64,000 nt of DNA from Ornithinimicrobium pekingense DSM 21552 (GTDB taxonomy: Bacteria; Actinomycetota; Actinomycetes; Actinomycetales; Dermatophilaceae), in NCBI RefSeq assembly GCF_000421185.1, contig NZ_ATWJ01000012.1, forward strand, positions 1-64,000. The letters run 5' to 3'. Each line of letters starts with the position of its first letter. Within the stretch, counting starts at the first letter, position 1. Both the position numbers and the translations under genes were made by a program. Shown here piece by piece: positions 1 through 64,000 of this stretch. A model generated the notes under the pieces. That model was given only the letters and a program-made list of their open reading frames with translations. It was not told where the DNA came from and ran no database searches.

Positions 1-90
1 CGCAAGACCTCAACGATCAGATAAGTGGAGTGCTGACCCGCCGGCCGCTACCGGAACCGAGCCTGCCAGAGGATCGGTACAACCCATTAG

Positions 91-363
91 ATGAGTGCGT
101 CCGGCGGCGGAGCCCGAAGCCCTGATCCTCAGCGTGAGGTGCTGCAATACTGCGGCATGCCGTTAAGTCCCTCCCCGACCCGTTCAGGTGCGAAGACGTT
201 CATCGTCATCGGCGTGGTCCTCGTCCTCGGCGCTCCTCTGGTCCTCCTCACCGACGCAAGCCCGGTACTGAGTTGGATGACGGCTGGCGCGGGGATCGCG
301 TGTCTCCTGGTGGGTTTCGCGCAGCGAAGTTCACTGCGAGACCAGGATGTCAACGGATCTTGA
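91..363 (+). CDS. Possible small two-helix membrane protein
   Basis: The 90-residue frame has two hydrophobic stretches (about residues 37-54 and 60-76) joined by a short polar loop, a pattern typical of small actinobacterial membrane proteins. An internal ATG at 157 would give a 68-residue form that keeps both helices. Neither start has a convincing ribosome binding site, and no family is recognised. It lies just upstream of the nuclease-like gene on the same strand. It could be a chance frame; the only support is the hydrophobic pattern. Confidence 0.35.
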   Translation: MSASGGGARSPDPQREVLQYCGMPLSPSPTRSGAKTFIVIGVVLVLGAPLVLLTDASPVLSWMTAGAGIACLLVGFAQRSSLRDQDVNGS

Positions 364-472
364 CGAAGCATCATCGGCAGCATGCGGCGGACGTGCGCAG
401 CCGTCCGCCGCGCGGCATGAGCGGGCGGCGCTCCGCCGGTGTTCTGTCCGTGCTAAAGGTGACACTAGGACC

Positions 473-1480
473 ATGAGCAGTTCGAACTGGGTCCTGCGGC
501 CCCCGCCGCCTAGCCCGTCGCGGGCGCCGCTGAAGGTCTCCGTGCGCACGTTCGGGGAGGCGGTGGAAGAGGCCCTCATGTACTACACCCGAGTCAAGCT
601 AGAAACGGTCCTCGAAGACGAGCTGGCGCTTGAGTGGCCGCTCGACTACCCGCCGGCAAAGTCTCAAACGAAACGCGACTTGATCCAGGGCTACACCAGC
701 GGCTGGAAGGTTGCGCAGTTCGCAGGTCTCGCCCGTCGCGTCGTCACCGAGCTAGACGTCGATGACAGTTATCTGGTGGACCTGAAGGAACTTCTTGCCA
801 CATTCGACGCGGGCGGCGGGGTCGAGGGACCGACCAAGAACCTCATCTTCGCCGCGAACGGCCCGAAGCCGGAGATCCGACTCCGAGACGCGATGAACAA
901 TGACATTGAGATCGTGAAGAACGCCGAGTTCTGTCTGGTCTACGACCGGCCCGTGCCGGCCGAGGGCCTGCAGTTCTCCCGGCTCGTGTCGTGGTGGCGT
1001 GGCGTGCAGGGCATTGCCGATGATGTGGGAGACCGAGACGTCGCGCTGAGCCTGCACGCCCGCCTTCGCGAAAGCCTTGGTAGCGACGTTGAGCGTGTCG
1101 TGTTCGATGCCTATCAGGGTCGATACAAGGAATCGTTCGACATCCCGGCGCTCGTCCCGCAGGTCTATCTGCACTACGACCCGTATGACCGTAGGACCCG
1201 GCAGTCTAGTGGTGTGGCACCGCTCTCGCGACAGCGCATGGACTTCCTCCTCTTGTTCACCGATCGCCGTCGCGTGGTGATCGAGGTCGACGGCAAGCAG
1301 CACTACGCCGAAGGCGACGTGGCGAGCCCGAGGCTTTACGCGGAGATGGTCTCGGAAGATCGTCGATTGCGCCTCGCAGGCTACGAGGTCTACCGGTTCG
1401 GCGGGTGGGAGTTGACCGGTTCAGGAGCCACCACTCGGGTCGAAGAGTTCTTTGATGACCTCGCGACGCGCATGAAGTAA
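473..1480 (+). CDS. Nuclease-like protein with C-terminal PD-(D/E)XK / Vsr-type motif
   Basis: A 335-residue protein of unknown overall family. The C-terminal third carries D257, then E271-V-D-G-K275 followed by QH, in a beta-strand setting (FLLLF, RVVIEV). This is the D...ExDGK arrangement of DUF559/Vsr-type and other PD-(D/E)XK nucleases, so DNA cleavage is a reasonable inference. The N-terminal 240 residues resemble nothing I can name and may be a sensor or interaction domain. The start at 473 (MSSSNW) was chosen over an in-frame ATG 126 nt upstream because AAAGG lies about 10 nt before it and the upstream extension is low-complexity Arg/Ala. It sits at the left edge of a cluster of defence-type genes, which suggests antiphage or restriction function, unproven. 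Confidence 0.75.
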   Translation: MSSSNWVLRPPPPSPSRAPLKVSVRTFGEAVEEALMYYTRVKLETVLEDELALEWPLDYPPAKSQTKRDLIQGYTSGWKVAQFAGLARRVVTELDVDDSYLVDLKELLATFDAGGGVEGPTKNLIFAANGPKPEIRLRDAMNNDIEIVKNAEFCLVYDRPVPAEGLQFSRLVSWWRGVQGIADDVGDRDVALSLHARLRESLGSDVERVVFDAYQGRYKESFDIPALVPQVYLHYDPYDRRTRQSSGVAPLSRQRMDFLLLFTDRRRVVIEVDGKQHYAEGDVASPRLYAEMVSEDRRLRLAGYEVYRFGGWELTGSGATTRVEEFFDDLATRMK

Positions 1481-2296
1481 GCCGGGTCAGTTGATTGCGA
1501 GCGCCTCGCCACGTTGTGCTGCTTCGCACTGCCGGCCACCATGATTCGCACGACGCGGCAGTTTCGGATGCTTGCCGAGATCACTCATAGGGGCCAGGTA
1601 CCCTTCCGTACGCCGCGCACCCCTTCTGGACATGGAGAGTCCCCGGATGGCGCGAACAACACGTGCGCCGCGTGGCATCAAGTCCTTGTCGCGAGTCTGC
1701 TGCTGCCGGCTTGGTGCTCGCGGGTGGGCTTGGGTCGGCCCTCGCTCGCATCCGAGCTCGGAGAAGTGAGTACGTTCGCGTCCCGTCTCGGCGCTGGCTT
1801 GGCCTGTCGGGGACGGCTGCACTGGTGAAAGGCACTCTGAGTGTCCTGGGTGCCTGTCCGGTTCTGGTCCCCCGAGGAAGTAGGCGAGCGCTTTCGCTCT
1901 TCCTGCCGTGGCCGATGGGCGCCACCCACGAAGACGGGCGCTGGAGCCGTCGGTCACCGAGTCACTGGTGTGGTGAGTACGCCGTGGAGCAAGTGGCCGT
2001 CGGTGCCGCCGGCGAGTGGGATGAACCGGGAACCAGCCAACCTCTGGAGGAACCTGCGGAGGGAGCGGCGCCCAGCGTCGACTTCTATGGCTACAACTGG
2101 TCATAAAGGGGCTCTTCAATTTTGAGCCCATAAAGGTCGCGTATGGCGCCTTGATGCGACGCAGGCCGCAATTGAGATCCATCCGACGCGTGGGAGGGGG
2201 GCTCCCTAGAACATCGCAGCACCGCGCTAAGGGCGGCTGACCGGTGGCGATACAGGTCGGGTCGGGCCCTGACTCGCGCTGTATTGAGGGTAGGCA
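1481..2296. other. 816-bp region with no convincing gene
   Basis: Frames exist on both strands, but none has a family match, a good ribosome site or the codon pattern of its neighbours. The best is 1663-2106 (+), 147 codons with a hydrophobic N-terminal half and an acidic tail, which could be a small membrane protein or debris. Nothing RNA-like or repetitive is obvious. It separates the convergent nuclease-like gene and large ATPase gene, and probably holds decayed island DNA. Confidence 0.4.
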
Positions 2297-5200
2297 CTAA
2301 TTGGCTTGCGAACGCAACTTCTCAAGCCTTGCGATCGAGAACCCATTTCCAGCCTTAGCCGCGGATTCGTACAGCCTAATCGCCCCGTCGCGGTCGACGG
2401 TGGCAAGGCGGTCAGCTAAATGGTCCTGCTCCTGGTGGCTACCCTTCTGAAGGACCTCTTCCTGCCATCGTCTTGACTCGTCTGGATTAGACGCCGCCAA
2501 CAGAACGGCAAGGGCGGCGGCGGCACTCACTCTCCCAGATTTTGCGGCCGACCGCAGGAGGGTGATAGCCGCGTCCAGATCGATTTCCCTCAGCAACTCT
2601 CCAAGTTCCTGCTTTGCCGCAGCATCCGGCGATTCCAGCACTCGGAGTTGCCATTGTCGAGACAGTTCAGGGTCAGACCTCGCAGTCGTCGCAGCGAGCT
2701 TCACCGTCGCTTGCATACTTCCGGCCTCCGCAGCCGCGCGATAGAATTCCACTGCCCGCAGGCTGTGAGAGACAACAAGTCGATCTGCCACCTCCTCCAG
2801 CTCTTTTGGGGATCCGTTTTCCAGGAGACGCTCCTGCCATTCCGCCGCGCTGGAGCCTCCGCCTGCTATGGTCGCGAGCAAAATGTGGGCCTCCCTGCTC
2901 CCCATTTCGGCCGCCCTTATCAGACTGTCTCGACTTCCCGATGGGTCTAGGGCGAGCAAACGCCTACCCAGATCGAGCAACTCTTCAGCAGTACCTACTT
3001 CCAGCAGTCGGCTCTGCCAAGTTCTCGAGTCCGCTCGGTTGTGGCGCGCCTGTAGCGTAGCGAGAACCACCATGGCCCAGATAGACCCGCTTTCCGCAAG
3101 TGGCTTCAACAACCCGGTGGCATAGTCGGGCAATATTTCGCTCAATAGTTCTGCAGTCATGACCTCTTCTCCCGCCAGATCAGCTGCGTGCACGAAGGCA
3201 ACATCGGCGCGGGAGATTGCGAGGGGCTGCGGTGTCGCGTGAATTGGCCACCCCAAAGTAATCAAAGCCTTGGCGCCTTCCGGAAAGCGATTCAACTGAG
3301 ATTCGACGTCATCGGGATAGACCTCGGACCTGACAACGACCAGCTCTCGCCGCTCAAACAAACGTGACATATCCCGCGGGCTGATACCAGTCTTCCCCGA
3401 TCCCGAATCGAAGAACGCGATTTGCTGACGCGAAGCCAGGGCGGTCGTCGCTGCTCGCAGGGACGGCCCAGTAACCTCTGTCCAAATCAAGGCGCTCAAA
3501 TCACCCTCGTACCAGAACTCTAGAATTTCCTCCAAGGTACCTCGAAGGGGTTCGCCTCCAGGACGAACGAGTACGTACTGTTTCTGCACAGCCGCCGCCT
3601 TGGGATCAGGCACGAAGGACTGATCCATGCGTAACCGAGCCAGACGTATTCTGTCTGCGGTGAGCTGACCCCACGACTCTGACGCCCCAGATAGGCTTGC
3701 CAGGCCTTCGTCCACTTCAACCTCTGCGGCGAACTGCACTCTCTGATCAACCGACTGCAGCTCGGTCAGTATGGAGTTTGCCACCTCTCCAACGCTTTGC
3801 ACGGCCGGAACGACCTGGACGAAGGCCAACTGCGACGCCTTAGAAGCGGAGAGCATGGAGCGCAAGTCATTGGGTGAGAAGGCGCTGAACTTGCCATAGG
3901 CAAGGAGCACATCGGCAGCGTCACGACCTCGCCCCTCGATTCGGTAGAGGCTCGCATTGCGTGATCGAATAAGCGGATCCGGAATCAATTGTAGATCGTC
4001 TTGGACGTGTTTCAAATGCCCGTCATACAACTGGCTCAGAAATTGGTCCATAGTCTGTTCCGCGTTAGACGCGACCGCATCCGCGTCCTCGCGGGGCATT
4101 GCTTCTGTTGCATGCTCAATTTTTTGGACTTGCTCCTCCAGCGTGTCAGCAAAGGCATCGAGTGCGTGAACATCGGCCAGAGCGTGCCGCAGCACTGGCG
4201 AGGCAATCCAGGCGCGAGCCTTGACCGACATTCGAGACAGCAGCAGCACTAGAGCCTTCTCATGCGCGAGCAACCGGGCGGATGGCACGAAGACAAGGGT
4301 GGGGTCGGCCGCGCCCCAAGAGTAGCTTGGCTCGGCGCTAACATGCATGTCGATTGCCCCCCCTCGTCGCAGATCCTCAAGGAGGGAGTCCACGGCATCG
4401 CATATAATACGCCGCTCCGCCAGCGTCAGCTGGTCACCCTCAGGGCCTTCGGGGGGATAAAGCACAGAGACTTTTCGAACGTCATCAAATCCAAGGTTGT
4501 CAAAAACGGCGAACAATGAGCTACGCAGCGCTTCGTTGGCGTAATGGCGCCCACCTCCGAACTGAAAACTGCTGAATGTCTGTTCCAGTAGGAAATGGAA
4601 AGCCGCCAAGCCGCGATCCTGCGCAGACACGGCGAGGTCGTCGAAGTGCAGGACCGTGGCCCCTCCAGGTGTGCTTCTCACGAACCGGGCAAGCTGACTC
4701 TTCAAATCGAAGAAGTGGTCTTGCGAAACGAACAGAAGGAACCGGAGGCACTGCTCCAGGAGCGACATTTCCGAGAGCGGACGCACACGCTCGTCCTTGG
4801 TGGCCACTATCGAGCGCAGCACATCGGCTCCAGCCTCGTCCTTGATGATGTCTTGTAGATAGTTCAGACAGTCATTGAGCCCGGACCTCGTAACGAACAT
4901 ACGGTGCGTGAAGAAGGTGTGTTCGATGGCGTATGAACGATCCGCCCGAGCCGCTTCAATCTTCTTTGCAACCGTGTCGAAATACGTCTTATCCGTAATA
5001 AAGATGAATATCGCCGGTGCTTGAGTGAATAGGTTCTTGAAGTAGCGTATGACGGACTCAAGCTGGTGCCCTTGTCGGTCATCCACTTTGTCCAGTTCCT
5101 CAAGTATTATTACCGTTCGCAATTTCAATCGGTAAAGTTCTGCAAGGACTTCCTTGAGTTCGCTCTCCATCTGGTGCAGCGAGTTGTCATAGAGGAATTC

Positions 5201-6148
5201 GACCGACCCCGTCTGGCGCCCCGACCGCGTTCGCGAAACGGCGCGGGAACCGCTGAATGCGATGACGCATAGGGCGCTAAGGGCAAGCAGGACGGCGGCC
5301 GTCGATCCTATCCATGGTTGCAGCAACGCAACAGAAGCGCTTGCACCAATGACCACGGCGAGTATCCCCGCGAGAGCCTTCAGAACGTTTTCTAGACGAA
5401 ATGCAATCTCGCCCTTCGTGACCTGCTCGAGCACATCCTCTGAGGTTGCTTGAAACTTCTGCGAGAAGGCTGACGCCTGGGCCTTCTTGTAGGCGGTCTC
5501 GACGGTGCGCGCTAGCACGGAGAGGTCGCTTTCGGAGCCATTCGCTTTGCGCTTTCTCCAAAACTTGTAAACGCCAGAGTGTTCGCTGGGTTCTGGCTTC
5601 TGCGTGGCTGCAGGTTCTGCCGCAGCTACCAATCTATTGCGAAGAGCGCGCAGAAGGGCAGTGAGGAGTTTTCGCGCATCGATGCTCAGGTCGTCGGACC
5701 CCGCTGCAAAAGGTTCTAGTGAGGCGGAGACCTCTGACACGTTCAGAACGATCGGAAAAAGGCTCCACGCGTTTGTCCCCAATTCTCCCTGCGCCATGCG
5801 CATGGCTTCAATGACAAGCGTGGTCTTGCCAACCCCTCGATAGCCACTGACAAGGTATGTCCCCCGTTGCCCGGGCTGAGATATAGCGTTCGCTAGAGAA
5901 CCCACTACGTCTTCGCGTCCGACGAAAGGGGCACCTGCGTCAGTGTCTTGGGCCTCAAGCGAGTCATACGTAGAGGTCGCGTCCCACGAAACATCGAGTG
6001 GTAGATTCAAGTCGAAAGCTTCCCTGCGCTGCTGCATCATTGCGCCCACGTTCTCCACTCGCTTGGCATGCCCACCAGAGGTCAGAGTGGCCTCTGCTGT
6101 GAAGCAATTTACCTCGCTCTTCACTTCCCAGGGGGACGCGCGCCCCAC
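2297..6148 (-). CDS. KAP-like membrane P-loop NTPase with C-terminal Sel1/TPR-like repeats
   Basis: A 1283-residue protein. Walker A GYRGVGKT is at residues 102-109 and Walker B with acidic tail (TVIILEELDK) at 345-354. Between them, at about 255-300, lie two hydrophobic helices. A two-helix membrane insertion between Walker A and B is the hallmark of KAP NTPases (Kidins220/ARMS and the F-plasmid phage-exclusion protein PifA), so membrane-anchored ATPase is the best call. The last 270 residues hold four or more Sel1/TPR-like helical repeats of the type RAAEMGSREAHILLA and YRAAAEAGSMQATVKLA, likely a ligand- or partner-sensing module. The middle (about 400-1000) is not recognised. An alternative start is the MM pair at residues 37-38, which would still keep every domain. 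GC is lower than in the core genes to the right, fitting acquisition. Antiphage sensing is an inference. Confidence 0.75.
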   Translation of the reverse strand: MGRASPWEVKSEVNCFTAEATLTSGGHAKRVENVGAMMQQRREAFDLNLPLDVSWDATSTYDSLEAQDTDAGAPFVGREDVVGSLANAISQPGQRGTYLVSGYRGVGKTTLVIEAMRMAQGELGTNAWSLFPIVLNVSEVSASLEPFAAGSDDLSIDARKLLTALLRALRNRLVAAAEPAATQKPEPSEHSGVYKFWRKRKANGSESDLSVLARTVETAYKKAQASAFSQKFQATSEDVLEQVTKGEIAFRLENVLKALAGILAVVIGASASVALLQPWIGSTAAVLLALSALCVIAFSGSRAVSRTRSGRQTGSVEFLYDNSLHQMESELKEVLAELYRLKLRTVIILEELDKVDDRQGHQLESVIRYFKNLFTQAPAIFIFITDKTYFDTVAKKIEAARADRSYAIEHTFFTHRMFVTRSGLNDCLNYLQDIIKDEAGADVLRSIVATKDERVRPLSEMSLLEQCLRFLLFVSQDHFFDLKSQLARFVRSTPGGATVLHFDDLAVSAQDRGLAAFHFLLEQTFSSFQFGGGRHYANEALRSSLFAVFDNLGFDDVRKVSVLYPPEGPEGDQLTLAERRIICDAVDSLLEDLRRGGAIDMHVSAEPSYSWGAADPTLVFVPSARLLAHEKALVLLLSRMSVKARAWIASPVLRHALADVHALDAFADTLEEQVQKIEHATEAMPREDADAVASNAEQTMDQFLSQLYDGHLKHVQDDLQLIPDPLIRSRNASLYRIEGRGRDAADVLLAYGKFSAFSPNDLRSMLSASKASQLAFVQVVPAVQSVGEVANSILTELQSVDQRVQFAAEVEVDEGLASLSGASESWGQLTADRIRLARLRMDQSFVPDPKAAAVQKQYVLVRPGGEPLRGTLEEILEFWYEGDLSALIWTEVTGPSLRAATTALASRQQIAFFDSGSGKTGISPRDMSRLFERRELVVVRSEVYPDDVESQLNRFPEGAKALITLGWPIHATPQPLAISRADVAFVHAADLAGEEVMTAELLSEILPDYATGLLKPLAESGSIWAMVVLATLQARHNRADSRTWQSRLLEVGTAEELLDLGRRLLALDPSGSRDSLIRAAEMGSREAHILLATIAGGGSSAAEWQERLLENGSPKELEEVADRLVVSHSLRAVEFYRAAAEAGSMQATVKLAATTARSDPELSRQWQLRVLESPDAAAKQELGELLREIDLDAAITLLRSAAKSGRVSAAAALAVLLAASNPDESRRWQEEVLQKGSHQEQDHLADRLATVDRDGAIRLYESAAKAGNGFSIARLEKLRSQAN

Positions 6149-6482
6149 CGGTCGTCATCAAACGACGTCCTGGCATCGCTGAGCGATGGAGTGGACTGTC
6201 GCGCGCCACACGCGCTCGTTACCAGGTGGCTGATGCCGCACACGAGGGTCGGGAACCGCAAGTCATCATGCCGTCGGCAGGGAGGGCGTTGCTCGACCAT
6301 CCGCTCATCGGCGTTCCGGGCGGACCCGGTGAAGGCTCATAAGCATCCGACTCTCGGCGGAGTCGTGATGTATCGACCGGCGACCAGGCGCGAGCGCCCA
6401 GCTCGCAGGTGGCCCAGAGCGGGCGGAGCGATGCTGCCCCATAGTGGGCGGAACTGACGTCAACCGTGAACCTTGGACGGGT
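6149..6482. other. 334-bp gap between large ATPase and integrase 3' end
   Basis: It holds the upstream region of the minus-strand ATPase gene and the downstream flank of the integrase. No gene, tRNA or clear direct repeat that could be an attachment core was found by eye. Because integrase genes are often adjacent to their attachment site, this stretch and 7407-7786 are the places to look for one. Confidence 0.4.
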
Positions 6483-7406
6483 TCAGACGCCGGCGACGTA
6501 GGCGGTGAGGAAGTGGACGCCGTGGCGGTCGAGGTTGCCGCGGGCTCGGTCGTAGTGCTCGGTGGTTCTGGGGTCGGCATGCCGGGCGAGGATCTGGGCG
6601 TCGCGTAGGGGTACGCCGGCGTCGAGGGCGTTGGTGATGGCAGCGTGCCGAAGCGAGTGGGGGCTGATGTGCCGGGGGATCCGCGCGGTCCTCGCGATGC
6701 GCTGCACCATCCGGTAGACATCACGCCGGTCGATGGGCTTGCCGGAGAGCGGGCGCAGGATCAGCGGCCCGGTCGTGCGCTCACCGCGGCATGCCTCCAG
6801 GACCCGCAGCACGGGCACGGTCAGCGGCATTGTGGCGGGCTTGTTCCCCTTGCCGACCAGGCGCAGCACCCGGTGGCCGCGCAGCACGTCGGCGTAGTCC
6901 TCGATCCGCACGGCTGCGGCCTCGGAGGCGCGCAGGGCGTTGATCCCGAGCAGGTAGGCCAGTGCGCCGTGGTGGACGCTGATCGTCTGGGCGACCTGAA
7001 GGAAGCGGATCAGCTCCAGCCGGTCCAAGCCCTGGGTCCGGGATTCGTCCCGGTGGACCTTCGGCAGCCGGGCGTAGACGGCCGGGTCGGCTGTGATGGT
7101 CCCGTCGATGTGCGCGCACCGGAAGTACCCCCGGACGGCGTGCATCATCGTGTTGACCGAGGAGTCCATCAGGCCGGCCTCTGCGAGCTCGCGGATGTAG
7201 AGCTCGACGTGGGCTCGCTGGATCCCGATCAGCGGGTCCAGCCCGTTGGTCTCGCACCAGGTGAACCAACGGCCCAGTTGCGTCCGGTACAGGGCGTGCG
7301 TGGCTCCGGAGTACCGGGCCAGGAACGAGACCGCCGCGAGCTGTGCGGGGCTCATCGAGGACGGCTGGAACGGCAGTGCCGCGGTGGAGCTGGTCGTGGT
7401 GGACAT
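6483..7406 (-). CDS. Tyrosine recombinase / phage-type integrase
   Basis: A 307-residue site-specific recombinase. The SAM-like core-binding domain covers about residues 22-115. The catalytic domain shows R159 (ALRASE), K186 or K189 (GKGNK), H250-x-x-R253 (HSLRH), H276 (ARHADP) and nucleophile Y285 (TTEHY), so all active-site residues are intact. The start at 7406 is fixed by AGGAGG six nt upstream; the longer open frame reaching 7931 is not needed. It is the only mobility gene seen and lies inside the island, divergent from the HEPN gene. It probably mediated integration of part of the island, or is a XerC/D-like recombinase carried by it. Confidence 0.9.
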   Translation of the reverse strand: MSTTTSSTAALPFQPSSMSPAQLAAVSFLARYSGATHALYRTQLGRWFTWCETNGLDPLIGIQRAHVELYIRELAEAGLMDSSVNTMMHAVRGYFRCAHIDGTITADPAVYARLPKVHRDESRTQGLDRLELIRFLQVAQTISVHHGALAYLLGINALRASEAAAVRIEDYADVLRGHRVLRLVGKGNKPATMPLTVPVLRVLEACRGERTTGPLILRPLSGKPIDRRDVYRMVQRIARTARIPRHISPHSLRHAAITNALDAGVPLRDAQILARHADPRTTEHYDRARGNLDRHGVHFLTAYVAGV

Positions 7407-7786
7407 GGTCGCCTCCTGCGGCGACCTGGACCCGGGCCAAGTCGGTGCCCGCCGCCAGCCCGACGAGGCTGTCGACTCCCATGACGCTACGCCGACCCCA
7501 AGCACGCGTCCGGTCGCGGCGAAGTGACGCGGCCTGTGGAGCAGCTGCCTCGCCGCCAGGTGTGCAAGCGTTAGTCCCGTGGGCGCGCCGAAGGGTGGTG
7601 GGCAGGGCCAGCACTCGCTGACGGGCGCCCCGGCGCGGCGCCGACGACGCCTACAACAGCATTGGCGCAGGAAGACGCCTGGGTCGGGGGGAAGAACCAT
7701 ATGAGATGTGTGGACCGACAGGAGCTGAAACGGACTGCATACGGACTGCCCGTTGAGCATCGCAGGCGGGTTGGCATGCTGAGCGC
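7407..7786. promoter_or_regulatory. Divergent promoter region between integrase and HEPN gene
   Basis: A 380-bp region with no convincing gene of its own. For the rightward gene, TTGAGC at 7754-7759 and CATGCT at 7775-7780 are 15 bp apart, with CATGCT six nt before the ATG, which would give a leaderless message. The leftward integrase has AGGAGG at its start. A short direct repeat CGGACTGC occurs near 7731 and 7742. An attachment site could lie here but none is visible. Confidence 0.35.
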
Positions 7787-8782
7787 ATGACGAATGAAGC
7801 CGACACACTCGGATCCGGTGCGATCGACTCGAGCGTCGAGTTGCTGGTCTCGTCGGCGTCCCGCTGGATGAAGCGCGCGATGATCGCATGGGCTGAAGAC
7901 GATGCGGAAGGGGTTGGACTGCTCGCTCCAATCGCGGTGGAGCACCTTGGTAAGGCCGCCCTGTGGCAGCGCAATCCGGCGCTGCTCGTGCCTCTCCAAT
8001 CGAACGCGGAAATCCCCCTGCACATCCTGGCTGACAGACCGCGGCTGACCGACCCCCGTCTGCGAACGATCGGTCTGGGTGGGGTTCTGGATCGGATCGA
8101 GCGGTGTCTCGATGTATTCCCCCTCAACAAGGAACAAAGGAAGAACTTGGTTGACACCCGTAACGGCGTGGTTCACGTCGGCGCGCGCGGAGCGTCGAAG
8201 GAGGTACTCCGCGATGCTCTGCGGATCTGCTCCGTGATCCTCGACGACTTAGCAGTAGAGACCGGGTCGTTTTTCGGCGACCAGCACCAGAACGTCGTCG
8301 GGCTCCTTGAGGGACAGCGCTCTGAGGTAGAAGGTCGCGTGCGCGCTAGGATGGCCAACGCCCGAAACCACCTTAACGACCTCGAAGAACGGCTGGGACG
8401 CGCGGTCTTCGAGGACACGATGGCTGCCCTGGAAGCTGATGCGCCGTACGCTCTGGACACCGGAGACGTGGCCATCGATCATCCATGTCCCGAGTGCGGC
8501 TCCAAGGGTCGTCTTGCAGGCCTTCTTGACGCGGAGCCAGAGGTTGACTGGGACGTGGAGAAGATCGGTGGCGGGTATGAGGCATTCCCGGCAGGGGCCT
8601 ATTGGGAGCTCCGGTTCAGCCCCCAATCCTTTGCTTGTAACGTGTGCAAGCTCCACCTCACCAACCAGGCGGAACTCGCCGCCGCCCTGCTACCCGCGAG
8701 CAGGTACGAACTCGACGCCCGTGAACTCGACCACGATTTTGACGTCGACGCCCACGTGCGGGCGTACGAGGCCTACGACTGA
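7787..8782 (+). CDS. HEPN-like RNase domain plus zinc-ribbon protein
   Basis: A 331-residue protein. R125-N-G-V-V-H130 matches the Rx4-6H motif of HEPN domains, in a helical context (KNLVDTRNGVVHVG) very like RNase toxins and abortive-infection HEPN proteins. A helical segment follows (about 165-215). Then come C-P-E-C and C-N-V-C pairs, at about residues 230-233 and 285-288, that form a treble-clef or zinc-ribbon module, likely for nucleic-acid binding. HEPN proteins of this kind cut RNA during infection or are paired with a nucleotidyltransferase antitoxin. No antitoxin is adjacent: the next gene, 316 nt on, is a KAP ATPase on the same strand. RNase function is inferred from the motif only. 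Confidence 0.7.
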   Translation: MTNEADTLGSGAIDSSVELLVSSASRWMKRAMIAWAEDDAEGVGLLAPIAVEHLGKAALWQRNPALLVPLQSNAEIPLHILADRPRLTDPRLRTIGLGGVLDRIERCLDVFPLNKEQRKNLVDTRNGVVHVGARGASKEVLRDALRICSVILDDLAVETGSFFGDQHQNVVGLLEGQRSEVEGRVRARMANARNHLNDLEERLGRAVFEDTMAALEADAPYALDTGDVAIDHPCPECGSKGRLAGLLDAEPEVDWDVEKIGGGYEAFPAGAYWELRFSPQSFACNVCKLHLTNQAELAAALLPASRYELDARELDHDFDVDAHVRAYEAYD

Positions 8783-9098
8783 GTCAGGGAGTGGCCGCCC
8801 CCGCCGAGGTCCGCTCCCGGCGAAGGGACGCGCCCGGTAGGGGCGACGTCGAATCGGCGACCTACGGCATGTCCGACGCTACCGCGTCCGCAAAGCGGCT
8901 GACTGACCCAGACACGCCCAAGTTGCGGCCTAGAGCCATGGGTGGTGATGCCCCTGGGCGTCCTTACCTGTTGGCCTAATCTCAGGCAGAGTCCGTACCT
9001 GCCCATAAGAGGCCCTGCGGAGTGGGATCGCCACGGTTGTGTGATCAGCGGGCGTTGCGCTGGTGGCATGTGGCCCCAGGACACTACACAATCAGACC
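8783..9098. other. 316-bp intergenic region upstream of KAP ATPase gene
   Basis: No gene is supported. The 3' end has TACACA eight nt before the chosen ATG at 9099, a possible -10 that would place transcription start close to the start codon. No clear -35 partner, operator or hairpin was seen. Confidence 0.35.
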
Positions 9099-11228
9099 AT
9101 GGCCGAGGGAACGTGGACCGACGAGGCGCTGAGGTCGGGCAAGGGCGACACGCTGGGACGCTTGGCGTACGCGCGACGCGCCGCAGAGTTGATCCATTCA
9201 ACCCATTCGTTTGAATCGAGCGCGGTATTCGGTTTAAGCGGACCGTGGGGTAGCGGCAAAACATCACTCGTCAACATGATCGTGGAGGAGTTGGTGACTG
9301 CTCATTCCAAATGGGAAGTTGCTCGCTTCACACCCTGGGCAACGAGCGATATTCTGGGGTTACTGAGTGAGTTCTACGCTTCGCTGGCTGAGGTCCTGCC
9401 CAAGAAGAAGGGGGAGCAATTCCGCCGCGCCCTGGCGGTTACCGCTACGGTGGCGGCACCGGCGGCCAACCTCATCCCGATCGTCGGTGGGGTTGCCGCA
9501 GAGGGCGTTAGGACAGCCGGCGACGCTCTGGGCAAGTCACCATCGTGGCAGGCTGCATTCAAAAAAGCATCAGACGAACTGAAGGATTTGGGAAAGCCCA
9601 TCTTGGTCGTTGTCGATGACATCGACAGGCTTCACGGCGACGAGTTGACAGCGCTACTGAAGGTCGTCCGCCTGCTCGGAAGATTCGACGGTGTCCAATA
9701 CCTTCTGGCTTACGATGATGAGACTCTGTACCGAAGCATGAATGCGTCTGGTGCCGTGAACCCCCACGACGGTTCCGCGGAGCGGTATATGGAGAAAATC
9801 GTACAGTATCCATTGTTCGTTCCCCCCTTACTGCAGCACCAACAACTGTCACGCCTCAATGCGGGGCTTCTCAGTATATCAAGAGAGATCGCTGGTGAAG
9901 GCGCTTACGAGGATCGGCTTGGCGGGTTAGTCGACTGCTTTAGTTCGCTCTTGACGACTCCGCGAGCGATCGACAGGTATGTCGCGCAATTGCGCCATCA
10001 TATTCCCCTTCTGCCGCCAGACGAAGTTGACGATGGGGATGTCCATATCTTGACATTGATTCGAGTCTCTTTTCCGGCACTATTTAGCGCCATTCCCCGT
10101 TACAAGAGCGAGCTCATTTCTGGACATACTGGAGATATAAAATTCGGCGGAGACTCGCTCGAGTACGAGCCCTTCGACATCGACCCGTTGCTCGAAGTTG
10201 TCCCGCCGCAACTCCGTGGCGTCGCACGGCGCTTAATGGTTTCACTCTTCCCCAATATCCGCGCTACGGGTCAATTCTCAACATTCGCGAGCTCGAGGCG
10301 CCAGAGTGTGCACTACGGTGAATATTTCGATCGCTATTTCGCGATGGGCATCCTCGACCACGACGTCAGCGATGCGACGGTAGCGGCGGCCGTTGAGGCG
10401 GCGATCCGTGGAGACGCAACTCCGCTCACCGATCTATTCGCCACATCTACTGACGAAATCCGCGGCCTGGTCTTGAGCAAAGGAGCCAGTCCAGCCAACC
10501 AGCCGTCTACGGATGTCGGTCGAATCCACTTAGCTGAGGTTCTAGCAGGAGTTGCCAACCAGCTGCCATCAGACGACAGGGGACTGCTCACCGACCTCGA
10601 CCAGGTCTTTGGTTGGACTGCTGATCTGCTTGGGGGAATCGATGAAGACACCTCGCCGTCCGTCATCGTCGACGTGCTGAGGAAGCTCGCGACCCAGCCC
10701 CTTCGAATCCGCGCATGGAGAAGGCTGGAGAATAGCGTGAGGCGCACTTTCCTCGAGAAGTTGCCACCTTGGTACATCGCGGTCACTAAGCAGCTCGTAC
10801 AGGAAGCGGCGGATGATCTGCTTCAACACCTCAAGCAGGGCGACGCCGCGCCAACTTCGTCCGGTGTGGGGTATCAGATCCACTTCGTGTTGCGGCACGA
10901 TGCCGAAGGCCTTCGGTCGCGGGTTCACGAGCTTCTAGATTCGACGGACGTGGACCTTGCAATCCTGGCGTCACGTCTTGTTTCTGCTCGCTCTACCACT
11001 GGCGGAAAGCCCAATTGGCAACTATCACCTGACTTCGACCAGGAGACGTTCAATCAACTCGCACCCCCGGGTGATGACCCTTGGTACCACGAGCCCGTCC
11101 AGAAGGTGGACTTGCATGATCTCAGTTGGGTCAACCGCCGTAGGTTCGCCGCGGGCAGGGTCAGCAGTCCCCCTGCACCACCTGCCGTCCCAGAGGCGGA
11201 TCCCCCAGCCCATGCTCAGGGCGACTAA
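9099..11228 (+). CDS. KAP family P-loop NTPase
   Basis: A 709-residue ATPase. Walker A GPWGSGKTS lies at residues 48-56, and the KAP-type Walker B PILVVVDDIDRL at 167-178 is followed by the sensor-like YLLAYDD at about 201-207. This order, with a hydrophobic patch between the Walker motifs (AVTATVAAPAANLIPIVGG), is characteristic of KAP NTPases, whose bacterial members include PifA, which aborts phage T7 infection. The ATG at 9099 (MAEGTW) is preferred over an in-frame ATG 36 nt upstream. Codon use is distinctly more A/T-rich than in the core genome, especially at 9840-10340, a sign of transfer. The C-terminal 300 residues are helical and unrecognised. It lies in the defence-type cluster; a role in phage exclusion is inferred. 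Confidence 0.85.
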   Translation: MAEGTWTDEALRSGKGDTLGRLAYARRAAELIHSTHSFESSAVFGLSGPWGSGKTSLVNMIVEELVTAHSKWEVARFTPWATSDILGLLSEFYASLAEVLPKKKGEQFRRALAVTATVAAPAANLIPIVGGVAAEGVRTAGDALGKSPSWQAAFKKASDELKDLGKPILVVVDDIDRLHGDELTALLKVVRLLGRFDGVQYLLAYDDETLYRSMNASGAVNPHDGSAERYMEKIVQYPLFVPPLLQHQQLSRLNAGLLSISREIAGEGAYEDRLGGLVDCFSSLLTTPRAIDRYVAQLRHHIPLLPPDEVDDGDVHILTLIRVSFPALFSAIPRYKSELISGHTGDIKFGGDSLEYEPFDIDPLLEVVPPQLRGVARRLMVSLFPNIRATGQFSTFASSRRQSVHYGEYFDRYFAMGILDHDVSDATVAAAVEAAIRGDATPLTDLFATSTDEIRGLVLSKGASPANQPSTDVGRIHLAEVLAGVANQLPSDDRGLLTDLDQVFGWTADLLGGIDEDTSPSVIVDVLRKLATQPLRIRAWRRLENSVRRTFLEKLPPWYIAVTKQLVQEAADDLLQHLKQGDAAPTSSGVGYQIHFVLRHDAEGLRSRVHELLDSTDVDLAILASRLVSARSTTGGKPNWQLSPDFDQETFNQLAPPGDDPWYHEPVQKVDLHDLSWVNRRRFAAGRVSSPPAPPAVPEADPPAHAQGD

Positions 11229-11642
11229 TGACAGGAAGAAGTAGTCCCAGGTGTGCGCTTTGTGCGTCTTGGTGAGGGCGTTCCCGGCCCCGGCAAGTGT
11301 CTGTTCAGCCGCACGGTACTGTTTTCGCTTATTCCGCAATGGGCTCGACGCAGCTGGCCGACTCGCGTGGCGAGACCTATTGCTGGCCGCAGGGCCGCCG
11401 TCCTGTATTCAGCGTCACAGCGATGTCACGACTTTCGGCGCCTGCGCGAGCGGTCCCGGTAGGCCCGAGTGCCGGTAGTCCATTCTGGGCGGAATGACGC
11501 CGCGAAGCGGCCTCCGGACGGACGACCGCTCATCGGCGGAGCCGTTTTGTCACGCCCCTCATCGGTTCCAGCCCGTCACGAGCCTCGTTGAGAGAGGCGG
11601 ACCTGGCTCCGCGCCTCAGCCTGCCAGTACATGCGGTCGGAC
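11229..11642. other. 414-bp gap between KAP gene and broken metallopeptidase gene
   Basis: No supported gene. A minus-strand frame at 11025-11339 begins with a basic segment and a hydrophobic helix (YFFLSLVALSMGWGI). Its second half is antisense to the KAP C-terminus, so it is at best a remnant. The gene ends converge here, but no strong terminator hairpin was seen. Confidence 0.35.
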
Positions 11643-12666
11643 TCAATATTTCAACCGGTCGGCTGGGCTCCCTAGGTGCGGAGATCCTTGGGCCACGAGC
11701 GGCGGCCGGCGTGGGGCGAGCCCCTGCGTCATGTCGAGGATCCGACCTGCCGCCTTGGTCACCATCTCTAAGCTGAGCTCCGCCAGCTTCTCTTGGGAGA
11801 AGGAGCGCCGCAGGATGCCTGGCAGTTCCAGGTCGGGCGCGAGGCTGCGGATGACGATCCGCGCGACGGCATCGGCTTCCGCTTCCTTGCAGCCCCGGTG
11901 ATGGCCGGGCGCGCGCCCGCCACCACCTCTCGTCGTGGGTGCCGATGTGGCCGCAGTAGAGGTGCCCCAGCTCGTGGGCGAGCACGGACAGCCGTTCCGT
12001 GGCGCTGAGTCGTCGGCTCACCACGGTCTCGTAGCGGATGTCCACCGGCTTGGTCTCGCGCGGCCGACGACGGATGAGCGCCGGTTGCGACGGGGCCCCT
12101 TCGACCGGCCAGATGCAGCCGCCGTACCCCAGGCCGAGCGGGACTGACGAGACTCGGACGCCGTCTGACTTGGCGTTCTCGATGACCCACTCGAGCCTGT
12201 CCGCGGCCTCGGACAGGTCCCTCATGCGGAGCGGGTCGTCGAAGGCGGGGACCGGTCGGGACTCTGGCGTCTCCTCGGTCTGGGAGATGTCGAAGACGAA
12301 CATTACCGGGCCGCCACGGACGAGGGCCATGAACGGCTGCGCGTTAGGCCGGATCCGGCGGCGGTAGTCCTGCTCCCAGCGGTAGGCGGGCAGCACGAAC
12401 CTGACGTCCGGCAGCTGCAGGAGCAGGAGCAGGGCGTTGTAAGGGCGGTACTGCCGGTAGCCGGCCAGGTGCTCGAGCAGGTCGTCGAAACCCTTGACGC
12501 GACTAAACCTCAACGCGTGCTCGACCATGTAGCGCAGCGATTCGCTGACCTCGGTCTTCGCCACGTCTTCCGACTCCTCGTCGGCCTGCGCTGGGGCCAT
12601 GGGGACCCCCTCGTCGAACGGGAGCTGGTCGGCCCACTCCAGGTCGATCGTCTCTTGCTCCTGCAC
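11643..12666 (-). pseudogene. ImmA/IrrE (ArdC-like) zinc metallopeptidase, frameshifted
   Basis: Reading from 12666, the first 250 codons encode an N-terminal segment resembling ArdC-type proteins (PYNALLLLLQLPDV...RWEQDYRRRIRPNAQPF) and then the zinc motif HELGH at residues 231-235, the signature of the ImmA/IrrE (DUF955) peptidases. After HDERWW the frame runs into low-complexity noise. In another frame the expected family continuation appears (KEAEADAVARIV, with the third metal-ligand Glu) and runs to a natural stop at 11643-11645. A one-base insertion or two-base deletion in the GC-only run at 11903-11920 explains this. The original product would be about 340 residues. Either the gene is dead or the reading has an error in the homopolymer-like GC tract. 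Such proteases cleave repressors or counter restriction in mobile elements. Confidence 0.8.
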
Positions 12667-12863
12667 CCGTCCTCCTCGTCCGCACCGACGCCGGAGACGC
12701 TACGGGCGAGGTACGACATACCCGCTGCGACGCGCCCTCGGCCCGAGCGTCCGAGGCGCGGGCCGGCGTTCTAGAGTGTGCTCGTCATACGCGGCCCGAC
12801 GGGCTTCCTCTCCGGACACGCCCCCACCCGCACGAGTTTCGTGCTGCCTGGGGAGTCCTGCCG

Positions 12864-14738
12864 GTGTTCCTGCTCCGATCGTCCGCGCAGGGACTGACCG
12901 TCGGCGAGGCGCAGCTCGCCCAGCACATCGCGGAGCAGATGGCCATCACCACCGGCCGGTCGGCCTCCGCCTCCGAGCGCCGCTCGTGGGAGCGCAGCCT
13001 CCCCCGGCTGCGCGCCGACCTCATCGACGCCGGGCTCGGCGACGTCGAGATGCTCGTCGAGTACCAGCTGCCCCTCACCAGCAAGCGCGCTGACGTCGTC
13101 CTCGCCGGGCAGCACCCGCAGACCGGGCGAGCGTCATACCTCGTGGTCGAGCTCAAGCAATGGAGCGAGGCGGAGCGCTTCGAGGACAGCGACGTGCTCG
13201 TGCGGATCGACGGCTACGGCAACCACCCGGTGCTGCACCCGCTGGAGCAGGTGCGCGGCTACTGCGACTACCTCACCGACTTCGTCGCGGCGCTGGCCGA
13301 GGACGAGCACGAGCTCGCCGGCACGGCATACCTGCACAACGCGACCAACCTGGGCATCGCGGACTTGAGGGACATGGCCTCCCCCGACCCGGCGCGGCCG
13401 GCGCGGATGTTCAGCGGGCAGGACCGGGGTGAGTTCGTCGACTTCCTCAGGAGCCGTTTCGCACCCGGGGTGCCGGGCGCGGGGTATGCAGACCAGCTCC
13501 TGAGCAGCCGTATCGCCCCCTCCAAGCAGCTGCTGGCCCTGGCGGCGGACGAGGTGCAGCGGCGTGAGCAGTTCGTCCTGCTCGACGAGCAACGCGACGC
13601 CTACGAGCTGGTGCTCCACGCGGTCGAGAAGGCGCGGCGGGGCACCACCAAGACGGCGATCGTCGTCAGCGGCGGGCCCGGGAGCGGCAAGAGTGTCATC
13701 GCCCTGTCGGTCATGGGCGAGCTGTCCCGGCAGGGGCGTGCGGTCATGCACGCGACCGGCTCGCAGTCGTTCACCAAGACCCTGCGCAAGGTGGCCGCGG
13801 CGCGTGCGCCGCGGGTGCGCAAGATGTTCAGCTACTTCAACAGCTTCATGGCGGCCGAGCCCAACGAGCTCGAGTGCCTCATTCTCGACGAGGCGCACCG
13901 CATCCGGGAGACGTCGGAGTCGCGCTACACCCGCAAGGAGCACCGGACGGGTCGGCCGCAGCTCGACGAGCTGCTCAGCGCGGCGCGGGTGCCGGTCTTC
14001 CTGCTGGACCAGAACCAGGTCGTGCGGCCCGGCGAGATGGGGACGGTCCAGGCGATCACCGAGTATGCCGAGTCGCTGGGCATGGACGTGCACGAGATCG
14101 ACCTCGACGACCAGTTCCGCTGCGGCGGGTCGGCGCTGTATGTCGAGTGGGTCGAGCGGCTGCTCGGGCTGGCGCCCGGCGGGCCGATCCGGTGGGGCGG
14201 TGACCCTGCCTTCGAGGTGGGTGTCGTGGACTCGCCCGACGAGCTCGAGCACGTGCTGGCGCTGCGGCAGGAGGACGGCTACACGGCAAGGATGGCGGCC
14301 GGCTACTGCTGGCCGTGGTCGGACCCCGAGCCGGACGGGACGCTCGTGCAGGACGTGCGGATCGGCGACTGGTCGCGGCCGTGGAACCTCAAGGGCGACC
14401 GCTCGGTGGGCGGGGCGCCGGCGGCGGCGCTGTGGGCGACCGATCCTGCGGGCTTCGGGCAGGTGGGGTGCATCTACACGGCGCAGGGCTTCGAGTACGA
14501 CCACGCGGGGATCATCATCGGGCCCGACCTGGTGTGGCGTGACGGGGCGTGGCGTGCGGTGCGGGAGGGAAACCGCGACCCGGTGCTGCGCAACCGCACA
14601 AAGGTGTCGGACCGCGACTTCGACCGGCTGGTGCGCAACGTCTACAAGGTGCTGCTGACGCGAGGGATGCGCAGCGCCTGGGTCTACTCGACCGACCCGC
14701 AGACGAGGGACTTCCTCCGGGGACTCGTCCGGGGATAG
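12864..14738 (+). CDS. Nuclease-fused DUF2075 ATPase/helicase-like protein
   Basis: A 624-residue protein starting at GTG. An N-terminal nuclease-like segment shows E66, D77 (RADVVLAG) and E96-L-K98 (YLVVELKQW), the D...ExK pattern of PD-(D/E)XK enzymes. The second part is the DUF2075 AAA/helicase-like domain: Walker A SGGPGSGKS at 269-277, DEAH at 342-345 (CLILDEAHRI), then superfamily I-like motifs including IDLDDQFRCGG and the glutamine-containing QGFEYDH. DNA or RNA translocation coupled to cleavage is a reasonable inference. It is the first gene of a co-oriented set with EVE-HNH and MazG-like genes. DUF2075 proteins recur in restriction and antiphage loci. Confidence 0.85.
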   Translation: MFLLRSSAQGLTVGEAQLAQHIAEQMAITTGRSASASERRSWERSLPRLRADLIDAGLGDVEMLVEYQLPLTSKRADVVLAGQHPQTGRASYLVVELKQWSEAERFEDSDVLVRIDGYGNHPVLHPLEQVRGYCDYLTDFVAALAEDEHELAGTAYLHNATNLGIADLRDMASPDPARPARMFSGQDRGEFVDFLRSRFAPGVPGAGYADQLLSSRIAPSKQLLALAADEVQRREQFVLLDEQRDAYELVLHAVEKARRGTTKTAIVVSGGPGSGKSVIALSVMGELSRQGRAVMHATGSQSFTKTLRKVAAARAPRVRKMFSYFNSFMAAEPNELECLILDEAHRIRETSESRYTRKEHRTGRPQLDELLSAARVPVFLLDQNQVVRPGEMGTVQAITEYAESLGMDVHEIDLDDQFRCGGSALYVEWVERLLGLAPGGPIRWGGDPAFEVGVVDSPDELEHVLALRQEDGYTARMAAGYCWPWSDPEPDGTLVQDVRIGDWSRPWNLKGDRSVGGAPAAALWATDPAGFGQVGCIYTAQGFEYDHAGIIIGPDLVWRDGAWRAVREGNRDPVLRNRTKVSDRDFDRLVRNVYKVLLTRGMRSAWVYSTDPQTRDFLRGLVRG

Positions 14739-14841
14739 CCGGGCGACATGCCGCCCTTGACCACAACCACACACCGACGGATCGACAGGCTTCCAGCGTT
14801 GGACACGCCTCCCCCCGTGATGAGCACGGAAGGCGCATGCC

Positions 14842-15711
14842 GTGGCGGCATGGCTGCTGACGATCAGCAAGGACTACCCCCAGCACTGGACATACGCGCA
14901 GGAGCACGGCGTCTGGGACCTGATCACCCCGCGCGGGATCATGGCCGGTGACTTCGTCTACTACTGGCAGAGCGGGGCGTCGCTCCTCGGCAAGGTGCGT
15001 GCGCTCCGGGATGCCTACGAGATTGATGCCGCTCAGGTCACTCCGGGGCCGTGGGACGACTGGCCCGGGGCCGAGGACAAGCCGTACGTCCAGCGCTTCC
15101 CCCTCGAGGTCCTCGCCGGCGAGGCGACCGAGCAGCCCCGTTGGCACGACGTCGCCGCGGCAACCGGGTTGCCCAAGAACCCCACCTTCGTCCGGAGGGT
15201 GAAGCCGGAGCAACAGGCGATCCTGGACGAGTACCTCGGTGGGGACCCCAACCCGCAGCAGTCGCTGAGCGACGCCCAGCGAGAGCGTGTCTTCGCCGAC
15301 CTGGACGAGGACCTACGGGTCCGGCGGCTGCAAATGGTCGCCCTGCGTCAGGGCCAGCCGCGGTTTCGCGGAACACTCCTGAGTGCCTACGAGGGACGGT
15401 GTGCGATCACGGGGACCGCAGTTGAGTCGGTGCTGGAGGCCGCGCACATCTGGCCGCACAAGGGCGAGCAGACCAACGAGGTCTGGAACGGTCTGCTCCT
15501 GCGCGCCGATCTTCATACTCTCTTCGACCTTTTCCAGGTGACCGTGGAGGCGGACAGCCTGAAGGTGCGTGTCTCCCCCGCGCTGCAAGGCACCGAGTAT
15601 GAGGCCCTCGAAGGCACAGTCCTCACGGTGCCGTCGATGCTGGACGAGCAGCCCGCCCGCGAAGCCCTGGCCAAGCACAACGAGGACTGCGCTGATTGGC
15701 TGGAGCGATGA
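14842..15711 (+). CDS. EVE-HNH modification-dependent restriction endonuclease
   Basis: A 289-residue fusion. Residues 1-100 look like an EVE (PUA/YTH-like) domain: opening strand AWLLTISKDYPQHW, then GDFVYYWQSG, a fold that flips and reads modified bases. Residues 175-235 form an HNH nuclease: C187 (CAITG), A-A-H202 (EAAHIWPH), N217 (WNGLLL) and H225 (DLHTLFD). EVE-HNH fusions such as VcaM4I cut DNA with 5-hydroxymethylated cytosine, so this is best read as a type IV restriction enzyme against modified phage DNA. The GTG at 14842 is the start because the nearby ATG at 14850 is out of frame. Its stop overlaps the next gene's ATG by 4 nt. Confidence 0.88.
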   Translation: MAAWLLTISKDYPQHWTYAQEHGVWDLITPRGIMAGDFVYYWQSGASLLGKVRALRDAYEIDAAQVTPGPWDDWPGAEDKPYVQRFPLEVLAGEATEQPRWHDVAAATGLPKNPTFVRRVKPEQQAILDEYLGGDPNPQQSLSDAQRERVFADLDEDLRVRRLQMVALRQGQPRFRGTLLSAYEGRCAITGTAVESVLEAAHIWPHKGEQTNEVWNGLLLRADLHTLFDLFQVTVEADSLKVRVSPALQGTEYEALEGTVLTVPSMLDEQPAREALAKHNEDCADWLER

Positions 15712-16025
15712 ACGTCGAGCACTGGCAGGAGCAGCTGCGCACGTTCGCCGAGGACCGGGACTGGGTGCAGTTCCACACGCCGAAGAACCTCGTCATGGCG
15801 CTCTCCGTCGAGTCGTCCGAGCTTCTCGAGATCTTCCAATGGCTCACCCCTGAGGAGTCGCAGCAGATCATGGAGGGGCCACGGGCGAAGGGCGTGAGCG
15901 ACGAGGTTGCCGACATCATGATCTACCTCCTGCGGCTAACCGACGTGTTGGGGGTGGACCTTGACTCGGTCATCGCGGCAAAGGTGGCGAGGAATGCGAG
16001 TCGGTTCCCTCCCGTCGACGTGTGA
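15708..16025 (+). CDS. MazG-like nucleotide pyrophosphohydrolase
   Basis: A 105-residue protein of the all-alpha NTP pyrophosphatase (MazG/DUF84-like) superfamily. The helical metal-binding signature is visible: E-S-S-E-L-L-E around residues 33-39 and D-E-V-A-D around 65-69. The family hydrolyses (d)NTPs to NMP and pyrophosphate. The ATG overlaps the EVE-HNH stop (ATGA), so translation is coupled and the two products are made together. In this setting it could deplete nucleotides, degrade a signalling nucleotide, or remove modified dNTPs before they enter DNA; the last would complement an enzyme that cuts modified DNA. These roles are inferred. Confidence 0.85.
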   Translation: MNVEHWQEQLRTFAEDRDWVQFHTPKNLVMALSVESSELLEIFQWLTPEESQQIMEGPRAKGVSDEVADIMIYLLRLTDVLGVDLDSVIAAKVARNASRFPPVDV

Positions 16026-16106
16026 TGGCCGATCATGGCCGTCACAGTGGCGGGCATCGTTCAAGGTCGCCTCGCGCGGTATGGGCTCGACCCCGGCGAG
16101 GGAGGG

Positions 16107-17378
16107 TCAGGGTCCGACGAGCCCCAGCGGCACCACACCGATGCCGTCCGGCCTCCGGTACGCCTGTGGCCCGGTCGTGACGACGACTGCATCGAGAAGA
16201 CGGTCACCGAGCCGGTCGGCGAGCCAGCGCAGGTGTCTCGTGTCGTGATCCGAGACGGTGCTGGACAGCTTGACCTCGACTGCGACGACCCGTCCGTCGT
16301 CGCGGACGAGCACCAGGTCCACCTCGTGGTCCCCGTTCCGCGTCCGCAGATGACCCACGGATGCCTCGGCGGCCTGTGCTGACACACGGAGGCACAGCGT
16401 GGCGAGGGACTCGAAGAGATGGCCGAGCATGCTGCCGGACTGCGGGCCCACTGGCGAACCGACGCCGTCGAGCAGCGCGTCCTTGCCCAGGCCCAGCAGC
16501 CGGGCTGCCAGTGCGGGGTCTGCGAGATGGTGCTTGGGGCTCTGCCCCAGCCTGGTCAGGACGCTTCCGGCGGGCGTCCAGGCGGGCACGGGGTCGATCA
16601 ACCACAGCTGGGTCAGGACCTCACGGTAGGCGATCGAGGTGGAGCGCGCCGGTTTGTCCGCCTGGCCCGGCGTCGCTGCATCGAGGATCTGTGAGTAGCT
16701 GGCGGTGGTGGACGTGGCTGCGGCGTAGGCGCGTAACCACAGCAGCATCGACTCCGGCTTGCGGACCGCGAGGCCCTGCTCCGGCACGTCACGGTCGACC
16801 GCGTTGCGCAGGTAGGAGTCCAGCTGGAACCGACGCGCCCGGCCGGTGAGCGGGCGCAAAGCGGGGAACCCGGAGGCGACGATCTCCTCGACGTAGTCGT
16901 CCAGCCGCAGGTCGCACGACCCGCTGAGCGCCTCGCGTCGGCCCGTCAACAGCGAAGGCACGCTGACGCTCGTGCTGGCTACGCCGCGTTCGGACAGTGT
17001 CATCGGACGCATGCGCAGCCTGCCGATACGACCCGCGCCCGAGTGCGCCGTCGCACCCACCGCCGGGCTGGCACTGCCGACCAGGAGGAACTGACCGCCG
17101 GACGGATCGTCGTCGACGGCGCGCCGCACGACGTCCCATACCTCGGGGACCTTCTGCCACTCATCGATGAGCAGCGGACGGTGCCGACGGAGGAGCTGCT
17201 CAGGCTCAGCCTCGATCGCCTCCCTCGCGGAGCGAGAGTCCAGTCTCAGCAAGCCCTCGACGTGCTGCTCAGCCGTCGTCGTCTTGCCGACCCCCTTCGG
17301 GCCGTCGATCGCAACGGCGGGCACCTGAGTGAACAGGTCGTCCAGTTCGTCGTCGAGCACACGCCGTCGGTACTCCAT
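16107..17378 (-). CDS. AAA ATPase with C-terminal DUF4143 nuclease-like domain
   Basis: A 423-residue protein. Walker A GPKGVGKTT is at residues 26-34, Walker B LLIDEWQ near 70, and the C-terminal DUF4143 segment carries a restriction-endonuclease-like motif (EVDLVLVRDDGRVVAVEVK). This large archaeal/bacterial ATP-binding family is widespread in variable regions; its function is poorly known and it is sometimes described with toxin-antitoxin or defence loci. The ATG at 17378 is chosen because the family begins with this Y-x-R-R segment and the DNA upstream has a -10-like TATGAT six nt away, fitting a leaderless message. It is convergent with the MazG-like gene. Confidence 0.85.
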   Translation of the reverse strand: MEYRRRVLDDELDDLFTQVPAVAIDGPKGVGKTTTAEQHVEGLLRLDSRSAREAIEAEPEQLLRRHRPLLIDEWQKVPEVWDVVRRAVDDDPSGGQFLLVGSASPAVGATAHSGAGRIGRLRMRPMTLSERGVASTSVSVPSLLTGRREALSGSCDLRLDDYVEEIVASGFPALRPLTGRARRFQLDSYLRNAVDRDVPEQGLAVRKPESMLLWLRAYAAATSTTASYSQILDAATPGQADKPARSTSIAYREVLTQLWLIDPVPAWTPAGSVLTRLGQSPKHHLADPALAARLLGLGKDALLDGVGSPVGPQSGSMLGHLFESLATLCLRVSAQAAEASVGHLRTRNGDHEVDLVLVRDDGRVVAVEVKLSSTVSDHDTRHLRWLADRLGDRLLDAVVVTTGPQAYRRPDGIGVVPLGLVGP

Positions 17379-17384
17379 GCTTGC

Positions 17385-17390
17385 ATCATA
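17385..17390 (-). promoter_or_regulatory. -10 element for leaderless DUF4143 ATPase gene
   Basis: TATGAT on the minus strand, with exactly six nt before the ATG at 17378. At this distance the transcript would begin at or next to the start codon, as is common in actinomycetes. No strong -35 is visible. Confidence 0.5.
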
Positions 17391-17621
17391 CAAGGAGCAG
17401 GCTTCGAATCGGACAGTTAGCATCGGCTTTGGCAGACGAATCGCAGCAACCCCTCGCCTCTGACGCCAACTTCTCGGCGGGCACCTCCACGTGCAGCCAC
17501 TCCAGTGCCGGCCTACTGATGTCAGCCTCACCACATCCCGGCGTCCGGTAGCACCTGAAGGGCACCACGTCGGACAGAGACAGACGCCCCCAGCACAGGC
17601 CCGCGAGAGATGCGCCTGCGG

Positions 17622-17907
17622 TATGCCGGTCCGCGTCGGACTGCACCGGCGCGACTGCAGCAAGCTCGTCGACGCTAGCCACAAGCAGGCCGACCTGCTG
17701 GCGGCCACCCCGTTGCCGTTCTCCACCCTCCATACCTCCTCGGACATCGTCGACGTCGACGGCGTCCCCGTCCGTGTCGCGTCCGTCGACCACCTGGTGG
17801 CCATGAAACGCCTGTCCGGGCGAGCGCAGGACCTGGCTGACATCGAGGCGTTGTCGCAGCTGACCCGCCGACCTATGGTGGACGGGGATGAGCACGACCA
17901 AGGCTGA
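17622..17907 (+). pseudogene. Remnant of a nucleotidyltransferase (AbiEii/MNT-like)
   Basis: The frame ends with a segment typical of the C-terminus of small nucleotidyltransferase-fold proteins: a DVDGVPVRVAS strand, then DHLVAMKR and RAQDLADIEAL. The catalytic G-S and D-x-D motifs, which should lie about 80 residues upstream, are absent in all three frames of the preceding DNA, so only the tail remains. It overlaps the next gene by 20 nt, as in intact pairs of this type. The limits given are those of the recognisable frame, not a true start. Confidence 0.55.
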
Positions 17908-18151
17908 CGACCTCTGGCGCGGCACCTCGGACACGGGGTCCGCCGTCCGAGCGCGTGCGGCAACCACCCCGGCGCAACGGCTGGAGTGGCTCGAGGAGAG
18001 CCTCCTGCTCGCACAGGCGTCCGGGGCCCTGGCTCGGGACCGGGCGCGACGGCAGCGTCAGGCTGAGGAGTGGGCTCGCTTGGCGGCGGCGTCCGCAAAG
18101 GCCGCGACATCACCCCATACGTCAGGTTCGTCCACCGAGGCCTCCCGGTAG
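17888..18151 (+). CDS. Small conserved protein paired with nucleotidyltransferase remnant
   Basis: An 87-residue charged, mostly helical protein (DDLWRGT, then a conserved-looking helix RLEWLEESLLLAQASGAL). This arrangement resembles the small partner that follows nucleotidyltransferase genes in actinomycetes, possibly one half of a toxin-antitoxin-like pair, but I cannot assign a function. Its last 94 nt overlap the 3' end of the opposite-strand antitoxin gene, which suggests that the pair and the antitoxin were brought together by deletion. The C-terminal residues after about 70 may be read-through of the junction. Confidence 0.5.
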   Translation: MSTTKADDLWRGTSDTGSAVRARAATTPAQRLEWLEESLLLAQASGALARDRARRQRQAEEWARLAAASAKAATSPHTSGSSTEASR

Positions 18152-18312
18152 GCCCTGAGATAGGCCGCGTCGATCCCAGCGGACGGGTGCTCGCGCAGGA
18201 GAGCCTCGAGAGCTGCCTCGAGCAACGACGCGTCGGTCCGGCCGGAGCAGACCTTGCGCGCGCGAGCAAGCAGGTCCGCGTCGACCGTCGTGCTCACTCT
18301 CACCTTCGGCAT
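18058..18312 (-). CDS. Orphan MazE/VapB-type antitoxin (ribbon-helix-helix)
   Basis: An 84-residue protein. The N-terminus PKVRVSTTVDADLLARARK followed by a helix is the usual opening of a ribbon-helix-helix DNA-binding antitoxin, and the acidic C-terminus (DEPDVWGDVAAF) is the type that wraps a MazF-like toxin. The start at 18312 is chosen over an upstream ATG because the family begins here. The toxin gene should follow directly on the same strand, but that position is occupied by an opposite-strand gene, so this is a toxin-less antitoxin at the island edge. Confidence 0.65.
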   Translation of the reverse strand: MPKVRVSTTVDADLLARARKVCSGRTDASLLEAALEALLREHPSAGIDAAYLRAYREASVDEPDVWGDVAAFADAAAKRAHSSA

Positions 18313-18385
18313 GCCACGACCATGCCAGACCTGCCACTCACGGTCCTCGGATGCGCAAGGGTCGGCGGCGCCATACCGTCCAAAC

Positions 18386-18637
18386 ATGGGCACCTACATC
18401 TCACGACGCGACGACACGGACCCTGACGAGGGCACGAAGGAGTACGGCGACGTGGAGTTCGCCGACCCCACCAACAACAAGTACCCGATCGACACCGAGG
18501 AGCACGTCCGCGCGGCGTGGTCCTACATCAACACGTCGTCGAACGCCGCCAAGTACGACGCCGAGGAGGTGGACGCGATGAAGGGTCGGATCAGGCGAGC
18601 CGCCACGAAGTTCGACATCGAGATCAACGAGGACTGA
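18386..18637 (+). CDS. DUF6582-like small protein
   Basis: An 83-residue acidic soluble protein of the kind annotated DUF6582: VEFADPTNNKYPIDTEEHVRAAWSYIN, then a lysine/arginine helix. Function is unknown; the same segment (KYP-D--EHVRAAW) also occurs next to phage-like peptidase domains in other proteins. TACCGT lies six nt before the ATG and would give a leaderless transcript. It marks the switch to uniformly GC-rich core DNA. Confidence 0.7.
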   Translation: MGTYISRRDDTDPDEGTKEYGDVEFADPTNNKYPIDTEEHVRAAWSYINTSSNAAKYDAEEVDAMKGRIRRAATKFDIEINED

Positions 18638-18641
18638 GAGG

Positions 18642-19808
18642 TCAGGCCTCCGACCCCCGCAGCTGCTCGCGCAACCGCGCCGCCTCGCGGGTGAGGTGGT
18701 CCCGCTCCGCGGTGCTCCTCGCCTCGCGCGCCGCCGCGGCGTAGAGCTCGGCGCCCCGCCCGGTCTCACCGGCGCGGGCATGGAGATAGGCCGCGACCGC
18801 GGTCCGTCGCGGCACCCCGTCGGGCACCTCGGCGAGGGCGGCGAGCCCCGCCGCCGGTCCGTCCGCCTCACCCACGGCGACGACGCGGTTGAGCCGGGCC
18901 ACCGGGGACGGCGTGAGGCGCACGAGCTCGTCATACCACTCGAGGATCTGCACCCAGTCGGTCTCCTCGGCCCGCAGGGCGTCCGCGTGCAGGGCTGCGA
19001 TCGCCGCCTGCACCTGGTACTCCCCCAGCCGGTCCTGCGCCAGCGCCGCCTGCAGCAGCTCGACCCCCTCGGCGACCATCGCGGTGTCCCACAGCGACCG
19101 GTCCTGCTCGGCGAGCGGCACCAACCGCCCGCCCGCAGTGGTGCGTGCCGCCCGCCGAGCGTGGTGCAGCAGCATGAGCGCCAGCAGCCCGGCGACCTCC
19201 GGCTCGTCGGTGCGGGCGGCGAGCTGGCGGGTCAGCCGGATCGCCTCGGCGGCGAGGTCGACCGAGCCGGAGTAGCCCTCGTTGAACACCAGGTAGAGCG
19301 TGTGCAGCACCATGCCCAGGTCGCGCTGGCCCTGCCCGAGCCCGTCGCCGGCGACCTCGACCAGCCGCGCCTTGGCGCGGCTGATCCGCTGGGCCATCGT
19401 GGCCTCCGGCACGAGGTAGGCCTCGGCGACCTGCCGGGTCGTCAGGCCGCCGACCGCGCGCAGGGTCAGGGCGACCGCCGAGGCCGGCGTCAGGGCCGGG
19501 TGGGCGCACATCAGGTAGAGCCGCAGGGTGTCGTCGACCGAGGAGACCGCGCCCGGCGGCGGCTCGGCCTCGACCCGCTCCTCCCGGGCCCGGCGGGCGT
19601 CGTCGGAGCGGACGGCGTCGACGAAGCTGCGCCACGCCACCGTCACCAGCCACCCCTTCGGGTCCCTGGGTGGGTCCTCGGGCCATACCTGGAGGGCCCT
19701 GACCAGCGCCTCCTGCACGGCGTCCTCGGCCGACGCGAAGTCTGCTCCGCGCCGGACGAGGACGCCGATCACCGCGGGCACCAGGGCCCGCAGCGCGACC
19801 GGGTCCAT
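18642..19808 (-). CDS. ECF42-type RNA polymerase sigma factor
   Basis: A 388-residue ECF sigma factor with the long C-terminal TPR-like extension (DUF6596) typical of the ECF42 group. Region 2 spans about residues 10-70 (EDAVQEALVRALQVWP), region 4 about 105-160 (LTTRQVAEAYLVPEATMAQRISRAKARL), and the extension runs to the end. The ATG at 19808 overlaps the stop of the upstream YCII/DGPF gene (TGATG), so the two are one operon. In ECF42 the extension and DGPF proteins take the place of a classical anti-sigma factor. Confidence 0.9.
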   Translation of the reverse strand: MDPVALRALVPAVIGVLVRRGADFASAEDAVQEALVRALQVWPEDPPRDPKGWLVTVAWRSFVDAVRSDDARRAREERVEAEPPPGAVSSVDDTLRLYLMCAHPALTPASAVALTLRAVGGLTTRQVAEAYLVPEATMAQRISRAKARLVEVAGDGLGQGQRDLGMVLHTLYLVFNEGYSGSVDLAAEAIRLTRQLAARTDEPEVAGLLALMLLHHARRAARTTAGGRLVPLAEQDRSLWDTAMVAEGVELLQAALAQDRLGEYQVQAAIAALHADALRAEETDWVQILEWYDELVRLTPSPVARLNRVVAVGEADGPAAGLAALAEVPDGVPRRTAVAAYLHARAGETGRGAELYAAAAREARSTAERDHLTREAARLREQLRGSEA

Positions 19809-20215
19809 CACCCGGCCGTCACCTCGGGAGCCGTCAGGAGCGGGCGCACCTCGAGCCACTCGCCGAGGGGCCGCCCGTCGGCGCCCGGTGCCGCGGACAG
19901 CTCGCCGGCCAGCTCGACGGCCCGCTCCTGCGACTCGACGTCGATGATCATCCAGCCCGCGATGAGGTCCTTGGTCTCGACGAACGGCCCGTCGGTCACC
20001 GGCGGCCGGCCCTCCCCGTCGTAGCGCACCCACAGCCCCTCCGGCGCCAGCGCCTGGCCGTCGACGAACTCGCCGCTCTCGCGCAGGCGGTCGGCGAAAT
20101 CGTCCATGAAGGTGATGTGCGCGTCGATCTCCTCGGGGCGCCACCGGTCCATCGGGACGTCGTTGGTGGCGGCGGGCGCGCCGCGGTAGTGCTTGAGCAG
20201 CAGGTACTTGGCCAT
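19808..20215 (-). CDS. YCII/DGPF domain protein, partner of ECF42
   Basis: A 135-residue protein with the DGPF signature (VTDGPFVETKDLIAGWMIID) and the YCII-like opening MAKYLLLKHY. DGPF proteins are encoded beside ECF42 sigma factors and are proposed to act in the same regulation. AAGGAG lies seven nt before the ATG at 20215. It is the first gene of the two-gene operon and is divergent from the secreted hydrolase gene. Confidence 0.9.
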   Translation of the reverse strand: MAKYLLLKHYRGAPAATNDVPMDRWRPEEIDAHITFMDDFADRLRESGEFVDGQALAPEGLWVRYDGEGRPPVTDGPFVETKDLIAGWMIIDVESQERAVELAGELSAAPGADGRPLGEWLEVRPLLTAPEVTAG

Positions 20216-20320
20216 CTCGATCTCCTTCGTCCGGCACGACCAGTGTGGCCGCGCTCACCCCTGGGACGGAACCGTCGCGCGGATCTCGACATCGTGCCCG
20301 CCGAGCCGATGAGGCCCCTT

Positions 20321-20364
20321 CGTCAACGTCAGGTCAAGCGCAGGTATGGGGAAGGTCAGCACAA
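20321..20364 (+). promoter_or_regulatory. 11-bp-phased operator A upstream of CocE-like gene
   Basis: Four units start every 11 bp: CGTCAAC (20321), GGTCAAG (20332), GGTATG (20343) and GGTCAGC (20354). The same block occurs upstream of three other plus-strand genes. Direct repeats with an 11-bp period starting GGTCA or GTTCA are the binding pattern of OmpR/PhoB-class regulators such as the Streptomyces PHO box. The regulator itself is not in the window. Confidence 0.6.
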
Positions 20365-20441
20365 CGTCCGGCCCGGGCAAACCGGGTAAAACCTTGCCAA
20401 AGACCCGCGGTTTGCCCTTCCGCCCGGACGGCACCGCTTCC

Positions 20442-20447
20442 TAGGGT
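20442..20447 (+). promoter_or_regulatory. -10 element for leaderless CocE-like gene
   Basis: TAGGGT with six nt before the ATG at 20454. There is no Shine-Dalgarno in the right place, so a leaderless message is likely. Confidence 0.45.
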
Positions 20448-20453
20448 CCCGAG

Positions 20454-22313
20454 ATGGACACCAACGCAAGGACGCGTCTGCGCCGCACGACCTTCATCCT
20501 GACCTGCTCCTCCGCGCTCGTGGTCAGCCCGCTGGCCGCCACGGCCGGGACCACCAGCTCGTCGCTGTCGTCGGTCATCGGCCCCGCCACCTCGGCTGTG
20601 ACTGCCGCCATCGAGGACGGCATCACCCACGACCAGAACCCCCGCGTGCCCGAGGGCGCGTCGTGGACGGAGCACTACTTCCCCTCCTCCGACGGCAGTG
20701 ACGTCGAGCTGCACGCCGACGTGCTGCGGCCCGCCCACCTGCCGGCCGACACCCCGACGCCGGTGATCCTGTCGGTCGGTCCCTACTTCGCGCACGCCGG
20801 CCAGACCGGTGACGACGGCTTCACCCAGACGGGCCCCTCCGAGCGGTTCAACGACCTCATCGAGGGCGCCGACCTGATGGCCCGCGGTTACACCGTGGTC
20901 TACGTCGACCTGCGGGGCTTCGGCGGCTCGACCGGGTGCCTCGACTGGGGCGGCCCCGGCGAGCAGGCCGACGTGGTCGCCGCGGTCGAGTGGTCGGCGA
21001 ACCAGCCCTGGTCGACCGGCAAGGTCGGCCTCTACGGCAAGTCCTACGACGGCGTCACCGGGCTGATCGGCGCCAACGAGGAGCCGGAGGGTCTTGCCGC
21101 CGTCGTCTCCCAGGAGCCGCTGTGGGACATGTACAACTACCTCTTCTCCAACGGCGTCCGCCGGCCCAACCACCTCGGCACCCCTTACGCCTACAACTCG
21201 ATCGCCAGCGTCCAGGGCATGCCGGACGACACCGACCGCTACAAGACCAACGCCGCCTACGAGCAGACCCACCCCGAGTGCCTCGCCGACAACGTGACCG
21301 ACACCCAGGACCCGGACCCCGACTCCGACTACTGGCAGGCCCGCGACCTGGCCGCCATGGCCGCCGGGTCGACCGTGCCGCTCTTCGTCACCCAGGGCTT
21401 CCTCGAGCCCAACACCAAGCCCGAGGACATGCAGCAGTACCTCGACAACCACGACGGCGAGCAGCGCGGCTGGCTCGGCCCGTTCGAGCACGTGCGCGGC
21501 AACGACCGCGGCTCCGACGGGGTCCTGCGGATGGGCCGCGAGGGCTGGTTCGAGGAGGTCATGCGCTTCTACGACGAGCACCTGCAGGGCATCGAGCCGT
21601 CCGTCGACGACCCGGCCTTCGTGATCCAGGACAACTTCGGCCAGTGGCGTGCGCAGGACACCTGGCCGGTGGTCACCACGACCCAGACCGTCCGCCTGGA
21701 GCCCGGCAGCTACGTCGACGACGGCGGTGAGGAGGTCGCCGGCCAGGGTCCCGCGGACGACGGTGACCACGACATGGAGCACGGCCCGACGCTGCCGCCG
21801 CAGGCCCAGGGCCGGCCCGGCAAGCCGCCCCGCGTGACCGACGACGGCGACACCTTCTACACCTGGTCGCGCCCGGTCAACCACGAGACCCGGATCACCG
21901 GCACCCCTCGGGTGGCCTTCGAGGCCACCGGCACCGGCAACGTGCTGGTCCGGACCTGGGACGTCGCCCCCGACGGCACGGCGGTGATGTTCGACGAGCA
22001 GATGTCGCTGGTGGACGACGGCACGGTCGCGTTCGACCTCAAGGACACCGACTGGACCCTCGAGGCCGGCCACCAGCTCGTCGTGGGCATCGGCACCAAC
22101 ACCACGCGGTCGTGGCGCGACACCCCCTCCGCCGAGACGATCACGGTCTCCTCGCCCACCCTGTCGCTGCAGCTGCAGAACACCCGCAACGACGTCCCCA
22201 CGCACGGTGACCGGGCTCCCTACCTGGACACCTACCTGCGCTTCTACACCGGCACGATGGAGGACCGGATGCAGGGCACCTTCAGCCTGTCGGTCAACCA
22301 GGGCCGCGGCTGA
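20454..22313 (+). CDS. Secreted CocE/NonD family alpha/beta hydrolase (X-Pro peptidase-like)
   Basis: A 619-residue secreted enzyme. A basic N-terminus and hydrophobic core form a signal peptide ending around residue 31 (PLAATAG). The alpha/beta-hydrolase domain follows: VDLRGFGGSTG at 151-161, nucleophile S197 in GKSYDG, and a histidine in the PFEHVRGN segment around residue 346. The last 180 residues form the jelly-roll typical of the X-Pro dipeptidyl-peptidase/cocaine esterase class. Substrates in the family are acyl-proline peptides or esters; the actual substrate is unknown. It lies alone behind operator A, divergent from the ECF42 operon. Confidence 0.88.
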   Translation: MDTNARTRLRRTTFILTCSSALVVSPLAATAGTTSSSLSSVIGPATSAVTAAIEDGITHDQNPRVPEGASWTEHYFPSSDGSDVELHADVLRPAHLPADTPTPVILSVGPYFAHAGQTGDDGFTQTGPSERFNDLIEGADLMARGYTVVYVDLRGFGGSTGCLDWGGPGEQADVVAAVEWSANQPWSTGKVGLYGKSYDGVTGLIGANEEPEGLAAVVSQEPLWDMYNYLFSNGVRRPNHLGTPYAYNSIASVQGMPDDTDRYKTNAAYEQTHPECLADNVTDTQDPDPDSDYWQARDLAAMAAGSTVPLFVTQGFLEPNTKPEDMQQYLDNHDGEQRGWLGPFEHVRGNDRGSDGVLRMGREGWFEEVMRFYDEHLQGIEPSVDDPAFVIQDNFGQWRAQDTWPVVTTTQTVRLEPGSYVDDGGEEVAGQGPADDGDHDMEHGPTLPPQAQGRPGKPPRVTDDGDTFYTWSRPVNHETRITGTPRVAFEATGTGNVLVRTWDVAPDGTAVMFDEQMSLVDDGTVAFDLKDTDWTLEAGHQLVVGIGTNTTRSWRDTPSAETITVSSPTLSLQLQNTRNDVPTHGDRAPYLDTYLRFYTGTMEDRMQGTFSLSVNQGRG

Positions 22314-22328
22314 GCACGACCTGGATCT

Positions 22329-22748
22329 TCACGGGCCGAGCGGGCCGATCAGCTCGTAGACGGTGCCGTCCGGGCCGCGGTAGTGCGCCCAGGCGTGCTG
22401 CTCGTCCCGCTGGGTGTCCCAGAGGAACCGCACGCCCTCCGCCTCCATCCGCCGGCGGGTCCCCTCGACGTCGTCCACGCGCAGACCGACGCAGGGGCGC
22501 TCGCCGAAGGCCAGGTGGTCGGTGTCCTCAGGCCCGTACACGTGCAGCGCCGTCCCGTCCGCGAGACGGAACCAGGCGAGCCGGTCGGGCTCGAGCCGGA
22601 CCGGCTGCAGGCCGAGGACGTCGCGGTAGAGGGCGACCGTCGACCGGAACGCGGCGCGGTCGCCGACCCGCACGCCGAGGAAACCCAGGCCCAGCACCTC
22701 ACCGGTGGACCTGCGGACGTCCTCGGGTCCGCCCTGGCGTGACGTCAT
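22329..22748 (-). CDS. VOC family (glyoxalase-like) protein
   Basis: A 139-residue protein with the two beta-alpha-beta-beta-beta halves of the vicinal oxygen chelate fold: LGFLGVRVGD...YRDVLGLQPVRLEPDRLAWFRLADGTALHVYG and PCVGLRVDDVEGTRRRMEAEGVRF...YRGPDGTVYELIG, each given here in part. A metal ligand Glu is in the last strand (YELIG). Substrate unknown. The ATG overlaps the stop of the upstream DUF1801 gene by 4 nt, so the two are co-translated. Confidence 0.85.
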   Translation of the reverse strand: MTSRQGGPEDVRRSTGEVLGLGFLGVRVGDRAAFRSTVALYRDVLGLQPVRLEPDRLAWFRLADGTALHVYGPEDTDHLAFGERPCVGLRVDDVEGTRRRMEAEGVRFLWDTQRDEQHAWAHYRGPDGTVYELIGPLGP

Positions 22749-23170
22749 ACCGTGGCGCCCGGCAACCTGCTGGCCTGCTCGACCCAGGACCGCAGCTGGT
22801 CGAGGTCGAGCTCGTCGTCCTCGTGGATGTCCAGATAGCGCACCTCGGCGTGCTTGGACGACTTTGGCGGCACGGGGTCGAGCGAGGCGCCCTGCCAGAA
22901 CTGCACCTGCACGTACGACGTGTAGCAGCGGAACGACAGGAACCAGGTGCCCTCGTGCGCTCCGTAGAACGGCTGGTTCCACTTCACCGCCTTGCGCACG
23001 TCCGTGACCGTGCTCGTGACGAGGTCGTCCAGGCGGCGGCCGACCTCGCTCTTCCACCCGGGCATGGCCGCGATGTAGTCCTGCACCGGCCCGTCGCCCT
23101 CCCCCTTGGGGATCTGCGGGTTGCCGCCGGAGAGCAGCCTGGGGGCCGCACCGTCGTTCTTCTCACCCAT
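22745..23170 (-). CDS. DUF1801 domain protein
   Basis: A 141-residue protein with the DUF1801/YdhG fold: VQDYIAAMPGW, then a helix, AVKWNQPFYG, FLSFRCYTSYVQVQFWQG and KHAEVRYLDIHEDDELD. The family is related to the frataxin-like YdhG fold and has no proven function; some members are linked to iron handling. The first gene of a two-gene operon with the VOC protein, and divergent from the GH3 gene. Confidence 0.85.
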   Translation of the reverse strand: MGEKNDGAAPRLLSGGNPQIPKGEGDGPVQDYIAAMPGWKSEVGRRLDDLVTSTVTDVRKAVKWNQPFYGAHEGTWFLSFRCYTSYVQVQFWQGASLDPVPPKSSKHAEVRYLDIHEDDELDLDQLRSWVEQASRLPGATV

Positions 23171-23262
23171 CAGAGCCTCCCTCTCTCGGTCATGGGGCGG
23201 CCATCGCCGCCCACCTTCGGCCCGATCGAGCCTACCCACCCGCTGCTCCCACGGGCCCGGTT

Positions 23263-23306
23263 CGTCACCGTTCGGTCAAGGGCAGGTATGCAGTTGGTCA
23301 AGACTT
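23263..23306 (+). promoter_or_regulatory. 11-bp-phased operator B upstream of GH3 gene
   Basis: Four units start every 11 bp: CGTCACC (23263), GGTCAAG (23274), GGTATG (23285) and GGTCAAG (23296). It has the best agreement of the four copies. A possible -10, TAGCGT, is at 23372-23377. Same reading direction as the gene it precedes. Confidence 0.65.
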
Positions 23307-23428
23307 CCGGGTAACCCCCCGATCGGCGATGCAACAGACGGCAACCGCAGGCTGCCCTCGGGCGCCCTCCCTAGCGTCACCCAGCATGGCCCTGCTCCCC
23401 GGCAGTGCCATCGACCCGAGGAGAACCC

Positions 23429-26017
23429 ATGACACCGAAGTCACCCAGACGCTCCGCCGCCGCGGCGCTGGCCCTGACGCTGGGCGCCGGGGCCGCGGCC
23501 GCCCTGCCCCCGGCCGCAACGGCCGCGACCGACGAGCAGCCCACGCTCGAGGCCCGCGTCAAGGACGTCATCGACCACGACGGCCTGCAGTTCAAGGACC
23601 TCAACGCCAACGACGAGGTCGACCCCTACGAGGACTGGCGCCTGCCCGTCGAGGAGCGGGTCGCCGACCTCGTCGGCCAGATGACGCTGGCGGAGAAGTC
23701 CGGCCTCATGCTCATCCAGACGCTCAACGCCGGCTGCGAGGGCAGCGTCGTCGGCCAGGCCGCCAACTTCGTCGAGCAGCAGCACATGCACCGCTTCATC
23801 TTCCGCAACGTCGTCGACTCCACCTCGACCGCGTGCGGCGCGAGCGGCACCCCGGTGGTCACCCCCGCCCAGGCGGCGACCTTCACCAACTCCGTGCAGG
23901 AGATGACCGAGGCGACGCGTCTCGGCATACCGACGCTGTTCAAGTCCAACGCCCGCAACCACATCGACCACGACGCCCGCGTCGGCATCAACGAGTCCGC
24001 CGGCGCGTTCAGCGCCTTCCCCAAGGAGGCCGGCGTGGCCTCGGCCGCCCTCGGCGACGCGGCCTACATGGACGTCGTGGAGGACTTCGCCACCGTGATG
24101 GGCGACGAGTGGGCCTCGATCGGCCTGCGGGGCATGTACGGCTACATGGCCGACCTGTCCACCGACCCGCGCTGGTACCGCGTGCACGAGACCTTTACCG
24201 AGGACTCCGACCTCGGCGCCGACATCATGGGCCAGCTGGTGCGCATCCTGCAGGGCGAGGTCGACGAGGACGGCGTCTCGCTGTCCCCGGACACCGACGT
24301 CGCGCTGACGATGAAGCACTTCCCCGGCGGCGGGCCGCAGGCCCTCGGCCTGGACCCGCACTACGCGCACGGCAAGACCCAGGTCTACCCCGGCGACGGC
24401 TTCGTGGACGCGCTCAAGCCGTTCGAGACCGCCATCGACGCCGGCGTGTCCTCGATCATGCCCTACTACGGCGCCCCCATCGACGTGGTCTACGAAGGCA
24501 CCCCCTTCGAGGAGATCGGCTTCGCCTTCTCCGAGGAGATCGTCGAGTGGCTGCTGCGCGACCAGCTCGGCTTCAAGGGCTACGTCAACTCCGACACCGG
24601 CATCATCAACGACCGCGCCTGGGGCCTGGAGGACGCGACCGTGCCCGAGCGGGTGGCCGCGGCCGTCAACGGCGGCACCGACACGCTCTCCGGCTTCGAC
24701 GACGTGCAGACGATCCTCGACCTGGTCGAGGCCGGCCTGATCACCGAGGAGCGGGTCGACCTGGCCGCGGAGCGGCTGCTCACCCCGCTGTTCCAGCTCG
24801 GCCTCTTCGAGGACCCCTACGTCGACCCCACCGCCGCGACCACGACCGTCGGCAACGACGCGCACCGCGCCGTCGCCCAGGACGTGCAGCGCAAGTCGGT
24901 CGTGCTCCTGCAGAACGACGGCGTCCTCCCGCTCGAGGGCGACGACGAGGTCTTCGTCCTCGGCGCCTTCAACAGCGAGCAGGTCGCCGAGGTCGGCTTC
25001 GACGTCGTCGACGGCAACGAGCAGGGTGTCGAGGCGGCGGCCGGCGCCGACGTGGCGGTCATCAACGTCACGGCGGCGACCGACCGCTCGGTCACCGGCG
25101 CCTACCGCTCCAACTTCGACGACACCGGCTGGTTCAACCCGGCGACGGGCGGGTTCGCCGCCGCGGACGACCCGAGCACCGACGCCGACTTCTACGTGGT
25201 CGGCGGCCTGGACCCGGACTACGGCACCAACCCGGTCGTCATGGACGGGGTCGCCGGCCTCGACGGCAGCAGCCCGTGGGGCGCCTCGGACCGGTGCGTC
25301 GCCGAGGGTGGCGAGGCCGCGGTCAACAACCCGAGCCCGACCCCGTCGTGCACCGACAACGGACTCCGCTTCGGCGGGGCGCTGCCCTGGGAGTCCGACG
25401 TCCTGGACTTCACGGGTATGGCGCAGTCGCAGTCGTGGAAGGTCACCCCGTCGCTGGAGGACATCCAGGCGGTCATGGGCGAGGTCGGCGCGGAGAACAC
25501 CGTGCTCAGCGTCTACTTCCGCCAGCCCTACGTCCTCGACGAGGCCAGCGGCCTGCAGGACGCCGGCGCGATCGTCGCGGGCTTCGGCGTGACCGACTCC
25601 GCGCTGTGGGACGTCCTGGCCGGTGACTTCGCGCCGCAGGGCAAGATGCCCTTCGCCCTGGCGAGCAACGTCGAGGCCGTCTCCACCCAGGCGCCGGACC
25701 TGCCCGGGTATGACGCGGCCGACACGCTCTTCCCCTTCGGCCACGGCCTGACCTACGCCGACCCCTTCGAGACGCTGTCCTCGAGCCTGGAGGGCCACAT
25801 CGCCTCCGGCGACGTCGCCGGCCCGGTGGCCAAGCAGCTGACGAAGGCGCTCGAGCAGGCCAAGAAGCACGCCGACGTGGGCCGCAGCCAGCCAGCGGCC
25901 GTCGCGCTGGAGCGCTTCCTGGCCCTGCTGGAGAAGCCGAAGAAGCCGGACACGCTGACCCCGGAGGCGCAGGAGGACCTGCGCACCCAGGCCCAGCACC
26001 TGCTCCGCCGGCTCTGA
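23429..26017 (+). CDS. Secreted glycoside hydrolase family 3 beta-glycosidase
   Basis: An 862-residue secreted enzyme. A signal peptide with Ala-rich core ends near residue 32 (PAATAAT). The GH3 N-terminal TIM barrel covers about 60-470: GQMTLAEKSGLM, MKHFPGGG (Lys-His of the substrate site), and nucleophile D389 in YVNSDTGIIND. The C-terminal sandwich follows, with KSVVLLQNDGVLPL, and ends near 790; the last 70 residues are an extra charged helix. The family cleaves terminal beta-glucosyl, xylosyl or GlcNAc residues; the specificity here is open. GAGGAG lies 8 nt before the ATG at 23429. A strong hairpin follows the stop. Confidence 0.9.
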   Translation: MTPKSPRRSAAAALALTLGAGAAAALPPAATAATDEQPTLEARVKDVIDHDGLQFKDLNANDEVDPYEDWRLPVEERVADLVGQMTLAEKSGLMLIQTLNAGCEGSVVGQAANFVEQQHMHRFIFRNVVDSTSTACGASGTPVVTPAQAATFTNSVQEMTEATRLGIPTLFKSNARNHIDHDARVGINESAGAFSAFPKEAGVASAALGDAAYMDVVEDFATVMGDEWASIGLRGMYGYMADLSTDPRWYRVHETFTEDSDLGADIMGQLVRILQGEVDEDGVSLSPDTDVALTMKHFPGGGPQALGLDPHYAHGKTQVYPGDGFVDALKPFETAIDAGVSSIMPYYGAPIDVVYEGTPFEEIGFAFSEEIVEWLLRDQLGFKGYVNSDTGIINDRAWGLEDATVPERVAAAVNGGTDTLSGFDDVQTILDLVEAGLITEERVDLAAERLLTPLFQLGLFEDPYVDPTAATTTVGNDAHRAVAQDVQRKSVVLLQNDGVLPLEGDDEVFVLGAFNSEQVAEVGFDVVDGNEQGVEAAAGADVAVINVTAATDRSVTGAYRSNFDDTGWFNPATGGFAAADDPSTDADFYVVGGLDPDYGTNPVVMDGVAGLDGSSPWGASDRCVAEGGEAAVNNPSPTPSCTDNGLRFGGALPWESDVLDFTGMAQSQSWKVTPSLEDIQAVMGEVGAENTVLSVYFRQPYVLDEASGLQDAGAIVAGFGVTDSALWDVLAGDFAPQGKMPFALASNVEAVSTQAPDLPGYDAADTLFPFGHGLTYADPFETLSSSLEGHIASGDVAGPVAKQLTKALEQAKKHADVGRSQPAAVALERFLALLEKPKKPDTLTPEAQEDLRTQAQHLLRRL

Positions 26018-26038
26018 CGGTCGGCTGACAGACGGCGA

Positions 26039-26068
26039 GGGGCGCCACCGGGAGACCGGTGGCGCCCC
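26039..26068 (+). terminator. Terminator hairpin after GH3 gene
   Basis: A 13-bp perfect stem (26039-26051 with 26056-26068, GGGGCGCC... pairing with ...GGCGCCCC) and a four-base GAGA loop, followed by TT. It begins 22 nt after the GH3 stop. Confidence 0.8.
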
Positions 26069-26108
26069 TTCGTGCGTCCTGCGGCGCTGCATACCGTGTC
26101 GCGCCGTG

Positions 26109-26232
26109 CACTCCCACCCATCTGAGTGCCCCGTGCCCGCCGGGCCGACGCCAGGCGTGCACACCCCACTCACCTGAGTGGCCCATGCGCATCGACCGGG
26201 CGCCAAGCATGCACGGCGCACTCACCTGAGTG
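26109..26232 (+). repeat. Three spaced CACTCACCTGAGTG palindromic repeats
   Basis: The palindrome CACTCA-CC-TGAGTG is perfect at 26167-26180 and 26219-26232. A longer variant (CACTCCCACCCATCTGAGTG) is at 26109-26128. Each is followed by a similar GCCC(A/C)(T/G)GC segment and a GC-rich spacer with CGGG and GCAC elements, giving units of about 52-58 bp. The array fills the gap between the GH3 terminator and the end of the M14 peptidase gene. It could be an intergenic mobile repeat or a set of RNA hairpins. Confidence 0.7.
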
Positions 26233-26289
26233 GCCCATGCCCGTGCCCGACGGGCTCTCACACTTCCTGTGAGGTGTGCCTTGAGGCGC

Positions 26290-27426
26290 CTACTCCCCCC
26301 GCGGGTCGCCGACGAAGTCGCCGCGCTCGCGGATGTTCTCGATCGGCGACAGGTCGGCCGTCTCCCACGAGCCGTCGGCGACCGCCTTGAGCAGCTCGTA
26401 GCCGGTGACGCTGGCGGTCTTGGAGATGTAGCCGGCCGACTTCTGGCCGATGCCGCCGCGCAGCTCGAAGAGCACCGAGGCAGACCCGAGCAGGCCGTAG
26501 GCGTTGCGGGCGATGCCCGGCGTCTCGGTGCTGGGGTAGCGCGTGATGTTGGCGTAGCCGTAGCCGTCGACCGCCTGCAGCATCACCGACGCCGCCCGCT
26601 GGGACTCGGTGATCGTCTGCGCGAACTCGTCGGAGATCCCGAGCTCGGCCGCGGTGTCGGTCGCGTTGGGCCACATGATCGAGCCGGTGATCATCCGCCC
26701 GTCGTCGTCGACGTAGGTGCCCTGGTGGTGGTAGTCGACCATGACGACCGGCTGCAGGTCGTCCCAGAGCAGGCGCATCGCGATGGCCTCGGGCACCTCG
26801 TTGAGGGTGTCCTCACCCTCGGCGTAGGGGTTGTCGTAGGCCGACTCGGCGTAGGAGTGGTAGCGGTTGATGTCGTAGCCGCGGCCGGACAGCCAGAAGT
26901 CGCACCCCACCACGCAGGTCGGGTCGACGTTCTGGCGCCACGGGGTCGTGGCGCCCCGGGAGTCGGTCGCCTCGCCGTCGAAGCCGTCGACGTTGACGCG
27001 GGGCACGATGGTGACCGTTAGGGCGTCGCGGATGGCCCGCGTCTCGGGGTTGTTGCTGCCGGCGACCTGCTGGATCAGGTCCATCATCCCGCGGCTGACC
27101 ATGAACTCGTTGCCGTGCTGGTTGGCGATGAGCATCACCGGGGTGGGCCCGTCGCCGATCGTCACCACGGGGATCTCGCGGCCCAGGTTGGTGGGCAACG
27201 GGGCCGGCTCGAGCTGGATGGCTCCGCGGTTCTCCAGCTTCTGCAGGGTGGCCCACATGTCCTCGTAGGAGGCCACCCCGTTCAGGGCGCTCTCCTCACC
27301 CCAGGGACCTCCGGGGGTGGTCTCGGGCGGGTCGGCCTGGGCCGCGCCGACCTGGGTGCCGGCGACCACCGCCCCGGCCAGCACGAGAGAGCTCAGAGAG
27401 GCGAAAACTCGACGTCGTGATCTCAT
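26290..27426 (-). CDS. Secreted M14 family zinc carboxypeptidase
   Basis: A 378-residue secreted peptidase. Signal peptide residues 1-31 (MRSRRR then a hydrophobic core ending AAQA). The zinc ligands are the H-x-x-E pair in NQHGNEF near 105 and the His in VDYHHQG near 220; the catalytic Glu lies in LFELRGG near 320. Substrate-binding GYDINRYH is present. The length fits carboxypeptidase-like M14 enzymes lacking a propeptide. Starts at ATG 27426. It is divergent from the lipoprotein gene, so operator C lies in its upstream region too, though that element is oriented the other way. Confidence 0.9.
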   Translation of the reverse strand: MRSRRRVFASLSSLVLAGAVVAGTQVGAAQADPPETTPGGPWGEESALNGVASYEDMWATLQKLENRGAIQLEPAPLPTNLGREIPVVTIGDGPTPVMLIANQHGNEFMVSRGMMDLIQQVAGSNNPETRAIRDALTVTIVPRVNVDGFDGEATDSRGATTPWRQNVDPTCVVGCDFWLSGRGYDINRYHSYAESAYDNPYAEGEDTLNEVPEAIAMRLLWDDLQPVVMVDYHHQGTYVDDDGRMITGSIMWPNATDTAAELGISDEFAQTITESQRAASVMLQAVDGYGYANITRYPSTETPGIARNAYGLLGSASVLFELRGGIGQKSAGYISKTASVTGYELLKAVADGSWETADLSPIENIRERGDFVGDPRGE

Positions 27427-27503
27427 GTCCACGCTTTCGGGTCGTGCCGGCGTGACCCTGGTGGCCACGCTCGTTGTGGCCCTCGTCACGCTAGGCCGGA
27501 CCC

Positions 27504-27536
27504 GGTCAAGACGGGGTATGGCGCAGGTCAAGACTT
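27504..27536 (+). promoter_or_regulatory. 11-bp-phased operator C upstream of lipoprotein gene
   Basis: Three units start every 11 bp: GGTCAAG (27504), GGTATG (27515) and GGTCAAG (27526). No fourth unit. A possible -10, TAGCGT at 27547-27552, lies 21 bp after the start of the last unit, closer than at the other copies. Lies between the divergent M14 peptidase and lipoprotein genes. Confidence 0.62.
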
Positions 27537-27633
27537 GCCCAACTGCTAGCGTCGGCCCCGCGCGCCAGTGCCGGCGCGCCGGCCCGACGGGCCGACGACG
27601 GGGGGCCGACGTGCCGCCGGGATGGGGACCTGT

Positions 27634-28134
27634 ATGAAGAACCGCGCGCTCGTGGTCGCGATCGCACTCGCCCTGCCGCTGTCGCTCGCCGCCTGCGGCA
27701 ACGACGACGAGGCCCAGGCCGCGGAGGCGATCTCGGCCTCGATGATGGAGCAGGAGGAGGACTCCTTCGCCGTCGACCAAGAGCAGGCGGACTGCGTCGG
27801 CGAGGGGCTGGTCGAGACAGTCGGCGTCGAGCAGCTGCAGGGCTACGGGATGCTCACCGACGACCTGCAGGTCGACGAGTCCGTGGACGAGGTGACGATG
27901 TCGGCAGAGGACGCCGACGCCTCCGCCGAGGTCTTCGTCGGGTGCGTCGACGCCCAGACGATGTTCGCCGAGGAGATCGCCGCCGACGAGGAGCTCACCG
28001 CCGAGCAGCAGGAGTGCATCGGGGAGGTCATGGACGAGGAGGCCCTCACCGAGCTGTTCTCGATGATGTTCCAGGGCAAGGAGGACGAGGCCATGGAGGA
28101 CCTCATGGGTCCGCTCATGGCCTGTCTGTTCTGA
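27634..28134 (+). CDS. Acidic secreted lipoprotein
   Basis: A 166-residue lipoprotein. The signal peptide ends in a lipobox, LAAC, at residues 17-20, then GND. The mature part is very acidic (many Asp/Glu) and has four Cys besides the lipid Cys, at about residues 53, 107, 128 and 165, that could form two disulfides. The C-terminus repeats a C-x(2-3)-(M/V)-DEEAL-like helix. I do not recognise the family; it could be an adhesin or a binding lipoprotein. Operator C lies in its promoter. Confidence 0.7.
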   Translation: MKNRALVVAIALALPLSLAACGNDDEAQAAEAISASMMEQEEDSFAVDQEQADCVGEGLVETVGVEQLQGYGMLTDDLQVDESVDEVTMSAEDADASAEVFVGCVDAQTMFAEEIAADEELTAEQQECIGEVMDEEALTELFSMMFQGKEDEAMEDLMGPLMACLF

Positions 28135-28160
28135 CGGGCCGCCCGAGTGACACCTGTCCG

Positions 28161-28637
28161 TCACACGGGCAGGACCACGACCCCGTCGTCGTCGCTGACC
28201 AGCTGGGCGCCGGGGGTGAAGGTCGCGCCGCCGAAGGACACGACCACGTCGCGCTCCCCCGCCCCGGTCTTGGCGCTCTTGCGCGGGTTGGACCCGAGGG
28301 CCTTGACCCCGAGGTCCAGCTCGGCCAGCGCGGCGACGTCACGCACGGCCCCGTGGATGACCACGCCGGCCCAGCCGTTGGACACCGCCGAGGCGGCGAT
28401 GAGGTCGCCCATCAGCGCGGTGTGCAGCGAGCCGCCACCGTCGACCACCAGGACGCGCCCCTCGCCGGGGGTGGCGAGGGTCGCCTTGACCAGGGCGTTG
28501 TCCTCCCGGCAGCGGACGGTCGCGATCGGACCGGCGAAGACGCGCCGGCCGCCGTACTGCCGCAGCTGCAGGTCGCAGGACTCGAGGCGCTCCTCATACT
28601 CGTCGTACAGGTCCGCGGTCCCGATCGCCGCGCTCAT
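28161..28637 (-). CDS. RraA family protein (HMG/CHA aldolase-like)
   Basis: A 158-residue protein of the RraA fold. The family's G-D-(L/N)-A core ([21 protein letters not shown]) and the AVRD motif are present; in aldolase members the Asp/Arg of this region bind metal and substrate. Members act as 4-hydroxy-4-methyl-2-oxoglutarate / oxaloacetate aldolase-decarboxylases or RNase E inhibitors. Actinomycetes often lack a typical RNase E partner, and its place as last gene of a tricarboxylate-transporter operon favours carboxylate metabolism. Its ATG overlaps the stop of the Usp gene by 4 nt. A second RraA gene lies at 58739-59344. Confidence 0.85.
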
Positions 28638-29035
28638 GCGGCACCCCCGGGCTTGACCGCGAGCACCGGGCAGGTGGCCTCGAGCAGGATGCGCTGGGAG
28701 TTGGACCCCAGGATGAGCTTGCCGACCGGCGAGCGCCGCCGCAGGCCGATGACGATGAGGTCGGCGCGGTGCTCGTCGGCCGCGGCCAGCACCTCGTCGG
28801 CTGCCGAGCGACCGCGCGAGGGCTGGACAACCAGGTGCTCCACGCCGGCTCCGCTGAGCTGCTCCTCGGCGGAGCCCAGCTGCTCCTCCGACAGCAGGCG
28901 CGGGTCGCCCGCGGCCTCGCCGCGGGAGGAGTTGACGACGACGAGCAAGGCGTCGTCCTTGCGGGCCTGGGCGATGGCGTGCTGGAGGGCGGCCTGGCCC
29001 TCCGGGGTCGGGATGTAGCCGACGAGGATAGTCAT
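28634..29035 (-). CDS. Universal stress protein (UspA-like)
   Basis: A 133-residue single-domain Usp. The nucleotide-binding motif G-2x-G-9x-G-S/N is visible in the [17 protein letters not shown] segment, with the closing CPVLAVKP strand. It binds ATP in related proteins. The ATG overlaps the upstream TctA stop by 4 nt and its stop overlaps RraA, so it is translated with the transporter. Usp proteins commonly accompany TctA/TctB permeases and may sense energy state for the transporter. Confidence 0.88.
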
Positions 29036-30627
29036 GTCTGCTCCGTGTGTGAGGGCGTGCTCTGGTCGTGGTCTGCGCGGGTCCGGCCGGTCTGGCCCGG
29101 CGTGCGGGGGCCGGGGGTCTGGTCGTCCGCGTCGCGGCCGGAGCCCCGGGCGCCACGCACCGCCCTGGCGAGGAAGGGCCACAGCAGGATGACCGCGATG
29201 ATCACGTAGGTGCCGATCGCGATGGGCTCGTTGAACAGCCCGGTCGGGCTGCCGGACGACAGCTGCAGCGCCTGACGCAGCTGGCGCTCGGCGAGCGGGC
29301 CGATGATCGCGCCGATGATCAGGGGCAGGACGGGCAGGCCGTACCTGCGCATCATGAAGCCCAGGAGCCCCAGCACCATCAGCAGCAGCAGGTCGAACCA
29401 CTGCAGGTTGACCGAGTAGGCGCCGAGCGTCGCGAAGAAGAGGATGCCGGCGTAGAGGTAGGGGCGCGGCAGCTGCAGCAGCTTGGCCCACGCCGGCGCC
29501 AGCGGCAGGTTGATCAGCAGCAGGAGGGTGTTGCCGATGAAGAGCGAGGCGATCAGACCCCAGACCAGCTGCGGCTCGCGCTCCAGCAGGAGCGGCCCGG
29601 GCTGGATGCCGAACTGGATGAAGGCGGCCAGCATCACCGCGGCGGTGGCGTTCGTCGGCAGGCCCAGGGCCAGCATCGGCACGAGCGTGCCGGCGGCCGA
29701 GGCGTTGTTGGCCGCCTCCGGGCCCGCCACGCCCTCGATGGCGCCGTGGCCGAACTCCTCGGGCTTCTTGGTCAGGCGCTTCTCGGTCACGTAGGACAGG
29801 AAGGTCGGGATCTCCGCGCCGCCCGCGGGCAGGGCGCCGAACGGGAAGCCGTATGCCGTGCCGCGCAGCCAGGGCTTCCACGACCGGCCCCAGTCCTCGC
29901 GCGACATCCAGGGCCGACCGACGGGGATGACCGCGGCGGAGGAGCGCTTGAGGTGGGCAGCCACCCACAGCGCCTCGCCGACGGCGAAGATCGCCACCGC
30001 GATGACGACGATGTCGATGCCGTCCACGAGCTGGATCTCGCCGAACGTCAGCCGGCTCTGGCCGGTGACCGGGTCGAGCCCGATAAGACCGATCGCCAGG
30101 CCGAGCGCCAGGGCCGAGAAGCCGCGCACCCGCGAGCTGCCCAGCACCGCGGTGACCGCGATGAGCGAGAGCAGCATGATCGCCAGATAGCTGGGGGCTC
30201 CGAGCGAGATCGCGAAGCGCACGACGACGGGGGCGAAGAAGGCGAGCAGGGCGGTGCCGATCGTGCCGGCGACGAACGAGCCGATGGCCGCGGTGGCCAG
30301 GGCCTGCGCGGCGCGCCCGGCCTTGGCCATCTTGTGACCCTCGATGGCGGTGACGACCGTGGACGACTCGCCCGGGGTGTTGAGCAGGATCGAGGTGGTG
30401 GACCCGCCATACATCCCGCCGTAGTAGATGCCGGCGAACATGATGAACGCGCTCGTCGGCTCCAGCGCGAAGGTGACGGGCAGCAGCAGCGCCACCGTCA
30501 TGGCCGGGCCGAGACCCGGCAGCACCCCGACAGCGGTGCCCAGCAGCACGCCGATGCAGGCGTAGAGCAGGTTGACCGGGGTGGCCGCGGTGGCGAAGCC
30601 CTGGCCCAGGGCGTCGAGGACCTCCAT
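29032..30627 (-). CDS. tctA: Tripartite tricarboxylate transporter large permease TctA
   Basis: A 531-residue integral membrane protein with about 12 hydrophobic segments. The family hallmarks are at the N-terminus ([20 protein letters not shown]) and in the [18 protein letters not shown] segment, with [15 protein letters not shown] near the middle repeat. It forms the cotransport channel with TctB and takes substrate from periplasmic-type TctC. In Salmonella the TctCBA system imports citrate; other members import other carboxylates. It is one nt from tctB and overlaps the Usp gene. Confidence 0.93.
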
Positions 30628-31173
30628 CTAGAGCACTCCTTCGAGCAGGCCGGCGGGCAGCGGGATGCCCAGGCCCAGGTAGAACCCGTAGAAGCTGCCC
30701 ACGGCCAGCAGCACGGAGATGACCAGGTCGCGCACGTAGTGCCGGCTGCCCAGGGCCACCACGGACCCGAAGAACAGCAGGGTGCCGGAGATCACCCAGC
30801 CCAGGGTGTCCACGAGCGCGATGTTGGCGGCGAAGACCGCGAGCAGCGGCACCACGGTGCGCCAGTCGGTCGGGTGGCTCAGGTCCACGTCCTCGCCGCC
30901 CTCGGCCTCCCCGTGCCCGCCGCGGAGGACGTCGACGGCGAGGAACACCGCGCACACGACCAGCAGGCCGGCGACGATGTAGGGGACGGTCCGGGGCCCG
31001 ACCGGGTCGGACTGGGAGTAGGGGGCGTTGAGGCCGACCGCGTCGACGAGGACCAGCACGCCCAGGGCGGCCAGGAGCCCGGCGACGAGCAGCTCCGAGC
31101 GGCCGGACAGCCGGCCCGGACGGGCCGGCGCCGGGGCGCCGGTCCCGCCCGTGGTGCCGTGTGCGGTGCTCAT
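30628..31173 (-). CDS. tctB: Tripartite tricarboxylate transporter small permease TctB
   Basis: A 181-residue membrane protein with four hydrophobic segments (about residues 28-47, 64-82, 112-135 and 150-175), the usual TctB topology. The N-terminal cytoplasmic tail is Gly/Pro-rich. Its ATG overlaps the tctC stop by 4 nt, and its stop is directly followed by the tctA start. Confidence 0.88.
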   Translation of the reverse strand: MSTAHGTTGGTGAPAPARPGRLSGRSELLVAGLLAALGVLVLVDAVGLNAPYSQSDPVGPRTVPYIVAGLLVVCAVFLAVDVLRGGHGEAEGGEDVDLSHPTDWRTVVPLLAVFAANIALVDTLGWVISGTLLFFGSVVALGSRHYVRDLVISVLLAVGSFYGFYLGLGIPLPAGLLEGVL

Positions 31174-32192
31174 CCCAGCCCGAGCTCCGTCAGCACGTTC
31201 GCCACCCGCTCGTCCTGCTCGGTGAGGAACTCGGCGTAGTCGTCGCCGGTGACGAAGGCGTCGGTCCACCCGTTGGTCTCCAGCGCCTCCTCCCACTCCG
31301 GGGTGGAGTGCATCTGCTCCAGGGCCGCGATCCAGGCGTCGCGGTCGGCGTCCTCGATGCCGGGAGGGGCGACGATGCCGCGCCAGTTGGTGAAGACGAG
31401 GTCGATGTCGGACTCGGTCAGGGTCGGGGCGTCGATGCCCTCGACGGGCTCCTCGGAGGAGACGGCGAGGACGCGGATCTCCCCGGTCTCGATCTGGTCC
31501 TTGAACTCGCCGGCGCCGGAGGTGGCGAAGTCGAGCTTGGAACCCAGGATCGCCGGGAGCAGGTCGCCGCCGCCGTCGTAGGAGACGAAGTTGACCTCGG
31601 TGGCGTCGATGCCGACCGCCTGCGCGAGCTGCATCGGCAGGAGGTGGTCAGGACCGCCGGGGTTGGAGCCGCCGCCGACGGACAGGCCGCCCGGGTCCTT
31701 CTTCCAGGCCTCGACGAGGTCGTCGATGGTCTCGAACTCGGAGTCGGCCGGCACCATGATCGCGCCCGGCTCCTCGATGAGCTTGGCGAGCGGGGTGGTC
31801 TCGGTCAGGGTGGCCTCGGAGTCGTTGGTGTAGCTGGCGCCGACGACGCCCAGCCCCATGAGCATGGCCAGGTCGGCGTTGCCCTCCTCCGAGACGAGGC
31901 GGGCCAGGCCGACGGTGCCGCCGGCGCCCTCGAGGTTGAAGACCTCCAGGCCGGAGGAGATGCCGGTCTCCTCCATCACCTGCGCGGCGGTGCGGGCGGT
32001 CTGGTCGTAGCCGCCACCGGCTGAGTTGGGCACCATGATGCGCTTGTCGGTCAGCGGCTGCGCCTCCGCGGAGCCGGTCCTGCCACCCCCGTCGGCCGGG
32101 GTGCCGGAGTCGGAGCCGGTCACGCCGCACGCCGAGAGGGCGAGCGCGGCACCGGCGAGGGCGGCGGAGATGCGGAAGGTCGAGCGGGTCAT
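31170..32192 (-). CDS. tctC: Tripartite tricarboxylate transporter substrate-binding lipoprotein TctC
   Basis: A 340-residue solute-binding protein. The signal sequence ends in a lipobox, LSACG (Cys at residue 22), so it is a lipoprotein as expected in a Gram-positive. The mature protein has the TctC/Bug features: VPNSAGGGYDQTAR near 55, GGTVGLARLV near 110, and GGGSNPGGPDHLL near 175. It delivers an organic carboxylate to TctAB. First gene of the operon; a 219-bp gap separates it from the divergent two-component system that likely controls it. Confidence 0.93.
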   Translation of the reverse strand: MTRSTFRISAALAGAALALSACGVTGSDSGTPADGGGRTGSAEAQPLTDKRIMVPNSAGGGYDQTARTAAQVMEETGISSGLEVFNLEGAGGTVGLARLVSEEGNADLAMLMGLGVVGASYTNDSEATLTETTPLAKLIEEPGAIMVPADSEFETIDDLVEAWKKDPGGLSVGGGSNPGGPDHLLPMQLAQAVGIDATEVNFVSYDGGGDLLPAILGSKLDFATSGAGEFKDQIETGEIRVLAVSSEEPVEGIDAPTLTESDIDLVFTNWRGIVAPPGIEDADRDAWIAALEQMHSTPEWEEALETNGWTDAFVTGDDYAEFLTEQDERVANVLTELGLG

Positions 32193-32411
32193 GGCAGGGC
32201 CTCTTCGTCGAGGGGACGGGTACGCGGACGATCCTCACCCCGGCCGCGGCGCGCGTCACCGTTGCGGTCGCAGCGGTCTTTGAGTTCTTAATGGTCACGC
32301 CGCAGACGCCTCCGGCGGGGCAGCCCGGGCGGCTCCGGCTGGCAGGATGGAGGGTGGCCCAGGCCGGTCCTGAGCCGTGCTGCGAGCGAGCAGGAAGCAC
32401 GGAGGTGAGTC

Positions 32412-34004
32412 GTGGGACGAGGGCGTATGACGCTCGCCGGCCAGTTCCTCCTCCTGCAGCTGGTCATCGTGGCGCTGGTGGTCACCACGGTCGGCGTCCT
32501 GTCCTTCGCCCAGACCGGTGAGCAGATCCAGCGGACCGAGAGCCGCCGTGCGCTCTCGGCGGCGGAGAACCTGGCCGGCAACCCGACCGTCCGCTCCCTG
32601 CTCCCGACCGCGGTGCCGGGTGGTAGCGCCTCGCTGGCCGCCGTGGGCGAGACGGTGCGCACCGTGTCCGGCTCCGACGTCGCCGCGCTCCTGCGGCCCA
32701 ACCGCACGGTGGTCGGCTCTTCGCGACCCAGCGACGTCGGTGCGACCCTGGCCGACGACCGGACGGCGCTGCCCTCCTCCCGGTCCTGGTCCGGCGCCCT
32801 GGCGGACCGGCCCACGGTGGCGGCCGAGGTGCCGGTCCTCGACGACGAGGGGACCCTGGTCGGGATCGCGCGGATCGAGCGCGACCTGCCCGCCGTGGCC
32901 GAGCGGCTCTCCCTGGCCGGACGCGGCCTGCTCGTCTACGTGGGGCTGGCGACGATCATCGGGGTCATCGGCTCGACCATGCTCGCCCGCCGCGTGAAGC
33001 GGCAGACCCTCGGGCTGGAGCCGACCGAGATCGCCGGGCTGGTGGAGCACCGCGAGGCGATGCTGCACGGCATACGCGAAGGGGTCCTCGCCCTCGACCC
33101 GACCGGGCGGGTGACGCTGATGAACGACGCAGGCCGGCGCCTGCTCGGGCTCCCCCCGGACGCCGTGGGCCGTCCGCTGGAGGAGCTCACCGACGACCCG
33201 GAGCTGCGTGAGGCGCTGACCGAGGGGTCGACGCGCGACCGGCTGCTGGTGGTGGGTCCGCGACTGCTGGTGCTCAACCGGATGCCGGTGCGTTCGCACG
33301 GGGCGGTGATCGGGTCGGTGACCACGATGCGGGACCGCACCGAGATGAAGGCGCTCGAGCGCGCCCTGGACACCTCGCGGCGCACGACCGGCACGCTGCG
33401 CGCGCAGACCCACGAGTTCAGCAACCAGCTGCACACGATCTCCGGCCTGCTCCAGCTCGAGGAGTATGACGAGGCTGTGCACTTCGTCGAGGGCATCAGC
33501 CGTCACCGCGACACCCTCTACACCCACATCACCGCGCGGGTGTCGGACCCGCCGGTCGCGGCCCTGCTGATCGCCAAGGACTCCCTGGCCAGCGAGCGGG
33601 GCGCCCAGCTTGTCGTGACCGAGGACTCGCGCCTGGCCCGGGTGGACGACGAGCTGTCCCGCGACCTGGTCACCGTGGTCGGCAACCTGGTGGACAACGC
33701 GCTCGACGCGCTGGCGGACGCGCCGGAGAAGCGTGTCGAGGTCTCGCTCACCGACGACGAGCAGGCGGTGACCGTGCGGGTGCACGACTCCGGGCCGGGG
33801 GTGAGCGAGCAGACGGCCGCCGACCTCTTCCGGTCCGGGTACACCACCAAGGCCTCCGGCGCCGTCGGCGGGCACGGTTTCGGGCTGGCGATGGTGCGGC
33901 TGGTCTGCCGCCGGCGCGGCGGGGACGTGACGGTGCACAACAAGGACGGCGCCGTGTTCGTCGCCCGGCTGCTCAAGAAGGACAAGGAGGTCGTGGCGAC
34001 GTGA
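32412..34004 (+). CDS. DcuS/CitA-type sensor histidine kinase
   Basis: A 530-residue kinase. One TM helix at about 10-30, an extracytoplasmic PDC/Cache sensor domain about 31-170, a second TM about 176-196, a PAS domain (MLHGIREGVLALDPTGRVTLMNDAG) near 217-300, then the family's own phosphoacceptor segment with H334 in THEFSNQLH, N box NLVDNALDAL, and G boxes DSGPGVSE and GHGFGLAM. This is the citrate/C4-dicarboxylate sensor family, matching the divergent tricarboxylate transporter. The GTG at 32412 has GGAGG upstream. Its stop overlaps the response regulator start by 4 nt. Confidence 0.92.
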   Translation: MGRGRMTLAGQFLLLQLVIVALVVTTVGVLSFAQTGEQIQRTESRRALSAAENLAGNPTVRSLLPTAVPGGSASLAAVGETVRTVSGSDVAALLRPNRTVVGSSRPSDVGATLADDRTALPSSRSWSGALADRPTVAAEVPVLDDEGTLVGIARIERDLPAVAERLSLAGRGLLVYVGLATIIGVIGSTMLARRVKRQTLGLEPTEIAGLVEHREAMLHGIREGVLALDPTGRVTLMNDAGRRLLGLPPDAVGRPLEELTDDPELREALTEGSTRDRLLVVGPRLLVLNRMPVRSHGAVIGSVTTMRDRTEMKALERALDTSRRTTGTLRAQTHEFSNQLHTISGLLQLEEYDEAVHFVEGISRHRDTLYTHITARVSDPPVAALLIAKDSLASERGAQLVVTEDSRLARVDDELSRDLVTVVGNLVDNALDALADAPEKRVEVSLTDDEQAVTVRVHDSGPGVSEQTAADLFRSGYTTKASGAVGGHGFGLAMVRLVCRRRGGDVTVHNKDGAVFVARLLKKDKEVVAT

Positions 34005-34678
34005 TCGGTGTCCTGATCGTCGACGACGACTACATGGTGGCCCGGATCCACGAGGGCTTCGTGCGCCGGTGCGACGGCTTCGAGGTGGTCGGCACCGCGC
34101 ACGACCCGCAGGCCGCGCTGGAGGCGGCCGCGCGCCTGCAGCCGGACCTGGTGCTGCTCGACGTCTTCCTGCCCGGGGCCTCCGGGCTGGACATCATCGC
34201 CGGCCTGCGGGAGGCCGCACCGGACATGGACGTCATCGTGGTGACGGCCGCCCGGGAGGCCGACACGGTCAAGCGCGCGGTGCGCGGCGGGGCGGTGCAG
34301 TACCTCATGAAGCCGTTCAGCCAGGCCGACCTGCAGGAGCGGCTCGAGCACTACCGACGCACGCACCGTGCGCTCGCCCCGGGTGTGACGCCCGAGCAGA
34401 ACGACGTCGACCGGCTCTTCGCCACGCCCCGTCACACGCAGGCGGCGCTGCCCAAGGGCCTGAGCCCGGAGACCCTGCAGCTCGTGCTCCAGGTGCTGTC
34501 GGAGGCCGGCGGTGACCTGTCCGCGGCGGAGACGGCCGAAACGGCCGGGATCTCGCGGGTCAGCGCCCGTCGCTACCTGGAGCACCTGGCCACCACCGGC
34601 CGGGCCGAGGTCCGGCTGCGTTACGGCGAGGTCGGCCGGCCCGAGCGGCGCTACAGCGCCGGCCCGCCTACGCGGTGA
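34001..34678 (+). CDS. DcuR/CitB-type response regulator
   Basis: A 225-residue regulator with GTG start overlapping the kinase stop (GTGA). Receiver domain: D9, D10, phospho-acceptor D54 (LLDVFLPG), and the T/S and K of VVTAA and LMKPF. The C-terminal DNA-binding domain has a helix-turn-helix (LSAAETAETAGISRVSARRYLEHL), as in CitB/DcuR regulators. The likely target is the tct operon promoter. The last 11 nt overlap the convergent oxidoreductase gene. Confidence 0.92.
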   Translation: MIGVLIVDDDYMVARIHEGFVRRCDGFEVVGTAHDPQAALEAAARLQPDLVLLDVFLPGASGLDIIAGLREAAPDMDVIVVTAAREADTVKRAVRGGAVQYLMKPFSQADLQERLEHYRRTHRALAPGVTPEQNDVDRLFATPRHTQAALPKGLSPETLQLVLQVLSEAGGDLSAAETAETAGISRVSARRYLEHLATTGRAEVRLRYGEVGRPERRYSAGPPTR

Positions 34679-35576
34679 CGACGACCTTGCCCAGGGCGTG
34701 GCCGCCCGCGACGGCAGCGGTCGCCTCACCTGCGCGCTCGAAGGGGTAGGTCGCGCTGATCACCGGGCGGAGGGCCCCTTGTCCGACGAGCTGCGCGATC
34801 TCGGCATACACCGCGCCGGTCCGGCGGCGGGTGACGCCGCTGCCACCGACCTCCTGCGCCGTGGCGGGCGCGGCGACGCTGCGCAGCCGGCCCGGGTCGC
34901 CCAGCAGCGCTGCAGCCTCCGTCAGGACCAGGCCGCCGACGGTGTCGAGCACTGCGTCGACGGGGCCGGGCGCGGCCCGCCGCACCCGCTCGACCCAGCC
35001 CTCGCCGGAGGGGACGTGGACGGCTCCCGCCTCCTTGACGTGCGGTCCTTTCTGGGCGCTCGCGACCCCCACGACCTGCGCGCCGAGGTGCCGTGCCAGC
35101 TGGACCGCGTGGATGCCGACGCCCCCGCCGGCGCCGAGCACGAGCACGGTGTCACCGGCGCCCACCCGCAGCTCGTGGAGCGCGTCCCAGGCGGTGCCGA
35201 GCGCGACCGGGATGCAGGCGGCCTGCTCGACGCTGACCCCGTCGGGCACGACGGCGGTCTGCACGAGCTCGAGCACGGTCTGTTCCCCGAGCGCGCCCAC
35301 GCCTGCGGCGCATGAGCCGAAGACCGGCGTGCCGGGGGCGAAGGTGCCTGACGGGTCGTTGACGACGGTGCCCGCCGCCTCGCGGCCCATGGCCATCGGG
35401 AAGGCCACCGGGACGGTGCCCTGGCGCTGACCGCTGCGAACCTTGATGTCGGCCGGGTTGAGGCCCGCGGCCCGCACGTCGACCAGCACCGCGCCCTCCC
35501 GGGGCCCGGGCGACGGCACCTCGAGGTAGGCCTCGACGTCTGCCGCTCCGTACCGTTCGAACCCGTAGATCTGCAT
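34668..35576 (-). CDS. NADP-dependent quinone oxidoreductase-like MDR protein
   Basis: A 302-residue protein of the zinc-free medium-chain dehydrogenase/reductase family. N-terminal GroES-like domain (YGAADVEAYLEVPSP...VRAAGLNPADIKVRSG), then the nucleotide-binding Rossmann motif GAGGGVGIHAVQLARHLGA. The zinc ligands of alcohol dehydrogenases are absent, which fits quinone/enoyl reductase. Convergent with the response regulator gene, overlapping by 11 nt. Confidence 0.9.
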   Translation of the reverse strand: MQIYGFERYGAADVEAYLEVPSPGPREGAVLVDVRAAGLNPADIKVRSGQRQGTVPVAFPMAMGREAAGTVVNDPSGTFAPGTPVFGSCAAGVGALGEQTVLELVQTAVVPDGVSVEQAACIPVALGTAWDALHELRVGAGDTVLVLGAGGGVGIHAVQLARHLGAQVVGVASAQKGPHVKEAGAVHVPSGEGWVERVRRAAPGPVDAVLDTVGGLVLTEAAALLGDPGRLRSVAAPATAQEVGGSGVTRRRTGAVYAEIAQLVGQGALRPVISATYPFERAGEATAAVAGGHALGKVVVTA

Positions 35577-35594
35577 CGCGTCTCTCCTGTCCGC

Positions 35595-35711
35595 TCAAGC
35601 CTCGGGCCACAGGGCGGCCCGCGCGAGCGCGACCGCGCGGTGGTCCTGGCGCATGCACTCGGCCATCCTGGCCCACCTGCGCAGCTCGTCGGCCGGGTCG
35701 TCGTCGCTCAC
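35595..35711 (-). CDS. Possible 38-residue peptide
   Basis: A GTG-started frame encoding a charged peptide (SDDDPADELRRWARMAECMRQDHRAVALARAALWPEA, partial). The helical content and the short gap to the oxidoreductase gene suggest an operon, but the size leaves doubt. It may be the true reading of a longer frame up to 35822, whose N-terminus would be antisense to the PPOX gene. Function unknown. Confidence 0.35.
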   Translation of the reverse strand: MSDDDPADELRRWARMAECMRQDHRAVALARAALWPEA

Positions 35712-35750
35712 CGGAGCAGCGTAGAGGTCTTGGCGTGCAGACTGGTGGCC

Positions 35751-36221
35751 ATGGCCAGGACCATCGCGACCACGACCGACGTCGACCTCGAGCAGCTGCT
35801 GGACTTCGTCCGGCCGCGCCACAACCTGGTGCTGATCACGACCCGGCAGGACGGCCGCCCGCAGGCGTCACCGGTCACCGGCGGCGTGGACGAGCAGGGC
35901 CGGATCGTCATCTCGACCTACCCCGAGCGGGCCAAGACCGCCAATGCCCGGCGCGACCCACGGGTCAACGTCCTGGTCCTCTCCGACGACTTCGGCGAGG
36001 CGTGGGTGCAGGTGGACGGCGAGTGCGAGGTCATCGACTGCCCCGACTCGGTGGAGCCGCTCGTCGACTACTTCCGGGCGGTCGCCGGCGAGCACCCGGA
36101 CTGGGACGAGTACCGCGAGGCGATGGTCGCGCAGGGCAAGTCGCTGCTGCGCATCACCCCGACGCGGTGGTCGCCGGTCGCGACCGGAGGGTTCCCCGCG
36201 CGGCTGGCGGACACCGACTGA
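35751..36221 (+). CDS. PPOX-class FMN/F420-dependent oxidoreductase
   Basis: A 156-residue split-barrel protein of the pyridoxamine 5'-phosphate oxidase-like superfamily. The opening LEQLLDFVRPRHNLVLITTRQDGRPQASPV, given here in part, and RAKTANARRDPRVNVLVLSDD mark the cofactor site of the actinobacterial F420-binding branch. The C-terminus has the expected LLRITPTRW strand. It may reduce a small substrate with F420 or bind haem/biliverdin. ATG at 35751 is preferred over a longer upstream frame. Confidence 0.88.
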   Translation: MARTIATTTDVDLEQLLDFVRPRHNLVLITTRQDGRPQASPVTGGVDEQGRIVISTYPERAKTANARRDPRVNVLVLSDDFGEAWVQVDGECEVIDCPDSVEPLVDYFRAVAGEHPDWDEYREAMVAQGKSLLRITPTRWSPVATGGFPARLADTD

Positions 36222-36408
36222 CGCCGCGGGCGCGGTCGTGTGCCAGGACAGACCGTCCGGAAGCGGCCCCGCTGCCGGTCACTGTGTCGGCCCGCGCCTG
36301 CGTCAGCCCCTGACAGCATCGACGACGACCTTTTCGCCGACACACACACATCGTGCCCGCTGCTGCAGCCGCCCCTGGCTGCCGACGGTGCGCGGGAAAG
36401 GGGCGAAG

Positions 36409-36654
36409 ATGCCCACGTCGTCTCGATGGACCAGCAAGAGCCTGGTCATCTGGGCGCTCCTGCTGCTGGGACTGGCCGCCATGGAGTTCCCCGGAGTGTT
36501 CTTCTTCCACAAGCGAGCCGAGCCGGAGATCTTCGGCCTGCCCTTCATCTACGGCTACAACATCATCTGGTGGGCCTACATGTGCGCCGTGATGCTCTAC
36601 GCCTACCTGACCCGCTGGGGCCGTGCCCCGATCGCCCCAGGAGCTGACCGATGA
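36409..36654 (+). CDS. DUF3311 small membrane partner of SSS symporter
   Basis: An 81-residue membrane protein with two helices (about 11-30 and 45-66), an FGLP segment before the second helix, and a basic C-terminus. DUF3311 proteins are encoded right before sodium:solute symporters in actinomycetes and are taken to be accessory subunits. GGAAAGG lies before the ATG, and its stop overlaps the symporter ATG by 4 nt. A shorter analogue is at 47643-47786. Confidence 0.8.
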   Translation: MPTSSRWTSKSLVIWALLLLGLAAMEFPGVFFFHKRAEPEIFGLPFIYGYNIIWWAYMCAVMLYAYLTRWGRAPIAPGADR

Positions 36655-38213
36655 ACGCCAACAACGTCAGCGCGGTGCTGATCATCACCGGGTTCATGCT
36701 GATCCCCCTGGCCATGGGCGCCGTCGCCAGCCGCAAGTCGCTGCCCACGACGGAGGACTTCTTCCTCCAGGGCCGGGGCATGGGCTCGGTCGCGGTGTTC
36801 TTCACGGTCGCCGCGACCTGGTGGAGCTCCTTCGCCTTCCTCGGCTCCAACGCGTCGTTCTACCTCAACGGCCCGCTCTTCTGGACCGCCCTGGCGTGGA
36901 ACATCGCCTTCGGGCTCATGTACTACGTCATCGGCAAGCGGGTCTGGTTCCTGGGCAAGCGGTGGAACTTCATCACGCCCAAGGACTTCTTCAAGAACCG
37001 TTACGGCTCGTCCGCGGTGGGCAACCTCGTGGCGATCATCATGCTGGTGTTCACCCTGCCCTACCTGCAGATCCAGCTCTCGGGCGGCGCCTACCTCATC
37101 GAGGTGGCCTCCGGCGGGGTTATCCCCTTCGCCTGGGCCGCGCTCCTCTTCTACGTCGTCATCATCATCTACGTGTGGTCCGGCGGTCTGCGTGCCGTGG
37201 CCTGGACCGACATCTTCTACGGGGTCCTGCTGTTCTTCGGCATGGTCGTCGCCGGCCTGCTCATCGCGGCCGAGCTCGGCGGCCCCGCCAGCATGTTCGA
37301 CCAGATCGCCACCGCCCGCCCCGAGAACCTCGTCCTGGCCGACGGCGCCTGGATGACCTGGATCGCGATGTTCGTCATCACCCCGCTCGGCGCCTTCATG
37401 GGGCCGCAGCTGTGGACCCGCATGTATGCGGTGAAGTCGGCCCGCCTGTTCGACCTCATGCCCTTCCTGCTGGGCCTGGCGGCGCTGTCCTACTTCGGCT
37501 CCATGCTCGTCGGCAACGCCGGTGTCATCCTCGAGCCCGACGCCGCCGAGCCGGACAAGATCCTGCCGATCATGCTCTACGAGTACGCCCCCTTCGTCCT
37601 GGCCTCCCTCCTCGTGGCCTGCGGCGCCGCGGCGGCCATGTCGACGGCCAACTCCCAGATCCACTCGATGTCGTCGGTCTACACGCTCGACTTCCACAAG
37701 ACCTACATCAACCCCCGGATGGGCGAGCGCCAGCTCGTCTGGGTCGGCCGCTGGACGATCCTGGTGCTCTCGGCGATCGCCTACGTCATGGCGCTCTTCG
37801 TGCCCGGGCTGCTGGTCACCGTCGGCCTGGTCGCGCTGGCCGGCACCGCCCAGGTCATCGTCCCCACGGTCGGTGCTCTCTTCTGGAAGCGCTCGACGGC
37901 CACCGGCGCGATGGCCGGTCTGCTGGCAGGCGTCGGCTTCCTGGTGCTGTTCACCTTCGTGCCGGCGCTCACCCCGCCCCCGTTCGACGCCGGTGGTGGC
38001 GGCCTGCTCGCCCTCGTCATCAACATCGCCGTGTTCGTGGTCGTCTCGCTGTTCACCACGCCCCGCCCGGACGCGCTGCTGGCCACCCTCGAGGAGGACC
38101 GGGAGCTCTTCGCCGCCGAGGCCTGGGACGACGGCACCGACGGCATCGACGAGGTGCCTGAGGCGCCGGAGGCGGCCCCAACGACCGCTCGTGACGAGAG
38201 GAACGACCGATGA
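36651..38213 (+). CDS. Sodium:solute symporter (SSS family)
   Basis: A 520-residue transporter with about 13 hydrophobic segments. SSS features: the first helix followed by RKSLPTTEDFFLQGRGMG, WWSSFAFLGSNASFYLNG, and the helix-8-like segment AAAAMSTANSQIHSMSSVYTLD (in part) where Na+ ligands lie. Substrates in the family range from pantothenate and proline to nucleobase and ureido compounds. The next two genes are amidohydrolases, so an amide- or carbamoyl-containing nitrogen source is likely. The C-terminal tail is acidic. Confidence 0.92.
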   Translation: MNANNVSAVLIITGFMLIPLAMGAVASRKSLPTTEDFFLQGRGMGSVAVFFTVAATWWSSFAFLGSNASFYLNGPLFWTALAWNIAFGLMYYVIGKRVWFLGKRWNFITPKDFFKNRYGSSAVGNLVAIIMLVFTLPYLQIQLSGGAYLIEVASGGVIPFAWAALLFYVVIIIYVWSGGLRAVAWTDIFYGVLLFFGMVVAGLLIAAELGGPASMFDQIATARPENLVLADGAWMTWIAMFVITPLGAFMGPQLWTRMYAVKSARLFDLMPFLLGLAALSYFGSMLVGNAGVILEPDAAEPDKILPIMLYEYAPFVLASLLVACGAAAAMSTANSQIHSMSSVYTLDFHKTYINPRMGERQLVWVGRWTILVLSAIAYVMALFVPGLLVTVGLVALAGTAQVIVPTVGALFWKRSTATGAMAGLLAGVGFLVLFTFVPALTPPPFDAGGGGLLALVINIAVFVVVSLFTTPRPDALLATLEEDRELFAAEAWDDGTDGIDEVPEAPEAAPTTARDERNDR

Positions 38214-39460
38214 GCCAGGACGCAGCCTTCCTGACCGACTTCCACCACGCCGCCACGATCGGCGCCACCGACAACGACGGGGTCGACCGGCAGGCCGCCA
38301 CCGACCTCGACGGGGACGTGCGCCGCTGGTTCGCGGGATGGTTCCAGGACCGCGGCCGCCGGGTGCTGGTGGACGAGATCGGCAACATGTTCGGTCTCTT
38401 CGAGTGGCGTGAGGGCGCGCCCTTCGTGCTCGTGGGGTCCCACCTGGACACCCAGCCGCTGGGGGGCCGCTTCGACGGGTCCTACGGCGTCATCGCCGGG
38501 ATGCACGTGGCCGCCCAGATCGACGAGGCCATCACCGCCGGCGACCAGGAGGCGCCCAGGTACAACCTGGCCGTCGTCAACTGGTTCAACGAGGAGGGCG
38601 CCCGCTTCGCGCCGAGCGTCATGGGCAGCTCGGTCTTCGCCGGCCTGTTCGAGCTCGAGCAGATGCTCGACGTCCAGGACCTCGAGGGTGTCTCGGTGCG
38701 CAAGGCGCTGGCGGACATCGGCTTCCTGGGCTCCGACGACGGACCGGAGGCGGTCGGCTACGCCGAGATCCACATCGAGCAGGGTCGCATCCTGGAGCGT
38801 GAGGGGATCGACCTCGGCGTCGTGGACCGCAGCTGGTACACCCAGAAGCTCGACATCGAGGTGCTCGGCGAGCAGTCGCACACCGGCGCCACCGCGATGG
38901 CCGACCGCCGCGACGCCCTGGTGGGAGCCTCCGAGATCGTCCTCATGGTCCGTCAGGTCACCCAGGACTTCCCGGAGGAGGCCCTGGTCTCCTCCGTCGG
39001 CCAGCTGGTCGTGGAGCCCAACTCCCCCATCGTGGTCGCGCGCCGTGTCCACCTGGTCGCCGACCTCCGCTCCGGTGACCCGGAGATCGTCCAGCAGGCC
39101 CGCCAGACGCTGCTGGACAAGATCGAGGCGCTCGCTGCCCGCGACAACCTCGTGATCAACGTCAAGGACTTCGACGTCCGCCCGATCCGCCACTTCCCGA
39201 CGGCCGGTGTCGAGCTGGCCGAGAGCGTCGTGGAGGGCCTCGGTCTGACCTCACGACGCGTGCAGACGATGGCGGGGCACGACTCGGTCGCCCTCAACAC
39301 GATGGTGCCCTCGGCGATGCTCTTCATCCCCAGTGTCGACGGGGTCTCGCACTGCGAGCGCGAGTTCTCCACGGACGAGGACATGGTCAAGGGCCTGGCG
39401 GCCCTCAAGGGGCTCGTGCAGGAGATGCTGTCCGGGAAGTTCGTCGACGACGGGCGCTGA
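38210..39460 (+). CDS. M20-family N-carbamoyl amidohydrolase (hydantoinase/carbamoylase type)
   Basis: A 416-residue enzyme of the beta-ureidopropionase / N-carbamoyl-L-amino-acid hydrolase / allantoate amidohydrolase family. Metal-binding motifs: H in GSHLDTQPLGG near 80, D of the FDGSYG segment, EEGARF near 125, and H in YAEIHIEQGR near 190; C-terminal MAGHDSVALN contributes the last His. The dimerisation domain lies between about 215 and 325. In context it would release NH3, CO2 and an amino acid from a carbamoyl compound such as N-carbamoyl-beta-alanine. Start ATG overlaps the symporter stop by 4 nt. Confidence 0.9.
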   Translation: MSQDAAFLTDFHHAATIGATDNDGVDRQAATDLDGDVRRWFAGWFQDRGRRVLVDEIGNMFGLFEWREGAPFVLVGSHLDTQPLGGRFDGSYGVIAGMHVAAQIDEAITAGDQEAPRYNLAVVNWFNEEGARFAPSVMGSSVFAGLFELEQMLDVQDLEGVSVRKALADIGFLGSDDGPEAVGYAEIHIEQGRILEREGIDLGVVDRSWYTQKLDIEVLGEQSHTGATAMADRRDALVGASEIVLMVRQVTQDFPEEALVSSVGQLVVEPNSPIVVARRVHLVADLRSGDPEIVQQARQTLLDKIEALAARDNLVINVKDFDVRPIRHFPTAGVELAESVVEGLGLTSRRVQTMAGHDSVALNTMVPSAMLFIPSVDGVSHCEREFSTDEDMVKGLAALKGLVQEMLSGKFVDDGR

Positions 39461-39461
39461 G

Positions 39462-40907
39462 GTGACCGAGCAGACGGGCCCGGGCGGGCTGACCTACCTC
39501 GGGGCCACGGAGGCCCTGCGCCTCTTCCGGAGCCGCGAGCTGTCCCCGGTCGAGCTCCTGACGGCGCAGATCGAGCGCACCGAGCAGGTCAACGGTGCCG
39601 TGAACGCCCTCACCGAGACCCTCTTCGACGAGGCCCTGGTGCAGGCGCGGGAGGCCGAGGACCGCTACCGCGTGGGTGGCGACCTCCCGCCGCTGCTGGG
39701 GCTTCCGGTGGCGACCAAGGAGAAGCACGCCCTGGCCGGCCGCACCCTCTCGCAGGGGCTGATGGCGTGCCGCGACGACGTGGCGACCGCCGACCACCCG
39801 GTCGTGTCGGCGCTGCGGCGTGCCGGCGCGGTCATCCATGCGCGGACCACGTCCCCCGAGTTCAGCTGCGCGACAGTGACCCGTAGCCGGCTGTGGGGTG
39901 TCACCCGCAACCCGTGGAACCTCCGGTACTCCCCCGGTGGGTCCTCGGGCGGCGCCGGGGCCGTCCTGGCAGCAGGGATGGCCACGCTCGCGACGGCCTC
40001 CGACATCGCCGGGTCCACCCGGATCCCGGCGGCGTTCACGGGGACGGTCGGCTTCAAGGCTCCGTACGGCCGGATCCCCGGGGCACCTCCCCTGTCCGCG
40101 GACCACTACCGGGGTGACGGCCCGATGGGCCGCAGCGTCGCCGACGTGCGGGCCCTGACCAACGCACTCGTCGGGCGGCACCCGGCCGACCACACCTCGT
40201 TGTGGCCGCCGCTTCATCTCGGTGGCGGAGCGGCCGACCCGACCGGTCTGCGCGTCGCCCTGAGCGTCCGCCTGGGTGACTACCCCGTGGACGCCGAGGT
40301 CGAGGCGAACACACGCGAGGTGGCGCGCGCCCTGCAGGCGGCCGGTGCCACGGTCGAGGAGATCGAGCTGCCCTGGACCAACCGGCGCCTCACCGAGATC
40401 GGCTTCACCCACTTCGGGCACATCCTCGGTCCTGCGATGGCTGCCGCGACGAAGGACCACGACCACCTCGAGGACTACACGCGCCGCTTCATCGCCGACG
40501 CCCTCGGCGCGGCGGCCCGCACCAGCTACCTCGACGGGCTCACCGCCGAGACTCAGGTCCAGGCCGAGCTCGCTGCCGCCATGGAGGGCTTCGACGTGCT
40601 GCTCTGCCCCACCTCCTGCACCCCCGCGCTCGAGGCCGACGCCGACTACACGGACGGCATCACCGTCGGCGACCAGCACCTGGACCACTACTGGCAGGCG
40701 CACCTGACGCTGCCCTTCAACATCGCCAACCGTTGCCCGGTGCTGGCCGTGCCCAGCGGCCTGTCCACCTCCGGGGTCCCGACCGGGGTCCAGATCGTGG
40801 GGCACCCCTTCGAGGACGACCGGGTCTTCGCGGTCGGCGCGCTCGTCGAGCAGCTCCGGCCCTGGAGCGCGACCTACGCCCGGATCGGCATACCTGCCGC
40901 GGGCTGA
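39462..40907 (+). CDS. Amidase signature family amidohydrolase
   Basis: A 481-residue amidase. Ser-cisSer-Lys triad: Lys in LPVATKEKH near 80, cis-Ser in YSPGGSSGGAG near 165, and nucleophile Ser in SDIAGSTRIPA near 188. Members hydrolyse amides from glutamine-tRNA to simple aliphatic and aryl amides; the substrate is probably related to that of the preceding carbamoylase. GTG at 39462 is one nt after the upstream stop, and no other start fits. Last gene before a 138-nt gap. Confidence 0.9.
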   Translation: MTEQTGPGGLTYLGATEALRLFRSRELSPVELLTAQIERTEQVNGAVNALTETLFDEALVQAREAEDRYRVGGDLPPLLGLPVATKEKHALAGRTLSQGLMACRDDVATADHPVVSALRRAGAVIHARTTSPEFSCATVTRSRLWGVTRNPWNLRYSPGGSSGGAGAVLAAGMATLATASDIAGSTRIPAAFTGTVGFKAPYGRIPGAPPLSADHYRGDGPMGRSVADVRALTNALVGRHPADHTSLWPPLHLGGGAADPTGLRVALSVRLGDYPVDAEVEANTREVARALQAAGATVEEIELPWTNRRLTEIGFTHFGHILGPAMAAATKDHDHLEDYTRRFIADALGAAARTSYLDGLTAETQVQAELAAAMEGFDVLLCPTSCTPALEADADYTDGITVGDQHLDHYWQAHLTLPFNIANRCPVLAVPSGLSTSGVPTGVQIVGHPFEDDRVFAVGALVEQLRPWSATYARIGIPAAG

Positions 40908-41045
40908 CCCGACCCACCTGGCACCGCCGACGAAGTGTCTGGCCGGGCACGGGATCGGGGACAGATCGTCACCCCGTCCCCGCCCACCAGCCGCACAGAC
41001 TGACACCGACGACGTTCGACGCATGCAGACAGCAAGGAGACAAGG

Positions 41046-42539
41046 ATGACCGCAACGGTGCAGCACTGGAGCGACGGCAAGGCCTTCGCGGGAGACTCGA
41101 CCCTCACGGCCCCGGTGACCAACCCCGCGACCGGCGAGGTCGTGGAGCAGGTCGCCCTGGCCAGCGTCGAGGACGCGCGACGGGTGATCCAGTCCGCCGA
41201 GGCCGCGTTCCCCGCCTGGCGGGACACGTCCCTGACCCGGCGGACCGCCGTCCTCTTCGCCTTCCGCGAGCTGCTCAACGCCCGCAAGGGCGAGCTGGCC
41301 GAGATCATCACGCGCGAGCACGGCAAGGTGCTCTCCGACGCCCTCGGCGAGGTGAGCCGCGGCCAGGAGGTCGTGGAGTTCGCCTGCGGGATCCCGCACC
41401 TGCTCAAGGGCGGCTTCACCGAGAACGCCTCGACGAAGGTCGACGCCTACTCGGTCAAGCAGGCCCTCGGCCCGGTCGCGATCATCAGCCCCTTCAACTT
41501 CCCGGCCATGGTGCCCATGTGGTTCTTCCCCCTGGCCATCGCCGCGGGCAACACCGTCGTGCTCAAGCCCTCCGAGAAGGACCCCTCCGCGGCCCTGTGG
41601 CTGGCCGAGCTGTGGGAGGAGGCCGGGCTGCCCCCGGGCGTGTTCAACGTGCTGCAGGGCGACAAGGTGGCTGTCGACGAGCTGCTGGAGAACCCGGCCA
41701 TCAAGGCCGTCAGCTTCGTCGGGTCGACCCCCATCGCCCGCTACATCTACGAGACCGCCTCCAGCCACGGCAAGCGCGTCCAGGCCCTCGGCGGGGCCAA
41801 GAACCACGCGGTCATCCTGCCCGACGCCGACCTCGACCTCGCCGCGGACTCCATGGTCAACGCCGGGTACGGGTCCGCCGGCGAGCGCTGCATGGCGATC
41901 TCCGTCGCCGTCGCGGTCGGTCCCGTCGCCGACACCCTCGTCGACAAGATCGCCGAGCGCACCCGCACGCTGCGGATCGGCGACGGGACGCGCGAGTCCG
42001 ACATGGGCCCGCTCGTCACCCAGGAGCACCGCGACCGTGTCTCGGCCTACATCGACGCGGGCGAGCGTGAGGGCGCGAGCGTCGTGCTCGACGGCCGTCA
42101 GGTCGACGCCGACGGCGGGAGCGACGGCTTCTGGCTGGGCCCGACCCTGCTGGACAACGTCAGCCCCCAGATGAGCGTCTACACCGACGAGATCTTCGGC
42201 CCCGTGCTGTCGGTCGTGCGTGTCGACACCTACGAGGAGGCGCTCGAGCTGGTCAACGCCAACCCCTACGGCAACGGCACGGCCATCTTCACCAACGACG
42301 GCGGCGCCGCCCGCCGGTTCCAGAACGAGGTCGAGGTCGGGATGGTCGGCATCAACGTGCCCATCCCGGTCCCGATGGCCTACTACAGCTTCGGTGGCTG
42401 GAAGGCCTCGCTTTTCGGCGACAGCCACGCCCACGGCACCGAGGGTGTGCACTTCTTCACCCGCACCAAGGCCATCACCAGCCGCTGGCTCGACCCGAGC
42501 CACGGCGGCATCGAGCTGGGCTTCCCCCAGAACGCCTGA
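41046..42539 (+). CDS. mmsA: CoA-acylating methylmalonate-semialdehyde dehydrogenase
   Basis: A 497-residue aldehyde dehydrogenase of the MmsA class. Signatures: SPFNFPAMVPMWFFP near 150, ALGGAKNHAVILPDAD near 255 and catalytic C282 in GERCMAISVAV; the usual Glu general base is absent as in MmsA. It converts (methyl)malonate semialdehyde with CoA and NAD to acetyl- or propionyl-CoA and CO2. AAGGAG lies upstream of the ATG. Only 10 nt separate it from the aminotransferase. Together they give beta-alanine to acetyl-CoA. Confidence 0.93.
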   Translation: MTATVQHWSDGKAFAGDSTLTAPVTNPATGEVVEQVALASVEDARRVIQSAEAAFPAWRDTSLTRRTAVLFAFRELLNARKGELAEIITREHGKVLSDALGEVSRGQEVVEFACGIPHLLKGGFTENASTKVDAYSVKQALGPVAIISPFNFPAMVPMWFFPLAIAAGNTVVLKPSEKDPSAALWLAELWEEAGLPPGVFNVLQGDKVAVDELLENPAIKAVSFVGSTPIARYIYETASSHGKRVQALGGAKNHAVILPDADLDLAADSMVNAGYGSAGERCMAISVAVAVGPVADTLVDKIAERTRTLRIGDGTRESDMGPLVTQEHRDRVSAYIDAGEREGASVVLDGRQVDADGGSDGFWLGPTLLDNVSPQMSVYTDEIFGPVLSVVRVDTYEEALELVNANPYGNGTAIFTNDGGAARRFQNEVEVGMVGINVPIPVPMAYYSFGGWKASLFGDSHAHGTEGVHFFTRTKAITSRWLDPSHGGIELGFPQNA

Positions 42540-42549
42540 GGAGGACACG

Positions 42550-43923
42550 ATGACAAGCACCATCGAGGCACGGCAGACCGCTCCCGAGCCCCTGCTGGAC
42601 CCGGCCCGCACCTACGAGCTGGACCGCCAGCACGTGTTCCACTCGTGGTCCGCCCAGGCCAAGATCACCCCCATGACGGTGGTCTCGGCCACCGGCAGCC
42701 ACGTCTGGGACGGCGAGGGCAAGCGCTACCTCGACTTCTCCTCGCAGCTGGTCTACACCAACATCGGGCACCAGCACCCGCGCGTGGTGCAGGCCGTCCA
42801 GGAGCAGGCGGCCCGCCTGTGCACCATCGCCCCGCAGCACGCCAACGACGCGCGCTCCGAGGCAGCACGGATGATCGCGGAGGTGACGCCGGGTGACCTG
42901 GACAAGGTCTTCTTCACCAACGGCGGCGCTGACGCCAACGAGCACGCCGTCCGCATGGCCCGGCTGCACACGGGTCGCTACAAGGTCCTCACCCGCTACC
43001 GCTCCTACCACGGGGGCACCGACACGGCGGTCAACCTCACGGGCGACCCCCGGCGCTGGCCCAACGACTACGCCAGCAGCGGCGTGGTGCACTTCTTCGG
43101 TCCGTTCCTCTACCGCTCCCGGTTCCACGCGACCACCGAGCAGGAGGAGTGCGACCGCGCGCTGGAGCACCTCGAGGAGACGATCCGGATGGAGGGCCCT
43201 GAGACGATCGCGGCCATCCTCCTGGAGTCCATCCCCGGCACCGCCGGCATCATGATCCCGCCGCCGGGCTACCTCACCGGGGTCCGCGAGCTCTGCGACC
43301 GCTACGGGATCGTGCTCATCGCCGACGAGGTCATGGCCGGATTCGGCCGGTCCGGGCGCTGGTTCGGGGTCGACCACGACGGTGTCGTGCCCGACCTGCT
43401 GACCTTCGCCAAGGGCGTCAACTCCGGCTACGTCCCGCTCGGCGGGGTGGCGATCAGCCCTCGGATCGCGGCGACGTTCGACGAGCGCGTCTACCCCGGT
43501 GGCCTGACCTACTCCGGGCACCCGCTGGCGACGGCAGCAGCGGTCGCCACCCTGCAGGTGATGCAGGACGAGGATGTGGTCGGCGGGGCCGCCCGCCTGG
43601 GCGAGGAGATCATCGGCCCCCGTCTCCGGCAGATTCTCGAGTCCCACCCCAGCGTCGGCGAGGTGCGGGGCGCCGGGGTGTTCTGGGCGCTCGAGCTGGT
43701 CAAGGACCGTCAGACGCGTGAGCCGCTCGCACCCTACGGAGGGACGAGCGAGGCGATGAACAGGGTCGTGGCCGAGTGCAAGGCCAACGGGCTGCTCCCC
43801 TTCGCCAACTTCAACCGCATACACGTGGTGCCCCCGTGCACCACGACGGCGGAGGAGGTGCACGAGGGTCTGGACATCCTCGACCGCGCGCTGACCCTCG
43901 CGGACGACGCCATCGGCAGCTGA
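42550..43923 (+). CDS. Class III PLP aminotransferase (beta-alanine / omega-amino acid type)
   Basis: A 457-residue aminotransferase. PLP lysine K288 in TFAKGVNSGYVPLGG, with the Asp-Glu of LIADEVMAGFGRSG and the FTNGGADANEHAVRMAR segment. The pairing with an MmsA-class dehydrogenase points to beta-alanine or taurine-like omega-amino acids as donor and pyruvate as acceptor, giving malonate semialdehyde. GAGGAG precedes the ATG. A long hairpin follows the stop, so this ends the transcript. Confidence 0.9.
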   Translation: MTSTIEARQTAPEPLLDPARTYELDRQHVFHSWSAQAKITPMTVVSATGSHVWDGEGKRYLDFSSQLVYTNIGHQHPRVVQAVQEQAARLCTIAPQHANDARSEAARMIAEVTPGDLDKVFFTNGGADANEHAVRMARLHTGRYKVLTRYRSYHGGTDTAVNLTGDPRRWPNDYASSGVVHFFGPFLYRSRFHATTEQEECDRALEHLEETIRMEGPETIAAILLESIPGTAGIMIPPPGYLTGVRELCDRYGIVLIADEVMAGFGRSGRWFGVDHDGVVPDLLTFAKGVNSGYVPLGGVAISPRIAATFDERVYPGGLTYSGHPLATAAAVATLQVMQDEDVVGGAARLGEEIIGPRLRQILESHPSVGEVRGAGVFWALELVKDRQTREPLAPYGGTSEAMNRVVAECKANGLLPFANFNRIHVVPPCTTTAEEVHEGLDILDRALTLADDAIGS

Positions 43924-43935
43924 CCGGGTGAGCGT

Positions 43936-43976
43936 CGCAGGCAGGCTCCGTATGCCGCATACGGGGCCTGCCTGCG
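43936..43976 (+). terminator. Long hairpin after the aminotransferase gene
   Basis: Inverted repeat with arms 43936-43954 and 43958-43976 (CGCAGGCAGG... with ...CCTGCCTGCG) and a three-base loop, near-perfect over 19 bp. There is no U run, usual in high-GC actinomycetes. The inner stem contains GTATG/CATAC. Probably separates the catabolic operon from the pucR gene. Confidence 0.75.
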
Positions 43977-44038
43977 CTCAGGTGCTGGCGCCCCCGCGCG
44001 GCCTCGGAGGTACTGTGGGGCGGGCACCGAGGAGGAAC

Positions 44039-45679
44039 GTGGTCGAGCACGACGGGCGGGACCCCCGCGCACCATCCGCGGAGCTTCCCGCGCACCGGCT
44101 CACCGTCCGCGACCTTCTCGACCTCCCGTCCCTGCGGGCCGGGCTGCCGGAGATCCTGACCGGTCACGCCCGGCTCGACAGCCCGGTCCGGTGGGTGCAC
44201 GTGACCGAGTCCCGGTCGGCGGCCCGCTTCCTCGAGGGAGGGGAGGTCGCTCTCACGACCGGTGCAGACTGGCCGGACGGGGACGAGCTCAGAGCCCACA
44301 TCGGCGGCATTGTCCGCGCGGGTGCGACGGCCATCGTCCTGGAGCTGGGCAGCCGCTACGACGAGGCACCCGCTCCTGCGGTCGAGGTGTGCACGGAGGC
44401 CGGCCTCCCGTTGATCGTCCTGCACCGCGAGGTGCAGTTCGTCGCGGTCACCGAGGCGGCGCACCGCCTGCTGGTCGCCTCCCGCGTCGCAGAGCTGGAG
44501 GCGCGCGACCGGATCCAGGCGCTCTTCGCCGAGCTCAACCGGCTCGGCTCATCCCCCTCGACCGTCGTGGCCGAGACGGCGCGCCTGCTCGCCAGCCCGG
44601 TCGTGCTGGAGGACGTCGCGCACCGGGTGGTGTGCTGCGCCCCGCACGACCGGTCCGAGGGCGAGGTGCTGACGGACTGGGCCACCCGGTCACGGACCCT
44701 TGGCCAGGACGACCAGGCACGCGTCGTCGACGTGGCCGCACGCGGACGGCGCTACGGGCGGCTGGTGGCGCTCGGTGTCTCGCCGGACCTCACCGACTCG
44801 GTGGTCGACCTCGTGCTCCTGCAGGCCACGCTGTCCCTGTCCCTGGGGGTGATGGAGAGCGCCGGTGCGCGTCACAGCTCGTGGGACACCGTTCGCCACC
44901 GCCGGCTGCTGCGCATGCTCACCGAACGTGACTTCACGTCCGCAGGACACGCCATGGCTGCGTTGAAGGCCGCGGGGCTCACGGTGGACAACCGGGTGCT
45001 GTCCGCGCTGGCCTGGACCGTCGTGGCGGACCCGGTCTCCGGGCGTACGGTGCGCCCGGATGACGTCCGCGAGGTCGCGAGCCGCGTCGCGGGCCAGCTG
45101 CGGATGGGGCTGCTGTGCGCGCCGGAACCGACCGTCGGGGGCGGCTACGTCGGTCTCGTCAGCGTGGACCCGTCAACGCGGGCCGCCGAGGAGTTCCTCG
45201 ACGAGTTCGCGGCGCGGCTGCGAGCGGGCCCCCTCCCGCTCGACCTCCTCGCCGTCGGAGGCACCGTCGGTCCTGGCCACGACGTCGACGGCCTGCTGGT
45301 GGCCCTTGCTCGGGCGCGCGAGCTCATCGAGACCGGGCGACCCGGCACCCGGGACGTGCTGCGCGCTCGTGGCACCGAGATCGACCTGCTGACCAGCCAG
45401 GTCCCGTCCACCAGCCTCCAGGGCTTCGTGGACAAGATGCTCGGGCCGGTCCTGGCCTACGACGCGCGGCACGACAGCGACCTCCTCCTGGTGCTGGAGA
45501 CCTACCTGAGGCACCCCAACAACCGGACCCTCGCCGCCCGCGAGTCCCACCTGTCGCGCAGCGTGTTCTACCAGAGGTTGGAGCTGCTCGAGTCCCAGCT
45601 GGGCCGTGACCTGCGTGACGGCGCCGTCATGGCGGCACTGACGCTGGCGGTCTCGGCATACCGACAGTCCGAGCGCTGA
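44039..45679 (+). CDS. PucR family transcriptional regulator (first copy)
   Basis: A 546-residue regulator. N-terminal PucR domain: LTVRDLLDLPSLRAGLPEIL, RWVHVTES, FLEGGEVALTTG. A middle GAF-like region, then the C-terminal PucR helix-turn-helix: LLVLETYLRHPNNRTLAARESHLSRSVFYQRLELLE (in part). PucR was named for purine catabolism control in Bacillus. The GTG at 44039 has AGGAGG five nt upstream; an upstream in-frame extension is low-complexity. Located just after the amidohydrolase-aminotransferase operon, it likely controls it and the second transporter module. Confidence 0.9.
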   Translation: MVEHDGRDPRAPSAELPAHRLTVRDLLDLPSLRAGLPEILTGHARLDSPVRWVHVTESRSAARFLEGGEVALTTGADWPDGDELRAHIGGIVRAGATAIVLELGSRYDEAPAPAVEVCTEAGLPLIVLHREVQFVAVTEAAHRLLVASRVAELEARDRIQALFAELNRLGSSPSTVVAETARLLASPVVLEDVAHRVVCCAPHDRSEGEVLTDWATRSRTLGQDDQARVVDVAARGRRYGRLVALGVSPDLTDSVVDLVLLQATLSLSLGVMESAGARHSSWDTVRHRRLLRMLTERDFTSAGHAMAALKAAGLTVDNRVLSALAWTVVADPVSGRTVRPDDVREVASRVAGQLRMGLLCAPEPTVGGGYVGLVSVDPSTRAAEEFLDEFAARLRAGPLPLDLLAVGGTVGPGHDVDGLLVALARARELIETGRPGTRDVLRARGTEIDLLTSQVPSTSLQGFVDKMLGPVLAYDARHDSDLLLVLETYLRHPNNRTLAARESHLSRSVFYQRLELLESQLGRDLRDGAVMAALTLAVSAYRQSER

Positions 45680-45766
45680 GCCACGACGGCGCCGCGTCCC
45701 ACATCCGCGAGCACTACGGCTCCGTCCCAGGGGGTGACGTGGTCGGGTTCGTCATGACGCTGACGG

Positions 45767-47407
45767 TCAGGCCGAGGTACGCAGTCGCGCCCACAGCAGG
45801 GCGACGTGCAGCGCCGCCCGCGACTCCGCATCGTCGAGGGACACACCCAGCGCCGTCTCCAGCCGCTCCAGCCGGGCGTACAGGGCCTGACGGCTCAGGT
45901 GCCCGGCACGGGCGACCTCGCTCTTGTTGCCGCCGTGGCGCAGGTAGAGCGCGAGGAGCTCCATACCCCAGGGTGGGTGCCCGGTGAGCAAGGGCCCGAG
46001 CTCGGCCTCGGCGAAGGTCCGCACCCGCGGGTCGTCGGCCAGCAGGGCGACCAGGCCGCGCAGGCGGATGTCGGAGAACCGGTAGAACGGCAGGTCGCGC
46101 GTCTCCGTGGCAGCGGCCGTGCGGGCGACCTGCGCCGCCTCCCGGACCCCGAAGGCCGCGCCGTTGAGCGTGTCCCGGGCCGGCCCGACCCCCACGGTCC
46201 AGGCGACACCCCCGCCGGGACCCGCCCGGTCCGCGTCCCGAGTGACGGTGCGGTCCGCCCGCGACCGGACGCGGGCCACCACCTCGGTCAGCGCCGTGTC
46301 GACGTCGGCCGTCTCCCGCAGCCCGAGGAGGAGGGCGAAGGTCCCGCTGCGCAGGCTGGCCGAGAGCACCACCGGCGCCAGGGGCCGTGCGGCGCCGATC
46401 CACTCCTCCTGCGCGACCCGCTCACGCAGCTGGAGCAGCGTCAGGTCCCGCTCGGGCCCGGAGGACATGTGGACGACGAGCGGCACGTAGGTGCGGGCCG
46501 GCGCAAGACCCAGGCCGTCCGCCCGCTCCTGCGCCTCGTCCTCGGTCAGGTCACCGGCCATGAGGGCCTGGAGGAAGCCGGCCTGCGCCCGGTGAAGCAG
46601 GTCTGCCTGGTCACGGGCCGCCATGCGGGCGAGGGTCAGCGCCTGGGCCGCGCGCTCGAGCACCAGCATGTCCCCCGCGTCGTCCGGGTCCACCCATGGC
46701 GCCACGAGGCGGCCCCACACCGACCCGGCCGCCCCGACGACCTGCCCGGCCCAGGCCGTGCCGTCCGTCTCGTCCGGCCGGCCGGCGGAGGCGGTCTCAC
46801 CTGTGTCGGGGTCGGGTCCGGCGCTCAGCAGGACACGGTGCGCGACGTCCTCGAGCAGCACCGGCCCCTCCAGCAGACGGGCGGTCGTCTCCACGATCTG
46901 CTGCTCGTCCGCGCCGTCGAGGTTGAGCTGGGTATAGATCTCGTGCACCTGCCGGGAGCGCTCGAGACGGGCCAGCTGCTGACCGATGAGCAGCCGGTGT
47001 CCCGCCTGCGTGACCCGGACGAACTTGATGCGTCGGTTCAGGAGCACGATGGGCATCGTGAGCCCGCGCACCGCCTGCCTCAGGGTCGCGACGGCCGCAC
47101 CGTCGGGAAGCCCGGACTCGTCCACGAGCTCGATGAGCGCCGCGGCGGCTCCACCCGCCTCCAGCCCGGACAGGAACCGACGGAGGCGCGTCGTCGAGGT
47201 CCGGAAGCCCGCGGCGGTGCTCAGCACCAGCTCCCCGCCCTCGATCAGAGCACCCACGCCCTCGGTGTCCGCGACGTGCACCCAACGCACCGGTCGGTCC
47301 AGATCGGCGTGCCCGTTGAGGACCTCCGGAGCGCCGCGGCGAACCTCCTCCAGCTCCAGAAGCATGCGGAAGGTCACCACCTCGTCGTTGCTGCTCAGCC
47401 CGGCCAC
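45767..47407 (-). CDS. PucR family transcriptional regulator (second copy)
   Basis: A 546-residue protein, the same length and plan as its convergent neighbour: VTFRMLLELEEVRRGAPEVLNG, RWVHVADTEGVGALIEGGELVLS, a GAF/GGDEF-like middle, and the helix-turn-helix LLALYLRHGGNKSEVARAGHLSRQALYARLERLE (in part). GTG start at 47407. Divergent from the second symporter module, so that is the probable target. The two copies share the domain order but only moderate identity, an old duplication or separate recruitments. Confidence 0.9.
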   Translation of the reverse strand: MAGLSSNDEVVTFRMLLELEEVRRGAPEVLNGHADLDRPVRWVHVADTEGVGALIEGGELVLSTAAGFRTSTTRLRRFLSGLEAGGAAAALIELVDESGLPDGAAVATLRQAVRGLTMPIVLLNRRIKFVRVTQAGHRLLIGQQLARLERSRQVHEIYTQLNLDGADEQQIVETTARLLEGPVLLEDVAHRVLLSAGPDPDTGETASAGRPDETDGTAWAGQVVGAAGSVWGRLVAPWVDPDDAGDMLVLERAAQALTLARMAARDQADLLHRAQAGFLQALMAGDLTEDEAQERADGLGLAPARTYVPLVVHMSSGPERDLTLLQLRERVAQEEWIGAARPLAPVVLSASLRSGTFALLLGLRETADVDTALTEVVARVRSRADRTVTRDADRAGPGGGVAWTVGVGPARDTLNGAAFGVREAAQVARTAAATETRDLPFYRFSDIRLRGLVALLADDPRVRTFAEAELGPLLTGHPPWGMELLALYLRHGGNKSEVARAGHLSRQALYARLERLETALGVSLDDAESRAALHVALLWARLRTSA

Positions 47408-47642
47408 GTGGACAGTGTGTCACTTCTGGGCCGGTGATCCGTGACACTGTGACCCTGTCCTTGGCGAGGGTTCGCGGCCACACTCGACCTACGTCCCGGT
47501 CGGCGTGCCGCCATCTGCAACGGGACCGCGGCCTGCTCGCCGGGCTGCCGGTCCTGGACGAGGCGCCCCTGGCGGACGCGCACGTGCAGTGACCCGCCGA
47601 CCGTCCGCCGCACGCTTCGTACACCGAAAGAGGAGAACACCG

Positions 47643-47786
47643 ATGTTCGGTCTGCCCGCGACGACGACGGCCATCATGGTCGGCGTATTGGGTTTCTGGG
47701 TGGTCTACACCCTCGTCTTCTACTTCACCACCGGCGGCTGGTCGGTCGAGGACGTGGACAAGGACACCGGCGAGGTGACCCGATGA
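47643..47786 (+). CDS. Tiny membrane partner of second SSS symporter
   Basis: A 47-residue protein with one hydrophobic helix (about 8-29), FGLP before the helix and a charged tail (EDVDKDTGEVT). The FGLP-helix arrangement matches the second helix of the DUF3311 protein at 36409-36654, so this could be a minimal form of that partner. AGAGGAG precedes the ATG, and its stop overlaps the symporter ATG by 4 nt. Confidence 0.75.
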   Translation: MFGLPATTTAIMVGVLGFWVVYTLVFYFTTGGWSVEDVDKDTGEVTR

Positions 47787-49327
47787 GCATCGAGCTGGTG
47801 TTCCTCGTCCTCTACTTCGCGGCCATGCTCGGCATCGGTGTCTGGGCCGCCCGCCGCAAGAGCGCGACGACCGAGGGCTTCCTGCTCGCCGACCGCAGCC
47901 TGGGCCCGGCGGTGACCGCCCTGCGGCTGCAGAGCTCCTCGATGTCGGGCTACATGTTCCTCGGCGCCGGGTCCCTCGGTTACTCCCAGGGCTACTTCGG
48001 TATGTGGTACGCGCTCGGCGACGTGGGCGGCGGGGTGCTCAACCTGTCGATCCTCGGCCGCCGCATGCGCAAGCTGTCGGCGATGCTGGGCTCGATCACC
48101 TCGATCGGCTACCTGGAGCACCGCTACCCCTCCCCCTGGACCCGGGCGATCGCCGCGGCGGTCGCGCTTTTCTGCATGTTCTTCTACGTCCTGGCCCAGT
48201 TCCTGGCCGGCGGCCAGGGCCTGGCGATGGTCACCGGGCTGTCCGTCGACGTCTCGATGATCATCGCGGTGAGCGTCATCATCGGCTACACCTTCCTCGG
48301 CGGCTACCTCGCCGTCGCCTACACCGACTTCGTCCAGGCCATCGTCATGGTCATCGGGATGCTGTGGATCCTGGTCGCCACCCTGCAGTACGTCGGCGGT
48401 CTCACCGCCGGCCACGAGCAGCTCGCGGCCGTCGACGCGGACCTGCTGACCATGTGGGGCGTCGACCAGCAGTACCTCGGCGAGTGGGGCGTGATCATCG
48501 GCGCGGTGCTGATCTTCTCCATCGGCTACATGGGCTGGCCGCACGTCAACGTCAGCCACATGGCGATGCGCCAGCCGTCCGTGGCCCGCCGGGCCGGTCT
48601 CTACGCGACGGGGTTCAACCTCGCCTTCATCCCGGCGGCCTACCTGATCGGCATGATGGCCCTGGTCATCGTCCCCAACCTGGACAACCCCGAGCTGGCC
48701 ATCTTCGAGGTCGCCGCGACCGTCCTGCCCTCCTTCGCGCTGGGCATCGTCATGGCGGCGATCATGGCCGCCATCATGTCGACCGCCGACGCCCTCCTCC
48801 TCCAGGCCGGGACCATCGCCTCCCACGACCTGTGGGGCCGGTTCCGCAAGGGGGCGGTCGACGAGCGCAGCTCGGTCAACGTCTCCCGCATCACCGTGTT
48901 GGTGCTGGGCGTCATCGGCGTGGTCCTGGCGATCACCGAGCCGCCCGGTGTGTTCAGCATCGTCGTCTTCGCGACCAGCGTGCTGGGCGCCGCGTTCGTC
49001 CCGGTCTACGTGTGCGCGGTGTGGTGGAAGAAGGCGAACACCCCCGGGGCCCTGGCCTCGATCGTCGTGGGCACCGTCGCCGCCGTCACCGCGCAGCTGA
49101 CCGGGTCCAGCGACAGCATCGGCTTCGACCCGATGGGCATCGGCATCACCTGCTCGGTGATCGCGATCGTCGTGGTCTCCCTGCTCACCCAGCGCTCCTC
49201 ACCGGTGCCCGAGCACGTGCTCGTCGCGGTGGAGGAGGCTGCCCGGGTGCGCCCGGTCCCGGCCCGCCTCGCCGCCGGCGAGGACCCGACCCTGGCCTCC
49301 CAGCTGCCCGACCTCGACCGCCGGTGA
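47783..49327 (+). CDS. Sodium:solute symporter (SSS family), second copy
   Basis: A 514-residue transporter with about 13 hydrophobic segments. Features include FAAMLGIGVWAARRK, SSSMSGYMFLGAGSLGYSQGYFG, and AAIMAAIMSTADALLLQAGTI (in part). By its ASTADALLL-type helix it is nearer to the proline/pantothenate branch than the first copy. Its stop overlaps the GTG of the next gene. Controlled most likely by the divergent PucR gene. Confidence 0.92.
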   Translation: MSIELVFLVLYFAAMLGIGVWAARRKSATTEGFLLADRSLGPAVTALRLQSSSMSGYMFLGAGSLGYSQGYFGMWYALGDVGGGVLNLSILGRRMRKLSAMLGSITSIGYLEHRYPSPWTRAIAAAVALFCMFFYVLAQFLAGGQGLAMVTGLSVDVSMIIAVSVIIGYTFLGGYLAVAYTDFVQAIVMVIGMLWILVATLQYVGGLTAGHEQLAAVDADLLTMWGVDQQYLGEWGVIIGAVLIFSIGYMGWPHVNVSHMAMRQPSVARRAGLYATGFNLAFIPAAYLIGMMALVIVPNLDNPELAIFEVAATVLPSFALGIVMAAIMAAIMSTADALLLQAGTIASHDLWGRFRKGAVDERSSVNVSRITVLVLGVIGVVLAITEPPGVFSIVVFATSVLGAAFVPVYVCAVWWKKANTPGALASIVVGTVAAVTAQLTGSSDSIGFDPMGIGITCSVIAIVVVSLLTQRSSPVPEHVLVAVEEAARVRPVPARLAAGEDPTLASQLPDLDRR

Positions 49328-49905
49328 CCGCCGTCCGGAGCGGGCACGGCACGGACCTGGTCTGGCCCGCTGTCGTGCCCGCCGAGGCCGCGGTCCGCAC
49401 CGTCGCCCGACGGCTGCCCCCGGGCGCGCAGCTGTCGGCCCGCCTCTACCACCACCCCTTCGCAGGTATGGCGTTCCTCTGCGGCACGGACACGCGGCGG
49501 TCGCGGTGGCTCGCTCCGGCGCGGCCGCTGCTGGCCTCGGTGCTGGTCGACCTCGTCAGCGGGCGCGCCTTCCTGACGGACCCGTGGGACGCCGACGAGC
49601 TGACGACCCGCGCCGCTGCACTCAGCGCGTCGTCGGGCGATGCGCTCTGGAGCGAGGCCGCCCCGGTCCTGCGCGACCCCGCGCCGAGGGTGACCGAGGA
49701 CGAGGCGGTCGCAGCCGGTCACGCCCTGCTGCCCGGGCTGCTGGCGCGCCGCCGCCGGCTCGACCTGCTCGAGCGCGCCGAGCTGACGCAGACGCCGGTC
49801 CGCTTCGGCAAGCCCAACTGGTGGGTCACGGGCCGGTCGGGCGAGCGCACGGTCGAGGTCGTGGTCGACGCGCTGAGCGGACGGCACTACGTCCGGTCGG
49901 CCTGA
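49324..49905 (+). CDS. Uncharacterised protein translationally coupled to SSS symporter
   Basis: A 193-residue soluble protein, GTG start overlapping the symporter stop (GTGA). It has a possible beta-rich N-terminal half (LSARLYHHPFAGMAFLCGTD) and a helical middle, and ends in a strand-rich segment (KPNWWVTGRSGERTVEVVVDALSGRHYV, partial). No motif I can assign. The coupling says that it is made with the transporter and may process or sense its substrate. Confidence 0.7.
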   Translation: MTAVRSGHGTDLVWPAVVPAEAAVRTVARRLPPGAQLSARLYHHPFAGMAFLCGTDTRRSRWLAPARPLLASVLVDLVSGRAFLTDPWDADELTTRAAALSASSGDALWSEAAPVLRDPAPRVTEDEAVAAGHALLPGLLARRRRLDLLERAELTQTPVRFGKPNWWVTGRSGERTVEVVVDALSGRHYVRSA

Positions 49906-49928
49906 GCTCCCCCGCTTCCCGGCCCCCC

Positions 49929-49972
49929 GGTCACGGGTGGGTATGGAGATGGTCAAGATTTGGTCTAGACCC
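49929..49972 (+). promoter_or_regulatory. 11-bp-phased operator D upstream of whiB gene
   Basis: Four units start every 11 bp: GGTCACG (49929), GGTATG (49940), GGTCAAG (49951) and GGTCTAG (49962). GGGTAACCC follows at 49975. A possible -10, TACTGA, is at 50009-50014. It is the fourth copy of the element and the only one with the extra unit on the downstream side. Confidence 0.62.
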
Positions 49973-50063
49973 GTGGGTAACCCTTGCGCCGTCCCATCCT
50001 GGTTCCGGTACTGATGGATTCCCGCCGGTGTCACGGCGAGGCCACCCTGTCGAGGAGGTCTGC

Positions 50064-50348
50064 ATGTCTGATCGACCAGTGCCCATGGCGGAGCTGTGGG
50101 AGTGGCAGTACGACGGCCTGTGCCGCACCACGAACCCCGACACCTTCTTCCACCCCGAGGGAGAGCGCGGCCCGTCGCGCCGGCTGCGGGACGCCCGCGC
50201 CAAGGCCATCTGCGAGCAGTGCCCGGTCATCAGGCAGTGCGCCGAGCACGCGCTGGCGGTCCAGGAGCCCTACGGCGTGTGGGGCGGGCTGACCGAGGAG
50301 GAGCGCGAGGAGGTCTACCGGGAGCGCTCCCGCCCACGCATCGCCTGA
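50064..50348 (+). CDS. whiB: WhiB family iron-sulfur regulator
   Basis: A 94-residue Wbl protein. The [4Fe-4S] ligands are C20, C50, C53 and C59, with the GVWGG turn at 71-75 and a basic C-terminal tail (RERSRPRIA) that contacts DNA or sigma factor. The layout (no N-terminal extension) is that of WhiB1/WhiB2-type members, which pair with the primary sigma factor to control growth, division or stress genes. GAGGAGG lies upstream of the ATG. Operator D is in its promoter. The last 34 nt overlap the convergent oxidoreductase gene. Confidence 0.93.
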   Translation: MSDRPVPMAELWEWQYDGLCRTTNPDTFFHPEGERGPSRRLRDARAKAICEQCPVIRQCAEHALAVQEPYGVWGGLTEEEREEVYRERSRPRIA

Positions 50349-51394
50349 GCTGCCTGCGGACGCCGCACCGGGAAATCGCGGTGCAGCGTCTCGATCAGCT
50401 CGACCACCGCCACGCTGTCGAGCGGGTCCACGACCGGCGGCGCACCGTCCCGCACGGACGCGGCGACGCCGCGGTAGAACGCCGCGTAGTCGCCCGCCTC
50501 CATCGGGACCGACACCTCCTCACCGGTGAGCCCGAGCACGCCCACGTCGTCCCCCTGCCGGTGGCCGAAACCGGGGTCGCCGGGCGCGCGCCCCTGACGC
50601 AGCTGTTCCTCCTGCGGGTCGAGCCCGCATGACGTGAAGCCGGCCTCCGAGCCCAGGACCCGGAAGCGGGGGCCGAGCTGGGCGGCGACCCGGCTCATCC
50701 ACAGGTGGGAGACCGCACCGCCGTCGTGCTGCAGCGCGACGAAGACGTCGTCGTCGGCGCCCTCACCCTCGCGCTGGTGCAGCAGCTCGGCGTGCAGCAC
50801 CGTCGCGGGCCCCAGGAGCTGCAGCGCCTGGTCGATGACGTGGGACCCGAGGTCGTAGAGGACCCCCGCGCCGGTGGCCGGACCGGCTGCCTTCCAGGCC
50901 TTGCTCTCGCTGGCCCGCCACGTCTCGAACCGTGACTCGAACCGTCGCACCGTCCCGAGCGCACCCTCCTCGACGAGCCGGCGCAGCGTGAGGAAGTCAC
51001 CGTCCCACCGCCGGTTCTGGAAGGGGGTCACTGTCCGGCCCACGCGCTCGGCGAGGTCGACCAGCGCCCTCCCCTCGGCGGCCGTGACCGTCATCGGCTT
51101 GTCCACCACCACGTGCAGCCCGGCCTCGAGCACCGCCGCAGCCTGGTCGGCGTGGCGCTCCGGCGGGGTCGAGACGACGACGAGGTCGAGGCTGCCCGCG
51201 TCCTGCAGCAGGGTGGCAAGGTCTGGCACCACCCGCACGCCAGGATGGTCGGCTCGTGCCTCCTCCGCGCGACCGGCGTCGCTCGTGACGACGGCGTCGA
51301 CGGTGAAGGCATCGTCGGCGGCCAGGAACGGGGCGTGGAAGGTGCGGCCGCCCAGGCCGTAGCCCACGACGGCGGTGCGGATCGGGGAGGGCAT
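50315..51394 (-). CDS. Gfo/Idh/MocA family oxidoreductase
   Basis: A 359-residue NAD(P)-dependent oxidoreductase. N-terminal Rossmann motif VVGYGLGGRTFHAPFL, then the family EKP-like DKPMT at about residues 99-103 and the catalytic region DLGSHVIDQALQL near 185. Acts on sugars or inositol-type alcohols; substrate unassigned. Convergent with whiB and overlapping its 3' end. Confidence 0.9.
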   Translation of the reverse strand: MPSPIRTAVVGYGLGGRTFHAPFLAADDAFTVDAVVTSDAGRAEEARADHPGVRVVPDLATLLQDAGSLDLVVVSTPPERHADQAAAVLEAGLHVVVDKPMTVTAAEGRALVDLAERVGRTVTPFQNRRWDGDFLTLRRLVEEGALGTVRRFESRFETWRASESKAWKAAGPATGAGVLYDLGSHVIDQALQLLGPATVLHAELLHQREGEGADDDVFVALQHDGGAVSHLWMSRVAAQLGPRFRVLGSEAGFTSCGLDPQEEQLRQGRAPGDPGFGHRQGDDVGVLGLTGEEVSVPMEAGDYAAFYRGVAASVRDGAPPVVDPLDSVAVVELIETLHRDFPVRRPQAAQAMRGRERSR

Positions 51395-51442
51395 CCCCCG
51401 ACGCTAGGCCATCGCCCGCGTCGCCGGCACCGCACCACCACC

Positions 51443-52096
51443 TCACTCCCAGCGGCGCACCCGCTGATACCTCGGGTTCCACCAGAACCGGTGCACCAGC
51501 CGCAGCGGGGCGGGGAACTCCGAGAGGATCCGGCGCACGTCCTCCGGCGGCGCCCCGTCGACGATGAACGGGCCGAGCGCGGCCAGCTCCGACAGGGGCA
51601 GCTCCTTCATCGACGCCTTGTTCATCGCCGCCCACTCCTGCGTGGTCAGCAGGCCGCGCATGAGCGGGAAGGCGTCCTTCTCCTCGTGCGCGAGGTGCCC
51701 GGCCAGCAGGGTGAGCAGCTCGTCGATGCGCGCGGCCACCTCGTCGCGACCGACCTCGCGGTCGTCGAACGCCCGCTCCAGCGCCTCCAGCGCCGGGTCG
51801 ATGAGCGCGTGCTCGGACTCCATGTCGTCGAGCACCGCGAGGTCGTCGGGCCGGTCGGCGAGCTTGGCGCGCAGCGCTGGCCAGATGTGCCGGTCCTCGA
51901 TCGTGTGGTGGTGGTGCAGGCTGCGGCTGAAGCCGTGCCAGCCGATGAGGAGCGCGTCGTGGGTCTCGGGGTCGACCGTGCCGTAGCGCTGCGCGACCCG
52001 TGCCAGCCGCGCGGCGTCGCGGCGGAAGGCGTCGTGCAGGATGCGCATCAGCTCCATGTCGTCGTCGGTGAGCGCGGTGCCTGACGTCGTGGCCAT
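51443..52096 (-). CDS. Hemerythrin HHE cation-binding domain protein
   Basis: A 217-residue four-helix hemerythrin-like protein. Metal ligands: His in RILHDAFRRD, HHHHTIEDRHIWPAL near 62-72, ESEHALID near 95 and HLAHEEKDAFPLM near 135. It could bind a di-iron centre for oxygen, NO or metal sensing. Divergent from the LuxR gene with 98 nt between them, so the regulator may control it. Confidence 0.9.
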   Translation of the reverse strand: MATTSGTALTDDDMELMRILHDAFRRDAARLARVAQRYGTVDPETHDALLIGWHGFSRSLHHHHTIEDRHIWPALRAKLADRPDDLAVLDDMESEHALIDPALEALERAFDDREVGRDEVAARIDELLTLLAGHLAHEEKDAFPLMRGLLTTQEWAAMNKASMKELPLSELAALGPFIVDGAPPEDVRRILSEFPAPLRLVHRFWWNPRYQRVRRWE

Positions 52097-52194
52097 CGGG
52101 AGCCTCCTGGGGGGGTGTGGTCCGTCCTTGCGCCTCCACGCTGCTCCGCGCCGGGCTCTGGCGGCAATCCCCCGGACGGGGGGATAGTGGAGCC

Positions 52195-53328
52195 ATGACC
52201 GCCGTCGGTCAGCGGCTCGGACCGGTGATCCACGACGCGGCCGTCAGGGCGCCCGACGGCCACGCCTTCCGGCGCCGCGTGCTCGAGCTGCTCGGCGACC
52301 AGGTCCCCTTCGACGCGGCGTGCCTGGCCACCACCGAACCCCACTCGATGCTGCCGACCTCGCTGACCACCGTCGGCTACCAGGGCACCGACGTCTACGC
52401 GGCGGTCCTCGACATCGAGTATGGAGTGCAGCCCGAGCCGGGCAGGTTCGTCACCATGCGCGACCGGCCGGTGCCGGTGCAGACCCACCGCGAGGCCACG
52501 GGTGACCGGCCCCGCTCCAGCCGGTTCTACGCCGACGTGCTGGCGCCGCAGGGACTGGAGCACGAGGTGCGGATGATCTTCCGCGGGTCCGACCGGCTCG
52601 CCTGGGGCGCCTGCACCCTGGCCCGTTCCGGCCCGGAGTTCACCGACGACGAGAGCGCCGCCCTGGCCGCGGTGCTGACCGACGTCGCCGACGGGCTGCG
52701 CGGCACGCTCTTCCGGGACGCCGCCCCCGCCGTCCCGGCGGGCGCCGGCGGTCCGGCGGTCGTCGTGGTCGGCCGGGACGGCACGATCGAGACCTGGTCC
52801 GACGCGGCCCGTGACTACCTCGAGCGGCTCGGCTGGGGGCCCGCCGGGGTGCCCGAGTCGGCGGTGCCGGCCGTCGTGCTGGCCGGATGGCTGCGCCGCT
52901 CGGGCCGCCTCAGCGACGCCTGGCGCGTCCGGACCCTCGACGGTCGGTGGGTGCTGGTGCGTGGCGGCCTCCTGCCCGACGGCGGCACCGGCCGCGTGGT
53001 GCTCACCTTCGAGCCCGCGTCGGTGTCCGCCCTCGCCCCGCTGCTGGCGACGGCATACCACCTGACGCGCCGCGAGCGCGAGGTGCTGGGGCACCTGCTC
53101 GCCGACCGGACCCGCGAGGAGATCGCCCGCGCGCTCTTCCTGAGTCCCTACACCGTGCAGGACCACCTCAAGAGCATCTACGCCAAGACCGGCACCACCG
53201 GCCGCCGCGGGCTGGTCTCGCTCGTCGTGCGCGAGGAGTGCTTCCCCCGGCTCGGGGGCGGGCTGGGGATGGACGGGTGGTTCGCGGGACCGTCCGGGCG
53301 GACGAGCCCCGGACGCACAGATCAGTAG
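52195..53328 (+). CDS. LuxR-type regulator with N-terminal sensory domain
   Basis: A 377-residue regulator. The N-terminal 280 residues look GAF/PAS-like (PFDAACLATTEPHSMLPTSL near 41-60). The C-terminal LuxR helix-turn-helix covers about 285-345: LTRREREVLGHLLADRTREEIARALFLSPYTVQDHLKSIYAKTG (in part). The ATG at 52195 has GATAGT six nt upstream and no good Shine-Dalgarno, so a leaderless message is likely. Divergent from hemerythrin. Its 3' end overlaps the asparaginase stop by 7 nt. Confidence 0.88.
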   Translation: MTAVGQRLGPVIHDAAVRAPDGHAFRRRVLELLGDQVPFDAACLATTEPHSMLPTSLTTVGYQGTDVYAAVLDIEYGVQPEPGRFVTMRDRPVPVQTHREATGDRPRSSRFYADVLAPQGLEHEVRMIFRGSDRLAWGACTLARSGPEFTDDESAALAAVLTDVADGLRGTLFRDAAPAVPAGAGGPAVVVVGRDGTIETWSDAARDYLERLGWGPAGVPESAVPAVVLAGWLRRSGRLSDAWRVRTLDGRWVLVRGGLLPDGGTGRVVLTFEPASVSALAPLLATAYHLTRREREVLGHLLADRTREEIARALFLSPYTVQDHLKSIYAKTGTTGRRGLVSLVVREECFPRLGGGLGMDGWFAGPSGRTSPGRTDQ

Positions 53329-54317
53329 TGCTGGAGCAACGCCTCGAGGCTGCCACCGGTCGAGGGTTCGCCCTGCGCGAGATAGGCCCACAGCAGCAGC
53401 CGCGTCTTGCGCGCCGACAGCTCGCCCCCGAGCAGGACCCCCCGCTCGAGCAGGTCCATCTCCGAGCCCGGGAAGCCGTAGGTCCGCTGCAAGGTGCCAC
53501 CCCGGTGGGCGGATGTCGCGACGACCACCGGCATCGCGCCGGCCGCCTCCACCAGGACGTCCGCGACGCGTGCCGGCACGTGCCCACCACCGAAGCCCTC
53601 GACCACCACGGCGTCCACGTCCTCGTCCTGCACCACATGCTCGAGCGTGCGGGCGTCGTCCCCCAGGTAGGTCTGCAGCAGCAGGACCCTGGGGTCACGC
53701 ACCGGTGACGTCAGCGCGGCAGCACCCTGACGACCTCCGTCGGAGTACAGGCGCACGGCACCCTCCCGGACCACCCCCGCAAGGCCTGCCGGCCCTGAGG
53801 TGAACGCATCCGTGCTCCACGAGTGCGCCTTCTCCACCCGGGTGGCCCGGTGCAGCTGGCCGCCGAGGCAGACGACGACCCCCTGCCGGGCGACCTCGTT
53901 GGTCTCCGCAGCCAAGCAGGCGTCCCGCAGGTTGCCCGGTCCGTCCGCGCTGACCGCTGAGGCCAGGCGCATCGCGCCGGTCAGCACGAGCGGCGCGTCG
54001 CCGGCCCAGTAGAGGTCGGTCAGGAAGGCGCTCTCGGGCAGCGTGTCGGTGCCCTGCACCAGGACCGCCCCGGCGCACCCGTCCGCCACCCGGTCACGGG
54101 CCCAGCCCACCGCGTCGCACAGCAGCTGGGGGGTCAGGCTGGCCCCGGGCAGCTGCGCGAGCGTCTCTCCCTCCACCCGGATGTCGTCCCCGAGCCCGCC
54201 CATGAGCCCGCTCATGAGCTCAGCCGCTCCCAGCGTGGGCCGGCCCCCTCCCTGGCCGCCCACCATGGTGATCGTGCCACCAAGAGTCCCCACCGCGACC
54301 CGTCCGGACCTGACCAT
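53322..54317 (-). CDS. L-asparaginase (type I/II)
   Basis: A 331-residue asparaginase. The two catalytic threonines lie in AVGTLGGTITM near residue 11 and VQGTDTLPES near 82, with the Lys in LVLTGAM... region replaced as usual in the family. It hydrolyses L-asparagine to aspartate and ammonia. ATG at 54317 gives the usual start; the frame extends upstream into the operator region. Divergent from the ABC transporter operon, with two GntR-like operators between them. Confidence 0.88.
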   Translation of the reverse strand: MVRSGRVAVGTLGGTITMVGGQGGGRPTLGAAELMSGLMGGLGDDIRVEGETLAQLPGASLTPQLLCDAVGWARDRVADGCAGAVLVQGTDTLPESAFLTDLYWAGDAPLVLTGAMRLASAVSADGPGNLRDACLAAETNEVARQGVVVCLGGQLHRATRVEKAHSWSTDAFTSGPAGLAGVVREGAVRLYSDGGRQGAAALTSPVRDPRVLLLQTYLGDDARTLEHVVQDEDVDAVVVEGFGGGHVPARVADVLVEAAGAMPVVVATSAHRGGTLQRTYGFPGSEMDLLERGVLLGGELSARKTRLLLWAYLAQGEPSTGGSLEALLQHY

Positions 54318-54331
54318 CACCTGGCTCCAAT

Positions 54332-54341
54332 CTGTATGCAG
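54332..54341. promoter_or_regulatory. GntR-like operator 1, CTGTATGCAG
   Basis: A 10-bp near-palindrome (CTGTATGCAG) matching FadR-type GntR sites (TGTATACA core). Its centre is 42 bp, four helical turns, from operator 2. Located 15 nt before the asparaginase ATG. Confidence 0.6.
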
Positions 54342-54373
54342 AAGGGTCTTGCCTGTGCACAGTTTCATGCTTA

Positions 54374-54383
54374 CTGTATACAG
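54374..54383. promoter_or_regulatory. GntR-like operator 2, CTGTATACAG
   Basis: A perfect 10-bp palindrome CTGTATACAG. TATACA within it could serve as -10 for the rightward ABC operon (TGTGCA 17 bp upstream), so a bound repressor would block RNA polymerase. The likely ligand-binding regulator is the GntR-FCD protein at 58018-58746. Confidence 0.65.
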
Positions 54384-54437
54384 ACTGGAGAACCGCTTCA
54401 GGCCGATCACACCGATCAGACATAGGAGTCAGATCAC

Positions 54438-55481
54438 ATGAAGAAGTGGATTGCAGCCCCGACCACCCTGACCCTGGCCGCGCTGCTGGCGGCGTGCTCC
54501 GGCCCCGCCGCCGAAGAGGCCGAGCAGCAGGACGGCGCGGAAGGCTCCGCCGCAGCCGGCGGTCTGACGGAGCTGTCCGTCGCCGCGGTCAGCACCAGCT
54601 GCCTGCAGTTCTTCCCGCTCTACGTGGCCCAGGAGCAGGGCCTCTTCGAGGAGAACGGGCTGGACGTGCAGGTCGAGCGCATGAACGGCAGCGCCGCGGT
54701 CCTGCAGGCGATGCTCGCCGGGCAGACCGACCTCGGCACGCCGGGCCCGGTCCCCACCATCCTGACCCAGGCCCAGGGCGAGGACATCCGCTACATCGCC
54801 AACCTGTGGCCCGGGGGCGCCTTCGCCCTCGTCACCCCGGAGGAGTCGGGCGTCGCGGACGCCTCCGAGCTCACCGGCAAGACCATCGGGGTCGCCACGG
54901 CCGACGGCAGCGAGGTCAGCTTCGCGCACACGATCATGGCCGCCGAGGGCCTGGAGGAGTCGGACTACGAGATCCTCACGGTCGGCGAGGGCGGCCAGGC
55001 CGTCGCCGCCTTCCAGCGTGGCGACATCGACGCCTACGCCGCCTCGATCGACGGCGTGGCGATCATCGAGCACGCGGGCATCCCGCTGAGCAACATCACC
55101 GGTGACGCCACCGGCTACCTCTTCGGCAACGGGCTGGCCGCACCGGCCGAGCTCATCGAGTCCGACCCGGAGAGCCTCGAGGCCTTCGGGAACGCCTACC
55201 GCCAGGGACTGGAGATGGCGATCGACGACCGCCAGCTCGTCACCGACGCCTGCGCCGCGGTCCAGCCGCAGGAGGTCGAGGACCCCACCTACGTCGAGGC
55301 GCACCTCGACGCGCTCATCCCCAGCCTGGAGCGCACCGACGGTGAGCCGTGGGGCTCGATGTCCCAGGAGCACTGGGAAATGATCCTGCAGGACGCCGTC
55401 GACATGGGCGAGGTCGAGGAGGGCGAGGTCGAGGTCGACAACCTCTACACCAACGACCTGGTCGACGGCTTCAACTCATGA
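54438..55481 (+). CDS. ABC transporter substrate-binding lipoprotein (NitT/TauT/NMT1 type)
   Basis: A 347-residue lipoprotein. Signal sequence with lipobox LAACSG (Cys at residue 20). The mature protein has NMT1/SsuA-like motifs: FFPLYVAQEQGLFEENGLDVQVE and LAGQTDLGTPGPVPTIL in part. Such proteins bind aromatic/aliphatic sulfonates, nitrate, taurine or pyrimidine precursors. First gene of the operon, 121 nt after the divergent asparaginase start. AGGAG precedes the ATG. Confidence 0.9.
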   Translation: MKKWIAAPTTLTLAALLAACSGPAAEEAEQQDGAEGSAAAGGLTELSVAAVSTSCLQFFPLYVAQEQGLFEENGLDVQVERMNGSAAVLQAMLAGQTDLGTPGPVPTILTQAQGEDIRYIANLWPGGAFALVTPEESGVADASELTGKTIGVATADGSEVSFAHTIMAAEGLEESDYEILTVGEGGQAVAAFQRGDIDAYAASIDGVAIIEHAGIPLSNITGDATGYLFGNGLAAPAELIESDPESLEAFGNAYRQGLEMAIDDRQLVTDACAAVQPQEVEDPTYVEAHLDALIPSLERTDGEPWGSMSQEHWEMILQDAVDMGEVEEGEVEVDNLYTNDLVDGFNS

Positions 55482-56278
55482 CGACCGCCTCCACCGTCGT
55501 GAACGACGCCGCCTACTCGGTGACGGACGTCCGGCACACCTACGGCACCGGGACGCACGCCCTCCAGGACGTGTCGATCGAGCTGCCGCGCGGGTCGGTC
55601 ACCTCCCTCATCGGGCCCAGCGGCTGCGGCAAGTCGACCCTGCTCAACATCCTGTCGGGGTTGTTGCGCCCCTCCGAAGGGCACGTGGAGATCTTCGGCC
55701 GCGAGCTCGACGGCCCGCCGGTCGAGGTCAGCCACATGTTCCAGAAGGCGACGCTGCTGCCCTGGCGCACGGTCCTGGAGAACGTGCTCCTGCCGCTCGA
55801 GCTGCGTGACGGCAAGAAGGCGGCACGCAAGCAGAAGAGCAAGGCGCGAGAGCTGCTCAAGATGGTCGGCATCGCCGACTTCGAGGCCGGTTACCCGCAC
55901 CAGCTCTCCGGAGGTATGGCGCAACGCGCCGCGATCTGCCGGATGCTGGTCACCGAGCCCCAGATCCTGCTGCTCGACGAGCCGTTCGGGGCGCTGGACG
56001 AGCTGACCCGCGAGCGCATGGACACCGAGCTGCTGCGCATCGTGCGCGACACCGGCGCGACGGCTGTGCTCGTCACGCACTCCATACCCGAGTCGGTCTT
56101 CCTCTCCGACGTCGTCTACGCGATGTCGGCCCGGCCCGGGCGGATCACCCGCGCCATCGAGGTCGACCTTCCCCACCCGCGCGGTGAGCACACGCTCGCC
56201 GACCCCCGCTACCTGGAGCTCATCAACACCGTGCGCCAGGCGCTCGACGAAGGGTACAGACGTGGTGCTCACACGTAG
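55478..56278 (+). CDS. ABC transporter ATP-binding protein (NitT/TauT type)
   Basis: A 266-residue NBD. Walker A GPSGCGKST near 46, Q-loop, signature LSGGMAQR near 145, Walker B ILLLDEPFGALD near 165 and switch His in LVTHSIPES near 200. Belongs to the TauB/SsuB class. ATG overlaps the binding-protein stop by 4 nt. It energises the transporter made with the genes on either side. Confidence 0.93.
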   Translation: MTTASTVVNDAAYSVTDVRHTYGTGTHALQDVSIELPRGSVTSLIGPSGCGKSTLLNILSGLLRPSEGHVEIFGRELDGPPVEVSHMFQKATLLPWRTVLENVLLPLELRDGKKAARKQKSKARELLKMVGIADFEAGYPHQLSGGMAQRAAICRMLVTEPQILLLDEPFGALDELTRERMDTELLRIVRDTGATAVLVTHSIPESVFLSDVVYAMSARPGRITRAIEVDLPHPRGEHTLADPRYLELINTVRQALDEGYRRGAHT

Positions 56279-57104
56279 CCAACCGACCCAGGCCCGCACC
56301 CGGCGCCGCCCGACGGAGGGCAGGCGCGGCCTGCTGGCCCGTATGCCCTCCTGGGCGCCCGTGCTGATCTCGATCGCGGTCTTCCTCGCCGCCTGGCAGC
56401 TGCTCGTCACCTTCGGCGGCATCTCCCAGCTGGTCCTGCCGTCGCCGTTGTCGGTCGCCGAGCAGGTGGTCATCGTCACCCAGCAGCTGTTCGTCGGTGG
56501 GTTCCTCGCCGGTCAGCTGTGGATCACCGTGCAGGAGATCCTCCTCGGGTTCGTCCTGGCTGTGGTCGTGGGGGTGATCGTCGGGATCGTGGTCGGCCTG
56601 ACCAGCTTCGGCCGGCGGGGCATCATGCCGCTGTTCGTGCTGCTGGACGCCACGCCCAAGATCGCCTTCGCCCCGGTCTTCATCGCCTGGTTCGGCTTCG
56701 GCATCGCCTCCAAGTTCCTCATGGCGGCGTTCATGTCGATCTTCCCGATCATCGTCTCCACCGCGCAGGGCGTCGCGGCCGTCGAGCCGGACGAGCTGAA
56801 GCTCTTCCAGTCGATGAAGGCCTCGCGGTGGGACATCTTCTGGAAGCTGCGGGTGCACCGCGCACTCCCCTATCTGTTCACCGGCCTGAAGATCGCCGTC
56901 GTCGCCTGCCTCACCGGCGCCGTCGCGGCGGAGTTCATCGGCGGCGGCATCGGTTTCGGTGAGCAGGTCCGCGTGGCGGCTGCACGCATCGCCCTGGACC
57001 GCGTCTTCGCGCTCATCTTCTTCCTCAGCCTGCTGGGGCTGGCGCTCTTCATGTCGGTCGCCTGGCTGGAGAAGCGCCTCACCTTCTGGAACGTCCGCAG
57101 CTAA
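56262..57104 (+). CDS. ABC transporter permease (NitT/TauT type)
   Basis: A 280-residue permease with about six TM helices. The EAA loop is visible as VAAVEPDELKLFQSMKASRWDIFWKLRVHRALPYLFTGLK (in part), the contact point with the ATPase. GTG at 56262 is taken as the start, with a second GTG three nt on; either overlaps the upstream ATPase by 17 or 14 nt. The TauC/SsuC class. Confidence 0.9.
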   Translation: MVLTRSQPTQARTRRRPTEGRRGLLARMPSWAPVLISIAVFLAAWQLLVTFGGISQLVLPSPLSVAEQVVIVTQQLFVGGFLAGQLWITVQEILLGFVLAVVVGVIVGIVVGLTSFGRRGIMPLFVLLDATPKIAFAPVFIAWFGFGIASKFLMAAFMSIFPIIVSTAQGVAAVEPDELKLFQSMKASRWDIFWKLRVHRALPYLFTGLKIAVVACLTGAVAAEFIGGGIGFGEQVRVAAARIALDRVFALIFFLSLLGLALFMSVAWLEKRLTFWNVRS

Positions 57105-57137
57105 CACCTCACACCCCTACGAAAGAGAGACAGACCT

Positions 57138-57986
57138 ATGCGTATCGCCAACAGCGGCGGCCGGGCCCTCGTGCAGCACGGCGACTCCTGGTATGACGTC
57201 GAGCAGGCCTCGCGGGGCCAGTTCCCCGCCGAGCCGCGCGCCCTCGTCGGCCGGCTCGAGGAGCTGGCCGAGTGGATCGGATCGGCCAGCCTCAACGGCC
57301 AGGGTGCGGTGACGCCGGAGCAGCTGGACGCGCCGGTGCCCGACCCCGTCCAGATCTTCGCGATCGGCCTCAACTACCGCGCCCACGCGGAGGAGACCGG
57401 CTCGGAGATCCCCACCTACCCCGTGGTGTTCACCAAGTGGCAGACCTCGCTCGCCGGGCCCACCGGTGAGGTGGTCCTGCCCGCGGACACCGTCGACTGG
57501 GAGGCCGAGCTCGTGGTCGTCATCGGCAAGGAGGCCCACCAGGTCGAGGCCGACGACGCCCTCAGCTACGTCGCGGGTTACATGAACGGCCAGGACTTCT
57601 CCGAGCGCCGCCTGCAGAACGTCGGCGCCAAGCCGCAGTTCAGCCTCGCCAAGAGCTACCCCGGGTTCTCCCCGACCGGTCCGTGGCTGGTGACCCTCGA
57701 CGAGCTCGAGGACCCCAACGACCTCGCCATCCGGACGACGCTGGTCAAGGGCGACGGCGAGACCGAGGTCGCGCAGGACTCCCGCACCAGCGACCTCATC
57801 TTCAACGTGCCCGTGCTCGTCTCCGAGCTGTCCAAGGTCGTCAAGCTGCTCCCGGGCGACCTGATCTTCACCGGTACGCCGTCCGGGGTGGGCCTCGGCC
57901 GGACCCCGAAGATGTTCCTGCAGCCGGGCTGGCGCGTGCAGACCGAGATCGAGGGTCTGGGCGCCATGGACAACGCGATCCGGTGA
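57138..57986 (+). CDS. Fumarylacetoacetate hydrolase family protein
   Basis: A 282-residue enzyme of the FAH fold. Metal ligands in DWEAELVVVIGKEA near 115, GQDFSERR near 155 and the loop GTPSGVGLGRTP near 255; substrate Glu/Asp residues as in acylpyruvases. The family includes oxaloacetate decarboxylase/acylpyruvase and meta-cleavage hydrolases or isomerases. A pathway of aromatic or dicarboxylic compounds imported by the ABC system is inferred. Sits after the permease with GAAAGAG ahead of its ATG at 57138. Confidence 0.88.
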   Translation: MRIANSGGRALVQHGDSWYDVEQASRGQFPAEPRALVGRLEELAEWIGSASLNGQGAVTPEQLDAPVPDPVQIFAIGLNYRAHAEETGSEIPTYPVVFTKWQTSLAGPTGEVVLPADTVDWEAELVVVIGKEAHQVEADDALSYVAGYMNGQDFSERRLQNVGAKPQFSLAKSYPGFSPTGPWLVTLDELEDPNDLAIRTTLVKGDGETEVAQDSRTSDLIFNVPVLVSELSKVVKLLPGDLIFTGTPSGVGLGRTPKMFLQPGWRVQTEIEGLGAMDNAIR

Positions 57987-58017
57987 CGGACGTGATCCCA
58001 CGGCTACAGTCCCGATC

Positions 58018-58746
58018 GTGACCACCGACGCGCAGCCGACGACGACGTCGGCCGACCTGGCCTACCGCGAGCTCCGTGAGGCGATCCTCACGGGCCACGT
58101 CAGCGCGGGCGAGGTCATGTCGCAGGTGCAGCTGGCCGCGCAGATGCAGATCAGCCGCACCCCGCTGCGCGAGGCGGTCCGACGCCTGGAGGCCGAGGGG
58201 CTCCTGTCCTCCGAGTCCAACCGGAGGGTGCGCGTCTCGGAGCTGACGCTGGAGGATCTCGACGAGGTGTACGGCCAGCGGCTCCTGCTGGAGCCGCTGG
58301 CCCTGCACCTGTCCGTCCCACGGCTCAACCGTGCCGACCTCCAGTCCGTGCAGTCCGCGCTGGACGCGAGCACGGCGGCGCTGCGGGCGGGCGACATGGA
58401 CCTCTTCCACGAGCACCACCGCGAGCTGCACCTGGGGCTCGTCAGGAGGGTCGGTCCCCGTCTCTACCGCACCATCTGCGACCTGTGGGACCACGCCGAG
58501 CGCTATCGCCGGGTCTTCCTGGTGGACGACAAGGACGACACCCGGATGGAGGGGTCGATCCGCGACCACGAGGACCTCGTCGCAGCGGCGGAGGCCCGCG
58601 AGCCCGAGCAGTGCGCGCAGGTCCTGACGCGACACCTGTCGACCACGGCCCTGACGATCTTCAACTACTACGGGGGGCCGGAGCGGCCGGACATGATCCA
58701 CGAGGTGCTGAACCGTCAGGTCTGGACGTGCGGCGGCCATGACTGA
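58018..58746 (+). CDS. GntR family regulator with FCD domain
   Basis: A 242-residue regulator of the FadR subfamily. N-terminal winged helix: DLAYRELREAILTGHV, MQISRTPLREAVRRLEAEGLL. FCD ligand-binding domain from about 80: DEVYGQRLLLEPLALHL, HEHHRELHLGLVRRVG and HAERYRRVF. FCD proteins bind organic acids through a metal. GTG start with TACAGT seven nt upstream, a leaderless candidate. The CTGTAT(G/A)CAG palindromes in the divergent promoter are its probable operators. Its 3' end overlaps the RraA gene by 8 nt. Confidence 0.92.
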   Translation: MTTDAQPTTTSADLAYRELREAILTGHVSAGEVMSQVQLAAQMQISRTPLREAVRRLEAEGLLSSESNRRVRVSELTLEDLDEVYGQRLLLEPLALHLSVPRLNRADLQSVQSALDASTAALRAGDMDLFHEHHRELHLGLVRRVGPRLYRTICDLWDHAERYRRVFLVDDKDDTRMEGSIRDHEDLVAAAEAREPEQCAQVLTRHLSTTALTIFNYYGGPERPDMIHEVLNRQVWTCGGHD

Positions 58747-59344
58747 GCCGACGGCGACCCGGCTGGGCACCGCCGTGCCGACCTCGACCGTCCTGGACGT
58801 CAGCGGCAACGACGGCTACCTCGGCCCGACGATCGTGCGGCGTGCCGGGTCCCGTGCCGTCGGACGGGCGCTGACGGTGCGGACCGGGCCCGGTGACAAC
58901 CTGGCGCTCCACCGCGCCCTTGCTCGGGCCCAGCCCGGTGACGTGCTGGTGGTCTCCTGTCCAGGACCGCCGGTCGGCCTGGCGGGGGAGGTCATCTGCA
59001 CCGCCCTGCACCAGCTCGGGGCCGTCGGCCTGGTGACGAACTCTGGCATCCGCGACGAGGACGAGCTTCTGGCGCTCGGCTTCCCTGTGTGGAGCGCTGC
59101 GGTCACGCCGCTGGGCACGACGAAGTCGGACGGCGGCGTGGTCGGTGGTGCGGTCGAGATCGGTGGTGTCCACGTCGCCACGGGTGACGCGATCGTCGCG
59201 GACGGCGACGGCGTCGTCCGGGTGCGGGCGGGGTCGTGGAACCACATCTACGAGGCTTCCGGCCGGAAGGTGGAGCGCGAGACGACCTGGCTCGCCTCGC
59301 TCCGGCAAGGGACACCCCTGGCCGAGCTCACCGGCCTGGTGTAA
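58739..59344 (+). CDS. RraA family aldolase/decarboxylase-like protein (second copy)
   Basis: A 201-residue RraA-fold protein. Motifs: LAGEVICTALHQLGAVGLVTNSGIRDEDELL (in part), with the Arg-Asp of GIRD, and GDAIVADGDGVV near 155. It is longer than the copy at 28161-28637 and nearer the HMG/CHA (4-hydroxy-4-methyl-2-oxoglutarate) aldolase branch. Paired with an FAH-family enzyme and GntR, it likely splits or decarboxylates an oxo-dicarboxylate. Overlaps gntR by 8 nt. Confidence 0.85.
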   Translation: MTEPTATRLGTAVPTSTVLDVSGNDGYLGPTIVRRAGSRAVGRALTVRTGPGDNLALHRALARAQPGDVLVVSCPGPPVGLAGEVICTALHQLGAVGLVTNSGIRDEDELLALGFPVWSAAVTPLGTTKSDGGVVGGAVEIGGVHVATGDAIVADGDGVVRVRAGSWNHIYEASGRKVERETTWLASLRQGTPLAELTGLV

Positions 59345-59374
59345 GCGGCAGACCTCCTGCGGGCGTCGCCGGGC

Positions 59375-59986
59375 TCAGCCGTGCGGGTCGGCCAGCAACC
59401 GAGCCTTCGCCGCCGCGAACTCCTCGTCGGTGAGCGCGCCGCGCCCGTGCAGGTCCGCGAGCGCGGTCAGGTGCACGACCAGCGGGTGGGTGGACCCCGA
59501 CGGCCCGGGGGCAGGCCCGTCCTCGACCGGCTCGGCACCGCCACGACCGCCCGGCACGAAGGTGGGGATCACCGGCATCGCCCCCGCCGTCGGCCGCGCC
59601 AGGACCTCCTCGAGCGTGTTGAAGGTCTCCTTGCCGTAGGTCAGCGTCCCCAGGTTGACCTCGCCGTGCACCGTCCGCGCGGTCACCAGGCCGGTGCTGA
59701 AGACTCTCTCGCGCTCGATGTCGACCTCGGTGACGTCGGAGCGCAGCACGTCGTCGACGACCGGCATCCCCACGTGCTCGTCCCCCAGCGTCAGCAGCCG
59801 TCGGTCCGTGACGACCAGCAGGGTCACCGAGCGCCGGATCCGCGTGCTGGCGAACATCCCCAGCACCCGCTCCCCCGGCAGCAGGTTGAGCCGCAGCGAC
59901 TGCTGAGCCAACGGCACGAGCCGCTTGGGCACCTTCGGGTCTCGGTATGCCGTGCGCGCGTCGCTGCTCCCGGTGCTCGGGTCCAT
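59375..59986 (-). CDS. PH-like and SHOCT domain protein
   Basis: A 203-residue protein. The N-terminal part is a bacterial-PH-like beta-barrel segment (LVVTDRRLLTLGD), and the C-terminal 32 residues are a SHOCT helix pair (LADLHGRGALTDEEFAAAKARLL). SHOCT motifs mediate oligomerisation. No enzymatic role is visible. The ATG at 59986 is the only start matching the N-terminal segment. Confidence 0.8.
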   Translation of the reverse strand: MDPSTGSSDARTAYRDPKVPKRLVPLAQQSLRLNLLPGERVLGMFASTRIRRSVTLLVVTDRRLLTLGDEHVGMPVVDDVLRSDVTEVDIERERVFSTGLVTARTVHGEVNLGTLTYGKETFNTLEEVLARPTAGAMPVIPTFVPGGRGGAEPVEDGPAPGPSGSTHPLVVHLTALADLHGRGALTDEEFAAAKARLLADPHG

Positions 59987-60078
59987 GTGTCGCCTCCTCG
60001 TCGCCGGCGTCAGGCTATCCGGAGGGGTGACCACCGCGGCCGGGTGCTCCGGTGCGTGGCGCGGGTGGGCGGAAGGGG

Positions 60079-61839
60079 TCAGCCGCTGCGGCTGCTCAGC
60101 ACCTCGGACGCGGCGATCTTGAGCGTCCCGCCGTCGTCGACGAGGCGGTAGGCGGTGCGCTCGACGTCGACCCGGCCGTCGGTGAAGGTGTAGGTCAGGG
60201 TGGCCACGACGCGGTCCGGAGGGGTGGCCTCGACGTCGCTGACAGCCACGTCGCTGATCGCGCTCCAGAAACGGTCGTAGGCCTCGAAGCCCCCGGCGTG
60301 GTTGGTCTGGTAGTCGGCCGTCATCCGGTCCCACGCCTGGGCCCGGCCGCCCGGCATCATCGCGTAGTAGCCGGTGATCGCCGACTCCAGCGCGGTGGCC
60401 CGGTCGGTGGGCTCGGGCGCGTCCGCCGGTGCAGGCTCCGGGGCGGGCTCCGGCTCTGGTTCCGGCTGGGGTGCGGGCGCGGGCTCGGGCTCCGCCTCCG
60501 GCGCGGGCTCCTGCTGCTCCTCCTCGGCGCTGGGCTCGGCCTCTGTCTCCTCGCTCCGTCCCGGGTCGGTGGTCGGCGCGAGCGGCGGGGCGGCCTCTCC
60601 GGCCGGGGTCGGCAGGACGCGCGGCGACCCGACGGCGTCCTCGGAGGCGTCGGCCGCGGCCGTGGGCGCGGGAGCCTGTCCGGCCTCCTGCGCGGACCCG
60701 CCGACCCGGTCGCCGAGCAGCGCACCGGCGCCCAGGACGACGAGCAGCACCAGGACCGCGGCTCCGGCGAGCAGCACCGGCCGGCGCGGACGACGACCGT
60801 CCCGGTCCTCCTTGTCCCGCGGGAACCACGACGACAGCCCGGTCGACGTCTCCTGCGTCGCGGCCCCGCTGGTCGTGGCGCCGCTGGTCGTGGCGCCGCT
60901 GGTCGGTGCCGTCGGGGGGCCGTTCTGGTGGTCGGTCGTCCCGGTGGTCCCGGTGCCCGTCCCCGCCACAGCGGCCCCGGTCATCGTCCCCGCGGCGGCG
61001 TCCACAGGCACGGCGCCCGCGTAGGTGGTGTGATCGGCCAGGACCGAGGCGACCATGTCCATGTCCGGCCGAGCCTGCGGGTCGGTGTCGAGCATCTGGA
61101 GCAGGAAGCCGGTGAGCGGTCCCGCCCGTGACGGTGCCGGGATCTGTCCGGCCGCCACCTTGTGCAGCAGGGCGATCGCGTTGGGGTCGGTGCCGAAGGG
61201 CGGCCCGCCCTCGAGCGCGGCATACAGCGTCGCCCCGAGGGAGAAGACGTCGGAGGCGAAGGTGGCGGCCTCGCCGCGGGCCACCTCCGGCGCCAGGTAG
61301 GCCGGCGTCCCGTGGATCCAGCCCGTGCCGGTGAGGGTGACGTCGCCCAGCGCGTGGGAGATGCCGAAGTCGCTCAGGTGCGCCGCGCCGTCGCCGGTGA
61401 GCAGGATGTTGCCCGGCTTGACGTCGCGGTGGACGATGCCGAGCCGGTGCGCGGCGGCCAGGGCGGAGGCGACCTCTGCGGCGATGCGCAGCACGCGCTC
61501 GAGCGTCGGCGGCGGGTCGTCACGCAGCGTCGCGGACAGGGTTGTGGACTCCAGGAACGGCATCACCAGGCACGGCTGGCCGTCGTGCTCCACGGCGTCG
61601 AGCACCGCCACCGCGTTCGGGTGCTGCAGCCGGCCCGTGATCCGGGCCTCACGCATCGCCCGGTCCTTGGCGACCTCGGCCTCGGCCTCCGGGACGCCGA
61701 CGGCCGGCCGCAGCTGCTTGACGGCCACGGCGCGCTCGAGCCGCTCGTCCCAGCCCTTCCAGACCACGCCCATCCCCCCGGTGGCGATGACCGACTCGAG
61801 GCGGTAGCGCCCCGCGACCAGGGTCCCCGGCTCGCTCAC
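60079..61839 (-). CDS. Membrane Ser/Thr protein kinase with C-terminal NTF2-like domain
   Basis: A 586-residue kinase. GTG at 61839 has AAGGAG upstream. Kinase domain 10-270: glycine loop ATGGMGVVW, K41 (AVKQL), HRD at 137-139, and DFG at 157-159. A low-complexity Thr/Ser/Gly-rich linker (285-335), TM helix 354-376, then an extracellular Pro/Glu-rich stalk near 440-475 and a C-terminal NTF2/SnoaL-like domain. No PASTA repeats, so muropeptide sensing by the classical route is unlikely. Its ligand is open. It lies next to the small membrane protein gene on the other strand. Confidence 0.9.
   Translation of the reverse strand: MSEPGTLVAGRYRLESVIATGGMGVVWKGWDERLERAVAVKQLRPAVGVPEAEAEVAKDRAMREARITGRLQHPNAVAVLDAVEHDGQPCLVMPFLESTTLSATLRDDPPPTLERVLRIAAEVASALAAAHRLGIVHRDVKPGNILLTGDGAAHLSDFGISHALGDVTLTGTGWIHGTPAYLAPEVARGEAATFASDVFSLGATLYAALEGGPPFGTDPNAIALLHKVAAGQIPAPSRAGPLTGFLLQMLDTDPQARPDMDMVASVLADHTTYAGAVPVDAAAGTMTGAAVAGTGTGTTGTTDHQNGPPTAPTSGATTSGATTSGAATQETSTGLSSWFPRDKEDRDGRRPRRPVLLAGAAVLVLLVVLGAGALLGDRVGGSAQEAGQAPAPTAAADASEDAVGSPRVLPTPAGEAAPPLAPTTDPGRSEETEAEPSAEEEQQEPAPEAEPEPAPAPQPEPEPEPAPEPAPADAPEPTDRATALESAITGYYAMMPGGRAQAWDRMTADYQTNHAGGFEAYDRFWSAISDVAVSDVEATPPDRVVATLTYTFTDGRVDVERTAYRLVDDGGTLKIAASEVLSSRSG
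60866..60905. repeat. 15-bp tandem repeat in the kinase linker
   Basis: About 2.7 copies of a 15-bp unit (CCGCTGGTCGTGGCG), encoding Thr-Thr-Ser-Gly-Ala in the linker between kinase domain and TM helix. Copy number may vary between strains without breaking the frame. Confidence 0.65.
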
Positions 61840-61934
61840 CTGGACTCCTTTCCGCGAGACGACCTGACCGATCGAGACTACGGCGGTATCCCGGCAGGCT
61901 CGACGTGGACGGCCACGCACCTAGGCTGAGCTTC

Positions 61935-62327
61935 ATGACCTGGGTCCGCCACCGCTCCCGCTCGCTGTCCTGGGCCCTGCTCGCCGCGGTGCTGCTCGTC
62001 GTCAGCCAGGGGGTATGGCGCTACACCCGGGCCGGGGTGCCGCTCGCCGAGGACGGGTGGGGGCTCGTCATGCGCGTGGTCGTCCTCGGGCTGCTCGTCG
62101 GGGTCTACCTGAGGGCCGGCGGTGCGACGACCGCCTCCGAGGACGGGCTGTCGGTGCACGACGGCGTCCGGCGGCACGACTTCCCCCGCGCCTCGGTGCG
62201 GACCGTCGAGGAGGACCCGGCGCGCAACGGGGCGGTCGCCGTCCTGCAGACCGGCCGCCGGGTCGAGCTGCCCGGGGTGTCCGGGTCCGAGGTGCGTGCG
62301 GTGCGGCGGGCGCTCAAGGGCAGGTAG
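61935..62327 (+). CDS. Small membrane protein with C-terminal PH-like segment
   Basis: A 130-residue protein with two N-terminal TM helices (about 11-27 and 42-59) and a soluble beta-rich tail (TASEDGLSVHDGVRRHDFPRASVRTVEED, in part) like a PH-domain. Usually annotated as hypothetical (DUF). ATG at 61935 is seven nt after TAGGCT, leaderless candidate. Divergent from the Ser/Thr kinase. Confidence 0.7.
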   Translation: MTWVRHRSRSLSWALLAAVLLVVSQGVWRYTRAGVPLAEDGWGLVMRVVVLGLLVGVYLRAGGATTASEDGLSVHDGVRRHDFPRASVRTVEEDPARNGAVAVLQTGRRVELPGVSGSEVRAVRRALKGR

Positions 62328-62337
62328 GGCCGGCGAC

Positions 62338-62379
62338 CGTCCCGTGGATGTCGGGAGGGGCGCCGACTCCCACGGGACG
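62338..62379. terminator. Hairpin between convergent genes
   Basis: Arms CGTCCCGTGG (62338-62347) and CCACGGGACG (62370-62379), with a further inner GTCGG/CCGAC pairing. It lies between the small membrane protein gene and the ABC ATPase gene and could stop both. Confidence 0.65.
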
Positions 62380-62389
62380 CCGTGCCCGC

Positions 62390-63898
62390 TCAGGCGTTCC
62401 AGGTGATCACCTGGTCGCACCACGTGCGCAGCAGCTCCTCGTCATGGGAGGCGACGAGCACCCCGCAGCCCGTGGCGTGCTGGTGGGCGTGGATCGCCGC
62501 GAGCACCGTGCGGGCCGTGGCCACGTCGACCATCGAGGTCGGCTCGTCCAGCAGCAGGTAGTCGGGGTCGAGCGCCAGCGCCCGGGCCACCGCGACCCGC
62601 TGCAGCTGCCCGCCGGAGACGGCGTCGGGACGGCGGGACGCGAGGGTCGGCTCGAGCCCGACCCGGTCGAGCAGACTGGCGACCGCCGCCTCGTCGCCCC
62701 GCAGGCCACCGAGGCGCAGCGGCTCGGCCATGATGCGACCCACCGTCCACCGCGGGTCGACCGAGGAGCGGGGGTCCTGTGGGACGTAGCCGATGCGGCG
62801 GCGGACGTGGGCGGGCACCTGGTGACCGGTGCCCCTGACGCGCCGGCCGTCCAGCTCGACATACCCCTGCGCGGGCGCGTGCAGCAGGCCGAGCGTGCGC
62901 AGGAGGGTGGTCTTGCCCGCCCCGGAGGGCGCCAGCAGGCCGGTGGTGCCGTCCTGCTCGACCCGCACGTCCACGCCCTCCAGGACGACGGTCCCGCGCC
63001 CGCGCGTGAGGGTGAGGCCGTGGCCGGCCAGGGCCGGCCGGCCGGTCCGCGGGCGGCCGGTACGTGACCGGTGCGAGGGGTCGCGGTGCGGCGCCTGCCG
63101 GTGGCTCGCGGCCCGGGCCCTGCCGGCCACCACGTCGGGCGCGAGGCGCTGCCCGCTGCGGCCGGAGTCGAGCTCGACCACGGCGTCGGCGACCTGCTCG
63201 GCCAGGGTCAGGTCGTGGGTGACGACCAGCACCGCGCGACCCTCCTCGTGGGCGAGGGCCTGCAGCTCGGCACCGGCGCGCGTGGCCCGGGCGCGGTCCA
63301 GGCCGGTCGTCGGCTCGTCCGCCAGGACCAGCGCCGGGTCACCCAGCAGGGCCAGGGCGTTGGACACCCGTTGGGCCTGGCCGCCCGACAGCTGGGACGG
63401 CAACCGGGCCCGCCAGGAGCGGTCGACGTCGTGACGACCCATGGCCGCGGCGACCAGCGCCGGGACGCCCGACGGTGCGACGTGCACGCGTGCCTTCTCG
63501 TCCAGCTGGTGCCCCACGGTCAGGACCGGCGTCATCGAGGCGAGGGGCGACTGGGGCAGCCACGCGGCCAGCCGCCCCCGGGTGCGCTCCCGGTCCGCGC
63601 CGGCCGGGTCGAGGAGGTCCACCTCGCCCTCGCCCGTCTCCCACCACGCCTTCCCGCGGACCAGGGAGCCCACGGGCAGCAGGCCGAGCAGGGCGGCGAC
63701 GAGCGTCGACTTGCCCGCACCGCTGGGGCCGAGCAGCACCACGACCTCGCCGCGACGGACCTGCAGGTCCACGTGGTGCAGGACGGTGCGCGTGCTGCCG
63801 TCGGCGTCCGGCAGCGCCACCCCCAGCCCCTGCACGCGCAGCCCGCCGTCCCCGGGCGGCACCCGCTCCGGGGCGCCGCCGGCACCCGGGGCGCTCAT
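62390..63898 (-). CDS. Fused Dpp/Opp-type ABC transporter ATPase (two NBDs)
   Basis: A 502-residue protein with two full nucleotide-binding domains. The first has GPSGAGKST near 52, LSGGQAQRV and ADEPTTGLD; the second has APSGAGKTT near 330, VSGGQLQRVAVA and LLDEPTSMVD. It is the fusion of DppD- and DppF-like subunits that power peptide/nickel importers. ATG at 63898 overlaps the stop of the upstream permease by 4 nt. Confidence 0.92.
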   Translation of the reverse strand: MSAPGAGGAPERVPPGDGGLRVQGLGVALPDADGSTRTVLHHVDLQVRRGEVVVLLGPSGAGKSTLVAALLGLLPVGSLVRGKAWWETGEGEVDLLDPAGADRERTRGRLAAWLPQSPLASMTPVLTVGHQLDEKARVHVAPSGVPALVAAAMGRHDVDRSWRARLPSQLSGGQAQRVSNALALLGDPALVLADEPTTGLDRARATRAGAELQALAHEEGRAVLVVTHDLTLAEQVADAVVELDSGRSGQRLAPDVVAGRARAASHRQAPHRDPSHRSRTGRPRTGRPALAGHGLTLTRGRGTVVLEGVDVRVEQDGTTGLLAPSGAGKTTLLRTLGLLHAPAQGYVELDGRRVRGTGHQVPAHVRRRIGYVPQDPRSSVDPRWTVGRIMAEPLRLGGLRGDEAAVASLLDRVGLEPTLASRRPDAVSGGQLQRVAVARALALDPDYLLLDEPTSMVDVATARTVLAAIHAHQHATGCGVLVASHDEELLRTWCDQVITWNA

Positions 63899-64000
63899 GA
63901 CCGCCCCGCCGGGTCCGGCCGCAGCCGCTCGGCCAGCACGAAGACGGCCAGGCTCAGGACCACGAGCACCAGACCGGGCAGGACCGCGGGCCACCAGTGA
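63895..64000 (-). CDS. ABC permease, C-terminal fragment (DppC/OppC-like)
   Basis: Only the last 34 codons lie in the window: a hydrophobic segment WWPAVLPGLVLVVLSLAVFVLAERL then a charged tail ending RS (in part). The W-P-G-x-x-L-x-L-A-x-F-x-L-A-E-R-L-R ending is that of DppC-type permeases. Stop overlaps the ATPase start by 4 nt. Gene continues beyond the right edge. Confidence 0.8.
   Translation of the reverse strand, partial: HWWPAVLPGLVLVVLSLAVFVLAERLRPDPAGRS

Follow-up and report, generated by a model that had tools for sequence, protein, structure and literature searches.

Four intergenic regions in a 64,000-nt stretch of the Ornithinimicrobium pekingense DSM 21552 genome (hereafter, the window) carry blocks of GGT-headed units that begin at exactly 11-bp intervals. 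Do these blocks form one regulatory signal and, if so, which genes does it serve and what kind of protein reads it? A first-pass annotation of the window had proposed a shared operator of an OmpR/PhoB-class regulator in front of genes for secreted hydrolases and a WhiB-family protein. The unit positions that it listed, including three additional in-phase units (CGTCA twice and GGTCT once), were all verified and are given in Table 1 along with the neighbouring genes.

Table 1. Repeat arrays of the window and adjacent features (for arrays, the strand is that of the CTTGACC reading)
Feature	Coordinates	Strand	Unit starts	Description
ECF-type sigma factor	18642-19811			after the YCII-domain gene, left of site 1
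YCII-domain protein	19808..20215	-		left of site 1
Site 1	20321..20364	-	20321 (CGTCA), 20332, 20343, 20354	four 11-bp units, + strand CGTCAACGTCA GGTCAAGCGCA GGTATGGGGAA GGTCAGCACAA; -10 box absent at offset 10
CocE-like hydrolase, secreted	20454..22313	+		Peptidase_S15, PepX_C; right of site 1
DUF1801 protein	22745..23170	-		left of site 2
Site 2	23263..23306	-	23263 (CGTCA), 23274, 23285, 23296	four 11-bp units, CGTCA, GGTCAAG, GGTATG, GGTCAAG; -10 box absent at offset 10
GH3 glycosidase, secreted	23429..26017	+		with FIMAH domain; right of site 2
M14 zinc carboxypeptidase, secreted	26290..27426	-		PF00246, E 4.9e-15; proposed direct target of site 3
-10-like box TAGCGT	27488..27493	-		directed leftward, exactly 10 bp past the last site 3 unit (match 27488-27517)
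Site 3	27504..27536	-	27504, 27515, 27526	three 11-bp units, then N10 and TAGCGT on the minus strand
Lipoprotein	27634..28134	+		lipobox-like LAAC, no Pfam match; divergent from the M14 gene
Site 4	49929..49972	-	49929, 49940, 49951, 49962 (GGTCT)	four 11-bp units, + strand GGTCACG, GGTATG, GGTCAAG, GGTCTAG; -10 box absent at offset 10
WhiB-family protein	50064..50348	+		PF02467, E 8.9e-26; right of site 4

Phased arrays in the window and in related genomes

Searching the window with the three-unit pattern GGTMWNG-N4-GGTATG-N5-GGTCA, with up to two mismatches allowed, returned the four arrays as the sole matches, all of them exact; the mean in 100 shuffled sequences was 0.01. The half pattern GGTATG-N5-GGTCA (two mismatches) matched 15 times in the window vs 11.2 expected, which is not above chance; thus, significance attaches only to the full three-unit array. 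Triplets of GGT[CA][AT] units were seen five times in the window with 11-bp spacing and not once with spacings of 7-10 or 12-15 bp.

Genome-wide (3.85 Mb in 15 contigs), the strict pattern had six sites, five exact and one with a single mismatch, vs none for a reversed-pattern control; four of the six are located within 30 kb, inside the window. A relaxed pattern (three GGT[AC][AT] units spaced 11 bp apart, overlapping matches counted separately) produced 68 matches in 21 of 31 congeneric genomes vs two for the control; the arrays are present in relatives. Among these matches, 65 fell into 19 closely related genomes and three into 12 more distant ones, the subclade being delimited by identity of the PhoP orthologue (at least 88% vs at most 85%) rather than by a tree. 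In the family, strict sites were present in eight of 186 genomes, seven within the genus and one among the 155 others. A scan of 84,980 species genomes, a set that may omit records near the window's genome, detected eight stretches: one in O. cerasi, two in a single MAG filed as Acidobacteria and five in unrelated organisms. The latter number is, by our own estimate, about the chance rate.

After merging of overlapping matches, 46 of 50 arrays (53 fetched loci) were found to be intergenic, given gene calls from a GC3-based caller that mis-set some starts. Four merged arrays resided inside called genes (L128, L057, L061 and L326). The gene at L128 is probably an over-long ligB call, and the array at L057 overlaps the end of a hydrolase gene. 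Several one-mismatch matches consist of the same sequence in four genomes (L032, L045, L046 and L047) or in two (L024 and L036); these look like conserved coding sequence, not operators.

The shuffles, the reversed-pattern control, the counts in congeners and the intergenic placement disfavour a chance motif or a coding-sequence motif. The four arrays are confirmed as a real, non-random shared element, a predicted operator, and the observation is stronger than could be known when the window was first annotated. As for earlier descriptions, no paper containing GGTCAAG was among the literature matches listed, the genus name Ornithinimicrobium was absent from the matches listed for regulon and repeat topics, and none of those listed for TTGACC operators was on point by title; we do not claim that the regulon is unpublished.

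Unit grammar, 10-bp spacing and array-linked genes

Read on the opposite strand, an array has the form [CTTGACC-N4]n, with three to eight units per array. The full reading is CTTGACC-N4-CYTGACC-N4-GCATACC-N4-CTTGACC followed by ten bases and then by TARCGT; in relatives, a reversed TAgCGT lies at a constant distance from the GGT units. A pattern extended to include this -10-like box had 13 matches (11 exact) in 10 of the 31 genomes vs one match for the control.

The spacing was quantified in 60 arrays from 59 loci not chosen for the presence of a -10 box, a set that likely includes some chance arrays. The motif TA[AG][CG][AG]T occurred at offset 10 in 20 of the 60 arrays, was missing there in the other 40, and appeared at none of 44 other offsets. 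With the looser motif TANNNT, 23 arrays had a match at offset 10 and 37 did not, and no other offset exceeded three. TANNNT was seen at offset 20 in two arrays and at offset 21, one unit further on, in three (L020, L130 and L134). With eight units, the array at an M36 protease gene (L055, genome G008) is the longest, and TAGGGT follows its end after 10 bp. Ahead of a WhiB-like gene in G001 and G022 (L143 and L144), an array is followed after 10 bp by TACGAT or TACCAT.

This rule bears on orientation. All four arrays had been taken to run in the direction of the gene to their right; this is correct for the strand bearing the GGT units, but the polarity given by the 10-bp rule is that of the opposite strand. 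Site 3 lies between divergent genes. The first-pass annotation assigned it to the lipoprotein gene on the right and missed the M14 carboxypeptidase gene on the left; N10 and TAGCGT point left and, because of this polarity, site 3 is predicted to drive the leftward M14 gene. The earlier reading is, thus, wrong on the orientation of at least site 3. Sites 1 and 2 are likewise situated between divergent genes. Arrays 1, 2 and 4 are inverted relative to the CocE, GH3 and whiB genes. The WhiB-family protein at site 4 is presumably WhiD/WhiB3-like (motif FFHPEGERG).

By Pfam assignments, array-adjacent genes across the genomes include peptidase genes: M14 in the window, on contig C1 of the same genome and in G012; M36 in the window's genome, G008 and G018; S8 in the window's genome and G020; M28 in G008, S15 in the window, S51 in O. 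cerasi and M3 in G005. Other array-adjacent genes code for GH3 (window), polysaccharide deacetylases with cell-wall-binding repeats (G001 and G008), an animal-type haem peroxidase with cell-wall-binding and RTX repeats (the window's genome), a PKD/malectin protein (G028), an LVIVD-repeat protein (G030), Fur and catalase (G008), Flp pilin (G020) and a T2SSE ATPase (G030); an operon beside ligB encodes a HisKA_3 kinase, a LuxR-type (NarL-type) regulator and a DUF4097 protein. A WhiB-like gene adjoins an array not only in the window but also in G011, G001 and G022 (identified by Pfam in the window and G001, and by the look of the sequence in G011 and G022), which supports the proposed link between secreted hydrolases and a WhiB gene. 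Signal peptides were called for 28 of 74 genes facing an array and for 96 of 447 others (P 0.0025); the test was home-made, errs visibly in both directions and includes many ligB orthologues in its counts. Secreted peptidases and envelope proteins are prominent in the regulon, which is found within one subclade of the genus. No phosphate genes were seen among the targets examined.

Candidate regulators

Known operators with comparable geometry come from several systems. The PHO boxes of Escherichia coli PhoB and of the RegX3-type Streptomyces PhoP are, like the arrays, head-to-tail direct repeats with seven conserved and four loose base pairs, and both proteins are described as binding 11-bp direct repeat units; their core, however, is CTGTCAT or GTTCACC vs CTTGACC/GCATACC here (PMC4415409). 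The fit to the Streptomyces PHO-box unit suggested earlier is not supported, as the S. coelicolor core GTTCACC agrees with CTTGACC at five of seven positions (PMC4415409). The PhoP box of Mycobacterium tuberculosis, TCACAGC-N4-TCACAGC, shares with the arrays the 7-bp motifs and the strict 4-bp spacer, which is required between heptamers, and DNA with three or four motifs is bound better than DNA with two (PMC4832192); its sequence differs, and the arrays contain no TCACAGC-like motif.

The arrays have the head-to-tail 7-bp motifs, 4-bp spacers and 11-bp phase of OmpR-type operators, so that the class named in the first-pass annotation appears right as far as can be told from geometry. We infer from these regularities a binding protein, its class and its activating role. 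It is probable, in our judgement, that the arrays are operators of a single winged-helix protein whose DNA-binding domain is of the OmpR type and which is most likely the response regulator of a two-component system, and that site 3 activates the M14 gene. Each 11-bp unit would hold one regulator subunit, the subunits lining up head to tail along one face of the DNA in the sense CTTGACC-N4-(CTTGACC or GCATACC)-N4-CTTGACC. Where exactly 10 bp separate the last unit from a following TA(G/A)CGT-like box, the array would replace the -35 element and the regulator would recruit RNA polymerase; site 3 would act in this mode on the carboxypeptidase gene. Arrays located further upstream or inverted (sites 1, 2 and 4) would probably control the CocE, GH3 and whiB promoters from a distance, or else serve the divergent genes. 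Several observations speak against this explanation: three of the four arrays of the window lack the -10 box and are inverted relative to the right-hand gene, 37 of the 60 arrays have no TANNNT at offset 10, and the arrays are confined to the subclade although wider conservation is seen for MtrA and the PhoP orthologue.

A further observation against it comes from the 12 Trans_reg_C genes of the genome (nine for response regulators or GlnR and three for SARPs): directly upstream of these 12 genes no convincing CTTGACC array was found. Two near-exceptions are the PhoP orthologue, whose gene follows an array-controlled M14 gene, and a SARP-STAND gene preceded by a weak array. Regulators were typed in 20 stretches from five genomes. 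We give a small but real chance to the more specific reading that the protein is MtrA, a case of the OmpR-type explanation. The S. coelicolor MtrA consensus, (G/T)T(G/A)ACC-N5-GT(G/T)AC-N, is 11-bp-phased and its left half, which admits TTGACC, is matched by the arrays; the right half is matched in part, with GCATACC a poor fit, and the MtrA box has two half-sites vs three to eight units here, a different second half and an apparently different target set (PMC5650626). MtrA sites are reported in the whiD-bldM intergenic region of S. venezuelae, yet the half-sites described there, with T1 and C4 critical, match our unit poorly (PMC13189361). The MtrA protein of the window's genome matches that of M. 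tuberculosis with E 3.9e-99, and orthologues (84-99%) are present in G008, G011, G003 and G012 and also in G010; however, G010, where the orthologue is at 84%, is without a relaxed array, and no array was found before mtrA in the window's own genome. A regulator that oligomerises head to tail but has a different fold, either like BldC or unknown, appears unlikely. The variable number of units recalls BldC, a binder of variable-number direct repeats, but its units are 9 bp long and AT-rich, AATTXXXX(C), whereas the arrays are GC-rich with an 11-bp unit and a strict 10-bp rule; BldC itself is disfavoured by this difference (PMC5859096).

The orthologue of M. tuberculosis PhoP beside the second M14 gene would be attractive as a binder that regulates itself, as the gene order in the window's genome is array, N10 and TAGGGT, M14, PhoP orthologue and its kinase; the orthologue is present in 31 of 31 genomes and matches the PDB PhoP with E 5.2e-86. 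Yet among the 31 neighbourhoods an M14-like gene is directly upstream of it in the window's genome only, and the 700 bp upstream of the orthologue showed no CTTGACC array. Directly upstream there is instead a different 11-bp repeat, CTCCCAG-like, of 7+4+7 bp and at about the same distance to the start region; it occurs in strict form in 21 of 31 genomes and is nearer to the published TCACAGC (PMC4832192) than the array unit is. A repeat of this layout speaks for the OmpR-type class proposed above, but it disfavours the orthologue itself, a quite unlikely binder. Activators of the SARP/AfsR type deserve mention on account of geometry, with the -10 box position at -12. SARP operators have repeats 11 bp apart at a fixed distance to the -10 box; in the S. 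coelicolor afs box, two 11-bp repeats are centred at -29.5 with the upstream one at -40 to -30 (PMC10936776). The downstream repeat would then start 17 bp before the -10 box, as here, so that geometry does not separate response regulators from SARPs. The small SARP of the genome has CTTTACG-N4-CTTTACC-N10-TAGCCC upstream, and four in-phase GGT units precede the SARP-STAND gene. Close orthologues of the small SARP, however, exist in only three of 31 genomes, which disfavours it, and a small-SARP search of array-rich G008, made without a BTAD model, gave only two weak matches, GlnR and an OmpR-type regulator; binding by a SARP is very unlikely. The kinase and NarL-type regulator operon beside ligB has an array-N10-TARCGT promoter in several species, but G008 (one contig, 99% complete) and G014 lack an orthologue of this regulator (best matches of 37% and 38%, respectively), and G008 has 11 relaxed matches nonetheless. 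The NarL-type regulator is, therefore, disfavoured as the binder, a role that seems highly improbable, and is rather a target. GlnR is barely conceivable. Its gene is present in the genome, and GlnR boxes are phased by 11 bp with half-sites GTnAC-N6-GaAAC, which differ from those of the arrays; the arrays contain no GAAAC. What disfavours GlnR is that these genomes have separate boxes of the classic type at amtB: GAAAC was present in 28 of 28 upstream regions of amtB and phased nYnAC-N6-GAAAC in 22 of 28 (GTTAC-N6-GAAAC in the window's genome), with a weak CTTGACC-like array in only one of 28. CutR is disfavoured by its published motif TAWATAAA (PMC12802291).

After these candidates are disfavoured, MtrA, a RegX3-like regulator or another OmpR-family regulator remain. 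A regulator that we take to be RegX3-like is present in G008, as are the regulators at L250 and L255.

Possible origin and significance of the regulon

The strict site in O. cerasi lies within 59 bp of which 58 are identical to the M14 promoter of the window. The shared stretch begins immediately ahead of the array and ends immediately after the -10 box, and visible similarity is absent outside it; the gene that follows is M14 in the window's genome and an S51 peptidase gene in O. cerasi. Copying of the promoter fits better than convergence, because bases of the spacers are also common to both. We tentatively suggest that the regulon is young, arose in one subclade of the genus and was partly spread by copying of a cassette (array, N10 and TAgCGT) before unrelated genes of secreted enzymes, with array length, three to eight units, tuning the output. 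We assign this scenario a modest probability, as one case does not make a pattern.

The arrays are best described as predicted operators of a clade-limited regulon of a known kind. Together, the 11-bp units and the 10-bp rule give a sharp and testable operator grammar through which the control of secreted peptidases can be read in an actinobacterial genus that has received little study. The 10-bp rule predicts the transcribed strand from sequence alone and corrects a naive reading of orientation. Finally, the regulon is confined to a recent clade and includes one clear instance of a promoter cassette shared by different genes, which offers a setting in which one could follow how a regulon arises.

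Repeats at regulator and transporter genes

Immediately upstream of the orthologue of M. tuberculosis PhoP, a conserved CTCCCAG-like 11-bp direct repeat (7+4+7) was observed (31 loci, L019 and L217–L246), its strict form being present in 21 of the 31 genomes. This repeat is probably an autoregulatory site of the PhoP orthologue. In the upstream regions of amtB (28 loci, L289–L316) GAAAC was found without exception, and 22 of the 28 carried nYnAC-N6-GAAAC, a classic-type GlnR box.

Two SARP genes of the window's own genome also follow repeats. Four GGT units in phase (GGTAACA, GGTCGCG, GGTATCA and GGTATCA) lie upstream of a SARP-BTAD-nSTAND1 gene; they are possibly a site for the encoded protein itself. 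The small SARP of locus L256 (contig C1, about 208.1 kb) is preceded by CTTTACG-N4-CTTTACC-N10-TAGCCC and has close orthologues in only two congener genomes, G003 and G020.

Other gene sets in the window

The gene pair divergent from the CocE-like gene is one that we take to be ECF42-like. The kinase/DpiA-like regulator pair adjoins genes that, from a look at the sequence, resemble a tripartite tricarboxylate transporter.

Coordinates of the features discussed
Feature	Position	Remark
YCII-domain protein, then ECF-type sigma factor with DUF6596	window 18642–20215	divergent from CocE at site 1
Transporter-like genes	window 28161–32192	
sCache/SpoOB-type kinase and DpiA-like response regulator	window 32427–34678	
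GGT units before SARP-BTAD-nSTAND1 gene	L257:1350–1456	own contig C8, about 221735–221772
Repeat before PhoP orthologue	L019:6200–6331	
O. cerasi copy of M14 promoter	L318:4695–4760	
Pseudonocardia MAG units	L320:1840–1895	

Array promoters and similar repeats elsewhere

The window's M14 promoter (site 3 with TAGCGT) recurs in O. cerasi with 58 of 59 bp the same; the copy precedes a secreted S51-family gene unrelated to the M14 gene. In a Pseudonocardia MAG, four in-phase units (GGTCAAGGCTC GGTATGGACAC GGTCAAGGCCG GGTGTGGACAA), resembling a 22-bp repeat present twice, lie upstream of an aminotransferase-like gene.

At four further loci (L125, L126, L131 and L133, around 4630–5000), a TAGCGT-bearing array promoter is directed left into a gap of roughly 230–390 bp; beyond this gap lies a carboxyltransferase-like gene, encoded on the opposite strand, with its 3′ end facing the promoter. 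Gene calling returned no gene in the gap at these four loci; the gap may hold a small RNA or peptide.
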